The notes under the pieces were generated by a model. That model saw nothing but the letters and a program-made list of their open reading frames with translations, was not told the DNA's origin and did no database searches. From the NCBI GenBank assembly GCA_020152595.1, contig JAIGNY010001856.1, positions 956,501 to 1,020,500 of the forward strand: a stretch of 64,000 bases of DNA, written 5' to 3'. Each line of letters starts with the position of its first letter. Position 1 is the first letter of the stretch. Shown here in pieces: positions 1-64,000 of this stretch. Origin of the DNA: Chiridota heheva. Lineage: Eukaryota > Echinodermata > Holothuroidea > Apodida > Chiridotidae. A program made the position numbers and the translations under genes.

Positions 1-452
1 ATATATTTTCAATTTTGAACCAAAAATCTTCAAGTTGTTTGGAACAAATTGTACAATTTAGGGCCAATAAATAGTCTTCAAGATTGGACTGCAATCCGAA
101 CTTCAGAGACCTTTAATTTTGGACCAATTTAGGGGAGTGAAATTTATAGTAGATGTATATTTTGTAGTGGGTTTAATTCCCCCCCCCCCCACCCCAAAAG
201 GAAATAAAAAGCTAGATATGACCCTGGTCCCCCCAAGAAAAAAAAAGAAAAAAAACACACACACACACTCTGGCATGGAAAGCTAAATGTGTATAATATA
301 CTTCAAGTAATGAAACTTAAGTTACAATGAACATCTGCAAGTATAATGGTCATAATGACCACCATGATGAATCAAAGTTGTCTCACTTGCCTAACTTGCC
401 ACTTTCAGTATTTTAACAGACTCATAAAAAGTTATCTTTTTGATGATATTAA
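1..452. other. Non-coding, low-complexity flank
   Basis: No gene is visible. The stretch contains a pure C run at about 179-190, an A-rich tract with a short CA run at about 236-268, and AT-rich text with phrases such as CCAAAAATCTTCAA that resemble the sequence near 62750-62900. It ends where the retroelement reading frame at 453 begins. Confidence 0.5.
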
Positions 453-1228
453 ATTAGATATTTCATTCTACAAATCCTCAACAAACTCCACGCTATTTCC
501 TCCCTAGGAAAGAAAATTATATTTTTCTGGATTCCCAGCCACGTTGGCATCTCTGGCAACGAGAGAGCCGACAGAGCCACCATCAAAGCTCTGTCAAATA
601 CCATATCTCCTTTTCCTATTCCACACTCAGACCTACATCTCTCCATCTCCAACTACATCAACAAGACCTGGCAAAACTCCTGGAATTACGAAACCAGTAA
701 TAAACTTCACACCATCAAACCCGAAGTCAGGACCAACACCCCTCTGCATAGTCACAACCACAGTGAAGACATCGTTGTTACCCACATTCGCCTCGGCCAC
801 TCCTCTCTTACTCACTCCCATCTCTCATCCGGCTCCCCTGCCCCACTTGCAACACCGATCTCTCAATCAAGCACATCTTAATAACCTGTCCCCTTTACCA
901 GAACTCCAGATCTCTTCTCTCCTCACTCTCCTCAATCTCGGATCTTTTCGAAAACAATTCTTCCTCCAACATCATCAGCTTCCTCCGCAACAGCAAGCTC
1001 TTCCACTGCATATAATCTCCTCCCCTCCTCCTCTTCTACATCTAACCTTACACACCCCTTTCTGTTCACCTAACTTTTTCTCCCACATTCAGCTTTTCCC
1101 CTTTATCTCCCTTACAAACTTTCCATCTCCTCACTATCCTTACTCTTACACCATTATTTATTAACATCCTTTTGGCACATTTGACTCTGACTGTCGGGTT
1201 CGGTGCCTTTAAACATCAACAAACCAAA
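453..1228 (+). mobile_element. 3' end of an I/Nimb-like non-LTR retrotransposon (RNase H and C-terminal domain), decayed
   Basis: The reading frame that opens after a stop at 450-452 encodes the end of an RNase H domain: the segment FWIPSHVGISGNERADRA at 525-578 is the typical last block of LINE RNase H (I and related clades). The frame continues with an SNKLHTIKPE-like linker and a THIRLGHSSLTHSHL block (about 790-830). At the C run 841-844 the frame slips by one base and then continues as PTCNTDLSIKHILITCPLY, a C..H....C zinc-knuckle-like C-terminus, to a stop at 1013-1015. The rest, to about 1228, is a 3' UTR ending in a GGCAC...GGTGCC hairpin followed by a CAACAAACC-type tail. The 5' part (endonuclease and reverse transcriptase) is missing, as is usual for 5'-truncated LINE copies. 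Clade assignment is by motif recall only. Confidence 0.8.
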
Positions 1229-2269
1229 TCATTAAATTGGTGGCAGTAATTCTTCAAGAATAGTCCAGTGGCTAAACAAAAACTGTGTCCTGTGAAATCA
1301 TGTTTTGTCACGTGTTCATGACATAGGTTTTCTATTGTTTCATGGATGACACGCATTGTCCTATTGGACAGGAAAACCTGTGAAGTGTGGTTTTCATGTT
1401 TTGTGTGTAAAAGAGTGGCAATCAGTGTTTTCTGTGGAAAGAGTATCAAATAGTGCAAATATTAGGGATTATCCCAGGTTTTTATGTGTGTTCATGATGA
1501 AATTGGAACATTTGACACAGGTTTTTTTGTAGGGGCAAAGTTAAGCAGTTAAGTAGGCCAAAACCGCCATAAAATATACTCCACATGTTCACACACACAG
1601 CAAGTCTGCAACATCTCGCGCTTGAGAAATCTATGGGTGTCTAAGACATGAGCAGTTCGGATTCAACATGGGATTCCCCTCAAATATTGCATTGCCCACC
1701 CAATGAATCATCCGCGTGGAATGTAAAAAATTTGGTACTGTATCCCCATGACCTTTTTAGGAGCTACAGTGTGGCTGTGAGCGAAAGATTTGCACCTGAA
1801 CCGGTCAGTGGTTGGGAGATACACTCTGTAATTCGATAGTGAATGGATATGGGTAGAAATTTCTTGTGTGTGTAGTTGATGGGTTATGTTAATGAGTGCT
1901 AGCTAGCCTGGGCCTTCCTTGTGAGTGCAAGCTAGCTGCGTTCCATCCGAACCCAGATAGCGTGGAAATGTTTAGTGTTATGCACATGGACCCCGGGTGA
2001 AATGTGAAGGCAATAACTTAGTGGGTAAAGATTGACTCGAGAAGAAAAAGGTTGGTTAGATGGTTTCGTGAATTTATTCAAACTTAAAAAAAACATGCAA
2101 ATTGAAATAACATTTGTTTACACTGAGCATGATTTCCTAAACAGATAATAGAACAAACGGGCGGGTAACGGTTAAACGGTTAAACAGTTAAACGGTTAAA
2201 CGGTTAACCATTACAATCTTAGTGGTAATATCTGGAAGGTACCCTACCCACTCTCAAAGCTGACACCTC
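1229..2269. other. Non-coding flank upstream of the nicotinamidase gene
   Basis: No supported exon. A 63-codon open frame at 1648-1839 has no recognisable motif. A short run of about five ACGGTTAAA-like 9-bp units sits at about 2166-2208. A promoter could be here but I see no convincing TATA box or initiator. Confidence 0.4.
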
Positions 2270-2283
2270 ATGGGTGTCACAAG
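2270..2283 (+). CDS. Candidate first coding exon of nicotinamidase (MGVT + split Ser)
   Basis: ATG GGT GTC ACA AG is followed directly by a strong donor (AAG|GTGAGT at 2281-2289). It ends two bases into a codon, which is exactly what the next exon at 3698 needs, since that exon begins with a single base completing a codon. Joining gives M-G-V-T-S before KTYLEKSDF. This is inference: a 14-base coding exon is easily found by chance, and the true first exon could lie elsewhere in 1-3690 or outside the window. Confidence 0.25.
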
Positions 2284-2475
2284 GTGAGTGCCGAACTCAC
2301 ACCCCACCGTGACTTTCCTTCGTCATGTATAATAAATTGCCCCTATTTGAGATAAGCATGAAGTATTTACACAGAGTAATAAATCAAGTCAATGTTATTT
2401 ATTATGTATTCCACAAGAAAACCCACATCAGACCACCTTCATTGACTACCACGGAAGAAACTTAACATGTACAAC

Positions 2476-2510
2476 ATATAATATATATATATTTATATAT
2501 ATATATATAT
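2476..2510. repeat. AT dinucleotide microsatellite
   Basis: An almost pure AT run with one TT interruption, in the first intron or upstream region. Confidence 0.85.
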
Positions 2511-2514
2511 ACAA

Positions 2515-3697
2515 CTGACATTGTGACATCACACGATAGGTAGCGGAATCCATGCAATTGTAGAACACTGAAGATTTGGTGTTTGTGTGTCTCTGGAAAC
2601 GCTTACACACACCTTTGCTTTGCTTTGCTTTGTTTGTATGTTCCCTTTGTTCCTGCTTACTTTACGCTAGATATTGTTCACGCCCTGAGCAATTGCACTT
2701 ACTATATAAAGCATCTCTAAAACTTCTTAGCTGTTGGCGCATAGACTTCAAATGAAAGATAAGAATCTTTCTCGCTTCCACCTCTTGTTGACGTACAGAC
2801 AGACAATGCCGTGTCCTTAGTTGCCCTCTAACAGCTATACCTCTTAAGAAGCCCGTTAAGCTTCAGTAAACAAGTCTAGTTTTTGACAATCCCGTTAGGA
2901 CGTTACATGCTTGTATCCGCAAGCCAAGAAGTAAAACCCTGTATAAATACGGAACAAAACAATTCTTAATTTACAAACAAATCTATAAGTTACGCCCTTT
3001 ACATTTACTATGTATAATCACTGATATCAATGAGCTCTAATCAATGCTGAATAACCAATTCATTTTATAATATTTAAGTTCACCACTCATTTTAGATTGA
3101 TATGCTCGAATAACATATCAATCTCATCAACAAATCACCTATATGCATATATAATAATACAACATCAAAATGACCCAAGTTATAATACATTCATGTCTTT
3201 GTTCATCATTTGTCACATTTTTCTAAATCCACGTTGGTATTTTTTATCTCATATGAACTTTCAGGATGGAATACATATATGTTTACTTCAAGTTATATCT
3301 TACCTTCCATGCTCTAAATATGCAATCAACACTCTATCTTAAGTGTAAGCCCACGCTTTCCCGATACCCTTGGACAAACTTAATTTGCATAAGTTACTTG
3401 TCTCGAATTCCTTTTTATTGTTAATTCACGGAGCGCATCTTAAGGCACGCAAACTTTTGACAAGCAGCTTGTAAGTTATGTGAATGAATTAGTTCATGAT
3501 CTGCGACACTGTGTATACAGTATCTCCTGTGAATAATTCTCAAGTCCTGAAGTGTCAAATGTTTGGTTCATTAAATCATCAGCCTATTTAAAGTGTGCCC
3601 ATGAATTACAAATATATGTATATTTGTTGTATATTTGTGCTATTGAATGATCTGTGCACATTTTCAAAGAAAATCTGTTTTTTCATTTGTCTGACAG
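2515..3697. other. Non-coding sequence upstream of the first certain exon
   Basis: No gene or retroelement recognised. There is a CTTTG pentamer run near 2612-2632. A pyrimidine-rich tract (TTTTTTCATTTGTCTGACAG) leads into the acceptor at 3696-3697. Confidence 0.4.
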
Positions 3698-3815
3698 TAA
3701 AACCTACTTGGAGAAGAGTGATTTCCATAGTCTCTGCAAGTCAGTTTTCCTTCCAACAGATGAGCTTACCCAGGAGCAGACCAACAAAGCGTTTCACCAT
3801 TTTAATAAAAAGAAG
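3698..3815 (+). CDS. Nicotinamidase exon: first EF-hand-region segment
   Basis: One base plus 39 codons, from KTYLEKSDFHSLC to FHHFNKKK, between acceptor TCTGACAG and donor AAG|GTAAGA. It corresponds to the Naam N-terminal EF-hand region: the first hand is reduced to its E-helix-like part, and the second loop starts at the final N-K-K-K. The frame was chosen by homology and by phase match with the next exon; the longer frame through this exon is a shadow. Confidence 0.88.
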
Positions 3816-6800
3816 GTAAGAAATGCAATGTAAGTGAGTGCTACGTAGTATATAGTACACGGACTGGACATTTGGGTCCCAACACTTATTATACTGTCAA
3901 CAACATTAAATGAATGTCTTTCTTCAGGGTTGGAGACTTATATAATTGAACCAACAATGCACCACACTGGTAAAGCTCACTGTACTAACAATGCACCACA
4001 CTGTTAAAGCTCACTGTACCAACAATGCATCACACCGGTAAAGCTCACTGTACCAACAATGCACCACACCGGTAAAGCTCACTGTACCAACAATGCACCC
4101 CACTGGTAAAGCTCACTGTACCAACAATGCACCACACCGGTAAAGCCACTGTACTAACAATGCACCGCACCGGTAAAGCTCACTGTACCAACAATGCACC
4201 ACACCGGTAAAGCTCACTGTACCAACAATGCACCCCACTGGTAAAGCTTACTGTACCAACAATGCACCACACCGGTAAAGCTCACTGTACCAACAATGCA
4301 CCCCACTGGTAAAGCTCACTGTACTAACAGTGCACCACACTGGTAAAGCTCACTGTACCAACAATGCACCCCACTGGTAAAGCTCACTGTACCAACAATG
4401 CATCACACCGTAAAGCTCACTGTACCAACAATGCACCACACCGGTAAAGCTCACTGTACTAACAGTGCACCACACTGGTAAAGCTCACTGTACCAACAAT
4501 GCACCCCACTGGTAAAGCTCACTGTACCAACAATGCATCACACCGGTAAAGCTCACTGTACCAACAATGCACCACACCGGTAAAGCTCACTGTACTAACA
4601 GTGCACCACACTGGTAAAGCTCACTGTACCAACAATGCACCCCACTGGTAAAGCTCACTGTACCAACAATGCATCACACCGGTAAAGCTCACTGTACCAA
4701 CAATGCACCCCACTGGTAAAGCTCACTGTACCAACAATGCACCCCACTGGTAAAGCTCACTGTACCAACAATGCATCACACCGGTAAAGCTCACTGTACC
4801 AACAATGCACCCCACTGGTAAAGCTCACTGTACCAACAATGCACCCCACTGGTAAAGCTCACTGTACCAACAATGCACCGCACCGGTAAAGCTCACTGTA
4901 CTAACAGTGCACCACACTGGTAAAGCTCACTGTACCAACAATGCACCCCACTGGTAAAGCTCACTGTACCAACAATGCACCGCACCGGTAAAGCTCACTG
5001 TACTAACAGTGCACCACACTGGTAAAGCTCACTGTACCAATGATGCACCACACTGGTAAAGCACACTGTACCAACAATGCACCACACCAGTAAAGCTCTT
5101 TGTACCAATAAAATGCACCACACCAGTAAAGCTCACTGTACTAACAATACACCACACCAGTAAAGCTCACTGTACCAACAATGCACCACACCAGTAAAGC
5201 TTCAGCTTTCTAATCTAGCATCTTCTGTAGATCTCCAACCAGTGCTTCACAATGTTCTGGTCAATAATTCGACAGTGGGTGTCTTGACAGATTATTCAGA
5301 ATTTTTCAATGAATATTGATATTGCTAAAGGTGGAACACCAGGTTCTGAAATAAAAATAGTTCCAGTTTACGTGCACATGTGATGTTGTACAGTATATTG
5401 ATTGTTCACTGAATCTGACTGAAGTGGACAGATGGTAATTCTTTAATGTCTTTCCCATGCTTTGACAGACCTGGACCAACACAGTTGGCATTTCACCATT
5501 GACAAATGAAAAATTACTACTGGCTGTCAAATGGCACTATCCAGTAGAAATAAAAAAAAATCAACATGTGAATGAGGTTCAACAATGAAAGAAGTTCAAC
5601 ATATGAACGAGGTTCAAGATATAGATGAGGTTCAACATATGAATGAGGTTCAACATATAAATGAGGTTCAACATATGAACGAGGTTCAACATATGAACGA
5701 GGTTCAACATATGAACGAGGTTCAACATATGAACGAGCTTCAACATATGAACGAGCTTCAACATATGAACGAGCTTCAACATATGAACGAGCTTCAACAT
5801 ATGAACGAGCTTCAACATATGAACGAGCTTCAACATATGAACGAGCTTCAACATATGAACGAGCTTCAACATATGAACGAGCTTCAACATATGAACGAGC
5901 TTCAACATATGAACGAGCTTCAACATATGAACGAGCTTCAACATATGAACGAGCTTCAACATATGAACGAGCTTCAACATATGAACGAGCTTCAACATAT
6001 GAACGAGCTTCAACATATGAATGAGGTTTTTGATTTGAGTTTGTCAGTAACATATCAGTCTATCTTCACTTACAATAATTGTCAAAATTTAAATTTCTGG
6101 GTAAGAAATTAAATTCTAGTGTAGGTATGCAAAGTTGTTTTATTTCCTTTCATAGGGTGATTGAAAACGAATTATTTGCTAATCTTCACCTAAATTTATG
6201 GCAAGCAAATATTTGTATTTGGGGACCAAATATTAAGGTCAACTGACTCAACTCGCCAACCGTGGGAGTGGGTGAAAAGATATTTGTCAAGGCCTGGAAT
6301 ATTAACAAGAATTAAAAATCTTAGGCAAAATGAGGTGTGCTTCTTCTGACTCATCTGGAAGGATTCGAAAACAGTAGGTTTACATAAGCAAGATTTTTAT
6401 CACAATTTTGTGTATTTTCCTGAACAATCATGTTTAGAAAGAAATCTTGAAATACTCTTATTTTGACAATCACACGTCTGATTTGTTTCATATTCAGTAT
6501 AATTATGTTGTTAGCCAGTGTGTACGTGTTCATTATATTAAAATCGTTTGATATCATTAATATGCATATTGGGTGGGGCTTAATATGATTTAGCTAAAAA
6601 GAGCTTGTAATATCTGAAGATCGATATCCATTTTTATGTCATATGTGGTACACAGATAGTCCATGGTCTGTAGATGTGCCATACTGATTTTGGTGGTGAT
6701 GTCATGCATATCAATTAGTGCTTAACTAATGGTGTTTCATTTTGAAATCTTCAAATGCTCATATTTTAACAATTACCTCCGCTTTGTTTGATATGTGGTA

Positions 6801-9800
6801 TAATTATGTTGTTAGCTGGTATGAACAACGTTGAATTTTATTAAGATGCATAGTGGGCGGAGCTTAATATGATTTTGCTGAAAAGAGCTTGTAAACATCG
6901 TAACTCAAGGACAATACATTGGATACAGGTCTTATGTGGTACACAGGTAACCCATGGTCCATTTCTGTGGTCTATTGGTCGTGATATCATGCATATCATT
7001 TGAGGAGGGGGATTTAATGTGAAAGAAAATCTTTAAAAAATGATAAATTTATTGCAACCATATGTTGTTGGCATCAATCTTGCATGTTAAAATTGTCAGC
7101 TATTGTGCATGTATGAGCCTCCTTTTTCTCCAAAATAGTTTCTATAATATAAATATAAGGTCAAAATTGGTTCTACAATCATTTAATCAGTAGTAGGCAT
7201 AAAAATAAATCATAATGAGATGAGTGACATTCCATAGCCATTCAGAAAGGCCAAATAATAATAACTCATATGTCTTCTTAAAAATGGGGCTATGTTGAAG
7301 AGCTGTGACATAGCATTAACCTTAGTGAAGTAATTCATTTTATTTAAAAAAACTAGGACAGATAAAAATGGGTGTTTTATGCCATAAAGCCCTGGGGATA
7401 TCTTTTGGTGGAACTGCTTTCACACAGACTGTCTGTGGGTGGGCTATTCGGGAAGGTCATATGATTCTGTAATTATAAGAATATCCCTATAGTTTTTCAT
7501 GTAATGAATGAAAATGACAATTCAAACTGAAACTTTGTAGTGTTCTTTTGTAGTGTTAATGTTCCCTTTATATTCATTTCATATATCAACCAGAACCAAA
7601 CGGTTTTGTGGTTCCGATGCTTTTTTTCACAAGCTGATTGATTTGAAAAATTTGTATTAACTGTCACGCTATTGCATCATGAAATATTTGTTCCATGATA
7701 TTTATTCATGAGCCATACCTGCCATGCGAATCAATAAAAATGTTGACAACATTAGCATTTGCACAATAATTAAAAACATTGCCATAGCACATATGATGCA
7801 AAGAAGGTTGGTCATTTATTCTATTTCAAGAATTTATCAGTAAGCCCCACCTTTATCCACTACTCATTAATATTCATGACACTACAACAACATTGGAACA
7901 TACTGTATGTACAGACCATGACCCATCTGTGTACCTGATATAGCATAAATCTGGTATATCGTTCATGAGATACAGTATGGTGCTTACATCATTTAGCACT
8001 TTTACATTAAGCCACACCCACCATGCATATTAATGACATCTGCTGATAACATAAGCATGTACATAATAACCAACAAAATTATATTATCCAATATGACACA
8101 AAAAAATATACAGTTGCTCATTGATCACCTTTTCAATATTTCCACTTATTAAAACGCATGATATCACCAAAAAACAAACAAGTTAGGGCACATCTACAGA
8201 CCATGGCTTATCTGTGTACCAAATATAACTTTACCGTTTTTGAGATACTGTGTTTACCAGCTCTTTTCAACAAAACCATATTAAGCCCCATCCACCCACT
8301 ATGCATATTAATGAAATTCAATGTTTTTACATCATGAACATGTGCATAGAACTAAAACACACTCATTATCAACCAATGAATATCGTCAAACAGATAGAGT
8401 AACTGAAGTTATGGTGATTGATATCATGAAGTTATCAGGCACTAACAAACAAAACCATTATGTTAACCAAGAAATGGCCCCTTGACCCATATAGAAACCA
8501 CAGTTCCATGAAGGATCAGAAAAGATTATCTATAGAAAATTGTAAAGATGTAAATTGAGTTCTCAGATAATGAGAATATGTAAACTGACATGGAATGGCA
8601 GGATGCTTATAACAGAAACTTAAAATCAAATTATTTGTAGTGTATTTGCCAGGAGGGGTAATTTTGGAGTTAAAGAGGACAGAGTTCAGAGCTCTCAAAT
8701 GTCTTAGTTTATCAGTGAAGCCAATGACCATATCTATTAATATGCATAGTGGGCCGGGCTTAACATGATTTTGTTGAAAAGAGCTTGTAAGCATGGTATA
8801 TCTCAAGAATGTTTAACTGGATTCATGTCATATTTTGTATACAGATGGTCTTCAGATGTGCCCTATTATTTTTGGCAGTGATATCATGCATATTAATGAG
8901 TAGACGGGACTTCATATACAAAAAATTGAAATGCTCTATGGACTATGTGGTACACACAGATAGTCCATGGTCTGTAGAAATGCCATATTGTTTTTGGTGA
9001 TATCATACATGTTAATTAGTAGGTGAGGCTTAATATGATTTTGCTGAAAGAGCTTGTAAACACGATATCTCAAATATTTCATGATATGCAATGACATAAC
9101 AGTTAATACAAAATCAATCTGCATGAAAAAAAGCATCGGAACCACAAAACCGTTTGGTTCTGGTCTAACAACGACTTGTCCGTTTTGTTTCATATTTGGT
9201 ATAATTATGATGTTAGCAAGAGTGTATGTGTTCATGGTTTTAAAAGGTTGAAAATCATCAATATGCGTTGTGGACGGGGCTTAATATGATTTTGCTGAAA
9301 AGAGGTTGTAAACACGGTATCTCAAGAATGATAAGTTGCATTTATGTCATATGTTGTACACAGATAGCCCATGATCTGTAGATGTGCCCTATTATTTTGG
9401 TGGTGATGTCATACATATTAATGAGTAGGTGGGGCTTAATGTAAAACTTGAGTATCAACCAACAACAAAAGGATGCATCGGAACAACTAAGCATTTTCGT
9501 TTTCTGGTTAGGAAAGGAATTAAATGTTGCCTCTAGGCATCGCTCATTCTACAAGTGCATTCAAGACATCCCCAGTGGGAACGCATTCAACACACCCTCA
9601 GTAGGAACGCATCTAACACACCCTCAGTGGGAATGCATCTAACACACCCTCAGTGGGAACGCATCTAACACACCCTCAGTGGGAACGCATCTAACACATC
9701 TGGAAACACACCCTCAGTAGGAACGCATCTACACACACCCTCAGTGGGAATGCATCTAACACACCCTCAGTGGGAACGTATCTAACACATCTAACTAACA

Positions 9801-12800
9801 CCCTCAGTGGGAACGCATCTAACACACCCTCAGTGGGAACGCATCTAACACACCCTCAGTGGGAACGCATCTAACACACCCTCAGTGGGAACGCATCTAA
9901 CACACCCTCAGTGGGAATGCATCTAACACACCCTCAGTGGGGCATCTAACACACCCTCAGTGGGAACGATCTAACACACCCTCAGTGGGAACGCATCTAA
10001 CACACCCTCAGTGGGAACCCATCTAACACATCTAACACACCCTCAGTGGGAACGTATCTAACACACCCTCAGTGGGAATGCATCTAACACACCCTCAGTG
10101 GGAATGCATCTAACACACCCTCAGTGGGAATGCATCTAACACACCCTCAGTGGGAACGCATCTAACACACCCTCAGTGGGAACGCATCTAACACACCCTC
10201 AGTGGGAATGCATCTAACACACCCTCAGTGGGAACGCATCTAACACACCCTCAGTGGGAACGCATCTAACACACCCTCAGTGGGAACGCATCTAACACAC
10301 CCTCAGTGGGAATGCATCAGTGGGAACACACACCCTCAGTGGGAATGCATCTAACACACCCTCAGTGGGAACGCATCTAACACACCCTCAGTGGGAACGT
10401 ATCTAACACACCCTCAGTGGGAACGCATCTAACACACCCTCAATGGTCGCATCTAACACACCCTCAGTAGGAACGTATCTAACACACCCTCAGTGGGAAC
10501 GCATCTAACACACCCTCAATGGGAACGCATCTAACACACCCTCAGTGGGAACGTATCTAACACACCCTCAGTAGGAACGCATCTAACACACCCTCAATGG
10601 GAACGCATCTAACACATCCTGGGTGGGAATGCATTCAACACATCCTCGGTGAGAATGCATTCAACACATCCTCAGTGGGAATGCATTCAACACATCTTCA
10701 TTGAGAACACATTCATGAATGTGTTGATCAACACATCTTCAGTGGGATTGCATTCAACACATCCTCAGTGGGAACGCATCTAACACACCCTCAGTAGGAA
10801 CGCATCTAACACACCCTCAGTGGGAACGCATCTAACACACCCTCAATGGGAACGCATCTAACACACCCTCAGTGGGAACGTATCTAACACACCCTCAGTG
10901 GGAACGCATCTAACACACCCTCAATGGGAACGCATCTAACACACCCTCAGTGGGAACGTATCTAACACACCCTCAGTAGGAACGCATCTAACACACCCTC
11001 AGTGGGAACGCATCTAACACACCCTCAATGGGAACGCATCTAACACACCCTCAGTGGGAACGTATCTAACACACCCTCAGTGGGAACGCATCTAACACAC
11101 CCTCAATGGGAACGCATCTAACACACCCTCAGTGGGAACGTATCTAACACACCCTCAGTAGGAACGCATCTAACACACCCTCAGTGGGAACGCATCTAAC
11201 ACACCCTCAGTGGGAACGCATCTAACACACCCTCAATGGGAACGCATCTAACACACCCTCAGTGGGAACGTATCTAACACATCCTCAGTGGGATATCGCA
11301 TTCAATACATTCTCAGTGGGAACACATTCAACACATCCTCAGTGAGAATGCATTCAACTCATCCTCAGTGGGAATGCATTCAACACATCCTGGGTGGGAA
11401 TGCATTCAACACATCCTCGGTGAGAATGCATTCAACACATCCTCAGTGGGAATGCATTCAACACATCCTCAGTGGGAATGCATTCAACACATCTTCATTG
11501 AGAACACATTCATGAATGTGTTGATCAACACATCTTCAGTGGGATTGCATTCAACACATCCTCAGTGGGAACACATTCAACACATCCTCAGTGGGAACGC
11601 ATTCAACACATCCTCAGTGGAAACGCATTAAACACATCCTTAGTGAAACACATTTAACACATCCTCAGTGGGAGCGCATTCAACACATCTTCAGTGATAA
11701 CGCATTCAACACATCCTCAGTGGGAAGGCATTCAACACATCCTCAGTGGAAACGCATTAAACACATCCTCAGCGGGAACACATTCAACATATCTTCAGTG
11801 GGAACGCATTCAACACATCCTCAGTGGGAACACATTCAACACATCCTCAGTAGGAACACATTCAACACATTCTCAGTGGGAATGCATTCAACACATCCTC
11901 TAGGAATGCATTCAACACATCCTCAGTGAGAACGCATTTAACACATCCTCAGTGGGAATACATTCAACGCATCCTCCACATCCTCAGTGGGAATGCGTTC
12001 AACACATCCTCAGTGGGAACGCATTCCACACATCCTCAGTGGGATCGAATTTAACACATCTTTATTAGGAACGCATACATTATATGTGTTCAGGTTGAGA
12101 GTGTAGTACTAGATTGCTTTCATCTGTATAGTTATATCATTGCAGCTGCCTTATTCATGTGGACCTCACTAATCTAAATTGTTCGCTTATTCAAACCGCT
12201 CAAGTCAAAATCATACATAGTTCTCATGAAGCGCTTTTCTATGCTCAATGTGTACTCAAATGCTTTACAATGGAAACTCTTTTCTATGCTCAATGTGTAC
12301 TCAAATGCTTTACAATGGAAACTCTTTTCTATGCTCATTGTGTACTCAAATGCTTTACAATGGAAACTCTTTTCTATGTTCAATGTGTACTCAAATGCTT
12401 TACAATGGAAACTCTTTTCTATGTTCAATGTGTACTCAAATGCTTTACAATGGAAACGTTGGAGGCTCAAAGTTGCAGCAGTGCACAAGCCTGTACTATA
12501 GTCTAGTACTGTATTTGACTACTCAGATTGTTTTAGCTGTAGAAATGAATCTGTGCAACTTATTGAATGTTGTCTCTTGTTTGTTGTAGAATGGTAAACT
12601 GGACAAAGCTGAATTTGATGTTTGCTGCAAAGAATGGCTGGACAAGGTAATGAAGATCATAATTTACTATTCTATTGGCATGTAATCAGTGGCCTAGCTA
12701 GAGTTCGGAGCCCATGGGGAATTTAGTGCTTGGGCCCCATAACAATCATATCACAGTATCGTTGCTCAGTGCGACTTAAATTATGATTTTTGATTGGCCC

Positions 12801-15800
12801 GTAGGGTTTCCCACCCTATTGTTGCGTCACAGCTTGTAATGCCATGTCTGTAATATCCATTGTCCTTTAAATGAAGCATGGTGATTGGATGTTGGAATCT
12901 GTGGCAATGCCATCCATCTCTTTATAATCACATAGTCACATTTGACTATTCACGGTTGGAACCTACAATCCTGGACAAAATTAGTTGTCGCATTTTTAAG
13001 CCCCTTCTACCCCGCCTCAATGTTGGAGTTGAAGAGGACCATCCGGGGACGTTTTCGTTTCAAGCGACATTGAAATGGGGCACAGGGGAAAAAGTGTGAC
13101 AACTATTTTGTCCAAGATTGTAGCTTTGTAATGGTCAGGGGATTGTAAACGTTTAGAATCATGCATAGTCTGTTGGTTTGTTTGTCAAAGAAGATGTTTT
13201 TGAAAGCAATTACCCGTCAACTTGGTTTATCTGGTGTGTTGCACTTGTTGGCATGTGTGTTTGTATGATGCATGCTGGGATATGTGTGTTTGTATTATGT
13301 ATGCTGGGATTATTCTAAAGGACCTCCTTCAGCATTTCTGAGCAGAAACAATATGAAGATTTTTTTTTTTTTTTTCCCTATACTAGTGTCAGTAATTAAG
13401 CAGGTCATTCTGGTATACGTGCATTGGATTTAAAATGCATAATGAAATCTGGAAGATTAACTTACATTTTATTTTTTTAAAAGAAGAGAATTTGTGCTCA
13501 CAAGCTGTTGCAACCTTTAACCAATTCTTAAGGTTTGTCCCGAAATCTTATATGAATAATAACCCTTCCTTTCCATCAGGCTGCCACTTTCTACCATGGC
13601 ATTTTAAAGTTTTATTATTTCATGTTTGAAATTATATTTTTAAATCATAACATGTTGGTGTGATTGTTAGATTAGGTGACAATATGATAATGATATATTT
13701 TACTTTTCAGATCCTCTAGTTTCCTTCCAAAGAGGAGAATAACTCATTTGTTGTTATACCTTACAGTCCACCATCCATTTGAAATAAGGAAGAAACACGC
13801 TACATAACCAAACAGTGCAGGATTACCAAGTAAAAAAAAAAAGTATTTGGTGGCTTTTTTGATAAGCAGTTTTAAAGGATAAACGCTTAACTCTCTGCAG
13901 GATCTATATTTGCCTTGCGTTAGTTATTTGCTTTGTGAAATGTCTTTGTTTGCACTAATCATATTAGCTGAAAGAATTAAGTGTTAGATATCATGTATGA
14001 TGTCGGTAATGATCATATCAGCTGAAAGAATTAAGTGTTAGATATCATGTATGGTGTCGGTAATGATCATATCAGCTGAAAGAATTAAGTGTTAGATATC
14101 ATGTATGGTGTCTGTAATGATCATATTAGCTGAAAGAATTAAGTGTTAGATATCATGTATAATGGTGTAGCTGAAAGAATTAAAGATGTCATGTATGGTG
14201 TCGGTAAGATGTTGGTGTAATGATCATATTAGCTGAAAGAATTAAGTGTTAGATATCATGTATGGTGTCGGTAATGATCATATTAGCTGAAAGAATTAAG
14301 TGTTAGATGTCATGTATGGTGTTGGTAATGATCATATTAGCTGAAAGAATTAAGTGTTAGATATCATGATGGTGTCGGTAATGATCATATTAGCTGAAAG
14401 AATTAAGTGTTAGATATCATGTATGGTGTCGGTAATGATCATATTAGCTGAAAGAATTAAGTGTTAGATATCATGTATGGTGTCGGTAATGATCATATTA
14501 GCTGAAAGAATTAGGTGTTAGATATCATGTATGGTGTCGGTAATGATCATATTAGCTGAAAGAATTAGGTGTTAGATATCATGTATGGTGTCGGTAATGA
14601 TCATATTAGCTGAAAGAATTAAGTGTTAGATATCATGTATGGTGTCGGTAATGATCATATTAGCTGAAAGAATTAAGTGTTAGATATCATGTATGGTGTC
14701 GGTAATGATCATATTAGCTGAAAGAATTAAGTGTTAGATATCATGTATGGTGTCGGTAATGATCATATTAGCTGAAAGAATTAAGTGTTAGATATCATGT
14801 ATGGTGTCGGTAATGATCATATTAGCTGAAAGAATTAAGTGTTAGATATCATGTATGGTGTCGGTAATGATCATATTAGCTGAAAGAATTAAGTGTTAGA
14901 TGTCATGTATGGTGTCGGTAATGATCATATTAGCTGAAAGAATTAAGTGTTAGATATCATGTATGGTGTCGGTAATGATCATATTAGCTGAAAGAATTAA
15001 GTGTTAGATATCATGTATGGTGTCGGTAATGATCATATTAGCTGAAAGAATTAAGTGTTAGATATCATGTATGGTGTCGGTAATGATCATATTAGCTGAA
15101 AGAATTAAGTGTTAGATGTCATGTATGGTGTCGGTAATGATCATATTAGCTGAAAGAATTAAGTGTTAGATATCATGTATGGTGTCGGTAATGATCATAT
15201 TAGCTGAAAGAATTAAGTGTTAGATATCATGTATGGTGTCGGTAATGATCATATTAGCTGAAAGAATTAAGTGTTAGATATCATGTATGGTGTCGGTAAT
15301 GATCATATTAGCTGAAAGAATTAAGTGTTAGATATCATGTATGGTGTCGGTAATGATCATATCAGCTGAAAGAATTAAGTGTTAGATGTCATGTATGGTG
15401 TCGGTAATGATGATATCAGCTGAAAGAATTAAGTGTTAGATATCATGTATGGTGTCGGTAATGATCATATTAGCTGAAAGAATTAAGTGTTAGATATCAT
15501 GTATGGTGTTGGTAATGATCATATTAGCTGAAAGAATTAAGTGTTAGATATCATGTATGGTGTCGGTAATGATCATATTAGCTGAAAGAATTAAGTGTTA
15601 GATATCATGTATGGTGTCGGTAATGATCATATTAGCTGAAAGAATTAAGTGTTAGATATCATGTATGGTGTCGGTAATGATCATATTAGCTGAAAGAATT
15701 AGGTGTTAGATATCATGTATGGTGTCGGTAATGATCATATTAGCTGAAAGAATTAAGTGTTAGATATCATGTATGGTGTCGGTAATGATCATATTAGCTG

Positions 15801-18800
15801 AAAGAATTAGGTGTTAGATATCATGTATGGTGTCGGTAATGATCATATTAGCTGAAAGAATTAAGTGTTAGATATCATGTATGGTGTCGGTAATGATCAT
15901 ATTAGCTGAAAGAATTAAGTGTTAGATATCATGTATGGTGTCGGTAATGATCATATTAGCTGAAAGAATTAAGTGTTAGATATCATGTATGGTGTCGGTA
16001 ATGATCATATTAGCTGAAAGAATTAAGTGTTAGATATCATGTATGGTGTCGGTAATGATCATATTAGCTGAAAGAATTAAGTGTTAGATGTCATGTATGG
16101 TGTCGGTAATGATCATATCAGCTGAAAGAATTAAGTGTTAGATATCATGTATGGTGTCGGTAATGATCATATTAGCTGAAAGAATTAAGTGTTAGATGTC
16201 ATGTATGGTGTCGGTAATGATCATATTAGCTGAAAGAATTAAGTGTTAGATATCATGTATGGTGTGGTAATGATCATATTAGCTGAAAGAATTAAGTGTT
16301 AGATATCATGTATGGTGTCGGTAATGATCATATCAGCTGAAAGAATTAAGTGTTAGATATCATGTATGGTGTCGGTAATGATCATATTAGCTAAAAGAAT
16401 TAAGTGTTAGATATCATGTATGGTGTCGGTAATGATCATATCAGCTGAAAGAATTAAGTGTTAGATGTCATGTATGGTGTCGGTAATGATCATATCAGCT
16501 GAAAGAATTAAGTGTTAGATATCATGTATGGTGTCGGTAATGATCATATTAGCTGAAAGAATTAAGTGTTAGATGTCATGTATGGTGTCGGTAATGATCA
16601 TATTAGCTGAAAGAATTAAGTGTTAGATATCATGTATGGTGTCGGTAATGATCATATTAGCTGAAAGAATTAAGTGTTAGATATCATGTATGGTGTCGGT
16701 AATGATCATATCAGCTGAAAAAATTAAGTGTTAGATATCATGTATGGTGTCGGTAATGATCATATTAGCTGAAAGAATTAAGTGTTAGATGTCATGTATG
16801 GTGTCGGTAATGATCATATTAGCTGAAAGAATTAAGTGTTAGATATCATGTATGGTGTCGGTAATGATCATATTAGCTGAAAGAATTAAGTGTTAGATAT
16901 CATGTATGGTGTCGGCACTAATCATATTAGCTGAAAGAATTAAGTGTTAGATATCATGTATGGTGTCGGTAATGATCATATTAGCTGAAAGAATTAAGTG
17001 TTAGATGTCATGTATGGTGTCAGTAATGATGATATCAGCTGAAAGAATTAAGTGTTAGATATCATGTATGGTGTCGGTACTGATCATATTAGCTGAAAGA
17101 ATTAAGTGTTAGATGTCACGTATGGTGTCGGTAATGATCATATTAGCTGAAAGAATTAAGTGTTAGATATCATGTATGATGTCGGTAATGATCATATCAG
17201 CTGAAAGAATTAAGTGTTAGATATCATGTATGGTGTCGGTAATGATCATATCAGCTGAAAGAATTAAGTGTTAGATATCATGTATGGTGTCTGTAATGAT
17301 CATATTAGCTGAAAGAATTAAGTGTTAGATATCATGTATGGTGTCGGTAATGATCATATTAGCTGAAAGAATTAAGTGTTAGATATCATGTATGGTGTCG
17401 GTAATGATCATATTAGCTGAAAGAATTAAGTGTTAGATGTCATGTATGGTGTTGGTAATGATCATATTAGCTGAAAGAATTAAGTGTTAGATGTCGCGTA
17501 TGGTGTCGGTAATGATCATATTAGCTGAAAGAATTAAGTGTTAGATATCATGTATGGTGTCGGTAATGATCATATTAGCTGAAAGAATTAAGTGTTAGAT
17601 ATCATGTATGGTGTCGGTAATGATCATATTAGCTGAAAGAATTAAGTGTTAGATATCATGTATGGTGTCGGTAATGATCATATTAGCTGAAAGAATTAGG
17701 TGTTAGATATCATGTATGGTGTCGGTAATGATCATATTAGCTGAAAGAATTAGGTGTTAGATATCATGTATGGTGTCGGTAATGATCATATTAGCTGAAA
17801 GAATTAAGTGTTAGATATCATGTATGGTGTCGGTAATGATCATATTAGCTGAAAGAATTAAGTGTTAGATGTCATGTATGGTGTCGGTAATGATCATATT
17901 AGCTGAAAGAATTAAGTGTTAGATATCATGTATGGTGTCGGTAATGATCATATTAGCTGAAAGAATTAAGTGTTAGATATCATGTATGGTGTCGGTAATG
18001 ATCATATTAGCTGAAAGAATTAAGTGTTAGATGTCATGTATGGTGTCGGTAATGATCATATTAGCTGAAAGAATTAAGTGTTAGATATCATGTATGGTGT
18101 CGGTAATGATCATATTAGCTGAAAGAATTAAGTGTTAGATATCATGTATGGTGTCGGTAATGATCATATTAGCTGAAAGAATTAAGTGTTAGATGTCATG
18201 TATGGTGTCGGTAATGATCATATTAGCTGAAAGAATTAAGTGTTAGATGTCATGTATGGTGTCGGTAATGATCATATTAGCTGAAAGAATTAAGTGTTAG
18301 ATATCATGTATGGTGTCGGTAATGATCATATTAGCTGAAAGAATTAAGTGTTAGATATCATGTATGGTGTCGGTAATGATCATATTAGCTGAAAGAATTA
18401 AGTGTTAGATATCATGTATGGTGTCGGTAATGATCATATTAGCTAAAAGAATTAAGTGTTAGATATCATGTATGGTGTCGGTAATGATCATATTAGCTGA
18501 AAGAATTAAGTGTTAGATGTCATGTATGGTGTCGGTAATGATCATATCAGCTGAAAGAATTAAGTGTTAGATATCATGTATGGTGTCGGTAATGATCATA
18601 TTAGCTGAAAGAATTAAGTGTTAGATGTCATGTATGGTGTCGGTAATGATCATATTAGCTGAAAGAATTAAGTGTTAGATATCATGTATGGTGTCGGTAA
18701 TGATCATATTAGCTGAAAGAATTAAGTGTTAGATGTCATGTATGGTGTTGGTAATGATCATATTAGCTGAAAGAATTAAGTGTTAGATATCATGTATGGT

Positions 18801-21800
18801 GTCGGTAATGATCATATTAGCTGAAAGAATTAAGTGTTAGATATCATGTATGGTGTCGGTAATGATCATATTAGCTGAAAGAATTAAGTGTTAGATATCA
18901 TGTATGGTGTCGGTAATGATCATATTAGCTGAAAGAATTAGGTGTTAGATATCATGTATGGTGTCGGTAATGATCATATTAGCTGAAAGAATTAGGTGTT
19001 AGATATCATGTATGGTGTCGGTAATGATCATATTAGCTGAAAGAATTAGGTGTTAGATATCATGTATGGTGTCGGTAATGATCATATTAGCTGAAAGAAT
19101 TAAGTGTTAGATATCATGTATGGTGTCGGTAATGATCATATTAGCTGAAAGAATTAAGTGTTAGATGTCATGTATGGTGTCGGTAATGATCATATTAGCT
19201 GAAAGAATTAAGTGTTAGATATCATGTATGGTGTCGGTAATGATCATATTAGCTGAAAGAATTAAGTGTTAGATATCATGTATGGTGTCGGTAATGATCA
19301 TATTAGCTGAAAGAATTAAGTGTTAGATTCATGTATGGTGTCGGTAATGATCATATCAGCTGAAAGAATTAAGTGTTAGATGTCATGTATGGTGTCGGTA
19401 ATGATCATATTAGCTGAAAGAATTAAGTGTTAGATGTCATGTATGGTGTCGGTAATGATCATATTAGCTGAAAGAATTAAGTGTTAGATATCATGTATGG
19501 TGTCGGTAATGATCATATTAGCTGAAAGAATTAAGTGTTAGATATCATGTATGGTGTCGGTAATGATCATATTAGCTGAAAGAATTAAGTGTTAGATATC
19601 ATGTATGGTGTCGGTAATGATCATATTAGCTAAAAGAATTAAGTGTTAGATATCATGTATGGTGTCGGTAATGATCATATTAGCTGAAAGAATTAAGTGT
19701 TAGATGTCATGTATGGTGTCGGTAATGATCATATTAGCTGAAAGAATTAAGTGTTAGATATCATGTATGGTGTCGGTAATGATCATATTAGCTGAAAGAA
19801 TTAAGTGTTAGATATCATGTATGGTGTCGGTAATGATCATATTAGCTGAAAGAATTAAGTGTTAGATATCATGTATGGTGTCGGTAATGATCATATTAGC
19901 TGAAAGAATTAAGTGTTAGATATCATGTATGGTGTCGGTAATGATCATATCAGCTGAAAAAATTAAGTGTTAGATATCATGTATGGTGTCGGTAATGATC
20001 ATATTAGCTGAAAGAATTAAGTGTTAGATGTCATGTATGGTGTCGGTAATGATCATATTAGCTGAAAGAATTAAGTGTTAGATATCATGTATGGTGTCGG
20101 TAATGATCATATTAGCTGAAAGAATTAAGTGTTAGATATCATGTATGGTGTCGGCAATAATCATATTAGCTGAAAGAATTAAGTGTTAGATATCATGTAT
20201 GGTGTCGGTAATGATCATATTAGCTGAAAGAATTAAGTGTTAGATGTCATGTATGGTGTCAGTAATGATGATATCAGCTGAAAGAATTAAGTGTTAGATA
20301 TCATGTATGGTGTCGGTAATGATCATATTAGCTGAAAGAATTAAGTGTTAGATGTCATGTATGGTGTCGGTAATGATCATATTAGCTGAAAGAATTAGGT
20401 GTTAGATATCATGTATGGTGTGGTAATGATCATATTAGCTGAAAGAATTAAGTGTTAGATATCATGTATGGTGTCGGTAATGATCATATTAGCTGAAAGA
20501 ATTAAGTGTTAGATATCATGTATGGTGTCGGTAATGATCATATTAGCTGAAAGAATTAAGTGTTAGATATCATGTATGGTGTCGGTAATGATCATATTAG
20601 CTGAAAGAATTAAGTGTTAGATATCATGTATGGTGTCTGCAATGATCATATTATCTGAAAGAATTAAGTGTTAGATATCATGTATGGTGTCGGTAATGAT
20701 CATATTAGCTGAAAGAATTAAGTGTTAGATGTCATGTATGGTGTCGGTAATGATCATATTAGCTGAAAGAATTAAGTGTTAGATATCATGTATGGTGTCG
20801 GTAATGATCATATCATCTGAAAGAATTAAGTGTTAGATATCATGTATGGTGTCGGTAATGATCATATCAGCTGAAAGAATTAAGTGTTAGATATCATGTA
20901 TGGTGTTGGTAATGATCATATTAGCTGAAAGAATTAAGTGTTAGATATCATGTATGGTGTCGGTAATGATCATATTAGCTGAAAGAATTAAGTGTTAGAT
21001 ATCATGTATGGTGTCAGTAATGATCATATCAGCTGAAAGAATTAAGTGTTAGATGTCATGTTCGGTGTCGGTAATGATCATATTAGCTGAAAGAATTAAG
21101 TGTTAGATGTCACGTATGGTGTCGGTAATGATTATATTAGCTGAAAGAATTAAGTGTTAGATATCATGTATGGTGTTGGTAATGATCATATCAGCTGAAA
21201 GAATTAAGTGTTAGATGTCATGTATGGTGTCGGTAATGATCATATCAGCTGAAAGAATTAAGTGTTAGATATCATGTATGGTGTCGGTAAATGATCATAT
21301 TAGCTGAAAGAATTAAGTGTTAGATATCATGTATGGTGTCTGCACTGATCATATCATCTGAAAGAATTAAGTGTTAGATGTCATGTTCGGTGTCGGTAAT
21401 GATCATATTAGCTGAAAGAATTAAGTGTTAGATGTCACGTATGGTGTCGGTAATGATCATATTAGCTGAAAGAATTAAGTGTTAGATATCATGTATGGTG
21501 TCGGTAATGATTATATTAGCTGAAAGAATTAAGTGTTAGATATCATGTATGGTGTTGGTAATGATCATATCAGCTGAAAGAATTAAGTGTTAGATGTCAT
21601 GTATGGTGTCGGTAATGATCATATCAGCTGAAAGAATTAAGTGTTAGATATCATGTATGGTGTTTGCACTAATCATATTAGCTGAAAGAATTAAGTGTTA
21701 GATATCATGTATGGTGTCTGCACTGATCATATCATCTGAAAGAATTAAGTGTTAGATGTCATGTTCGGTGTCGGTAATGATCATATTAGCTGAAAGAATT

Positions 21801-24800
21801 AAGTGTTAGATGTCACGTATGGTGTCGGTAATGATCATATTAGCTGAAAGAATTAAGTGTTAGATATCATGTATGGTGTCGGTACTGATCATATTAGCTG
21901 AAAGAATTAAGTGTTAGATATCATGTATGGTGTCGGTAATGATCATATTAGCTGAAAGAATTAAGTGTTAGATATCATGTATGGTGTCGGTAATGATCAT
22001 ATTAGCTGAAAGAATTAAGTGTTAGATATCATGTATGGTGTCGGTAATGATCATATTAGCTGAAAGAATTAAGTGTTAGATATCATGTATGGTGTCTGAA
22101 AGGTAATGATCATATTAGCTGAAAGAATTAAGTGTTAGATATCATGTATGGTGTCGGTAATGATCATATTAGCTGAAAGAATTAAGTGTTAGATATCATG
22201 TATGGTGTCGGTAATGATCATATTAGCTGAAAGAATTAAGTGTTAGATGTCATGTATGGTGTCGGTAATGATCATATTAGCTGAAAGAATTAAGTGTTAG
22301 ATATCATGTATGGTGTCGGTAATGATCATATTAGCTGAAAGAATTAAGTGTTAGATATCATGTATGGTGTCGGTAATGATCATATTAGCTGAAAGAATTA
22401 AGTGTTAGATATCATGTATGGTGTCGGTAATGATCATATTAGCTGAAAGAATTAAGTGTTAGATATCATGTATGGTGTCGGTAATGATCATATTAGCTGA
22501 AAGAATTAAGTGTTAGATATCATGTATGGTGTCTGCACTGATCATATCATCTGAAAGAATTAAGTGTTAGATATCATGTATGGTGTCGGTAATGATCATA
22601 TTAGCTGAAAGAATTAAGTGTTAGATGTCATGTATGGTGTCGGTAATGATCATATTAGCTGAAAGAATTAAGTGTTAGATATCATGTATGGTGTCTAATG
22701 ATCATATCATCTGAAAGAATTAAGTGTTAGATATCATGTATGGTGTCGGTAATGATCATATCAGCTGAAAGAATTAAGTGTTAGATATCATGTATGGTGT
22801 TTGCACTAATCATATTAGCTGAAAGAATTAAGTGTTAGATATCATGTATGGTGTCTGCACTGATCATATCATCTGAAAGAATTAAGTGTTAGATGTCATG
22901 TTCGGTGTCGGTAATGATCATATTAGCTGAAAGAATTAAGTGTTAGATATCATGTATGGTGTCGGTAATGATCATATTAGCTGAAAGAATTAAGTGTTAG
23001 ATATCATGTATGGTGTCGGTAATGATCATATTAGCTGAAAGAATTAAGTGTTAGATATCATGTATGGTGTCGGTAATGATCATATTAGCTGAAAGAATTA
23101 AGTGTTAGATATCATGTATGGTGTCGGTAATGATCATATTAGCTGAAAGAATTAAGTGTTAGATATCATGTATGGTGTCGGTAATGATCATATTAGCTGA
23201 AAGAATTAAGTGTTAGATATCATGTATGGTGTCGGTAATGATCATATTAGCTGAAAGAATTAAGTGTTAGATATCATGTATGGTGTCGGTAATGATCATA
23301 TTAGCTGAAAGAATTAAGTGTTAGATATCATGTATGGTGTCGGTAATGATCATATTAGCTGAAAGAATTAAGTGTTAGATATCATGTATGGTGTCGGTAA
23401 TGATCATATTAGCTGAAAGAATTAAGTGTTAGATGTCGCGTATGGTGTCGGTAATGATCATATTAGCTGAAAGAATTAAGTGTTTGATATCATGTATGGT
23501 GTCGGTAATGATCATATTAGCTGAAAGAATTAAGTGTTAGATATCATGTATGGTGTCGGTAATGATCATATTAGCTGAAAGAATTAAGTGTTAGATATCA
23601 TGTATGGTGTCGGTAATGATCATATTAGCTGAAAGAATTAAGTGTTAGATATCATGTATGGTGTCGGTAATGATCATATTAGCTGAAAGAATTAAGTGTT
23701 AGATATCATGTATGGTGTCGGTAATGATCATATTAGCTGAAAGAATTAAGTGTTAGATATCATGTATGGTGTCGGTAATGATCATATTAGCTGAAAGAAT
23801 TAAGTGTTAGATATCATGTATGGTGTCGGTAATGATCATATTAGCTGAAAGAATTAAGTGTTAGATATCATGTATGGTGTCGGTAATGATCATATTAGCT
23901 GAAAGAATTAAGTGTTAGATATCATGTATGGTGTCGGTAATGATCATATTAGCTGAAAGAATTAAGTGTTAGATATCATGTATGGTGTCGTGTAATGATC
24001 ATATCAGCTGAAAGAATTAAGTGTTAGATATCATGTATGGTGTTGGTAATGATCATATCAGCTGAAAGAATTAAGTGTTAGATATCATGTATGGTGTCGG
24101 TAATGATCATATTAGCTGAAAGAATTAAGTGTTAGATGTCATGTATGGTGTCGGTAATGATCATATTAGCTGAAAGAATTAAGTGTTAGATATCATGTAT
24201 GGTGTCGGTAATGATCATATTAGCTGAAAGAATTAAGTGTTAGATATCATGTATGGTGTCGGTAATGATCATATTAGCTGAAAGAATTAAGTGTTAGATA
24301 TCATGTATGGTGTCGGTAATGATCATATTAGCTGAAAGAATTAAGTGTTAGATATCATGTATGGTGTCGGTAATGATCATATTAGCTGAAAGAATTAAGT
24401 GTTAGATGTCATGTATGGTGTCGGTAATGATCATATCAGCTGAAAGAATTCAGTGTTAGATATCATGTATGGTGTTGGTAATGATCATATTAGCTGAAAG
24501 AATTAAGTGTTAGATGTCATGTATGGTGTTGGTAATGATCATATTAGCTGAAAGAATTAAGTGTTAGATATCATGTATGGTGTCGGTAATGATCATATTA
24601 GCTGAAAGAATTAAGTGTTAGATGTCATGTATGGTGTCGGTAATGATCATATTAGCTGAAAGAATTAAGTGTTAGATATCATGTATGGTGTCGGTAATGA
24701 TCATATTAGCTGAAAGAATTAAGTGTTAGATATCATGTATGGTGTCGGTAATGATCATATTAGCTGAAAGAATTAAGTGTTAGATATCATGTATGGTGTG

Positions 24801-27800
24801 GTAATGATCATATCAGCTGAAAGAATTAAGTGTTAGATATCATGTATGGTGTCGGTAATGATCATATTAGCTGAAAGAATTAAGTGTTAGATATCATGTA
24901 TGGTGTCGGTAATGATCATATTAGCTGAAAGAATTAAGTGTTAGATATCATGTATGGTGTCGGTAATGATCATATTAGCTGAAAGAATTAAGTGTTAGAT
25001 ATCATGTATGGTGTCGGTAATGATCATATTAGCTGAAAGAATTAAGTGTTAGATGTCATGTATGGTGTCGGTAATGATCATATCAGCTGAAAGAATTAAG
25101 TGTTAGATATCATGTATGGTGTCTGCACTGATCATATCAGCTGAAAGAATTAAGTGTTAGATATCATGTATGGTGTCGGTAATGATCATATCAGCTGAAA
25201 GAATTAAGTGTTAGATATCATGTATGGTGTCGGTAATGATCATATTAGCTGAAAGAATTAAGTGTTAGATATCATGTATGGTGTCGGTAATGATCATATT
25301 AGCTGAAAGAATTAAGTGTTAGATATCATGTATGGTGTCGGTAATGATCATATTAGCTGAAAGAATTAAGTGTTAGATATCATGTATGGTGTCGGTAATG
25401 ATCATATTAGCTGAAAGAATTAAGTGTTAGATATCATGTATGGTGTCGGTAATGATCATATTAGCTGAAAGAATTAAGTGTTAGATATCATGTATGGTGT
25501 CGGTAATGATCATATTAGCTGAAAGAATTAAGTGTTAGATATCATGTATGGTGTCGGTAATGATCATATTAGCTGAAAGAATTAAGTGTTAGATGTCATG
25601 TATGGTGTCGGTAATGATCATATCAGCTGAAAGAATTAAGTGTTAGATATCATGTATGGTGTCTGTAATGATCATATCAGCTGAAAGAATTAAGTGTTAG
25701 ATATCATGTATGGTGTCGGTAATGATCATATTAGCTGAAAGAATTAAGTGTTAGATATCATGTATGGTGTCGGTAATGATCATATTAGCTGAAAGAATTA
25801 AGTGTTAGATATCATGTATGGTGTCGGTAATGATCATATCAGCTGAAAGAATTAAGTGTTAGATATCATGTATGGTGTCGGTAATGATCATATTAGCTGA
25901 AAGAATTAAGTGTTAGATGTCATGTATGGTGTTGGTAATGATCATATCAGCTGAAAGAATTAAGTGTTAGATATCATGTATGGTGTTGGTAATGATCATA
26001 TCAGCTGAAAGAATTAAGTGTTAGATATCATGTATGGTGTCGGTAATGATCATATTAGCTGAAAGAATTAAGTGTTAGATATCATGTATGGTGTCGGTAA
26101 TGATCATATTAGCTGAAAGAATTAAGTGTTAGATATCATGTATGGTGTCGGTAATGATCATATTAGCTGAAAGAATTAAGTGTTAGATATCATGTATGGT
26201 GTCGGTAATGATCATATTAGCTGAAAGAATTAAGTGTTAGATATCATGTATGGTGTCGGTAATGATCATATTAGCTGAAAGAATTAAGTGTTAGATATCA
26301 TGTATGGTGTCGGTAATGATCATATTAGCTGAAAGAATTAAGTGTTAGATATCATATATGGTGTCGGTAATGATCATATTAGCTGAAAGAATTAAGTGTT
26401 AGATATCATGTATGGTGTCGGTAATGATCATATTAGCTGAAAGAATTAAGTGTTAGATATCATATATGGTGTCGGTGTCAAGGTTACAAAATTGCTCTTT
26501 TTTACCATTTTGTTCATAATATTGTATAATGCATAATGTGTGGTGTGCTGAACTAACTATCATCAAATGCTTTGAACTAAGAGGTCTTGGGCATTAACTT
26601 ATTGGTTCAGTCGTCAAGCAGGATAATCAAAAGGAAGAAAAAGTGTTTGAATTTTTATTTAATCAAGGAGATAACTAAGAACAAAATTGTGTACTAGATT
26701 TGTAAGAAAGTGACTGAAAGCAGACTATATGTGACATCAGATCCTGACATTTATAAAAAGTGTCTTTTTACCCTAGTTTCAGTTTTATCTGAGATTTTAT
26801 GACTCATTACCATTGGACATATCAGGAGATGGCTGGCACATGGTTAGTAAAGTAACTTTAATTTACTACCTGAAGACATTTTGACAAAAAGACAAGACAA
26901 AACGTTTAAGCAATTAGTGAATTAATCATCAATAACATATATACACTATTAAGGCTGTGATGTTGCTCATCTGCTGTAGACTCTTATGTGCCAGTCATTA
27001 AGGCGTAATTGGCAAGTGTGAATGTCTCAGGAGGTTTTTCAGGCTGTTCGGAAAAATAAGAAGTTATGGTGTTGTTATAAATACAGTGGGTGTCCTGCAG
27101 AGCTTGCTAGGTATAAGGATCATAAAAAGTTCACAAAGGGTTTGGTAAGAGATGCTAAAGTGCTTTTTGAAAAACGTTTGTCCAAAGAGGTTAAGAAGTC
27201 ATTTCACTCTTATGTCGCTCAAAGCAAAAAACTAAGGAGGTTGTTGGTCCCCTTCAGGCTAATGATGGTGTTACTATCAATAGTGGTAAGGATATAGCTG
27301 AGGTTTTGAATGACTACTTTGTGTCTGCTTTTACTAAGGAGTCCCTTGCTGATGATGTTGTGGATTATCTTAGTGTGCACTCTCCAGTATCCATTAAGGA
27401 GGTTGATTTTTCAGTTGATGTTGTGTCTAAGAAGTTGAAGGGTTTGAATTCAAATAAAGCACCCGGTCCAGATGGTATACATCCTGCTGTCTTACGTGAG
27501 TGTTCTGATGTTCTTTCTGTTCCCCTGAGTATTATCTTGGTGTGGAGGGAAAGTGTGCCAGTTAGATCAATTATTGGTTAGTTGACAGGTCACAAAGAGT
27601 TGTTGTTAATGGTAAAGTATCTCCATGGAAGAAGTGGTGTACCTCAGGGTTCTGTGTTGGGTCCCCTTCTTTTCTTAATCTTCATTAATGATATTGATGT
27701 TTCCCTTGGCTCCAGGATTTGTAAATTTGCTGATGACACTAAGCTGTACAGGATTGTCGATAATGCTAGGGATTCTTCACTGTTGCAAACTGATCTGGAT

Positions 27801-30800
27801 AAGTTAGTTTCTTGGTTCCAAACATGGCAGATGTCATTCAATGTTGATAAAAGCAAAGTTATTCATTTTGGTCAGAACAATTTGGCTTTTGATTACTGCA
27901 TGAATGGTTCAAATCTTGGTTGTGTTGATCAAGAAAGAGATCTAGGTGTTGTCATTACTAGCAATCTGAAGCCTTCTAAACAGTGTGCTTTAGCAGCTGC
28001 AAGGGCAAATAGGATGCTTGGTTTGATTGGGAGAATTTTTTAATTTCTTGGTAGAGAAGTTGTTCTTAATTTGTATAAGCACTTAGTCAGACTTCACCTT
28101 GAATATGCTATTTAGGCGTGGAGTTTCATTTAAGAAAAGTATAAGTTCATTTTGAAGCAGGTTCAGCGAACAGCCACTAGACTTATTTGCGAAGTAAGGA
28201 ATCTCTCTTATGAATCTAAGTTGCGAATTCTTGGTTTAACCACGCTTGAGTTGAGAAGAGTATGTAGTGATATGATTCAGGTTTTTAAGTTCCTATCTGG
28301 TAATGATGCTTTGACTTCCTGTTATTTCGGCTAATCCTCATGCGACATGTGGTAACAGTTTGAAGTTGACCAAAGATTTCTCATGGATAGATATTCGGCA
28401 TTTTACTTTTTCGCAAAGAGTTGTTAATGAGTCAAATGGTTTGCCTGAGTGGGTAGTTAGCTCCAATTCTCTTCACAATTTCAATGTCAACATTGATAAG
28501 TTTTTTACTAACTCTGGGCGTCTTTGATTTTTTTTTTTTTGATGGTGGTGGTGGAGGTGTTAGTTTGGGCTTTTTATGGGGTGACTAACCCTTCTTAGCC
28601 TGTAATCTTATTATGTTATATTATTTCATTCAAACTCGTGACTTTTGAATATTCTGAACAGACTTCAATTGTTTTTGTTCTCTATCATACTTGATGACCC
28701 TGCTTGACCGCCTAAACTAATTGTTTAAACTATGCTTAAATAACATGGATTTGAATTTCTCAGAAAACTTTGGTTGTGTACATAATATTATTATCTCATC
28801 ACCCAGATAAACATAAATATATGTGGGGATGAGATATTGTAGTCACTTTGCTGTATAGGCAAATAATTGCCTATACCTCCTACACTTCATGGCCACCCCC
28901 TTAATATTAGGGCGCTGGTGGGGCCCTGGTGGGTCTCATATGATGACCTCATATTAGGGGTCACAAGTTTTGGAACGGGACAAAATTTGCTGATTTTTGC
29001 ATCTGTCCGTGTGTGTGTGTGTGCATGTGTGCGCACATGCAACAATTAATTTTGTGTCACTTATAACTCAAAAACTGTAATACACACTTGAACCAAAATT
29101 GGTTGACGATACCATTCTAACAAATTTTAAAAATAATTGTAGGTCATGGGTCAAAGGTCAAATAAGTGCTTTTTATTTTATGCAAAATTTTAAACTAAAA
29201 AAGTGCAAGACCGATACCAACCCTATGTTAGACCATGATACCTTGGTACATAAATTTGTGTCCCATAAACTCTGGGGTCAACTATTGACCACTTTTCACC
29301 TTTTTTCCCCTATAATTATGGAATGGTACGTTTGATGTGAGCATGAATGGTGTCATACTAGTAGAATACGATATATGTGAAAGATGTCAGAAGTTGTTTC
29401 AGTGATTAGGGTCAGGGTCAGAGGTCAAGTATGTGATTTTCGGGGTAGTTATGTAATAATTTGTACATTTTTGTACCAAAAGTCACAAAGCTATAGTGAC
29501 CCTATTAGTTATTTCCCCCGCTATGCTGTATGCTTATGGTGATGAGATCAGCAACTCCGTGGATTGCTTCTTGTTATTATTGTGATGATCTGTCTTGTAA
29601 TATTTTTTTCAGCATATTATTGTTTCTTGATCAGGTCACATGTACATCACATGACCTTTGTAATGGGGTTAAATGTGTGTCATGTGACTCTAATTGCTAG
29701 TTCAGAGGATAGTCACATAATCGTCTTATTAATTAGATCACATGTTCATAACATGACCTTTGTAATGGGGTTAAATGTACGTCATGTGACTCTAATTGCT
29801 AGTTCAGAGGATAGTCATGTAATCGTCTTATTAATTAGATCACATGTATGTCACATGCCCTTTGTAATAGGGTTAAATGTACGTCACGTGACTCTAATTG
29901 CTAGTGCAGAGGGTAGTCACATAATCGTCTTATTGATTGGATCACATGTACATCACATGACCTTTGTAATGGGGTTAAATGTATGTCATGTGACTCTAAT
30001 TGCTAGTGCAGAGGATAGTCACGTAATCATCTTATTGATTAGATCACATGTACATCACATGACCTTTGTAATGGGGTCAAATGTACGTCATGTGACTCTA
30101 ATTGCTAGTACAGAGGATAGTCACATAATCATTTTATTGATTAGATCACATGTACATCACATGACCTTTGTAATGGGGTTAAATGTACGTCATGTGACTC
30201 TAATTGCTAGTACAGAGGATAGTCACATAATCGTCTTATTGATTAGATCACATGTACACTACATGACCTTTGTAATGGGGTTAAATGTACGTCATGTGAC
30301 TCTAATTGCTAGTACAGAGGATAGTCATGTATTTTTCACTGACCTCATATTTTTGGAACATTTGTGAATGTTATTTCAATTATTTGTGGCATTTATGCAG
30401 TTTTCTTAACTTACATCCCATCACCCCTCCTGCGGCATAGGCTGACAATAAAAGCTCTCCATTTCCCTTTTTTTGCCTGACCATATGCTCAATCTGGTTC
30501 CATGTGTGTCCTGACTTCTGGATAGCCCTAGGAGATCCCATATCTTTGAGTCCCTGGTATTACACTAAAAAAGAACCTTGTTTTTGTTGGCATAAATTTA
30601 ATGTTTTCTCGTGGATGAATAACAATAACAAAGATTTTTAGAACCCTACCGATATTGTCATGGAAGTCCCACCGATATTGTCATGGCTTACCTAAATGTT
30701 TTGGAATCTTATTAGCAAGTGGGACTGAGCAGTTCTGTGCCCCATGACAAAACATTGTTCTGACTTTTGGGTAGCTGCCAGGAGGTCCATGGTCCTGACT

Positions 30801-33800
30801 TTAGGGTAGCTGCCAGGAGGTCCATGGTCCTGACTTTAGGGTAGCTGCCAGGAGGTACATGGTCCTGACTTTAGGGTAGCTGCCAGGAGGTCCATGGTCC
30901 TGACTTTAGGGTAGCTGCCAGGAGGTCCATGGTCCTGACTTTAAGGTAGCTGCCAGGAGGCCCATGGTCCTGACTTTAGGGTAGCTGTCAGGAGGTCCAT
31001 GGTCCTGACTTTTTCTCCTGGATGAGAAAGATGTTTGAAAGCCCCTCAGATTTTTGGTGCATCATGGGCCTCTACATTTCAGGGATTTTATATTTTAACC
31101 GTTGGGCTTGGACAGTCGTGTACCCATGTCAAAACATCCTTGGCTAGAGGGTTAGGTGCTTAGAAGTGAATTGTGGCTAATATTTTCAAGTTGTTGAATG
31201 AAACTATCATATAATTTTGCATCTAATTTTAAGAAAAGCTAGTAATCTGAAATAAACTTGAGATTTCCTCTCTGATTGATTGACAGGTGTTGAATCCAAA
31301 GACAGCTTTCTTGATTGTTGATGTCCAGAATGACTTTATCACTGGGTCTCTACAGGTGAATAATGGTGCAGCAGTCGTTCCTGTCATCAACAGGTGAGAG
31401 CATATTGGGGGTACAAATTGTACCCCCTCACCACTATTTTCCATATTTTTATCTCTTTTTGTATTTTAGTGTGAATTCATGCATTTCCCCCTACTTTCTG
31501 TTGGCAACTCCAAACCCCCTTCCCCTCCTACCACCACACCTCGGTGGGTAAGAGGATTAAAGCTTGTAGGTACCATTCATTATAGTTGATGCGATATTTT
31601 GCTTTGAAGATTGATCTACATAATGAGTCAGTGGTTTGAGAAATTTACCCAAACTTTGACTTCCTTTGTGGTGCTTTTACGACCCGTTCCTAGCTTTATT
31701 GTGATGATCCTATGGCCCATTCCTAGCTTCATTGTGATGGTTCTACGGCTCGTTTCTAAAGCTTTATTGTGGCAATTCTATGGCCCGTTCCTAGCTTCAT
31801 TGTGGTGGTTCTACTGCCCTAAAAGCTTGTCCTAACTAAGATCAAGGGCTGTCTCTCCAATCCTGAATGAATGAAAAAGAATAATGAATTTGGAGCCCTG
31901 CTAAAAAAAAAAAAAAACCACTCTGAATGAATCACCACAATTGCTGGATGAAGAATGCCTGATTCGGATAAAAAAAAAGTTCCAAAATCTAACAGAAGAA
32001 GGGTATTATCTTCAGAACGAAATGGAGGAAAAAATAGAATTGTGTAAGAATTTTAAGCTTTCTTTTCATATATCACAAATTTGACAAATATCAAGAAACC
32101 TCAAACTTTGTGGAAGGCTAAAGCTGTTACTTGAAATAACTTCTATTGTTTAACCTATAAATGCTATGGATTTAATCTTTGACACTTTGATTGGAATAAA
32201 TTGATTATCTGTTCAAGCTTTATATTTACATATTTATTTTGCTTTGAAAAGTTTCTGTTGTGCGACCATTGTGTAAAGTTTGGCTGTGCTTTCTCCATGC
32301 AGAAGATGATTATAATCCAGACTTGTTTTTTCTTTTCCAGACTGTTAGACACTGTGAAGTTTGATGCTATTGTGTACACTCAAGACTGGCATCCTAGTGA
32401 CCACATATCATTCCATTGTAATGTGCCCATGCGAGAAATCCATTGTTGTAGTCCAGTAAGAATTTTACAGTTATATTTTATTAAAGTGGGATGTTTGTGA
32501 GTATTTGCTTCAAGGTTGCTCAGCAGGTAGAGTGCATGACTCAGATGATGAAGATTCAAGAATGCTCAGCAGGTAGAGTGCATGACTCAGATGATGAAGA
32601 TTCAAGGTTGCTCAGCAGGTAGAGCGCATGACTCAGATGATGAAGATTCAAGGTTGCTCAGCAGGTAGAGTGCATCACTCAGATAATGAAGATTCAAGGT
32701 TGCTCAGCAGGTACAGTGCATGACTCAGATGATGAAGATTCAAGGTTGCTCAGCAGGTAGAGTGCATGACTCAGATGATGAAGATTCAAGAATGCTCAGC
32801 AGGTAGAGTGCATGACTCAGATGATGGAGATTCAAGGTTGCTCAGCAGGTAGAGTGCATGACTCAGATGATGGAGATTCAAGGTTGCTCAGCAGGTACAG
32901 TGCATGACTCAGATGATGAAGATTCAAGGTTGCTCAGCAGGTACAGTGCATGACTCAGATGATGAAGATTCAAGGTTGCTCAGCAGGTAGAGTGCATGAC
33001 TCAGATGATGAAGATTCAAGGTTGCTCAGCAGGTAGAGTGCATGACTCAGATGATGGATAGTCAAGGCTGCTCAGCAGGTAGAGTGCATGACTCAGATGA
33101 TGGATAGTCAAGGCTGCTCAGCAGGTAGAGTGCATGACTCAGATGATGGATAGTCAAGGCTGCTCAGCAGGTAGAGTGCATGACTCAGATGATGGATAGT
33201 CAAGGCTGCTCAGCAGGTAGAGTGCATGACTCAGATGATGGAGATTCAAGTTTGCTCAGCAGGTAGAGTGCATGACTCAGATGATGAAGATTCAAGAATG
33301 CTCAGCAGGTAGAGTGCATGACTCAGATGATGAAGATTCAAGGTTGCTCAGCAGGTAGAGCGCATGACTCAGATGATGAAGATTCAAGGTTGCTCAGCAG
33401 GTAGAGTGCATGACTCAGATGATGAACATTCAAGAATGCTCAGCAGGTAGAGTGCATGACTCAGATGATGAAGATTGAAGGTTGCTCAGCAGGTAGAGTG
33501 CATGACTCAGATGATGGAGATTCAAGGTTGCTCAGCAGGTAGAGTGCATGACTCAGATGATGAAGATTCAAGGTTGCTCAGCAGGTAGAGTGCATGACTC
33601 AGATGATGAAGATTCAAGGTTGCTCAGCAGGTAGAGTGCATGACTCAGATGATGAAGATTCAAGGTTGCTCAGCAGGTACAGTGCATGACTCAGATGATG
33701 AAGATTCAAGGTTGCTCAGCAGGTAGAGTGCATGACTCAGATGATGAAGATTCAAGGTTGCTCAGCAGGTAGAGTGCATGACTCAGATGATGAAGATTCA

Positions 33801-36800
33801 AGGTTGCTCAGCAGGTACAGTGCATGACTCAGATGATGAAGATTCAAGGTTGCTCAGCAGGTAGAGTGCATGACTCAGATGATGAAGATTCAAGGTTGCT
33901 CAGCAGGTAGAGTGCATGACTCAGATGATGAAGATTCAAGGTTGCTCAGCAGGTAGAGTGCATGACTCAGATGATGAAGATTCAAGGTTGCTTAGCAGGT
34001 AGAGTGCATGACTCAGATGATGGAGATTCAAGGTTGCTCAGCAGGTACAGTGCATGACTCAGATGATGAAGATTCAAGGTTGCTCAGCAGGTAGAGTGCA
34101 TGACTCAGATGATGGATAGTCAAGGCTGCTCAGCAGGTAGAGTGCATGACTCAGATGATGAAGATTCAAGGTTGCTCAGCAGGTACAGTGCATGACTCAG
34201 ATGATGAAGATTCAAGGTTGCTCAGCAGGTAGAGTGCATGACTCAGATGATGGATAGTCAAGGCTGCTCAGCAGGTAGAGTGCATGACTCAGATGATGGA
34301 GATTCAAGGTTGCTCAGCAGGTAGAGTGCATGACTCAGATGATGGAGATTCAAGGTTGCTCAGCAGGTAGAGTGCATGACTCAGATGATGGGATTCAAGG
34401 TTGCTCAGCAGGTAGAGTGCATGACTCAGATGATGGAGAATAAAGGTTGCTCAGCAGGTAGAGTGCATGATTGATATGATTAAGATTAAAGGTCGCTCAG
34501 CAGGTATAGTGCATGATTGATAAGATTAAGATTGAAGGTTGCTCAGCAGGTAGAGTGCATGATTGATATGATTAAGGTTGAAGGTTGCTCAGCAGGTAAA
34601 GTGCATGATTGATATGATTAAGATTGAAGGTTGCTCAGCAGGTAGAGTGCATGACTCAGATGATGGAGAATAAAGGTTGCTCAGCAGGTAGAGTGCATGA
34701 CTCAGATGATTAAGATTGAAGGTTGCTCAGCAGGTAGAGTGCATGATTGATATGATTAAGATTGAAGGTTGCTCAGCAGGTAGAGTGCATTATTGATATG
34801 ATTAAGATTGAAGGTTGCTCAGCAGGTAGAGTGCATGATTGATATGATTAAGATTGAAGGTTGCTCAGCAGGTAGAGTGCATTATTGATATGATTAAGAT
34901 TGAAGGTTGCTCAGCAGGTAGAGTGCATGACTCAGATGATTAAGATTGAAGGTTGCTCAGCAGGTAGAGTGCATGATTGATATGATTAAGATTGAAGGTT
35001 GCTCAGCAGGTAGAGTGCATTATTGATATGATTAAGATTGAAGGTTGCTCAGCAGGTAGAGTGCATGATTGATATGATTAAGATTGAAGGTTGCTCAGCA
35101 GGTAGAGTGCATGATTGATATGATTAAGATTGAAGGTTGCTCAGCAGGTAGAGTGCATGATTGATAAGATTAAGATTGAAGGTTGCTCAGTGCATGACTC
35201 AGATGATGGAGAATAACGGTTGCTCAGCAGGTAGAGTGCATGACTCAGATGATGAAGATTGAAGGTTGCTCAGCAGGTAGAGTGCATGATTGATATGATT
35301 AAGATTGAAGGTTGCTCAGCAGGTAGAGTGCATGATTGATATGATTAAGATTGAAGGTTGCTCAGCAGGTAGAGTGCATGATTCAGATGATGGAGAATAA
35401 AGGTTGCTCAGCAGGTAGAGTGCATGATTGATGATGATTAAGTTTGAAGAGTGCATGACTCAGATGATGGAGAATAAAGGTTGCTCAGCAGGTAGAGTGC
35501 ATGATTGATATGATTAAGATTGAAGGTTGCTCAGCAGGTAGAGTGCATGATTGATATGATTAAGATTGAAGGTTGCTCAGCAGGTAGAGTGCATGACTCA
35601 GATGATGGATGTCAAGGCTTAAGATTGAAGATGATTGCAAGGTTGCAGCAGGTAGAGTGCATGACTCAGATGATGGAGAATAAAGGTTGCTCAGCAGGTA
35701 GAGTGCATGATTGATGGATGAGGTTTAGGTAGAGTTGACTCAGATGATGGAGAATAAGGTTGCTCAGCAGGTAGAGTGCATGCAGATGATGATTGATATG
35801 ATTAGATGATTGGAGAATAGGTTGCTCAGCAGGTAGAGTGCATGATTGATATGATTAAGATTGAGGTTGCTCAGCAGGTAGAGTGCATGATTGATATGAT
35901 TAAGATTGAAGGTTGCTCAGCAGGTAGAGTGCATGACTCAGATGATGGATAGTCAAGGTTGCTCAGCAGGTAGAGTGCATGACTCAGATGATGGATAGTC
36001 AAGGTTGCTTAGCAGGTAGAGTGCATGACTCAGATGATGGATAGTCAAGGCTGCTCAGCAGGTAGAGTGCATGACTCAGATGATGGAGAATAAAGGTTGC
36101 TCAGTAGGTAGAGTGCATGACTCAGATGATGGATAGTCAAGGTTGCTCAGCAGGTAGAGTGCATGACTCAGATGATGGATAATCAAGGTTGCTCAGCAGG
36201 TAGAGTGCATGACTCAGATGATGGATAGTCAAGGTTGCTTAGCAGGTAGAGTGCATGACTCAGATAATGGATAGTCAAGGCCGCTCAGCAGGTAGAGTGC
36301 ATGACTCAGATGCTGGAGATTCAAGGCCACTAGCAGGTAGAGTGCATGACTCAGATGCTGGAGATTCAAGGCCGCTCAGCAGGTAGAGTGCATGACTCAG
36401 ATGCTGGAGATTTAAGGTAGAGTGCATGATTGAGATGCTGGAGATTTAAGGTTCAAATAAGATATTTTTTCTTTCTGTAATGTAGATAGTTATGCCAGAG
36501 CATAAAACTATGACTATAACCTACTCCTCACCTAGCCGTTGATTGAAGTGAACAATGATTGATTGACACTCATTGTCCATCAGATGAGGACATTAAATGA
36601 CACTCCTGGTGGCATGACAATCACCTCTGCTTGGTTCTTTAAAATTTTATTCCAAAACGAAATCTATAAAGTTGGTATTCATTCGTTTCAGTTACATTGC
36701 AGTCTGTTACATCCATGGCACTGATTTTGACCTCTTTTAGGAGAATTACACTGCAGAGAAAAAAACCCTTTTTTTTGTGTTAGCTGCATGATGTAAAAAC

Positions 36801-39800
36801 TGACCTCATTTAAACTTTTCTTCTTGTTTTTGACACAGAACAAAGCAGAAAATGTACAGCCATTCCAAGATGTGATTTTTGCAAGAAGTCCATCAGTACC
36901 ACAAACACTATGGCCTGCTCATTGTATCCAACATTCAGAGGGAGCCAAGTTTCATCCAGACCTAAAGGTAAGGTGTTTGCAGTGCTTCTGGTATATGTCT
37001 ATGTCGCATAGCTCTAAAGGTAAGGTGTTTACAGTGCTTCTGGTATGTCTATGTTGCATAGCTCTAAAGGTAAGGTGTTTACAGTGCTTCTGGTATATGT
37101 CTATGTCTCATAGCTCTAAAGGTAAGGTGTTTACAGTGCTTCTGGTATATGTCTGTCTCATAGCTCTAAAGGTAAGGTGTTTACAGTGCTTCTGGTATGT
37201 CTATGTCGCATAGCTCTAAAGGTAAGGTATTTACAGTGCTTCTGGTATATGTCTATGTCGCATAGCTCTAAAGGTAAGGTGTTCACAGTGCTTCTGGTAT
37301 ATGTCTATGTTGCATAGCTCTAAAGGTAAGGTGTTCACAGTGCTTCTGGTATGTCTATGTCGCATAGCTCTGAAGGTAAGGTGTTTACAGTGCTTCTGGT
37401 ATATGTCTATGTCGCATAGCTCTAAAGGTAAGGTGTTCACAGTGCTTCTGGTATATGTCTATGTCTCATAGCTCTAAAGGTAAGGTGTTTACAGTGCTTC
37501 TGGTGTATGTCTATGTCACATAGCTGTAAAGGTAAGGTGTTTACAGTGCTTCTGGTATATGTCTATGTCACATAGCTCTAAAGGTAAGGTGTTTACAGTG
37601 CTTCTGGTATATGTCTATGTCTCATAGCTCTAAAGGTAAGGTGTTCACAGTGCTTCTGGTATATGTCTATGTTGCATAGCTCTAAAGGTAAGGTGTTCAC
37701 AGTGCTTCTGGTATATGTCTATGTCACATAGCTCTAAAGGTAAGGTGTTTACAGTGCTTCTGGTATATGTCTATGTCGCATAGCTCTGAAGGTAAGGTGT
37801 TTACAGTGCTTCTGGTATATGTCTATGTCGCATAGCTCTAAAGGTAAGGTGTTTACAGTGCTTCTGGTATGTCTATGTCTCAGCTCTAAAGGTAAGGTGT
37901 TTACAGTGCTTCTGGTATATGTCTATGTCGCATAGCTCTAAAGGTAAGGTGTTTACAGTGCTTCTGGTATGTCTATGTCTCATAGCTCTAAAGGTAAGGT
38001 GTTTGCAGTGCTTCTGGTATATGTCTATGTCGCATAGCTCTAAAGGTAAGGTGTTTACAGTGCTTCTGGTATATGTCTATGTCGCATAGCTCTCCATAGA
38101 TCAAAAGAGTTTTAAAATGTGAATTAGTTAGTTGTTGAAAATAGCACTTATAATTTTCGTTATAGTTTCACTTTATACTAAATTGTGATGTGTGACTGGA
38201 CAGACAGCTTAATTTTTTTGAATGTAATTCGTTAAAATTCTGTCCGAAATTTCAGTTACAGAAAATGATGACGAAGTCTATTCCTGCTAGAATTTGATTT
38301 TGGATATGGTAAAGACCGAAAAACATTCGTCAAAATTGGATGAAATCTCTCATTGAAAGACAAAGATTTACATAAGAAACTACAAATGCCACCCTGTACA
38401 CATGTTGGATAGAAACTACAATACCACCCTGTACCCATGTTGCATAGAAACTACAAATGCCACCCTGTAACACATGTTGCATAGAAACTACAAATGCCAC
38501 CCTGCAAGACATGCTGCATAGCAACTACAAATGCCACCCAGTAACACATGTTGCATAGCAACTACAAATGCCACCTTGTAAAACATGTTGCATAGAAACT
38601 ACAAATGCCACCCAGTAACACATGCTGCATAGAAACTACAAATGCCACCCTGTAACACATGTTGCATAGAAACTACAAATGCCACCCTGTCACACATGTT
38701 GCATAACAACTACAAATGCCACCCTGTAAGACATGTTGCATAGAAACTACAAATGCCACCCAGTAACACATGCTGCATAGAAACTATAAGTGCCACCCTG
38801 TAACACATATTGCATAGAAACTATAAGTGCCACCCTGTAACCCATGTTGCATAGAAACTACAAATGCCACCCTGTAACACATGTTGAATAGAAACTACAA
38901 ATGCCACCCTGTAACTCATGTTGCATAGAAACTACATATGCCACCCTGTAACACATGTTGCATAGAAACTACTAATGCCACCTGTAACACATGCTGCATA
39001 GAAACTACAAATGCCACCCTGTAACACATGCTGCATAGAAAGTACAAATGCCACCCTGTAACACATGCTGCATAGAAAGTACAAATGCCACCTTGTAATA
39101 CATGCTGCATAGAAACTACAAATGCCACCCTGTAACACATGCTGCATATAAACTACAAATGCCACCCTGTAACACATGCTGCATAGAAACTACAAATGCC
39201 ACCCTGTAACACATGCTGCATAGAAACTACAAATGCCACCCTGTAACACATGCTGCATGGAAACTACAAATGCCACCCTGTAACACATGTTGCATAGAAA
39301 CTACAAATGCCACCCTGTAACACATGTTGCATAGAAAGTACAAATGCCACCCTGTAACACATGCTGCATAGAAAGTACAAATGCCACCCTGTAACACATG
39401 CTGCATAGAAAGTACAAATGCCACCTTGTAATACATGCTGCATAGAAACTACAAATGCCACCCTGTAACACATGCTGCATATAAACTACAAATGCCACCC
39501 TGTAACACATGCTGCATAGAAACTACAAATGCCACCCTGTAACACATGCTGCATAGAAACTACAAATTCCACCCCGTAACACATGTTGCATAGAAACTAC
39601 AAATGCCACCCTGTAACACATGTTGCATAGAAACTACAAATGCCACCCTGTAAGACATGTTGCATAGAAACTACAAATGCCACCCTGTAACACATGTTGC
39701 ATAGAAACTACAAATGCCACCGTGTAACACATGTTGCATAGAAACTACAAATGCCACCTTGTAACACATGTTGCATAGAAACTACAAATGCCACCCTGTA

Positions 39801-42800
39801 ACACATCTTGCATAGAAACTACAAATGCCACCTTGTAACACATGTTGCATAGAAACTACAAATGCCACCCTGTAACACATGTTGCATATAAACTACAAAT
39901 GCCACCGTGTAACACATGTTGCATAGAAACTGCAAATGCCACCCTGTAACACATGTTGCATAGAAACTACAAATGCCACCCTGTAACACATGTTGCATAG
40001 AAACTACAAATGCCACCCTGTAACACATGTTGCATAGAAACTACAAATGCCACCCTGTAACACATGTTGCATAGAAACTACAAATGCCACCGTGTAACAC
40101 ATGTTGCATAGAAACTACAAATGCCACCCTGTAACACATGTTGCATAGAAACTACAAATGCCACCATGTAACACATGTTGCATAGAAACTACAAATGCCA
40201 CCGTGTAACACATGTTGCATAGAAACTACAAATGCCACCCTGTAACACATGTTGCATAGCAACTACAACTGCCACCCTGTAACACATGCTGCATAGAAAC
40301 TACAAATGCCACCCTGTAACACATGCTGCATAGAAACTACAAATGCCACCCTGTAACACATCTTGCATAGAAACTACAAATGCCACCCTGTAACACATGT
40401 TGCATAGAAACTACAAAAGCCACCTTGTAACACATGTTGCATAGCAACTATAAATGCCACCCTGTAGCACATGTTGCATATAAACTACAAATGCCACCGT
40501 GTAACACATGTTGCATAGAGACTGCAAATGCCACCCTGTAACACATGTAGCATAGAAACTACAAATGCCACCCTGTAACACATGTTGCATAGAAACTTCA
40601 AATGCCACCTTGTAACACATGTTGCATAGAAACTACAAATGCCACCCTGTAACACATGTTGCATAGAAACTACAAATGCCACCCTGTAACACATGTTGCA
40701 TAGAAACTACAAATGCCACCGTGTAACACTTGTTGCATAGAAACTACAAATGCCACCGTGTAACACTTGTTGCGTATTCTGTGAGCTAATGTTTTCTCTA
40801 GAAATCAAAGAAACAACTCATAGACTTTCCCACCAAAAATGGTCAACTTTTGACATCAAATAAAATTCATTTGAAGAAACTTGTTCTTCTTTACACATGT
40901 TGTCTTACTTTCCCAGGTTCAAACCATATCTAGTAAGTTTTTACCACATCTCACCATTTATTCAGCCCTTTCCTCTCTCACTTGATTGGTTTACATTATT
41001 GGTGTTTGTCAGATATTGCCCCTCTCACTTGATTGGTTTATGCCATTGGTGTTTGTCAGATATTGCCCCTCTCACTTGATTGGTTTGCACCATTGGTGTT
41101 TGTCAGATATTGCCCCTCTCACATCATTGGTTTGCACCATTGGTGTTTGTCAGATATTGCCCCTCTCACTTGATTGGTTTGCACCATTGGTGTTTGTCAG
41201 ATATTGCCCGTCTCACTTGATTGGTTTGCACCATTGGTGTTTGTCAGATATTGCCCCTCTCACTTGATTGGTTTGCACCATTGGTGTTTGTCAGATATTG
41301 CCCCTCTCACTTGATTGGTTTGACTGGTGTTTGGTTTACACCATTGGTGTTTGTCAGATATTGCCCCTCTCACTTGATTGGTTTGCACCATTGGTGTTTG
41401 TCAGATATTTCCCCTCTCACTTGATTGGTTTGCACCATTGGTGTTTGTCAGATATTGCCCCTCTCACATCATTGGTTTGCACCATTGGTGTTTGTCAGAT
41501 ATTCCCCCTCTCACATCATTGGTTTGCACCATTGGTGTTTGTCAGATATTGCCCCTCTCACTTGATTGGTTTGCACCATTGGTGTTTGTCAGATATTGCC
41601 CCTCTCACTTGATTGGTTTGCACCATTGGTGTTTGTCAGATTTTGCCCCTCTCACTTGATTGGTTTGCACCATTGGTGTTTGTTAGATTTTGCCCCTCTC
41701 ACTTGATTGGTTTGCACCATTGGTGTTTGTTAGATATAACCTTTCTGACATTATTGACCTAAGACATTTGATGTATCACATAACTACACGATCCTGAGGA
41801 GCAGAAAAACGAGTAGACTACAAGATTCCTGATGCTTTGGTACACAAGGACATAACTGGTGTTGCGGTGGTAATCCACTTCTATAAAAGTGTTTCATTTA
41901 TAAAAACCATGTAAGTTTAAAATTTGTATTCCAAGTTTGTCCTTCTTTTTTGTTGTAGGTGGTGGATAAAGCGCTGATAATTCACAAAGGCTCTAACCCC
42001 AATGTTGACAGTTACTCCACATTCTTTGACAATGAGGAGGGGCATGAAACAAAATTAAGGACAGAATTACAAAATCTGGGCATTACAGATGTGATTCTTG
42101 CTGGTCTGGCATTTGATATATGTGTTAAGTTCAGTGCTCTGGATGCAAGGAAAGTGGGTTTTGGTTGTATGGTGATTACGGATGCATCTGGGACCGTCAG
42201 AGAAGATGGGCAGGCCGAAGCAGAGAGAGAACTCTCAAGAGAAGAACTGCTTTATTGCTAAAGCTAATGAGGTGAGCTTGCATTTTTAACCTTTATCTGA
42301 CCACACTCAGAAAGAGGGCCTGCCCTTCTCTAAATTTCAGTCCAAGAAGGGTTTACAAGCTTATTAAATTAGAAAATGTAATTAAATTCAGAAATTGAGT
42401 TTTGTAGGGATGGGAACGGTTGGTAAGCTTGAGTACAAGGTGGTGTCGTAGGGGTACACACTTGGGATGGAAAGTGTAGCTGGGTGTAGAGAGCAGGTTA
42501 ATGCAGTCTATGATCAGGAAGGATGGATAAAGATAAGCACACTGATGGTAGGAAGTGTTAGGGATGGTAGGTGGATGGGGGTTGATAGGGTTGAATTTCT
42601 CAATTGAATTTTTGTTTGTTTGTTCCGAGAACAGTGCTTTTTACGCAGGAACACTATATTTTCAACCATGAATGTGGCATCAATGATCGTATGACTTGAT
42701 TTCTTTGAAATAAGTACATGTTGTGAAACAGGATTATCATAAAAAGAATTTCTTCCAGAAAGAAAAAGCTTTCCCCACCTTGCCTGCAATTGTTAGCACA

Positions 42801-45800
42801 ATTGATAACTATAATTTTAGCACTCTGTGGAGTGCATACCTCAACCCAATTGATCATACCAATATGCCTATCTACCTATTGCCTAAAATTTAATAAAGTT
42901 TACCCCCATACCCAATACAAACTATCTCAGAAATCCTAGACCCACTAAATTTTATCCCCAAATCTGTTCCTCATTTTAAAGCAGCATTTGCTATTTGCAT
43001 CCTATACACTTCAGGGTTTTCTACCAGTCATTGTTTTCAGTTTCATTTAGGCTGAGCATTTATTGTTTGAGTGCTTTTTAGGAAGATTCACATTCCATGC
43101 TTTTCCATTCCTGCCACAAAAAAATAAATAAACTTCGCTGGCAGAGGTAATGGTAGGTTGGCGTTCATGTCCTCTTGAAGGATTTTGCCGACTTAACCGA
43201 TTTAAATACACTGATGTGCAGCACACTGGCATGCAGCACACTGGCATGCAGCACACTGGCATGCAGCACACTGGCATGCAGCACACTGGCATGCAGCACA
43301 CTGGCATGCAGCACACTGGCATGCAGCACACTGGCATGCAGTACACTGGCATGCAGTACACCGGCATGCAGTACACCGGCATGCAGTACACCGGCATGCA
43401 GTACACCGGCATGCAGTACACCGGCATGCAGTACACCGGCATGCAGTACACTGGCATGCAGCACACTGGCATGCAGCACACTGGCATGCAGCACACTGGC
43501 ATGCAGCACACTGGCATGCAGCACACTGGCATGCAGCACACTGGCATGCAGCACACTGGCATGCAGCACACTGGCATGCAGCACACTGGCATGCAGCACA
43601 CTGGCATGCAGCACACTGGCATGCAGCACACTGGCATGCAGCACACTGGCATGCAGCACACTGGCATGCAGCACACTGGCATGCAGCACACTGGCATGCA
43701 GCACACTGGCATGCAGCACACTGGCATGCAGCACACTGGCATGCAGCACACTGGCATGCAGCACACTGGCATGCAGCACACTGGCATGCAGCACACTGGC
43801 ATGCAGCACACTGGCATGCAGCACACTGGCATGCTGCACACTGGCATGCAGCACACTGGCATGCAGTATGCGAGACTGCACTTGTGAAATTAATGAATGA
43901 CATCTTATGGAATATAGAGAACCAAAAGGTGACGCTTTTACTAGCTATCGACCTTAGCGCGGCCTGATACCGTGGACCATGCCATTTTTATTGAAGGTCC
44001 TGTTTGCAAAGTATGGTCCAAGGGGCAAGGCGTTATACTGCTTCGAGAACTATTTAAGACCTAGGGACTGTATTATCAATGTTGGCGTAAAGTATTCAAG
44101 TCGGCATATGCTTAAAATCTCAGTCCCACAAGGGAGCTCTACTGGACCAGTTTTGTACTCGAGTTGCGCTAGTACACTGCAAGACGTAATTTCTGATGGA
44201 GTTGATTTACATGCTTTCGTAGATGATCATACCTTTAAGTTGGCCTACGATCCTAATACTACATTAGGAAAGAGTGACTCCATCCATATCCTTGAAAATC
44301 TGTGTACAGATATTAAACAATGGATGGACGCAAACAGGCTGAAAATGAATAATCTAAAACAGAGTTTGTTCAATTGGGGTCCAGAAGGCAAATATCAAAA
44401 TAAAAAATTGATGTAATCAGTATTAATGGGGAATGCGTTAGAAAATCAAATCAAATGAAATACCTTGGAATGTGGGCGGATGGTCAGATGTCTTTAAGAG
44501 ACACATTGCAGAAAAATGTAAAATTGCAATGTGGGGCATATACAAAATCAAACAAATTTGCCAGAACCTTACGCAGGATGCTTGCGCCACACTCATGTTT
44601 GGGGTTAGTGCTGTCACACATAGACTATGTAAATGCAATCTTTATAGGACTTCTGGAGTGTGAATTGAACAAACTTCAGAGGGTACAAAATATTGTGGCC
44701 AAAGCAGTTCTGGACAAACAAAAATATCATAGCAGTAAGGAATGCCTTAAAATCTTACACTGGCTTCCAGTCAAATTGAGAATCAGCATAAGGTTTACCT
44801 TAGTGTACAAGTGTGTAAATAACCAGGCACCAAATTACTTGAAAGATCAATTAATCGATATACCTAATAGACGGAATACCAGGTCTACTACCTCATATAA
44901 AAAGTTATTTGACCATTTACCAAACTTAACACATTTGCTGGTCATTCTTTTAGTGTAGTGGGACTGACATGGTGGAATGACCTACCAGATTATATTAAAC
45001 TTGCTCAGTCAGTAAATGTTTTAAACATCATTTAAAGACTTACCTTTTCAATCAATTTTAATGGTATCTCCTGTTTTGTTTGTTTTGTATGTGTTGGTCC
45101 CATTGCACTGCATTCTTGTTTAGTCATTGTGTTGATGTTTTATTTGTAAAGTGCCACTAAAGATTGCCAGATTGAAGTGTGCGTTATATGAATTGATGGA
45201 TTAGGATAAGAATTATGTATTGTTCCATGGAACAGTGGCAAAAAATGTAAATTACGACTTAGTTGAAGGTGAATGGTAAGTGAATGCTGGATGTTAGGTG
45301 AACAGGGTATGGTGCAATAGGTAAATGGAGAATGATAGGTTGATGATGTAAGGCTGTGTAGGGTGAATGGGTTGGACTAAGCCTGCCTGGTAGAGAAGGA
45401 CTTGGGAATGATAGATTTAGGGGAGACGATGATGATGGGGCATGATGAGTGGAAGATCAAGTGGAAATTGAATGCTAGAAAGAGAAAATTAATCTATCTA
45501 AATTATTTTAAATACTCTTTGTTTAATTATTGAGGTGGGGTATAACATGCAGGCCATTTGTTCATGTATTTGATATTCTTTACAGTGAAACAAATATTTT
45601 CCTTGAAATGCATAATGAAATCTTTTGAAAGTTCAAGTATTACATCATGATTACTTTTTAACACATCGATGAAAACTTTGAAATAAACGAAATAAGATAT
45701 CAACATGTTGTTTCTCTGATAGTCCTCTACCATGTAATGCAAAACTAACAAATACAGAAAGTTTCCTTTTTATCAATATCTAATTGTTGTGCTTCAGCAG

Positions 45801-48170
45801 GACAGCAAGGGGCATGCATTTTGTATGACTTCCCACCCAATCCGAAGAATGGTGAAGCTTTCAAAAGCCTAAAGTTGGTTGAAAAATTAAGCATTCAAAA
45901 GTAGCTGTAATATAATTTTGTAACACATAATACCGACGTTACCGCTTTGAATGCTTAACTACTCAGAAGCAGTGCAATACTATTATAGTGTTGGTGAAAA
46001 TTGCAGACACTTGTAGGCTTTTTCCATGGCTAATCATTTGTATTTTTGGAGAGGAAACTTTTGAAAATGGCCTATATGAAATGCAAACAAAAAAGGTGCC
46101 TTTGTTTAATAGGGTGTATTCCATAAATTGGTTTGTAGGCAGGGCGAACTTATTAGTTGTGTTACCCCCTTTTCTGCATAAATGCTAAACTGCCTTTAAT
46201 TTTCCGTCTCTTGCTGCTCAAGTCCGATATGCCAAGTCCGTAATTCAATTGAAAGTATATTGTAACTTAGTTGTCAGTCAGAGTGAACGGGACGTTTGTA
46301 TGCGGCCAAATTTTGTGACATCCAATCCCAATCGAAACGACAGAAAAGTACTAAAACAATGTCAGACCATATCTGTAAAACTTGGTTAAACATGCATAGA
46401 ATTAAACCTTTTTAATTGTGGGACCGGCTTTTGGTCCCACAACTTCAAAAATTAGTCCCACCTTTATTGGTGTGTATTCATCAGTTGGTCCAACAATTGT
46501 TGTGAAGGTGAGTACAAACACACGGACAGACGCAATTATCACATTTTGTTCTGTTCCAAAAACTTGTGACCCCTAACCCTTAAAATGAGGTCAACATATT
46601 AGACCCTCTGGTGGGCCCACCATACCCCATAATATCAACGGGGTGGCCATGTAGTGTAGGAGATACGGGCAGTTCTTTGCCAAACAGCAAAGTGACTACA
46701 ATATCTCATCCCCACATATATGTACATGTGGGTAATGAGATACAAGAAAGCAATCCATGGAGTTGCTGATCTCATCACCTTAAGCATACAGCATAGTGGG
46801 AGAAATAGCTAACAAGAAAGCAATCCATGGGGTTGCTGATCTCATCACCTTAAGCATACAGCATAGTGGGAGAAATAGCTAACAAGAAAGCAATCCATGG
46901 AGTTGCTGATCTCATCACCTTAAGCATACAGCATAGTGGGGAAATAGCTAACAGGAAAACAATCCATGGAGTTGCTGATCCCATCACCTTAAGCATACAG
47001 CATAGTGGGAGAAATAGCTAACAAGAAAGCAATCCATGGAGTTACTGATTTCATCACCTTAAGCATACAGCATAGTGGGAGAAATAGCTAACAGGTCACC
47101 ATAGCTCTGTGACTTTTGATGGATTGCACTGCCCATGCAAGCTGAGTAAAAGCAGATGTTGAGACAGGCTTGACCATCTTTCTGGGACATCTGACCTCTG
47201 ATATTGACCTTTTTTTATCATTTTCCTTATAGTGATGGAATGGTAAGTGTGACATGAGCATGTTTCATACAGTAGGGTATAATAAACGTGAACAATTTCA
47301 GAGTTATTTCAGTGATTAGGGTCAAGGGTCAGATGTTACCTTGGTACATGAATGTGTCCCGTAGACTATGGGGTCAAAAGGTCAAAGAGCTATTGACTTT
47401 TTTCACCATTTCCCCCTATAGTTATGGAATAGTGAGGGTGACGTGAGCATGATTGGTGTCATACAGTAGGATATGATAAATGTGAAAAAGGTCAGAAGTT
47501 ATTTCAGTGATCATTGTCAAATATGTGATTTTAGGGGTATAATTTTGTGCTAATTTGTACAATTTGTGTACCACTTTAAATCCGAAAGTGCAAGACCTAT
47601 ACCAAACCCTATGTTGTACCATGATATCTTGGTACATGAATTTGTGTCCCCGTAGACTCTGGGATCAAAAGGTCGAAGGTCTGTTTGTACTCCCATGGGC
47701 AGTACAATCCATGAACATGCCTAAAGAAAGATAGCTATTTCCCCCACTATGCTGTACACTTAAGGTGATGAGATCAGCAACTCCATGGATTGCTTTCTTG
47801 TTAGTTATTTCCCCCACTATGCTGTACACTAAGGGTAATGTGATTAGCAACTCCATGGATTGCTTTCTTGTTAGGTATTTCCCCTGTATGCTGTACACTT
47901 AAGATTATGAGATCAGCAACTCCATGGATTGCTTTCCTGTTAGCTATTTCCCCCACTATGCTGTATGCTTAAGGTAATAAGATCAGTAACTCAATGGATT
48001 GCTTTCTTGTTAGCTATTTCCCCCACTATGCTGTATGCTTAAGGTAATGAGATCAGCAACTCCATGGATTGCTTTCTTATTTTATATTTTTCTTTATCAT
48101 GTTACAGGTGAAAGCAGTAGTTGAAAGGAAGGTCCGCTATCCCTTTTTTGCATTCTCTGACTTCTCCTAA
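3698..48170 (+). CDS. Nicotinamidase with N-terminal EF-hand region (Naam-like), complete gene span
   Basis: The enzyme hydrolyses nicotinamide to nicotinate and ammonia, the first step of NAD salvage in animals that use the Preiss-Handler route. Coding exons: 3698-3815, 12590-12646, 31287-31393, 32341-32455, 36839-36967, 41959-42271 and 48108-48170. All have GT-AG borders and matching phases except the frame error in the sixth. Counting from the first whole codon, about 58 residues form an EF-hand-like region, followed by an isochorismatase-fold domain. The catalytic triad is D70 (in IVDVQNDF), K185 (in IIHKGS) and C230 (in AFDICV). Metal ligands are D109, H111 and H115 (in QDWHPSDH) and H160 (in WPAHC). 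These match the PncA family, and the EF-hand fusion matches Drosophila Naam. Introns total about 44 kb and are dominated by tandem arrays. The start codon is uncertain and the end is disturbed by a frameshift. Confidence 0.93.
3949..5202. repeat. 34-bp minisatellite, about 37 copies
   Basis: Unit contains ACCAACAATGCACCACAC and GGTAAAGCTCACTGT with common C/A and T/C variants (CACCGG against CACTGG, CACCCC against CACCAC). Private to the intron 3816-12589 and begins 133 bases after the exon. Many units carry CTGGTAAAGC or CCGGTAAAGC, a weak 5' splice-site-like string. Confidence 0.97.
5561..6028. repeat. 18-bp minisatellite, about 26 copies
   Basis: Unit AACATATGAACGAGCTTC; earlier units at the left edge carry GAGGTTC in place of GAGCTTC. 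The length is a multiple of three, so four of the six frames stay open over the array. These open frames (such as LQHMNE repeats) are by-products of the unit and not evidence of a gene. Confidence 0.97.
6340..9440. repeat. Cluster of a dispersed repeat of about 280 bp in direct and inverted copies
   Basis: A motif set recurs: GGGGCTTAATATGATTTTGC, AAGAGCTTGTAA, ACACAGATAGTCCATGGTCT and ATGCATATTAATGA. Forward copies start near 6560, 6845, 8745, 9025 and 9270. Reverse copies lie near 7845, 8010 and 8260. An inverted pair, CAGAACCAAACGGTTTTGTG at 7591 and its complement at about 9145-9164, flanks the reverse block. No coding capacity. It looks like a non-autonomous, foldback-prone element inside the intron 3816-12589. 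Confidence 0.75.
9555..12088. repeat. 26-bp minisatellite, about 97 copies, two subfamilies
   Basis: Subfamily A has CACCCTCAGTGGGAACGCAT followed by CTAACA; subfamily B has CATCCTCAGTGGGAATGCAT followed by TCAACA. A fills about 9580-10610 and 10770-11280; B fills 10611-10769 and 11281-12088. The interleaving reflects a duplicated block (see findings). Confidence 0.97.
12234..12458. repeat. 45-bp minisatellite, exactly 5 copies
   Basis: Unit begins CTTTTCTATGCTCAATGTGT and ends TTTACAATGGAAACT. Sits 131 bases before the EF-hand exon at 12590. The unit length is a multiple of three, which explains the open frames on both strands. Confidence 0.96.
12590..12646 (+). CDS. Nicotinamidase exon: second half of the EF-hand loop
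   Basis: 19 codons, NGKLDKAEFDVCCKEWLDK, between acceptor TTGTTGTAG and donor AAG|GTAATG. Together with the N-K-K-K of the previous exon it makes a 12-position EF loop with G at position 6, L at 8 and E at 12. Positions 1 and 3 are N and K instead of D, so calcium binding is doubtful. An intron of 8.8 kb splits the loop between positions 4 and 5. Confidence 0.9.
12647..13950. other. Intron sequence before the giant satellite
   Basis: No exon or retroelement recognised. A pair of imperfect direct repeats with TGTGTGTTTGTAT and ATGCTGGGAT lies at about 13254-13312. Poly-T at about 13361-13375 and poly-A at about 13832-13842. Confidence 0.45.
13951..26477. repeat. Giant 54-bp satellite, about 232 copies
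   Basis: Unit core: TTAGATATCATGTATGGTGT, CGGTAATGATCATATTAGCT, GAAAGAATTAAGTG. Almost all units are exactly 54 bp and differ at a few positions (ATATC/ATGTC, ATTAG/ATCAG, TTAAG/TTAGG, ATGTATGG/ATGTTCGG). It fills two thirds of the intron 12647-31286. Rare variants recur at fixed offsets, showing higher-order duplication. Each unit contains the palindrome ATGATCAT and most contain GATATC. No open frame of note. Uninterrupted by any transposon. Confidence 0.99.
26478..27014. other. Intron sequence between satellite and LINE copy
   Basis: AT-rich, no recognised gene or repeat unit. Confidence 0.4.
27015..28622 (+). mobile_element. CR1/L2-like non-LTR retrotransposon, internally deleted copy
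   Basis: Open segments in successive frames give the linker before reverse transcriptase (27022-27240), then LNDYFVSAFTKESL and SNKAPGPDGIHPAVLRE (RT blocks 1-2, about 27306-27540). A jump follows to SQRVVVNGKVSPWKK, and then GVPQGSVLGPLLFLIFINDI and KFADDTKLYR (catalytic DD) to about 28043. The C-terminal part, ILGLTTLELRRV, follows to about 28334 and a final domain to about 28530. The RT palm part holding the first catalytic Asp (FQKAFDKV in the sister copy at 54895-56060) is deleted around 27540. There are stops and at least two frameshifts. The 3' UTR has GGGCTTTTTATGGGGTGACT and a TTATGTTATATTATT tail. Dead copy inside the nicotinamidase intron. Confidence 0.9.
28793..29549. mobile_element. 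Non-autonomous element with 11-bp terminal inverted repeats
   Basis: Ends are ATCTCATCACC at 28793-28803 and GGTGATGAGAT at 29539-29549, exact inverse complements. The interior contains GGGGATGAGATATTGTAG, a CA/TG-rich stretch near 29010, and no coding capacity. The left third reappears inverted at 46430-46740 and the right end appears as the 70-bp units of the foldback element at 46743-48079, so the two belong to one family. The boundary choice is inference; no clear target-site duplication was identified. Confidence 0.6.
29628..30330. repeat. 102-bp minisatellite, about 7 copies
   Basis: Unit contains CACATGTACATCACATGACC, TTTGTAATGGGGTTAAATGT, GTCATGTGACTCTAATTGCT. The length is a multiple of three, leaving a 267-codon open frame (29564-30367) that is a by-product. 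Each unit has several CANNTG E-box words; one unit has the perfect palindrome GTCACGTGAC at 29883-29892. Confidence 0.95.
30756..31013. repeat. 35-bp minisatellite, about 7 copies
   Basis: Unit TGGTCCTGACTTTAGGGTAG followed by CTGCCAGGAGGTCCA. Lies about 270 bases before the catalytic-Asp exon at 31287. Confidence 0.95.
31287..31393 (+). CDS. Nicotinamidase exon: catalytic Asp
   Basis: 35 codons plus two bases, between acceptor TTGACAG and donor AACAG|GTGAGA. Encodes VLNPKTAFLIVDVQNDFITG, the first strand of the isochorismatase fold. The first Asp of VDVQNDF (D70) is the general acid/base of the Asp-Lys-Cys triad. The rest, SLQVNNGAAVVPVIN, matches the family's glycine-rich start of helix 1. 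An internal CTACAG|GTGAAT could act as an alternative donor, but homology supports reading through it. Confidence 0.95.
31681..31817. repeat. 33-bp short tandem repeat, about 4 diverged copies
   Basis: Units contain CCCGTTCCTAGCTTTATTGT or GATGGTTCTACGGC-type variants. Lies in the short intron 31394-32340 and differs from every other array in the gene. Confidence 0.8.
32341..32455 (+). CDS. Nicotinamidase exon: metal-binding loop
   Basis: One base (completing Arg with the previous exon) plus 38 codons, between acceptor TTTTCCAG and donor CCA|GTAAGA. Encodes LLDTVKFDAIVYTQDWHPSD followed by HISFHCNV. D109, H111 and H115 are the family's divalent-metal ligands. The tail MREIHCCSP corresponds to the variable loop before the next exon in Naam-type enzymes. 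Confidence 0.95.
32511..36456. repeat. 46-bp minisatellite with tRNA-like and AP-1-like text, about 86 copies
   Basis: Consensus in pieces: GGTTGCTCAGCAGGTAGAGT, GCATGACTCAGATGATGAAG, ATTCAA. The string GCTCAGCAGGTAGAG matches the D-arm and A-box region of a tRNA (compare AGCTCAGTTGGTAGAGC). Some units, such as the one at 32610, have a perfect D-stem GCTC/GAGC. GATTCAAGG weakly resembles a B-box. TGACTCA, the exact AP-1 site, is in most units of 32511-34440 and 35930-36400. Middle units (34450-35920) carry GATTGATATGATTAAG instead. Fills nearly all of the intron 32456-36838. Confidence 0.97.
36457..36838. other. Intron end before the H160 exon
   Basis: Unique-looking sequence with no repeat unit. 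Ends in a pyrimidine tract and TTTTTGACACAG acceptor. Confidence 0.5.
36839..36967 (+). CDS. Nicotinamidase exon: fourth metal ligand and substrate loop
   Basis: 43 codons between acceptor GACACAG and donor CTAAAG|GTAAGG. Encodes NKAENVQPFQDVIF and then SVPQTLWPAHCIQHSEGAKF and HPDLK. The His of WPAHC (H160) is the last metal ligand; WP.HC.......F is a hallmark of PncA nicotinamidases. The last bases of the exon and the donor are the seed of the 52-bp array that follows. Confidence 0.95.
36962..38093. repeat. 52-bp minisatellite that repeats the exon's 5' splice site, about 21 copies
   Basis: Unit in pieces: CTAAAGGTAAGGTGTTTACA, GTGCTTCTGGTATATGTCTA, TGTCGCATAGCT. It begins inside the exon (CTAAAG) and runs over the real donor, so each unit presents AAAG|GTAAGG, an 8-of-9 match to the donor consensus. 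Some units are 50 bp (one AT less). Small variants: GTCGC, GTCTC, GTTGC, GTCAC. Confidence 0.97.
38375..40776. repeat. 37-bp minisatellite, about 65 copies
   Basis: Unit in pieces: AGAAACTACAAATGCCACCC, TGTAACACATGTTGCAT. Positions vary mainly as CATGTTG/CATGCTG, ACTAC/AGTAC and CACCCTG/CACCGTG/CACCTTG. The minus-strand frames cycle through three phases per 111 bases and give repeated 69-residue open frames without coding meaning. Confidence 0.97.
40973..41737. repeat. 47-bp minisatellite, about 16 copies
   Basis: Unit in pieces: CTCTCACTTGATTGGTTTGC, ACCATTGGTGTTTGTCAGAT, ATTGCCC. A partial duplication interrupts it near 41318-41340. Three units carry ACATCATTGG in place of ACTTGATTGG. Third array in the intron 36968-41958. 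Confidence 0.97.
41959..42271 (+). CDS. Nicotinamidase exon: catalytic Lys and Cys, with frame error near the end
   Basis: Begins at acceptor TTGTTGTAG and ends at donor AATGAG|GTGAGC, 313 bases where 312 would keep phase. Encodes VVDKALIIHKGSNPNVDSYS with catalytic Lys (K185), then LGITDVILAGLAFDICVKFS with catalytic Cys (C230) and VGFGCMVITDASG. The opened frame stops at 42259-42261. Shifting by one base in the GA-rich stretch around 42215-42240 gives EKNCFIAKANE up to the donor, which flows in phase into VKAVVE of the last exon, as expected from Naam. So there is a one-base insertion or two-base loss: a real truncating allele or an assembly error. All catalytic residues precede it. Confidence 0.93.
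42272..43212. other. Intron sequence before the 15-bp array
   Basis: G-rich runs such as GATGGTAGGTGGATGGGGGT near 42560. No exon or known element recognised. 43150-43212 directly precedes the array and may be retroelement-derived. Confidence 0.4.
43213..43868. repeat. 15-bp minisatellite, about 44 copies
   Basis: Unit ATGCAGCACACTGGC. A homogeneous block of the variant ATGCAGTACACCGGC, six copies, sits at about 43352-43441. With a unit of 15 and no stop in any phase, all six frames are open; none has a gene-like context. The array ends directly against LINE coding sequence. Confidence 0.98.
43869..45065 (+). mobile_element. Second CR1/L2-like non-LTR retrotransposon family, 5'-truncated and decayed
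   Basis: Directly after the 15-bp array the third frame reads CETALVKLMNDILWNIENQK and LLLAIDLSAA (RT palm), with two bases missing before DTVDHA. It continues as LKVLFAKYG, SVPQGSSTGPVLYSS, and FVDDHTFKL, where the catalytic YADD-like box is FVDD. A stop and frameshift at 44416-44455 follow, then MKYLGMWADGQMSL, a C-terminal domain, and, after another frameshift near 44940, WWNDLPDYIKLAQSVNVF to about 45060. It is a different family from the 27015 element. Located in the last intron of the nicotinamidase gene. Confidence 0.88.
45066..46425. other. Intron sequence between LINE and foldback element
   Basis: Probably includes the LINE 3' UTR with GGTGAATGGTAAGTGAATG-like text near 45270. No exon or tandem array seen. 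Confidence 0.4.
46743..47094 (-). repeat. Left arm: 70-bp unit, 5 copies
   Basis: Units start CAAGAAAGCAATCCATGGAG and contain GCATACAGCATAGTGGGAGA. They are the reverse complement of the right arm. Confidence 0.95.
47732..48079 (+). repeat. Right arm: 70-bp unit, 5 copies
   Basis: Units start AGCTATTTCCCCCACTATGC and contain GAGATCAGCAACTCCATGGA. Same copy number as the left arm. Confidence 0.95.
48108..48170 (+). CDS. Nicotinamidase last coding exon
   Basis: 20 codons, VKAVVERKVRYPFFAFSDFS, and a TAA stop at 48168-48170, after acceptor ATGTTACAG. The start VKA matches the Naam segment that follows the last helix. It is in phase with the previous exon only if the one-base error there is corrected. 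If the error is real, these codons are never translated in frame. Confidence 0.75.
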   Translation: MKAVVERKVRYPFFAFSDFS

Positions 48171-48650
48171 GGAACCAGGATGAAGATGCTGGGCTGCTGA
48201 ATGTGACCAAGTGTGTGTGTGATGAAGACAGCTTTAATTTATATCTCAGTTTCCAATTTTAGTAAAATCTTGAATTGATAGGTTCGAAAAATAATTGTTT
48301 GGGATTGATATTTTTTTTCTATTTGACAGTTTACCTGCTTATAGATTTCACAAAAGATTTCTAATTTCCTCTTGGCACATTTGACTCATGACTGTCGCAG
48401 TGCCATTGAACCTCAACAAAAAAACACAACAGATAATTGAGTAAAAGGCAGTGAATTTAAATTTGATGGCATTATTAATTCATTATCAGGATTGAACTTT
48501 TGGGATAACATGAAGAAATGCTTGGTTTATATGCCAAAGCCAGAAAAAAATGAAGTTATAATTTTGTTAAGGTCCCTTTTGAAAGATAAAAATATCATTT
48601 TTTTGTAATTTTACAAATGGTAATAAAATTATAAGTAAAGTTTGTACTTT
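48171..48650 (+). other. Probable 3' UTR of nicotinamidase with poly(A) signal
   Basis: AATAAA at 48622-48627 is the first good signal after the stop codon. A LINE-tail-like fragment lies at 48371-48425. Confidence 0.4.
48371..48425 (+). mobile_element. I/Nimb-type LINE or SINE 3' tail
   Basis: TTGGCACATTTGACTCATGA, then CTGTCGCAGTGCC and a CAACAAAAAAAC tail, nearly the same as the 3' end of the LINE at 1171-1228. Only the tail is present. Confidence 0.6.
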
Positions 48651-49239
48651 CTGACAGTTGGTGGGCAATTAACTAACATTATGTTATAAGGAGCGAACTT
48701 AATACAAAGAGAAGGAATGTTAATGTTTGTGTATATATTTTCATTTTATGGAAGAATACTTCTATATATGCAGCTTATGTCGTAGTTTGTTTAATATTCA
48801 TCAATTTAGATTTTAAGAATTCATTTGAGCGAAAATGTTACAATTTAGTCCACTTTGTTCATAGGATTATACAATTTTTGTGTGTGTATTGTGTCGTATT
48901 CAAGATATAGGCACTTGTAGAGATATCTCTTATTAATATATAACGTAAAGATTGTAATATGCAATTGAAAATTTCTCCATATCATGCAAGATTGTGGAAA
49001 TTTGTTTGACTCGCAAGAATCTATTATTGAATTGTTTAGCTGTAGAAAAAATGTACAAAAAATTTGAGGAAAGTAACAATATCGATTGAAGTGTTAAACA
49101 CTTAGTAATAATTCATCAGTCTGGTTGCAAACACTTTGTTAATATATTAGCTGCAGATATGGAGGAAGAAGTGTAAGCAAGAGTGCTTGGGCGGATTACA
49201 TTAATCTGTGTAACGTACGTATAACAGTGTAAACAGGCA
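48651..49239. other. Intergenic, AT-rich
   Basis: Nothing recognised. Confidence 0.4.
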
Positions 49240-49810
49240 TGTCAGACTTCAGCTATTTAGCTGATTTCAGCTACTTAGCTATTTTGATGAGAAAATTTAT
49301 CAACTTCAGCATGTGAGACATCAGCTATTTAGCTGATTTCAGCTATTTTCCAAGCTAATTTCACCTATTTTCTGCATAATTGACAATACTTAGATATTTT
49401 GATGAGAAAATTGATCAATTTTAGCATATGAGATTTCAGCTATTTAGCTTCCTTCAGCTATTTTTCAAGCTAATTTCACCTATTTTTTGCATAATTGACA
49501 ATACTTGGCTATTTTGATAAGAAAATTGATCAATTTCAGCATGTGAGACCAGCTATTTAGCTGATTTCAGCTATTTAGCTGATTTCAGCATGTGAGATTA
49601 TACCTATTTAGCTGATTTCAGCTATTTTCTACCTAATTGACAATACTTAGCTATATTGATAAGAAAATTGATCAATTTCAGCATGTGAGACCAGCTATTT
49701 AGCCGACTTCAGCTATTTAGCTGATTTCAGCTAATCAACAAGCTAATTTCACCTATTTTCTGCATAATTGACAATATTTATCTATTATGAGAAAATTGAT
49801 CAATTTTAGC
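49240..49810. repeat. AGCT-rich repeat cluster, about 4-5 irregular units of about 125 bp
   Basis: Repeated words: CAGCTATTTAGCTGATTTCA, GCATAATTGACAATACTTAG, GAGAAAATTGATCAATTTCA and GCATGTGAGA. AGCTGATTTCAGCT can fold with a 6-bp stem. Units vary in order and length. Confidence 0.8.
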
Positions 49811-51699
49811 TACTTTTATAAATCATCACTCACATGTCTGATAAAGCATTCAAAAGCATTTTTTGCTTCGTCCTGTTTTTGAATTGTGCATATGGCCAAG
49901 AATCCCCCAGTAAATGATTGGTCCATTATGGACGTGTAATTCAGACATGTGACATCTAAAGTAGTTTTCCATAAATTGGCGATACACTGATTTGAAAAAG
50001 CTTATCTTTTGTAGGTCACATTTAGAAGAGAAAGTAAAATAATTTGTCAAAGGTAATCACAAGTTACTTCTTTCAGTGTTCAACATTTTTTTGGTTTCAA
50101 CCAGAAACATGAAATAGCCAATCAAATCTCTTCATTCTTCAAGTGAGTCTGAAGGAACCTACATGGGAGCTTTTTGGTTGTTGAATATGTTGAAAAATAC
50201 TTCATTTTACATTTGTGGATAATTTAACATCATCATCATCGAGTACTTACAGAAATGATTGAGGAATGATTGAAGGTCATATGAAAAGATGCAATTGGTT
50301 GTATCTTGAAGTTTATTTTTGAGATATGAATATATCTTTAATATTGTAAACTACCACATATAAAGGATAGTGAGATAGACACAATTATGTATGTATTGCT
50401 TTGAGGTATCAAGGTTTAAATGTTTCAATCACTAGATTATTTGGGAATTTCCTGGTATAGAAAGTACTGAATATTATCAAAGTTGTCAGTGGCATACACG
50501 GCCTACAATTGGGTCCAACTAGAACTCAATGGTAACATACCAAAAAGAGGAACCTTGGGAAAAGTGGAGGAGTGGGTTTTGATGTGCAATACGTCATATG
50601 AAGATTGTCCTTTTATTTCCTCTCAAATAATCAAGGGCTACTGATACAGGACTACAAAGGATGGAAAAACTCAACTTTGACCTCGTCTCTTTATCTTGTC
50701 TTGTAATGTAAATATAAAGGAGAACTCGGCCAAAATGTGTGGCGTATTATTCTGGAGACCAGAATATTTGAAAACCTTTGTTACAAGTATTCCAATCAAC
50801 CCTTCTTATTTTTTAAGTGGTTTTTCAGCGACATGAGTATCAAATATGCGACTTATTCAACATTCCAATGTCTTGGCAAATAAAAAAAAAACTCTCGCTT
50901 TGGCTAAACGCTCCTTTAACATGGCTCTATGATATCAACAGTCTTTAAGGCTTGATTGAATCACTACAGGTGAAACTTGCACATTTCTGACAAAAAACCC
51001 CTATAAGTTTGTACAGTAATTAGTTTTCAGTATAATGACTGTTTCCAGTATAATCATTCCATTCAAAATACTGTTAATTTTAGAGTGCATGCAGTTCCCA
51101 CATAGATGAGTAGAATAGGCACTTGTATATATTGTCAAAATACTTTGCTTCATTGTGTGGGTTTTATGAGCATTTGTGCACACAAGCAGGTTGTCCTCAG
51201 CACTACATGTCAACTGTACTTTGTTCAGTACTGTGCTCTGAATCTGGCAGGGGGATCTTCCGTAATTCTGTCCGTTAGAATTGTCACCTGCCTGGCAGAC
51301 TAGCAGTACAAAACACATGTTGCTTATTGTCTTTAGAACCTTCTCTCGGAAGAAATGAAGCTTGCCCAGGTGTTTGAAAAAGTCAATTATTATCGGAAAT
51401 AAATCAAAGATTTCTACTATGAATTGTAAATATTAATATGGAAGTAGTTCGCTTCTCATTAATTGTAGCTCTAATGCTTATTTCAAATTTTGTAAATTAC
51501 ACTTTATTTTTCAAAAATGTAGCTGTAGTTTAGAAAATTTCAGGTCTAGTGTATTGCAAACCATTAAGGTCTTGCAAACCATTAAGGTCAATTGATCCTG
51601 AAGTTCTATTAAATTTAGCTCCAGTATTACCACCATTGTTGTCTGTTTTTCAAGTGTCCACTAAATTGATTCTTTTAACTTAGTTTGAAGTATTTTAAC
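49811..51699. other. Intergenic sequence
   Basis: Open frames here (such as 51001-51318 minus) show no family motif. A 22-base direct duplication with TTGCAAACCATTAAGGTC lies at about 51555-51590. Confidence 0.4.
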
Positions 51700-51702
51700 T
51701 TC

Positions 51703-51752
51703 TGGCACAATTGGTCTTTACTGTCGATGTGCCGACAACCAATCAATCACTT
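51703..51752 (+). mobile_element. I/Nimb-type LINE or SINE 3' tail fragment
   Basis: TGGCACAATTGGTCTTTACT, then GTCGATGTGCCGACAACCAA: the GGCAC...GTGCC hairpin design seen at 1172, 48371 and 63085. No coding sequence attached. Confidence 0.5.
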
Positions 51753-52069
51753 AGGGCTGATCCTACTGGGCTTATACCATATTTATTATATGGAGCAATA
51801 CTTGCTTTAGCCATAGCCCTGTTTTAAATTATTATGGAAAACTCTTTTGAGGTTTTGTAAAGCCAAAGATAAGATCAAAAATAAATACTTTCTCTTCTTT
51901 ATATATCATAGCTTTATGTCATAAGGGTGCTATCAGTGTTGCTGTGGTTTGTTGTGTTGTACCGTTCTTATTGTATGTAATATGTAAATTAGAAATTATA
52001 TTTCAATTACAGCTTTCATAGCATGACAGTATTATATTTTATTCTTAGTATTTTAGCTGAAGCTAACAT

Positions 52070-52500
52070 GGCGTCCCCTTCCATCACGAGGTAAATGCTT
52101 AACAGTGGTAAACATAGAGAAATTTGCGCCTTTGGAAGAATTTGATCCTTGGGTAAAATTTGAGCCTCCTTAGAATACTTTTGCCTGTCTTTTATGGTTG
52201 CACTCAACGTCTTTAAGTTAATTCCATACTCGAGCCATGAAGGCCCATCAGGCTGGTGCTTATCCCTGGTTTCCTTGGTGTGGGCAGATGGGAGCACAGG
52301 ACATCCCCTGGACAGGTGCCAGTCCATTGTAGGTTAACTCCCCAGCAATGCTGGTCCTCATTTTACAGTTGAGTAGAATGGAGCAAGTAGGGTAAAGTGT
52401 CTTGCTCAAGGTCACAATGTAGGGTGCCCCTAATGCTCGACTCCCTGCCAGCGTTGGATTGCCAGTACACCTCTGCAGCAAAGTTCAGTTGGGTTGGATG
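52070..52500. repeat. Possible dispersed repeat fragment
   Basis: Contains AAAGTGTCTTGCTCAAGGTC and a GC-richer composition than its surroundings. I recall similar words in dispersed animal repeats, but cannot assign a family. The minus-strand open frames 52016-52327 and 52260-52481 overlap it and look non-coding. Confidence 0.3.
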
Positions 52501-52914
52501 AGAAGCTGATCTCGTTTAGATTTTAGCAGTTTTTTTTGTAAATATAAAGTATGCAAGTCTTTCACTTTATAGTGCAAATAAGCTTTAGTTTATTTCTTAT
52601 TTAAATTTATTGGAATAAATAGTAAATTTGTTTGTGTAGGATTGACTTGTTCAATGTAATGAAGGAAGAAGGTGTGGCATAAAACATGTGTGGCACATTC
52701 CTTCAAAATACTGACCATGGCAATTTTCATTTACAGGATGTAAAATTGATATTGATAATTGCTACTTTAATGGTTATTATCTTTTCAGCCTTTTCTTTGA
52801 GTAAAGCCTAAAAAAATCCCTTTATTGCGATTTCATCTCCTAATTTGCAGGATTGTTCTAATAAAGCTATGATAAATATGACAAACATTTTGCAGATATG
52901 TTCGCATTCTTTTT

Positions 52915-53030
52915 TTAGCTGACTATTCAAAGAATAGTGAGAGCTATTCTACTATCCCTGGTTTTGGTGTCAGCGTCCGGTTAAAGTTTCTTTGTTTGGT
53001 TACAGTTTTTGATTAAAGTTTTTGGTGAAG
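52915..53030. repeat. Possible repeat fragment with hairpin
   Basis: ACTATTCAAAGAATAGT (7-bp stem), then GAGAGCTATTC. It is followed by GTTAAAGTTTC and ATTAAAGTTTT units near 52980-53030. Unassigned. Confidence 0.35.
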
Positions 53031-54890
53031 TTTGTTTGTTATAAAAATGACATTCCTCACATCAATAGCAATTAAAATATTTGTGTCTGGCATGAAAGAA
53101 AAGTCAACGAATAGGATCCCTCGCCTCAACAGAAGTTGAAAAATTAGGTGTCTTGGGCATAAAAACCAATACAAACAATTAATAAATGCTAACTCAAATA
53201 GAGGAAACGAAGACATATGGTAATCTTTAAATGAATCTGCTATAAGACACTCATTTTGAAAGAATTTGAAATCGAGTGTCTTGGGCATAAATAGAAATAT
53301 AAAGAAGTGCTGGCTTGAATATAGAGAGAAAGCATAAAAGACTGGCCCTATCCGATTTATACGGAAAAATATCATCAACTTAATTGTGGCGGGGCGACAG
53401 GTGGCAGGCGACATGTGGCGGGGCGACAGGGATTAATTGTATGTGGGACATGTGGCGGGGTGTCATCTGGACTTCAGTTGTGGTGGAATGGCAGATCTGG
53501 ATTTCATGTGTGATTGCATGTAGTACATAGGGTGTGGGATGGCATGTTGGACAAAGGTGTATTATCAGTAACGAGGAGATTTGTATCGTTTGCAGTCTAG
53601 GTAAAGGTATATGGGACAGGTAGCGATTTTGCCATAAATATTTTCGTTTTAATATTCTGAACTTTTCATTAACAAATATCTATCAGAAATTTCCACTCGT
53701 TTCTGAGATATTCAAGAGAAAATGAAATATTAAGCCCCAAGAAACAAACAGCTGGACTTCCACTATTAAAAAAAGGTGTGTGACGTAAGAATAAGGACAC
53801 AGGCCTACAATGCATAACTTCCACAGTGACTGTGTCACACTCACCTAGGCTATTTTAAAAGATTGTCTCATTGAATCAGAATATTGCTTACTTAGGGATA
53901 TGCTACCTATTTTAGGACATTTTCTCCTGGATAAAGAGGAAATATCGACTCAAGTTTGGACCCATTATTCTTTTATGATTGGCGAACTCCACTTGTTACA
54001 TTAGGCTGTAAGTATTACTGTATGGTACATTGCAACTTTTACATAATGTTAGTGTTGTACTGTCCTATCCTTACATCACAACAAACCCAATACATAATGA
54101 GCATACATTTGGAGACCTAAAACTATGCCAGATTTTTCATATTTTGAGTGTTTATAAGGGCATTTGTAGAAATGTATGCAAAGTGGTTGCTACTTGTCCA
54201 TATACCTTTAATCATACATTAAGCAATATTGTTTGGCATAATTTTGCTTACACTCACATTTTTCATGCTGCTTGATACGTTTTTTTAATGAATTGGAAGC
54301 TAGATTACAATCCAGGATGTAGGCTTGGGAATGTGTGGGGGTTGCGGTGGGTTCCGGCTGGGGAGGGGGTAAAGGCTGAATGATATAATGAAAACTAACA
54401 GACATTTTGCACTTTCAATGACTGAAAAATATCGCATCATGCTACAAAGATGCCTGATATTTTAACCTTTTATTGACAGGAAAGTCTGGACCTTTGTTTG
54501 TGGTTCAAAGCACAGAACTGAGAGGCATTTTATTGATAAAGCTCTCATGCTGAAAGAGGCATTTTATTAACATGAACAAATTCCTCTCTATAGGAGAATT
54601 GGTCAAAATTGCCTGAAGCATCCAGACTGTCAATTTTACACTATACTGCACAAGCCACCAGCTTGCCTGACCAGTATGCAATCCAATCCCCTGCTCATCA
54701 TCTGCACTCATGTAACTTGTGCATGGGTGCACTTTCAGCATGCAATCCAATCCTCGGTTCATTGTCCTCACTTCTGCTTGGGTGCACTTTCAATATGTGG
54801 CCACACAACACTGTGACTGTCTATGGTTTTCATCACTGGAAATTACATAATGGTAACAGAGAGTTTCTTTGTTATGAGTGTAAACAAGCT
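53031..54890. other. Intergenic sequence
   Basis: A GC-rich patch with repeated GTGGCGGGGCGACAG words at about 53387-53430. Open frames such as 53013-53414 minus and 54609-54908 plus show no family motif. The rest is featureless. Confidence 0.35.
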
Positions 54891-54894
54891 GGTC

Positions 54895-56060
54895 ATAACA
54901 TAACATAACAAGATGACGGGCTAAGAAGGGTGAATTACCCCATAAAAAGCCCAAACCAACATCACCATCACAAAAAAAAAAATCATAGATGCCCAGGGTT
55001 GGTAAAGAACTTATCAATGGTTGACTTAAAAATTGTGAACAGAATTGGAGCTAACTACCCACTCAGGCAAACTATTCCACTCATTTAACAACTCTTTGCG
55101 AAAAGCTAAAACGCCGAATATCTATCCGTGAGAACACTTTGGTCAACTTCAAACTGTTACCACGTGCTACATGAGGATTAGCTAAAACATGCAAGAAATT
55201 ACAGGAAGTCAAAGCATCACTACCAGATAGGAATTTAAAAACCTGAATCATATCGCCACGTACTCTTCTCAACTCGAGCGTGGTCAAACCAAGAATTCGC
55301 AACCTAGATTTATGAGAGATTCCTTACTTCGGAAATAAGTCTAGTGGCTCTTTACTGAACCTGCTCCAAAATGAACTTATCCTTCTCATAAAAGGAACTC
55401 CAAGCCTGAATAGCATACTCAAGGTGAAGCCTGACTAACTGCTTATACAAATTAAGAAGAACCTCTCTACCAAAAAAAAAAAAAATTCTTCTATTCAAAC
55501 CAAGCATCCTATTTGCCCTTGCAACTGCTAAAGCACACTGTTTAGAATGCTTCAGATGACAACACCTAGATCCTTTTCTTGATCAACACCAAGTTTTGAA
55601 CCATTCATGCAGTAATCAAAAGCCAAATTGCTGACCAAAATGAATAACTTGGCATTTATCAACATTGAATGACATCTGCCACGTTTGGGACCAAGAAACT
55701 AACTTATCCAGATCAGTTTGCAACAGTGAAGAATCCATAGCATCATCGACAATCCTGTACAGCTTAGTGTCATCAGCAAATTGACAAATCCTGGAGTCAA
55801 GGGAAACATCAATATCATTAATGAAGTTTAAGAAATGAAGCGGACCTAATACAGAACCCTGAGGACCACTTGTAATCTTCTTCCATGGAGATACTTCACC
55901 ATTAATAACAACTCTTTGTGACCTGTCAATTAACCAAGAATTTATCCAACTGGCACTCTTTCCCTCCACACCAAGTGCTCTTGTTTTCAACACGAGCCTG
56001 CCTAACAGAACCTTATCAAATGCTTTTTGGAAGTCTACATAGATAACATCCACATTATGA
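54895..56060 (-). mobile_element. CR1/L2-like LINE, reverse-strand copy, 5'-truncated
   Basis: The same family as 27015-28622. On the minus strand from 56053: VIYVDFQKAFDKVLLGRLVL (first catalytic Asp), SQRVVINGEVSPWKK, SGPQGSVLGPLHFLNFINDI and QFADDTKLYR, then VDKCQVIHFGQQF to 55616. After frameshifts the C-terminal part ILGLTTLELRRVRGDMIQVF follows at 55081-55302. The 3' UTR (GGGCTTTTTATGGGGTAATT at about 54935-54955) ends in a TTATGTTATG tail near 54895. It retains the RT part deleted in the sister copy, but is itself broken. Confidence 0.9.
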
Positions 56061-56070
56061 CCAGAATCAA

Positions 56071-56146
56071 CTATACCGTAAGGCGGGTTGAGGTATCATT
56101 ATACCGGACTTTTTACATAAAAAGTCTGGTGTCGGGTACGGTATAG
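56071..56146. repeat. 76-bp inverted-repeat hairpin
   Basis: CTATACCGTA at 56071-56080 and TACGGTATAG at 56137-56146 are exact inverse complements. Inside, 56107-56126 reads GACTTTTTACATAAAAAGTC, a 9-bp stem with a 2-base loop. It sits directly at the truncated 5' end of the LINE copy. It may be a miniature inverted-repeat element or a target-site structure. Confidence 0.65.
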
Positions 56147-56149
56147 AAA

Positions 56150-56870
56150 AACGTTTCAGCATGATAAAGGTCAGGGTGGCTTCATTGTTTTCTGAGTTCC
56201 TGCATGGGTATACAAGTAACCTTGTTTGTAATGAACCACTCCATCAAGATAATTTGAGGCTTGTAGTAAGCGCATCCTTGAAAGTGCATCCTTGAAAGCT
56301 CAGGTAATTTTAGATATTTTCCTTGCTAACCCCATTACTGCATGTACTCCCCTCGATAAAACCCAGTCTCCATATAATCTTAGAAAAGTTTGAGCATGCG
56401 GTCGTTCCTACAGCTCTCATAAAGTAGGCTTTAACCCCCTCCCTGAGTCTCTCTCAGTAACTTTCTTTCATGATGCGTCACATTCTTTCTTGGTTTCGAT
56501 ATACCTTGTTATAAATTGATCTTTCATACAAAATACGTTCTCATTTTCAATTTCCTGGCTGCATATTACACACAGTAATATCATCTCCAGAGGATTGATC
56601 ACTTTCCAAATTATCACAAAACCTGGGAAATGGAGAGGGGGTCGTTTGCTTGTGCAAATCCCTCTTTATTGGCTGCGAGGTATGATGCATGGAAATGATT
56701 TTCATATCGATGTGTTCAATGTTCTTGGTTGTCTTATAACTGCTTAATGAATACGTGTTTGGTTATTGGCATCTCATGAATGAATGGACAAAGAACAACC
56801 CACACATATTACAGTATATATTAAATGATAAGTTCCGATGTACCCGGAGATTTCGTCCCTTAGAAAATAT
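56150..56870. other. Sequence between LINE copy and gypsy element
   Basis: No gene recognised. Confidence 0.35.
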
Positions 56871-56875
56871 GACGT

Positions 56876-56983
56876 CACTCCCTGGAGTGTCCTCAAAATG
56901 GTCACTCCCTGGAGTGTCCTCAAAATGGTCACTCCCTGGAGTGTCCTCAAAATGGTCACTCCCTGGAGTGTCCTTAAAATGGT
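56876..56983. repeat. 27-bp tandem repeat, 4 copies
   Basis: Unit ACTCCCTGGAGTGTCCTCAA followed by AATGGTC. It ends exactly where similarity to Ty3/gypsy reverse transcriptase begins. Confidence 0.93.
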
Positions 56984-59900
56984 TCTACCTCAGGTGTCAT
57001 CATTTCTACTGGCATACCATCAGGGTTTCATGCATCCAAGTAGCAGACCACTCACAGCATTCGTTACTCAATGGGGACTCTATGAGTGGGTCCGCATACC
57101 ATTTGGCCTCAAAAATGCACCTATTGTATTTCAGGGATGTATGGAAAACACACTGGAAGGTTTGAACCACAACATTTGCATCACCTACTTAGACGATGTA
57201 CTGGTGTACAGCTCTACTTTCGAGGAACAGGTTGAAAGATTACGAACAGTACTCCACAGGATGAGACAATATGGAATGAAACTCCGTCCCAGCAAATGTA
57301 AATTGTTCCAAAAAGAAGTGAAATATCTTGGAAGAATTGTTTCAGCTGAAGTGTACAGAGCAGATTCCAGCGATGTTGAAGCTCTAAAAGACAGAACACC
57401 GAAAACAGTTGGCGAAGTGCGACAAATTCTGGGACTTATCGGCTCACACCGTCATTACATTCCAAATTTTTCAAAGATAGTCAAACCTTTGTATGAGCTG
57501 TTGAGGAAACCTGATCCCAAAGTTGCAACAATACCTGAAAGACAATTCAAGAAAAAGTCAAGATTAACAGAAAGAAACGTAACAACCAAACACCATCCAG
57601 ATCGCCCGTAATGTGGACTGAATGGCACAGGCAAATATTGGGTAAGCTGATTGATTACATGATTACACCACCAATCATGGGCTTCCCAGACTTCTCCCTG
57701 CCATTTGTGTTATATACGGATGCGTCAAACGAAGGCCTCGGAGCTATTTTGTACCAGAAGCAAGGAAACGATATGAAGGTGATTGGATATGGCTCCAGAA
57801 CACTATCCACTGCAGAAAAGAATTATCATCTTCACTCCAGAAAGCTGGATATGTTGGCTTTTAAATGGGCCGTTACAGAACAGTTTCAGAACTTTTTGTA
57901 CTATGCACCATTCTTCACAGCTCTCATGGATAACAACCTTCTTACCTATGTCATGACCTCAGCATGGCTCAATGCAACTGGCCAAAGGTGGGTTGCCCAG
58001 CCATCAGATTACAATTTCAGTTCGTTACTTTCCAGGGAAAGTCAATAAAGAAGCAGATGCTTTTTCTAGACTCCCAAGAAATATTGATGACTTCTCAGAC
58101 CAATACACAAAAGAAGTTTCTCCTGCAGAGATGTCGGCAGTGATAGAAGCAGTAATGGCCCAGAGAGATGGAGAGGTTGCTTGGATTGAGGCAGTCACAG
58201 TGAATCCAGGCATCCCAGAATTAGCTGGTGCTCCACCTATTGAATCCTTCACTGCAAGGATATTTTGGAAGCTCAACACAATGACCCAGTCATTCGACCA
58301 GTATTGGGATTCAAGAATGTGGACAAAAGACCCATCTCCAAGGAATATTAGACAACTCCCAAAAAGTGTATCAAATTTGTTGCGTGAATAGAAGGAGCTG
58401 GTGTTGGACGACAATGGTATCCTTTACAGGCAGACAACAGTGCGAAAACAATTAGTGCTCCCCAAATGCTTCCGCCATTTGGTGTATAAGGAATTTCACC
58501 AGGAAATAAGACATGTGGGATCTGAGAGAGTGACGGCTCTGGGAAGAGACAGATTTTTCTTGCCGAAAATGCAAATAGAAATTAGGCATTTCACTATGAA
58601 AGTTTGCCCATTTGTGATGCAGAAGAAACCAAATAGACGAAACAAAGCTCTTTTATCACCAATTACGACAAGCCAACCATTTGAACTGATCAACATTGAT
58701 TTCCTGCACTTAAAGAGAAGAGGTGGTGGTTTTGAATACATACTCGTGATTATCAACCACTTTACCAAGTTTAGCCAAGCATACCCCACTCGTAGCAAGT
58801 CAGCCAAGACAGCGGCAGACAAAATTTTCAATAACTTTATTCTGCGGTTTAGATTCCCACAGCGGATTAACCATGACCAAAGTGGGGAATTCAGAATAGA
58901 CTCTTCAAGAAATTACACGAATACTCAAAGATTTTGTCATCACGCACAACCCCTTAACATCCAGAGGGGAACGGACAGGCCGCACGCAACAACCGAACAC
59001 TTCAGTCCATGTTGCATACCCTACCAGTCACAAAAGTCAAACTGTAAGGACTCCCTGAACAAAATTGTACATGCCTACAACTGTACGCGCCACAACATTC
59101 GAGGGTTTCCCCATTCTTCCTCTTATTTAAAAAATCATTACGACTACCAGCTGATCTCATGTTTAGACTATCTTTGAACGAGCCCACAGCCAAGAACCCC
59201 ACGGAACTTGCTGAAAGATGGAGGAACCAAATGAAAGAAGCCTTCGCCCTTGCGAGCAAGAGAACCAAACAATCAGGAGTCAAAAACAAAACTTATTACG
59301 ACAAGAAAACAAACTGGTCTTCAGGTAGGCGATAGGGTCTTTGTGCGTAACTTTTTGCCAATTTGGGAGGTTCAAGCAAGTTAAAGTCCTTTTGGGAAGA
59401 TGTGGTACATGTGGTTGTGAAACAGATGAATCCAGACTCGCCCGTTTACGAAGTGCAACCCAAAAAGGGAAATTGAAGGCTTCTAGTGGTTCATCGTAAT
59501 TTCCTTCTCCCGTGTGACTTCACTCAGCTGAAATCTCTTCCTCCGTTTAAGAATAACCCAGTAGAGGCTCAACAGGTGATTAATACTAAACCCACGATAA
59601 CCAAGGCAGCAGCAGCAGAAAGTTGTAGTGCAGTGGACAGTGAATCGGAGATCCCTTCCCCCCTTACATCGCCGAGCACCAAAATTTCAGGAGACCCAAG
59701 AAGGAAGTGCATTTGACTCTTCACCAGATCAGCATAAAGAACCACCCTCAGAGTCTAACACCATGGGTACTAGTGATACTGACAATCAACCAACTAGCAA
59801 CACCCTACTGCCACCAGAGAAAGAAGTTCTTACAGTACTTCGACACCAGAACTAGAACGACCTATCCTGGCAAATAAAGAATCCTATGGAAACACACACC

Positions 59901-60133
59901 CCACGAGGAACCGGCGTCCTGTAACAAGGTTGCAATATGACTGACCAGGTATTCAGCAGTACCACAACCCACAGATTGATGCTCTCTACGATACTAGAAG
60001 CAGTCTGTTCCCAGGATCATCCCAACAATGGTATGGACCACTGCACCTACCCACCGTGGGATATGAAATGAACTTACTCCAGTGGCTGCTGCACAGCCAG
60101 CAGTACCAACAACAACCACATCTATTAGAGTGA
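56984..60133 (+). mobile_element. Ty3/gypsy-type LTR retrotransposon pol, 5'-truncated and decayed
   Basis: RT starts in mid-domain with [20 protein letters not shown], then [11 protein letters not shown] and [12 protein letters not shown] (catalytic DD) and a thumb/connection to 57608 (stop). RNase H follows from about 57655 with VLYTDASNEGLGAILYQ, a frameshift at about 58010, and RYFPGKVNKEADAFSRLP. There is a stop at 58389-58391, then integrase: the H2C2 zinc finger has HQEIRHVG but the second Cys is lost (VCPFVMQ), and the core has NIDFLHL and a changed second Asp motif (NHDQSGEF). Further frameshifts follow to about 59200. A C-terminal tail continues through 59860 to a stop at 60131-60133. 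Gag, protease and a 5' LTR are missing. No function is expected. Confidence 0.9.
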
Positions 60134-60783
60134 TGTTGAGAACGTGACCCTTAGAGTGAGAATATCAAGTATGAAGGTAACTGATGCGAGTGAAATGGGT
60201 TGACAGCTTGTTTGTGTGATAATTGTGTGATACCCATTTAAGCACTGGTGTGATAAAATATTTTGTTTGTTGAGTATTCATTGGTGAAGATACAGAGTAT
60301 CTAGAGTATCAATTTCTGTGGAATTGCGCAATTCCTTGTTGAAACTGATCTCGAACAGTCACAATTATGGGAAGAAACTGTAATGACTCGTCTAAGGATT
60401 ATTCCTAATCAATGAATTATCATACTCGTATTTTCCCTACACCGGTTCCTATCACTAACGTTACCAGGATAACCATACGTCAACAGTATTTTCTGTAATT
60501 TATCAAAACAAACCTTTAAGGGACAACGGAAGATATGATCGGACTTTTGTAAATAATTGTACAAAATTTGATAGACTAGGTTAGATAGAAGAAAATGACC
60601 TATACATGACCCTCCAGTAATGCAACATTTTCAAATGATGCCAATTACCTTAAAATTGGGCACTCATTTTCTTGCAGGGGAGTGTGTGAAGGGTCTCAAA
60701 TAAATTGGGGTATAATTTTCAAAAATCCCTTTGCAAAATGGAATGATCCGCTTGGTAGCTGAAACAGCCAAGGAGCCTGCTGG

Positions 60784-60852
60784 CACACCTGTTTCAAGAA
60801 ATACAAAGTCAGCAGTATATTATACAAGTGGATTTTCTTTTCTTCTATCTGA
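60784..60852. repeat. Direct repeat, copy 1
   Basis: ACACCTG, then TTCAAGAAATACAAAGTCAG and TTTTCTTTTCTTCTATCTGA at the end. Nearly identical to 61581-61648. Confidence 0.9.
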
Positions 60853-61580
60853 GAGGTATGTAGCTTCCATTTACTTTTGCTTTTAGATGTGTATAACCAG
60901 GTAACTTCCTAGATGCTTATGATGTAGTTTTAATTGTTCAACTTGCTGTTCATCACTCGTATTTCAAGAGATTCACCAACTAGACCTACAGCAAGCATCA
61001 TTCTCTGAAACAGCAGCAGTACCACATGCATGTTATATACCAGAGGTTTATACTGGTTAAAGTAACAGCTCCCTGGTCACACAGGGGTAGCGTATTGGCA
61101 CCATAGCAGACTCCTGAGGAGGCAATACTGTGGTGGTGAAATTTAATTAATGAAAGGATTGATCCATTATTCTGTAGAAACCTAGGATTTTCCTAAAATT
61201 AATGCGCACAGATAGTGATGCTTACTCATGATTGGTCAGCTCTCAGTAACCATGACTACCATCACAATAATGAGATTTCTAGGCTTGCAGAGTAGGAATA
61301 TTATATTAAAGTTCATATTGCTAGTTTTAACTAAATCTTGGTGAACTGTTTACGTGAAGAAAGGTTGGAATAAGAGTTTTAGTGGTACGGCTGTGTGTGA
61401 TCATTTTTGAGAGAAGTGTTAGTATGTTGGTTTGTGCGTGAGTGAGTCAGAATGTGAGTGTGTGTGTCGGAATAAGTATATGCGTGAAAGTCAGAAGCAA
61501 GTCAGTGATGTATGATCGAAGATGCTATGTAAGATGCCTTATCCATCGCGGTTGTGTAATGAACCATGTACATGTATAAA

Positions 61581-61648
61581 ACACCTGATTCAAGAAATAC
61601 AAAGTCAGCAGTATATTATACAAGTGGATTTTCTTTTCTTCTATCTGA
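61581..61648. repeat. Direct repeat, copy 2
   Basis: Second copy of the 60784-60852 segment, 796 bases downstream, preceded by TATAAAAC. Confidence 0.9.
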
Positions 61649-61660
61649 CAGAAGGGTTAC

Positions 61661-62396
61661 ATGCATACATAACAAAATAAATAAACATAACTGAAAAAGG
61701 AGGAAAAAAGAAGTATAATACTTATTAATCAATTCCTCCAAATCAATTCACATACAAAAATTCAAATCAATATTAGAATGGCTGGAAAGAAAAGGAAAAG
61801 GGGGAGAGAGAGAGGGGAAAAAAAAGAACAAAAATCAAACATCTACAGTAATATATTAATTTTAGGTTATGTTTGGCAATTTACTAAGTGAGATTTAATT
61901 AATTTTTCCTGATACTATTTTCTGAAAATATTAATGTTATTGCAGTTGGTAATGTTTTCATCACATGTGTCCCACACTTTAAACCTAGTGATAGAAATGC
62001 AGTGTTGCTTTTTGGTTGGTCGGACATATTTCTGTTTAAATTTATTCTTATATTTTGTATTATAACTGTAGTTAGTAGAGTTTAAAAAAAAAATATTAAA
62101 AAAATAAGAGATTACATGGCTGGCAATGGCAATGACACATGAAAAGCCTTATACATAAAATAGCGGTCTTCAGTTCAATAATCTGGAAGAGAGTCAATAA
62201 TCTCATACTATAGAATAATTTAGAAGAAATTGGAAATTAGTAGTTTGATTTCAGTCATTTCTTTACTCACATCTCTCTGATTTGTAATTTTGTTTTCTAA
62301 TTCTTTTGCTATTAGGTATAGGTAATTTTCAATTAATCTTTCTGCAATAATATTGACAACTTTCTTCTTAACATACAGTAACATAAAATAAAAAAA
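61661..62396. other. AT-rich intergenic sequence
   Basis: Purine-rich GGGAGAGAGAGAGGGG near 61801 and A-rich runs. No gene seen. Confidence 0.4.
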
Positions 62397-62450
62397 AGGG
62401 TTATAGTCACCCACAAAAAGCCCAAACTAACCATCACTACCGCCACAACA
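62397..62450 (-). mobile_element. 3' UTR fragment of the CR1-like LINE family
   Basis: CCCACAAAAAGCCCAAACTA ACCATCAC matches, on the minus strand, the 3' UTR of the copies at 27015 and 54895 (GGGCTTTTTGTGGGTGACT). No coding part remains. Confidence 0.65.
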
Positions 62451-62569
62451 GAAAAATACAGACAAAAACAACCTTTAAAAAAGGGCTGTCATGGCATTTT
62501 TGTTTGTTTGGATTGATTGTAATAAAGCAGTAACGTGTCTCAGGGAGCTATTGGGGGCTTAGCCTCCCC

Positions 62570-62682
62570 CTCACCTCCCAAAATTCTGTGAAAGTCATAA
62601 ATGTAATTAACTCAACTATTATGCCCCTCACCTCCCAAAATTCTGTGAAAGCCATAAATGTAATTAACTCAACTATTATATG
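62570..62682. repeat. 57-bp tandem duplication
   Basis: Two near-identical copies of the segment with CCTCACCTCCCAAAATTCTG and CATAAATGTAATTAACTCAA, differing at GTCAT/GCCAT. Confidence 0.93.
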
Positions 62683-62940
62683 AAGCATGTGTGGAATTTT
62701 TGCAATCATATTAAATGAGCTATCGTTAATTTTCGACCTTAACTCCTCCCATTTTCGACCAAACATCTTTAATTTTGGCACCAAAATCTCTAATATTGAC
62801 CCAAAAATGTGCACTTTGGGATAAAAAGCGTTAGGCTTTTATCAAAAATTCAATTTCAATCTTGGGCCAAAATTTTAAAGGGCCACAATCTACAACCAAA
62901 AACCTTTGGATACGGAGGTGAAGTTCTTATTATCAGGGCC

Positions 62941-63130
62941 ATGCGCGCATGGGAGCAATACTGCACCTCCTCTCTCAATCCCAGCTTTCTGGCATTTAGT
63001 TCTTGTGTTTCTCTCAATCTCCCCATTTTCTTTCCTTCCTACCTCTGGAATGACCTAACCTCTCAGGCACAATTTGACCGGGCCCTTGCTGTCGTGGTGC
63101 CGTTAAGCCCCCATCAAACAAACAAACATA
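62941..63130 (+). mobile_element. I/Nimb-type LINE tail fragment
   Basis: Ends GCTGTCGTGGTGCCGTTAAG followed by a CAAACAAACAAAC tail, the same end style as 1171-1228. The upstream 120 bases may be its 3' UTR. The 127-codon open frame over it has no motif. Confidence 0.5.
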
Positions 63131-63572
63131 ATGAATTTTCAAAGCAATACAATTTTAAAATAAGCCTTTATCTTTTTGCCCATGCTACTTGAAAAAAACA
63201 TGGGAAATTTTCGGGAATTCTCCTTGAATTTACAGGAATTTTTCTTTATTTTCAGAAAATTTTATTTTATTTTCAAGAAAATTTTCTTTAATTTCTTCGA
63301 AATTTTCATGAATTTTATTTAAAGTAATCTTCATCAATTTTCAGCAAATCTTCATTTTCCAAGAAATTTCCTGCAAGTTTGTGAAATTTTAAATTTCAGG
63401 AAAATTTCTTCAATTTTCAGAATTTTTTTTTTCACTTTCCAGAAAAACACTGTAAATTTTGAGAAATTTTCAGGAACTGTTGCCAAAATCGACAAAATTT
63501 CAATTTGATGTTAATAATTTCACAATTTGTCATCAAAATAAAGAATGCAAGCAGGAAACCCTTTTTGGGAAA
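63131..63572. other. Low-complexity TTTTC/GAAATT-rich stretch
   Basis: Repeated words such as GGAATTTT, GAAAATTTT and TTTCAGG. No gene. Confidence 0.5.
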
Positions 63573-63672
63573 GCCTCTAACTCATACGTGCCTCTGTCAG
63601 TCTGTCCTCCCTAATCTGAAACCTCTAACTCATACGTGCCTCTGTCAGTCTGTCCTCCCTAATCTGAAACCA
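63573..63672. repeat. 48-bp tandem duplication
   Basis: Two copies of CCTCTAACTCATACGTGCCT and CTGTCAGTCTGTCCTCCCTA, with a partial third. Confidence 0.93.
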
Positions 63673-64000
63673 GCCCTCTGTCAGTTCTCTTAAAATGAAA
63701 AGCAAAGAAAGATGTAGGTATGATTTATCATAAAATAGAATAGTAAAATAAATAAAGACGCCATAAATAATAGACTGGCCCCTGCTAAAAACAAGAAAGA
63801 ACACCTGCTTCCTTATGCTATGTAAAATCAATAATAATCATCGCCATTGATAATGATAACCTAATCTTAAACGTAATAATCAATACAAGAAATAATCATA
63901 TCTGTATTTCCACGTTTGCTAGTATGCTAAAACAATTGTAAATATTCCTTCTTTTCCCAACTGCTCAAACACTAAGGATTGAAATGCTTTACCGCCAGAC
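63673..64000. other. AT-rich window end
   Basis: Nothing recognised. Confidence 0.4.

Follow-up and report, generated by a model that had tools for sequence, protein, structure and literature searches.

Many unlike minisatellites in the introns of a nicotinamidase gene of the holothurian Chiridota heheva

Several minisatellites within a single gene have been described in human. A 38.0-kb region of the MUC2 gene contains nine tandem repeats, seven of them in introns and two in exons, which are reported to be unique to the gene (PMC2065792). The hTERT gene harbours five intronic minisatellites, two in intron 2 (units of 42 and 61 bp), two in intron 6 (38 and 36 bp) and one in intron 12 (28 bp) (PMC2915984), and deletion of one TERT minisatellite, VNTR6-1, is described as changing splicing (PMC11830802). 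Minisatellites located across exon-intron boundaries, termed mirages, are known from the Adh3 and globin genes of amphioxus, where regular splicing is reported to continue (PMC3087553). On the level of an entire genome, tandem repeats make up 21% of that of Nothobranchius furzeri, a large share being attributed to a few abundant centromeric minisatellites (PMC2688266).

The locus described here was found in Chiridota heheva (assembly of 1.10 Gb in 3744 contigs) within a window, i.e. the whole stretch of 64,000 nucleotides that was analysed (C1845:956501-1020500; positions below are those of the window). It comprises a nicotinamidase gene of seven exons on the plus strand (901 bp in total, span 3698-48169, i.e. 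44,472 bp), the 5' end of which is absent. Exon borders are marked by AG and GT for six exons and by an AG border and a stop codon for the last. Exons 1-6 yield 275 residues before an in-frame stop is reached. Of these, residues 7-254 are collinear with a structurally solved nicotinamidase (9u8m, E 4.3e-66); the alignment begins at residue 36 of the 357-residue chain. An isochorismatase domain is present (PF00857, 83.9 bits; cut-off 27). The N-terminal part is EF-hand-like and aligns with the N-terminal part of 9u8m; EF-hand_6 scores 17.1 bits, below the cut-off of 25. A previous inspection of the letters by eye (the sequence-only reading) had proposed one small enzyme gene with a total exon length under 1 kb, and both statements hold for the gene as far as it is present. 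The exons are as follows.

3698..3815, plus strand: exon 1 as seen, EF-hand-like N-terminal part, starting mid-codon; borders cag|TAAAAC and AAGAAG|gtaaga; 9u8m alignment from the 7th residue
12590..12646, plus strand: exon 2, EF-hand-like segment NGKLDKAEFDVCCKEWLDK; 9u8m alignment, EF-hand_6 below cut-off
31287..31393, plus strand: exon 3, start of the isochorismatase-type domain (IVDVQNDF); splice borders, 9u8m and Pfam
32341..32455, plus strand: exon 4 (DWHPSDHISF); splice borders and 9u8m
36839..36967, plus strand: exon 5 (WPAHCIQ), its final 6 bases being the first 6 of the 52-bp array; splice borders and 9u8m
41959..42271, plus strand: exon 6 (IIHKGSNP, GLAFDICV), with an in-frame stop at 42259-42261; splice borders and 9u8m
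48108..48170, plus strand: exon 7, probably the last, VKAVVERKVRYPFFAFSDFS followed by the stop at 48168-48170; acceptor and open frame

Since the first exon begins mid-codon and the 9u8m alignment sets in well inside the chain, the gene start is placed upstream of 3698; no exon 5' of this position was found, and any such exon would lie further upstream. The frame of exon 6 is broken by a stop located shortly 5' of the splice donor, and no intact frame leads to the C-terminus; usual-looking C-terminal residues appear in another frame that continues into exon 7. This break may represent a sequence error, an allele or decay. Exon 7 is probable, as judged from an acceptor, an open frame and a product which we take to resemble the C-terminus of insect nicotinamidase; 48169 was used as its end in the computations. 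Production of the enzyme presumably involves removal of the introns by splicing.

In a genome search with PF00857 (6 of 6 candidates scored), the gene was found once, together with two other isochorismatase-type places on C1305 and C94, which contain one array in 9.5 kb across three loci, two of them overlapping. No second haplotype, paralogue or allele was seen in this search; DNA queries with 41738-43200 (40 of 4129 candidates scored) and with intron 5 (40 of 1097) returned the window itself and dispersed repeats. An Rfam scan of the window yielded 0 families.

All six introns found carry arrays. In total, 15 arrays are present in the gene, namely 13 unlike units and one 70-bp unit occurring twice in inverted orientation, and they occupy 62% of the exon span (62.1% of 44,472 bp by a strict filter: period of at least 10, at least 3 copies, score of at least 120).

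3950..5201, plus strand: 34-bp array, 36.8 copies, intron 1; related array elsewhere
5561..6025, plus strand: 18-bp array, 25.9 copies, intron 1; related array elsewhere
9566..12076, plus strand: 26-bp array, about 96 copies, intron 1
12234..12457, plus strand: 45-bp array, 5 copies, intron 1; pieces of the unit elsewhere
13958..26476, plus strand: 54-bp array, 232 copies, 12.5 kb, intron 2
29627..30327, plus strand: 102-bp array, 6.9 copies, intron 2
30753..31012, plus strand: 35-bp array, 7.4 copies, intron 2
31666..31819, plus strand: 33-bp array, 4.6 degenerate copies, intron 3
32509..36452, plus strand: 46-bp array, about 87 copies, intron 4; relatives elsewhere
36962..38093, plus strand: 52-bp array, 22 copies, across the exon 5/intron 5 boundary; AAG|GTAAGG in all 22
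38375..40773, plus strand: 37-bp array, 65 copies, intron 5; adjoins a dispersed element
40975..41737, plus strand: 47-bp array, about 16 copies, intron 5
43217..43866, plus strand: 15-bp array, 43 copies, intron 6; relatives elsewhere
46742..47093, plus strand: 70-bp array, 5 copies, intron 6; unit of a dispersed repeat
47732..48078, minus strand: 70-bp array, inverted, 5 copies, intron 6; ends 29 bp 5' of exon 7

Head-to-tail units of 15-70 bp, a size typical of minisatellites, constitute 14 of the 15 arrays, the remaining one having a unit of 102 bp; copy numbers determined with Tandem Repeats Finder range from 4.6 to 232. The same program retrieved all 14 unit lengths of the "at least 13 arrays" listed in the sequence-only reading, from the 34-bp to the 102-bp unit. 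Arrays account for 51% of intron 1 (34-, 18-, 26- and 45-bp units), 72% of intron 2 (54-, 102- and 35-bp units), 16% of intron 3 (33-bp unit), 89% of intron 4 (46-bp unit), 86% of intron 5 (52-, 37- and 47-bp units) and 23% of intron 6 (15-bp array and both 70-bp arrays). The 54-bp array alone contributes 45% of the array DNA, and without it coverage of the gene is still 47%. With a minor 61-bp repeat at 13253-13313 included, repeats cover 27,736 of the 44,292 bp from 3816 to 48107 (62.6%), in agreement with the earlier estimate of about 27.6 kb in a gene of about 45 kb. Outside the exon span, 19.5 kb of the window remain, with one array by the strict filter (0.6%), or 889 bp (4.5%) if an irregular cluster at 49.25-49.81 kb and two-copy repeats are counted, as had likewise been described. 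The introns had further been called colonised by arrays, which applies to all six found, except that the 52-bp array starts 6 bp inside exon 5.

Copies vary within arrays, and in the 26-, 34-, 46- and 18-bp arrays the more divergent ones lie at one or both ends, as expected from turnover in place. With up to 232 copies at 96% matches, there is no room for a chance origin of the arrays. A likeness of the 46-bp unit to a tRNA D-arm/A-box, noticed by eye, was discarded, as a tRNA scan of 31800-36900 returned 0 genes.

These arrays are probably best understood as about 13 minisatellites gathered independently in the introns of the nicotinamidase gene, in a genome rich in arrays. Most of them would have been born locally: a short segment would first have been duplicated in tandem within an intron, and the resulting array would then have grown by unequal exchange or slippage. 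Some of the seeds may have been non-unique DNA, considering that pieces of the 45-bp unit are dispersed, that the 37-bp array adjoins a dispersed element and that the 70-bp unit is a dispersed repeat; one seed would have straddled a splice donor and given rise to the 52-bp array with its 22 donors. The observations underlying this reading are the gene, its arrays, their unlike units and the background in 20 random stretches of the genome.

The units are mutually unlike apart from the 70-bp pair and otherwise have only words of 8-9 bases in common. The claim that no array shares a unit with another therefore applies to all others but fails for the arrays at 46742-47093 and 47732-48078, which consist of the same unit, inverted in one relative to the other, and are separated by about 640 bp; a lone piece of this unit is located at 29505-29576. 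A query with 46100-48107 gave 590 matches (39 of 3607 candidates scored), and the rows listed all lie on 70-bp arrays and the sequence beside them. The 70-bp unit is hence a dispersed repeat that forms arrays at other places, too. An inverted pair as the structure of an underlying element was considered and is not supported, because the unit has one orientation only in each of five fetched copies (L038-L042, 3.5-3.8 kb each).

For the other units, 13 units were first joined into one query (22 of 24 candidates scored), which recovered the window for the 34-, 18-, 26-, 45- and 15-bp units only; a second such query of 8 units recovered it for none (1 of 3 candidates scored). Where the window's own copies were not recovered, absence of a unit from the results of the joined queries is no evidence of its absence from the genome. 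The first query revealed a relative of the 34-bp array on C486 (76-79% identity), a relative of the 18-bp array on C2093 (77-87%) and relatives of the 15-bp unit on C3704, C2562 (both arrays) and C3442 (a related match), at 80-90%. Pieces of the 45-bp unit were detected at 12 other places, 10 of which have a lone piece of about 40-53 bp each. For the 26-bp unit, no relative was found elsewhere among the 22 of 24 candidates scored, though the window's own copies were recovered. The 46-bp array has relatives (9 of 9 candidates scored) on C753 (72-77% over 2.8 kb), C2496 and C1435; C3637 has a further, longer match, and C2792 and C2098 have short pieces. With 40 of 1097 candidates scored, a query with intron 5 returned the intron itself and 39 other rows, each of which falls on a dispersed piece between 38135 and 38398. 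This dispersed element lies beside the 37-bp array, and 3 of the 39 listed copies extend 9-24 bases into the first 37-bp unit; the 52-bp array, the 47-bp array and the rest of the 37-bp array had no relative among the matches listed. The 102-, 35- and 33-bp arrays were found in the window only, among the matches listed of 263 (query 29540-31900, 40 of 244 candidates scored).

Altogether, four to six of the 14 units have relatives outside the gene, and at least five occur beyond it. The arrays can accordingly be called private only in part: the description does not suit the dispersed 70-bp unit, the 46-, 34-, 18- and 15-bp units with their relatives or the 45-bp unit with its pieces, and it may stand for the 26-, 52-, 47-, 102-, 35- and 33-bp units and most of the 37-bp array, for which nothing was found among the matches listed. 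Recurrence of the same unit, as expected of a satellite spreading between sites, is observed within the gene for the 70-bp pair only; outside, this unit occurs as a dispersed repeat, and the relatives of the 46-, 34-, 18- and 15-bp units are diverged. It may be asked on these grounds whether mobile elements brought in the arrays, such that every unit would have been an internal repeat of the element that inserted. The 70-bp arrays, which recur in array form at many places, fit this explanation, and the mostly single 45-bp pieces at 12 places, the 46-bp relatives on six other contigs and the dispersed element adjoining the 37-bp array speak for it as well. The explanation is nevertheless unlikely, given that no relative of the 26-, 52-, 47-, 102-, 35- and 33-bp units appears among the matches listed and that related arrays, being 65-90% alike, are not fresh copies.

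Local birth and lengthening can be set against the genomic background, for which 20 random 10-kb stretches were taken within the known sequence of 61 contigs that had come to light through repeat hits. These controls comprise 184,715 unmasked bases and 15,285 bases read as N, and stretches of 10 kb hide arrays longer than 10 kb. With the same strict filter, 35 arrays were detected (1.89 per 10 kb, 7.4% coverage), with periods from 14 to 124 bp. At least one array is present in 15 of the 20 stretches; the richest has seven arrays of six periods, two of which (24 and 48 bp) are related, and a coverage of 29%. No counterpart of the unit at another control stretch exists for 31 of the 35 arrays, some of which have a sister array in the same stretch; one unit family, comprising the other four arrays, is common to L016, L025 and L028. 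None of the 35 control arrays has a unit resembling that of any array in the gene. Ten further short loci, for which two dispersed repeats served as anchors, contain 5 arrays in 36.3 kb (9.3%). In view of the 31 units without counterpart, unlike arrays are ordinary in this sample of the genome.

The gene departs from this background by the length of its arrays and less by their number. Per base, array number is 1.8 times that of the controls (15 versus 8.4 expected; Poisson P 0.026, resampling P 0.058), and with the 70-bp pair removed, the 13 remaining arrays give a Poisson P of 0.087. Median array length, in contrast, is 701 bp in the gene versus 240 bp in the controls (P 0.0016; P 0.0011 without the 70-bp pair), and coverage is raised 8.4-fold (62% versus 7.4%). 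Among 100,000 resamplings of the controls, array DNA never exceeded 12.0 kb in 44.5 kb, compared to 27.6 kb in the gene, and four consecutive 10-kb bins from position 3698 have coverages of 0.45, 0.97, 0.51 and 0.75, all above the control maximum of 0.29 (n=20). Part of this extremeness is due to selection, because the window was picked for its arrays out of a large genome.

That the gene is a hot spot of array birth and expansion, due to a local instability linked to transcription or replication, would account for the high coverage in all four bins, for the longer arrays and for the scarcity of arrays in the 19.5 kb around it. This explanation is quite improbable, however. Array number is raised 1.8-fold only, and arrays also cluster in L016 and L031, two of the richest control stretches, in which a six-frame Pfam scan revealed no recognisable host exon (reverse-transcriptase pieces in L031, one match below cut-off in L016), though these stretches may still be introns. 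Moreover, on the coding strand some arrays have a positive and others a negative GC skew (e.g., +0.51 for the 54-bp and -0.38 for the 34-bp array), which argues against a cause directed by transcription, as one sign would then be expected to be favoured. The suggestion of a transcription-linked process is thus not upheld, considering also the arrays in 15 of 20 random stretches. A local process rather than the spread of one satellite had been put forward as well; the unlike units, apart from the 70-bp pair, agree with this, but a process special to the gene is unsupported, random stretches carrying arrays of the same kind. Similar density and diversity elsewhere were named as what would make the locus ordinary, and such is the case for diversity (31 of 35 control units unlike) but not for density, with four bins above 0.29. 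As the coverage of 62% far exceeds that of the controls, a local cause of lengthening may still be involved.

Independent local growth of arrays would also have produced the 52-bp array. Its unit begins with CTAAAG|GTAAGG, and copy 1 opens with the final 6 bases of exon 5, followed directly by its splice donor, so that the array spans an exon-intron boundary and repeats a splice signal as mirages do; AAG|GTAAGG is retained in 22 of 22 copies. Donor-like motifs (at least 7 matches) occur at 27 sites in this array and at 0 or 1 site in each other array. The array may therefore be regarded as mirage-like, with 22 predicted donors that would derive from one seed across the donor. Donors 2-5 precede the first stop of the extended frame and donors 6-22 lie past a stop; donors 3 and 5 would make exon 5 longer in frame by 34 and 68 residues, and donors 2 and 4 would shift the frame. 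Turri, Cuin and Porter are said to have described, in 1995 and according to the title, a human interferon-induced transcript with a minisatellite containing multiple splice donor sites, reportedly that of 6-16/IFI6 with a 12-bp unit. Its tandem units are reported to carry a splice donor each, like those of the 52-bp array, the unit being shorter there.

This human precedent, the invariant donor, the two in-frame extensions and the altered splicing described for VNTR6-1 in TERT (PMC11830802) could suggest a working splicing device, the copy number of which tunes enzyme output or adds in-frame repeats. Such a device is very unlikely. Columns 19-30 of the 52-bp unit are as invariant as the donor (columns 4-13) and form a longer stretch, so that constancy of the donor is no sign of selection and selection on the repeated donor is unsupported; amphioxus mirages, moreover, are reported not to interfere with regular splicing (PMC3087553). 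It would be bolder still, and we give it hardly any credence, to assume that the gene resides in a domain driving any short duplication to great length, in each intron independently, and that a variable number of the 22 donors serves as a heritable splicing rheostat for nicotinamide recycling. Inflation or misplacement of the arrays by the assembler is extremely improbable. The break in exon 6 points to possible sequence errors, but the window has no N, copies are of many distinct kinds (41 among 232, 48 among 87) and arrays occur in 15 of 20 random stretches.

The gene illustrates how a coding sequence of 0.9 kb can come to extend over 45 kb, largely through array growth. The comparison with the genome sample separates two look-alikes, array number being raised mildly and array length strongly. 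How the spliceosome selects one of 22 nearly identical donors could be tested on the 52-bp array, as could the idea that new intron positions arise from minisatellites spanning a boundary.

Among the described systems, MUC2 and TERT represent the pattern of one gene with many minisatellites, of which the present locus appears to be an extreme case rather than the product of a new process. In MUC2, some of the arrays are exonic and most have been shown to be polymorphic, whereas the arrays reported here occur in all six introns found and cover 62% of the exon span (PMC2065792). The hTERT gene likewise has several intronic minisatellites; polymorphism and, for one of them, an effect on splicing were demonstrated there (PMC2915984, PMC11830802). 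Nothobranchius furzeri is comparable in the abundance of tandem repeats (PMC2688266) but differs in its few abundant centromeric units, the sampled stretches of the present genome carrying many unlike arrays. The mirages of amphioxus resemble the 52-bp array in that the array takes in the end of an exon together with the splice signal; their units are reported to measure 10-72 bp in Adh3 and 150-160 bp in the globin genes, and many but not all copies contain AG/GT, compared to a unit of 52 bp with a donor in 22 of 22 copies here (PMC3087553).

The two 70-bp arrays of intron 6 of the nicotinamidase gene are built from a unit that also occurs elsewhere in the genome. Within each of five fetched copies of this repeat the unit is present in a single orientation only, and one of them (L038) comprises approximately 21 units. 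A solitary fragment of the 70-bp unit (29505–29576, minus strand) is located in intron 2, about 50 bp ahead of the 102-bp array. The arrays, two further dispersed repeats and three reverse-transcriptase-like remnants of the window are as follows:

46742–48078, two 70-bp arrays of a dispersed unit, in opposite orientations, ~640 bp between them
463–1231, dispersed repeat of ~770 bp, at least 39 other places, 86–90 % identity in the main rows
42807–43120, dispersed repeat of ~310 bp, at least 39 other places, 79–85 % identity in the main rows
27022–28331 (extent by eye), reverse-transcriptase-like remnant, tested part without Pfam match
43958–44958 (extent by eye), reverse-transcriptase-like remnant, RVT_1 match below its cut-off
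56740–59335 (extent by eye), reverse-transcriptase-like remnant, RVT_1 at 85 bits

Four copies of a 27-bp repeat lie within the frame of the last-mentioned remnant.

Exon 6 (41959–42271) contains an in-frame stop ahead of the splice donor, and C-terminal residues of conserved appearance are located in a different frame; this break may reflect a sequence error, an allele or decay.

Among 20 random 10-kb control stretches, the sole shared unit family found was a 24/48-bp family, common to three of them (L016, L025 and L028). The 46-bp unit (array 32509–36452, intron 4) harbours a stretch judged by eye to resemble a tRNA D-arm or A-box; a tRNA gene scan covering this array called none.

The segment 30415–30518 is ~76 % similar to the unit of an array on another contig (C1994; array spacing ~134 bp). 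The 37-bp array of intron 5 is adjoined by a dispersed element (38135–38398), copies of which are 72–83 % alike (39 among the matches listed). Since three of these 39 copies extend into the first 37-bp unit, the array may have been seeded by this element.
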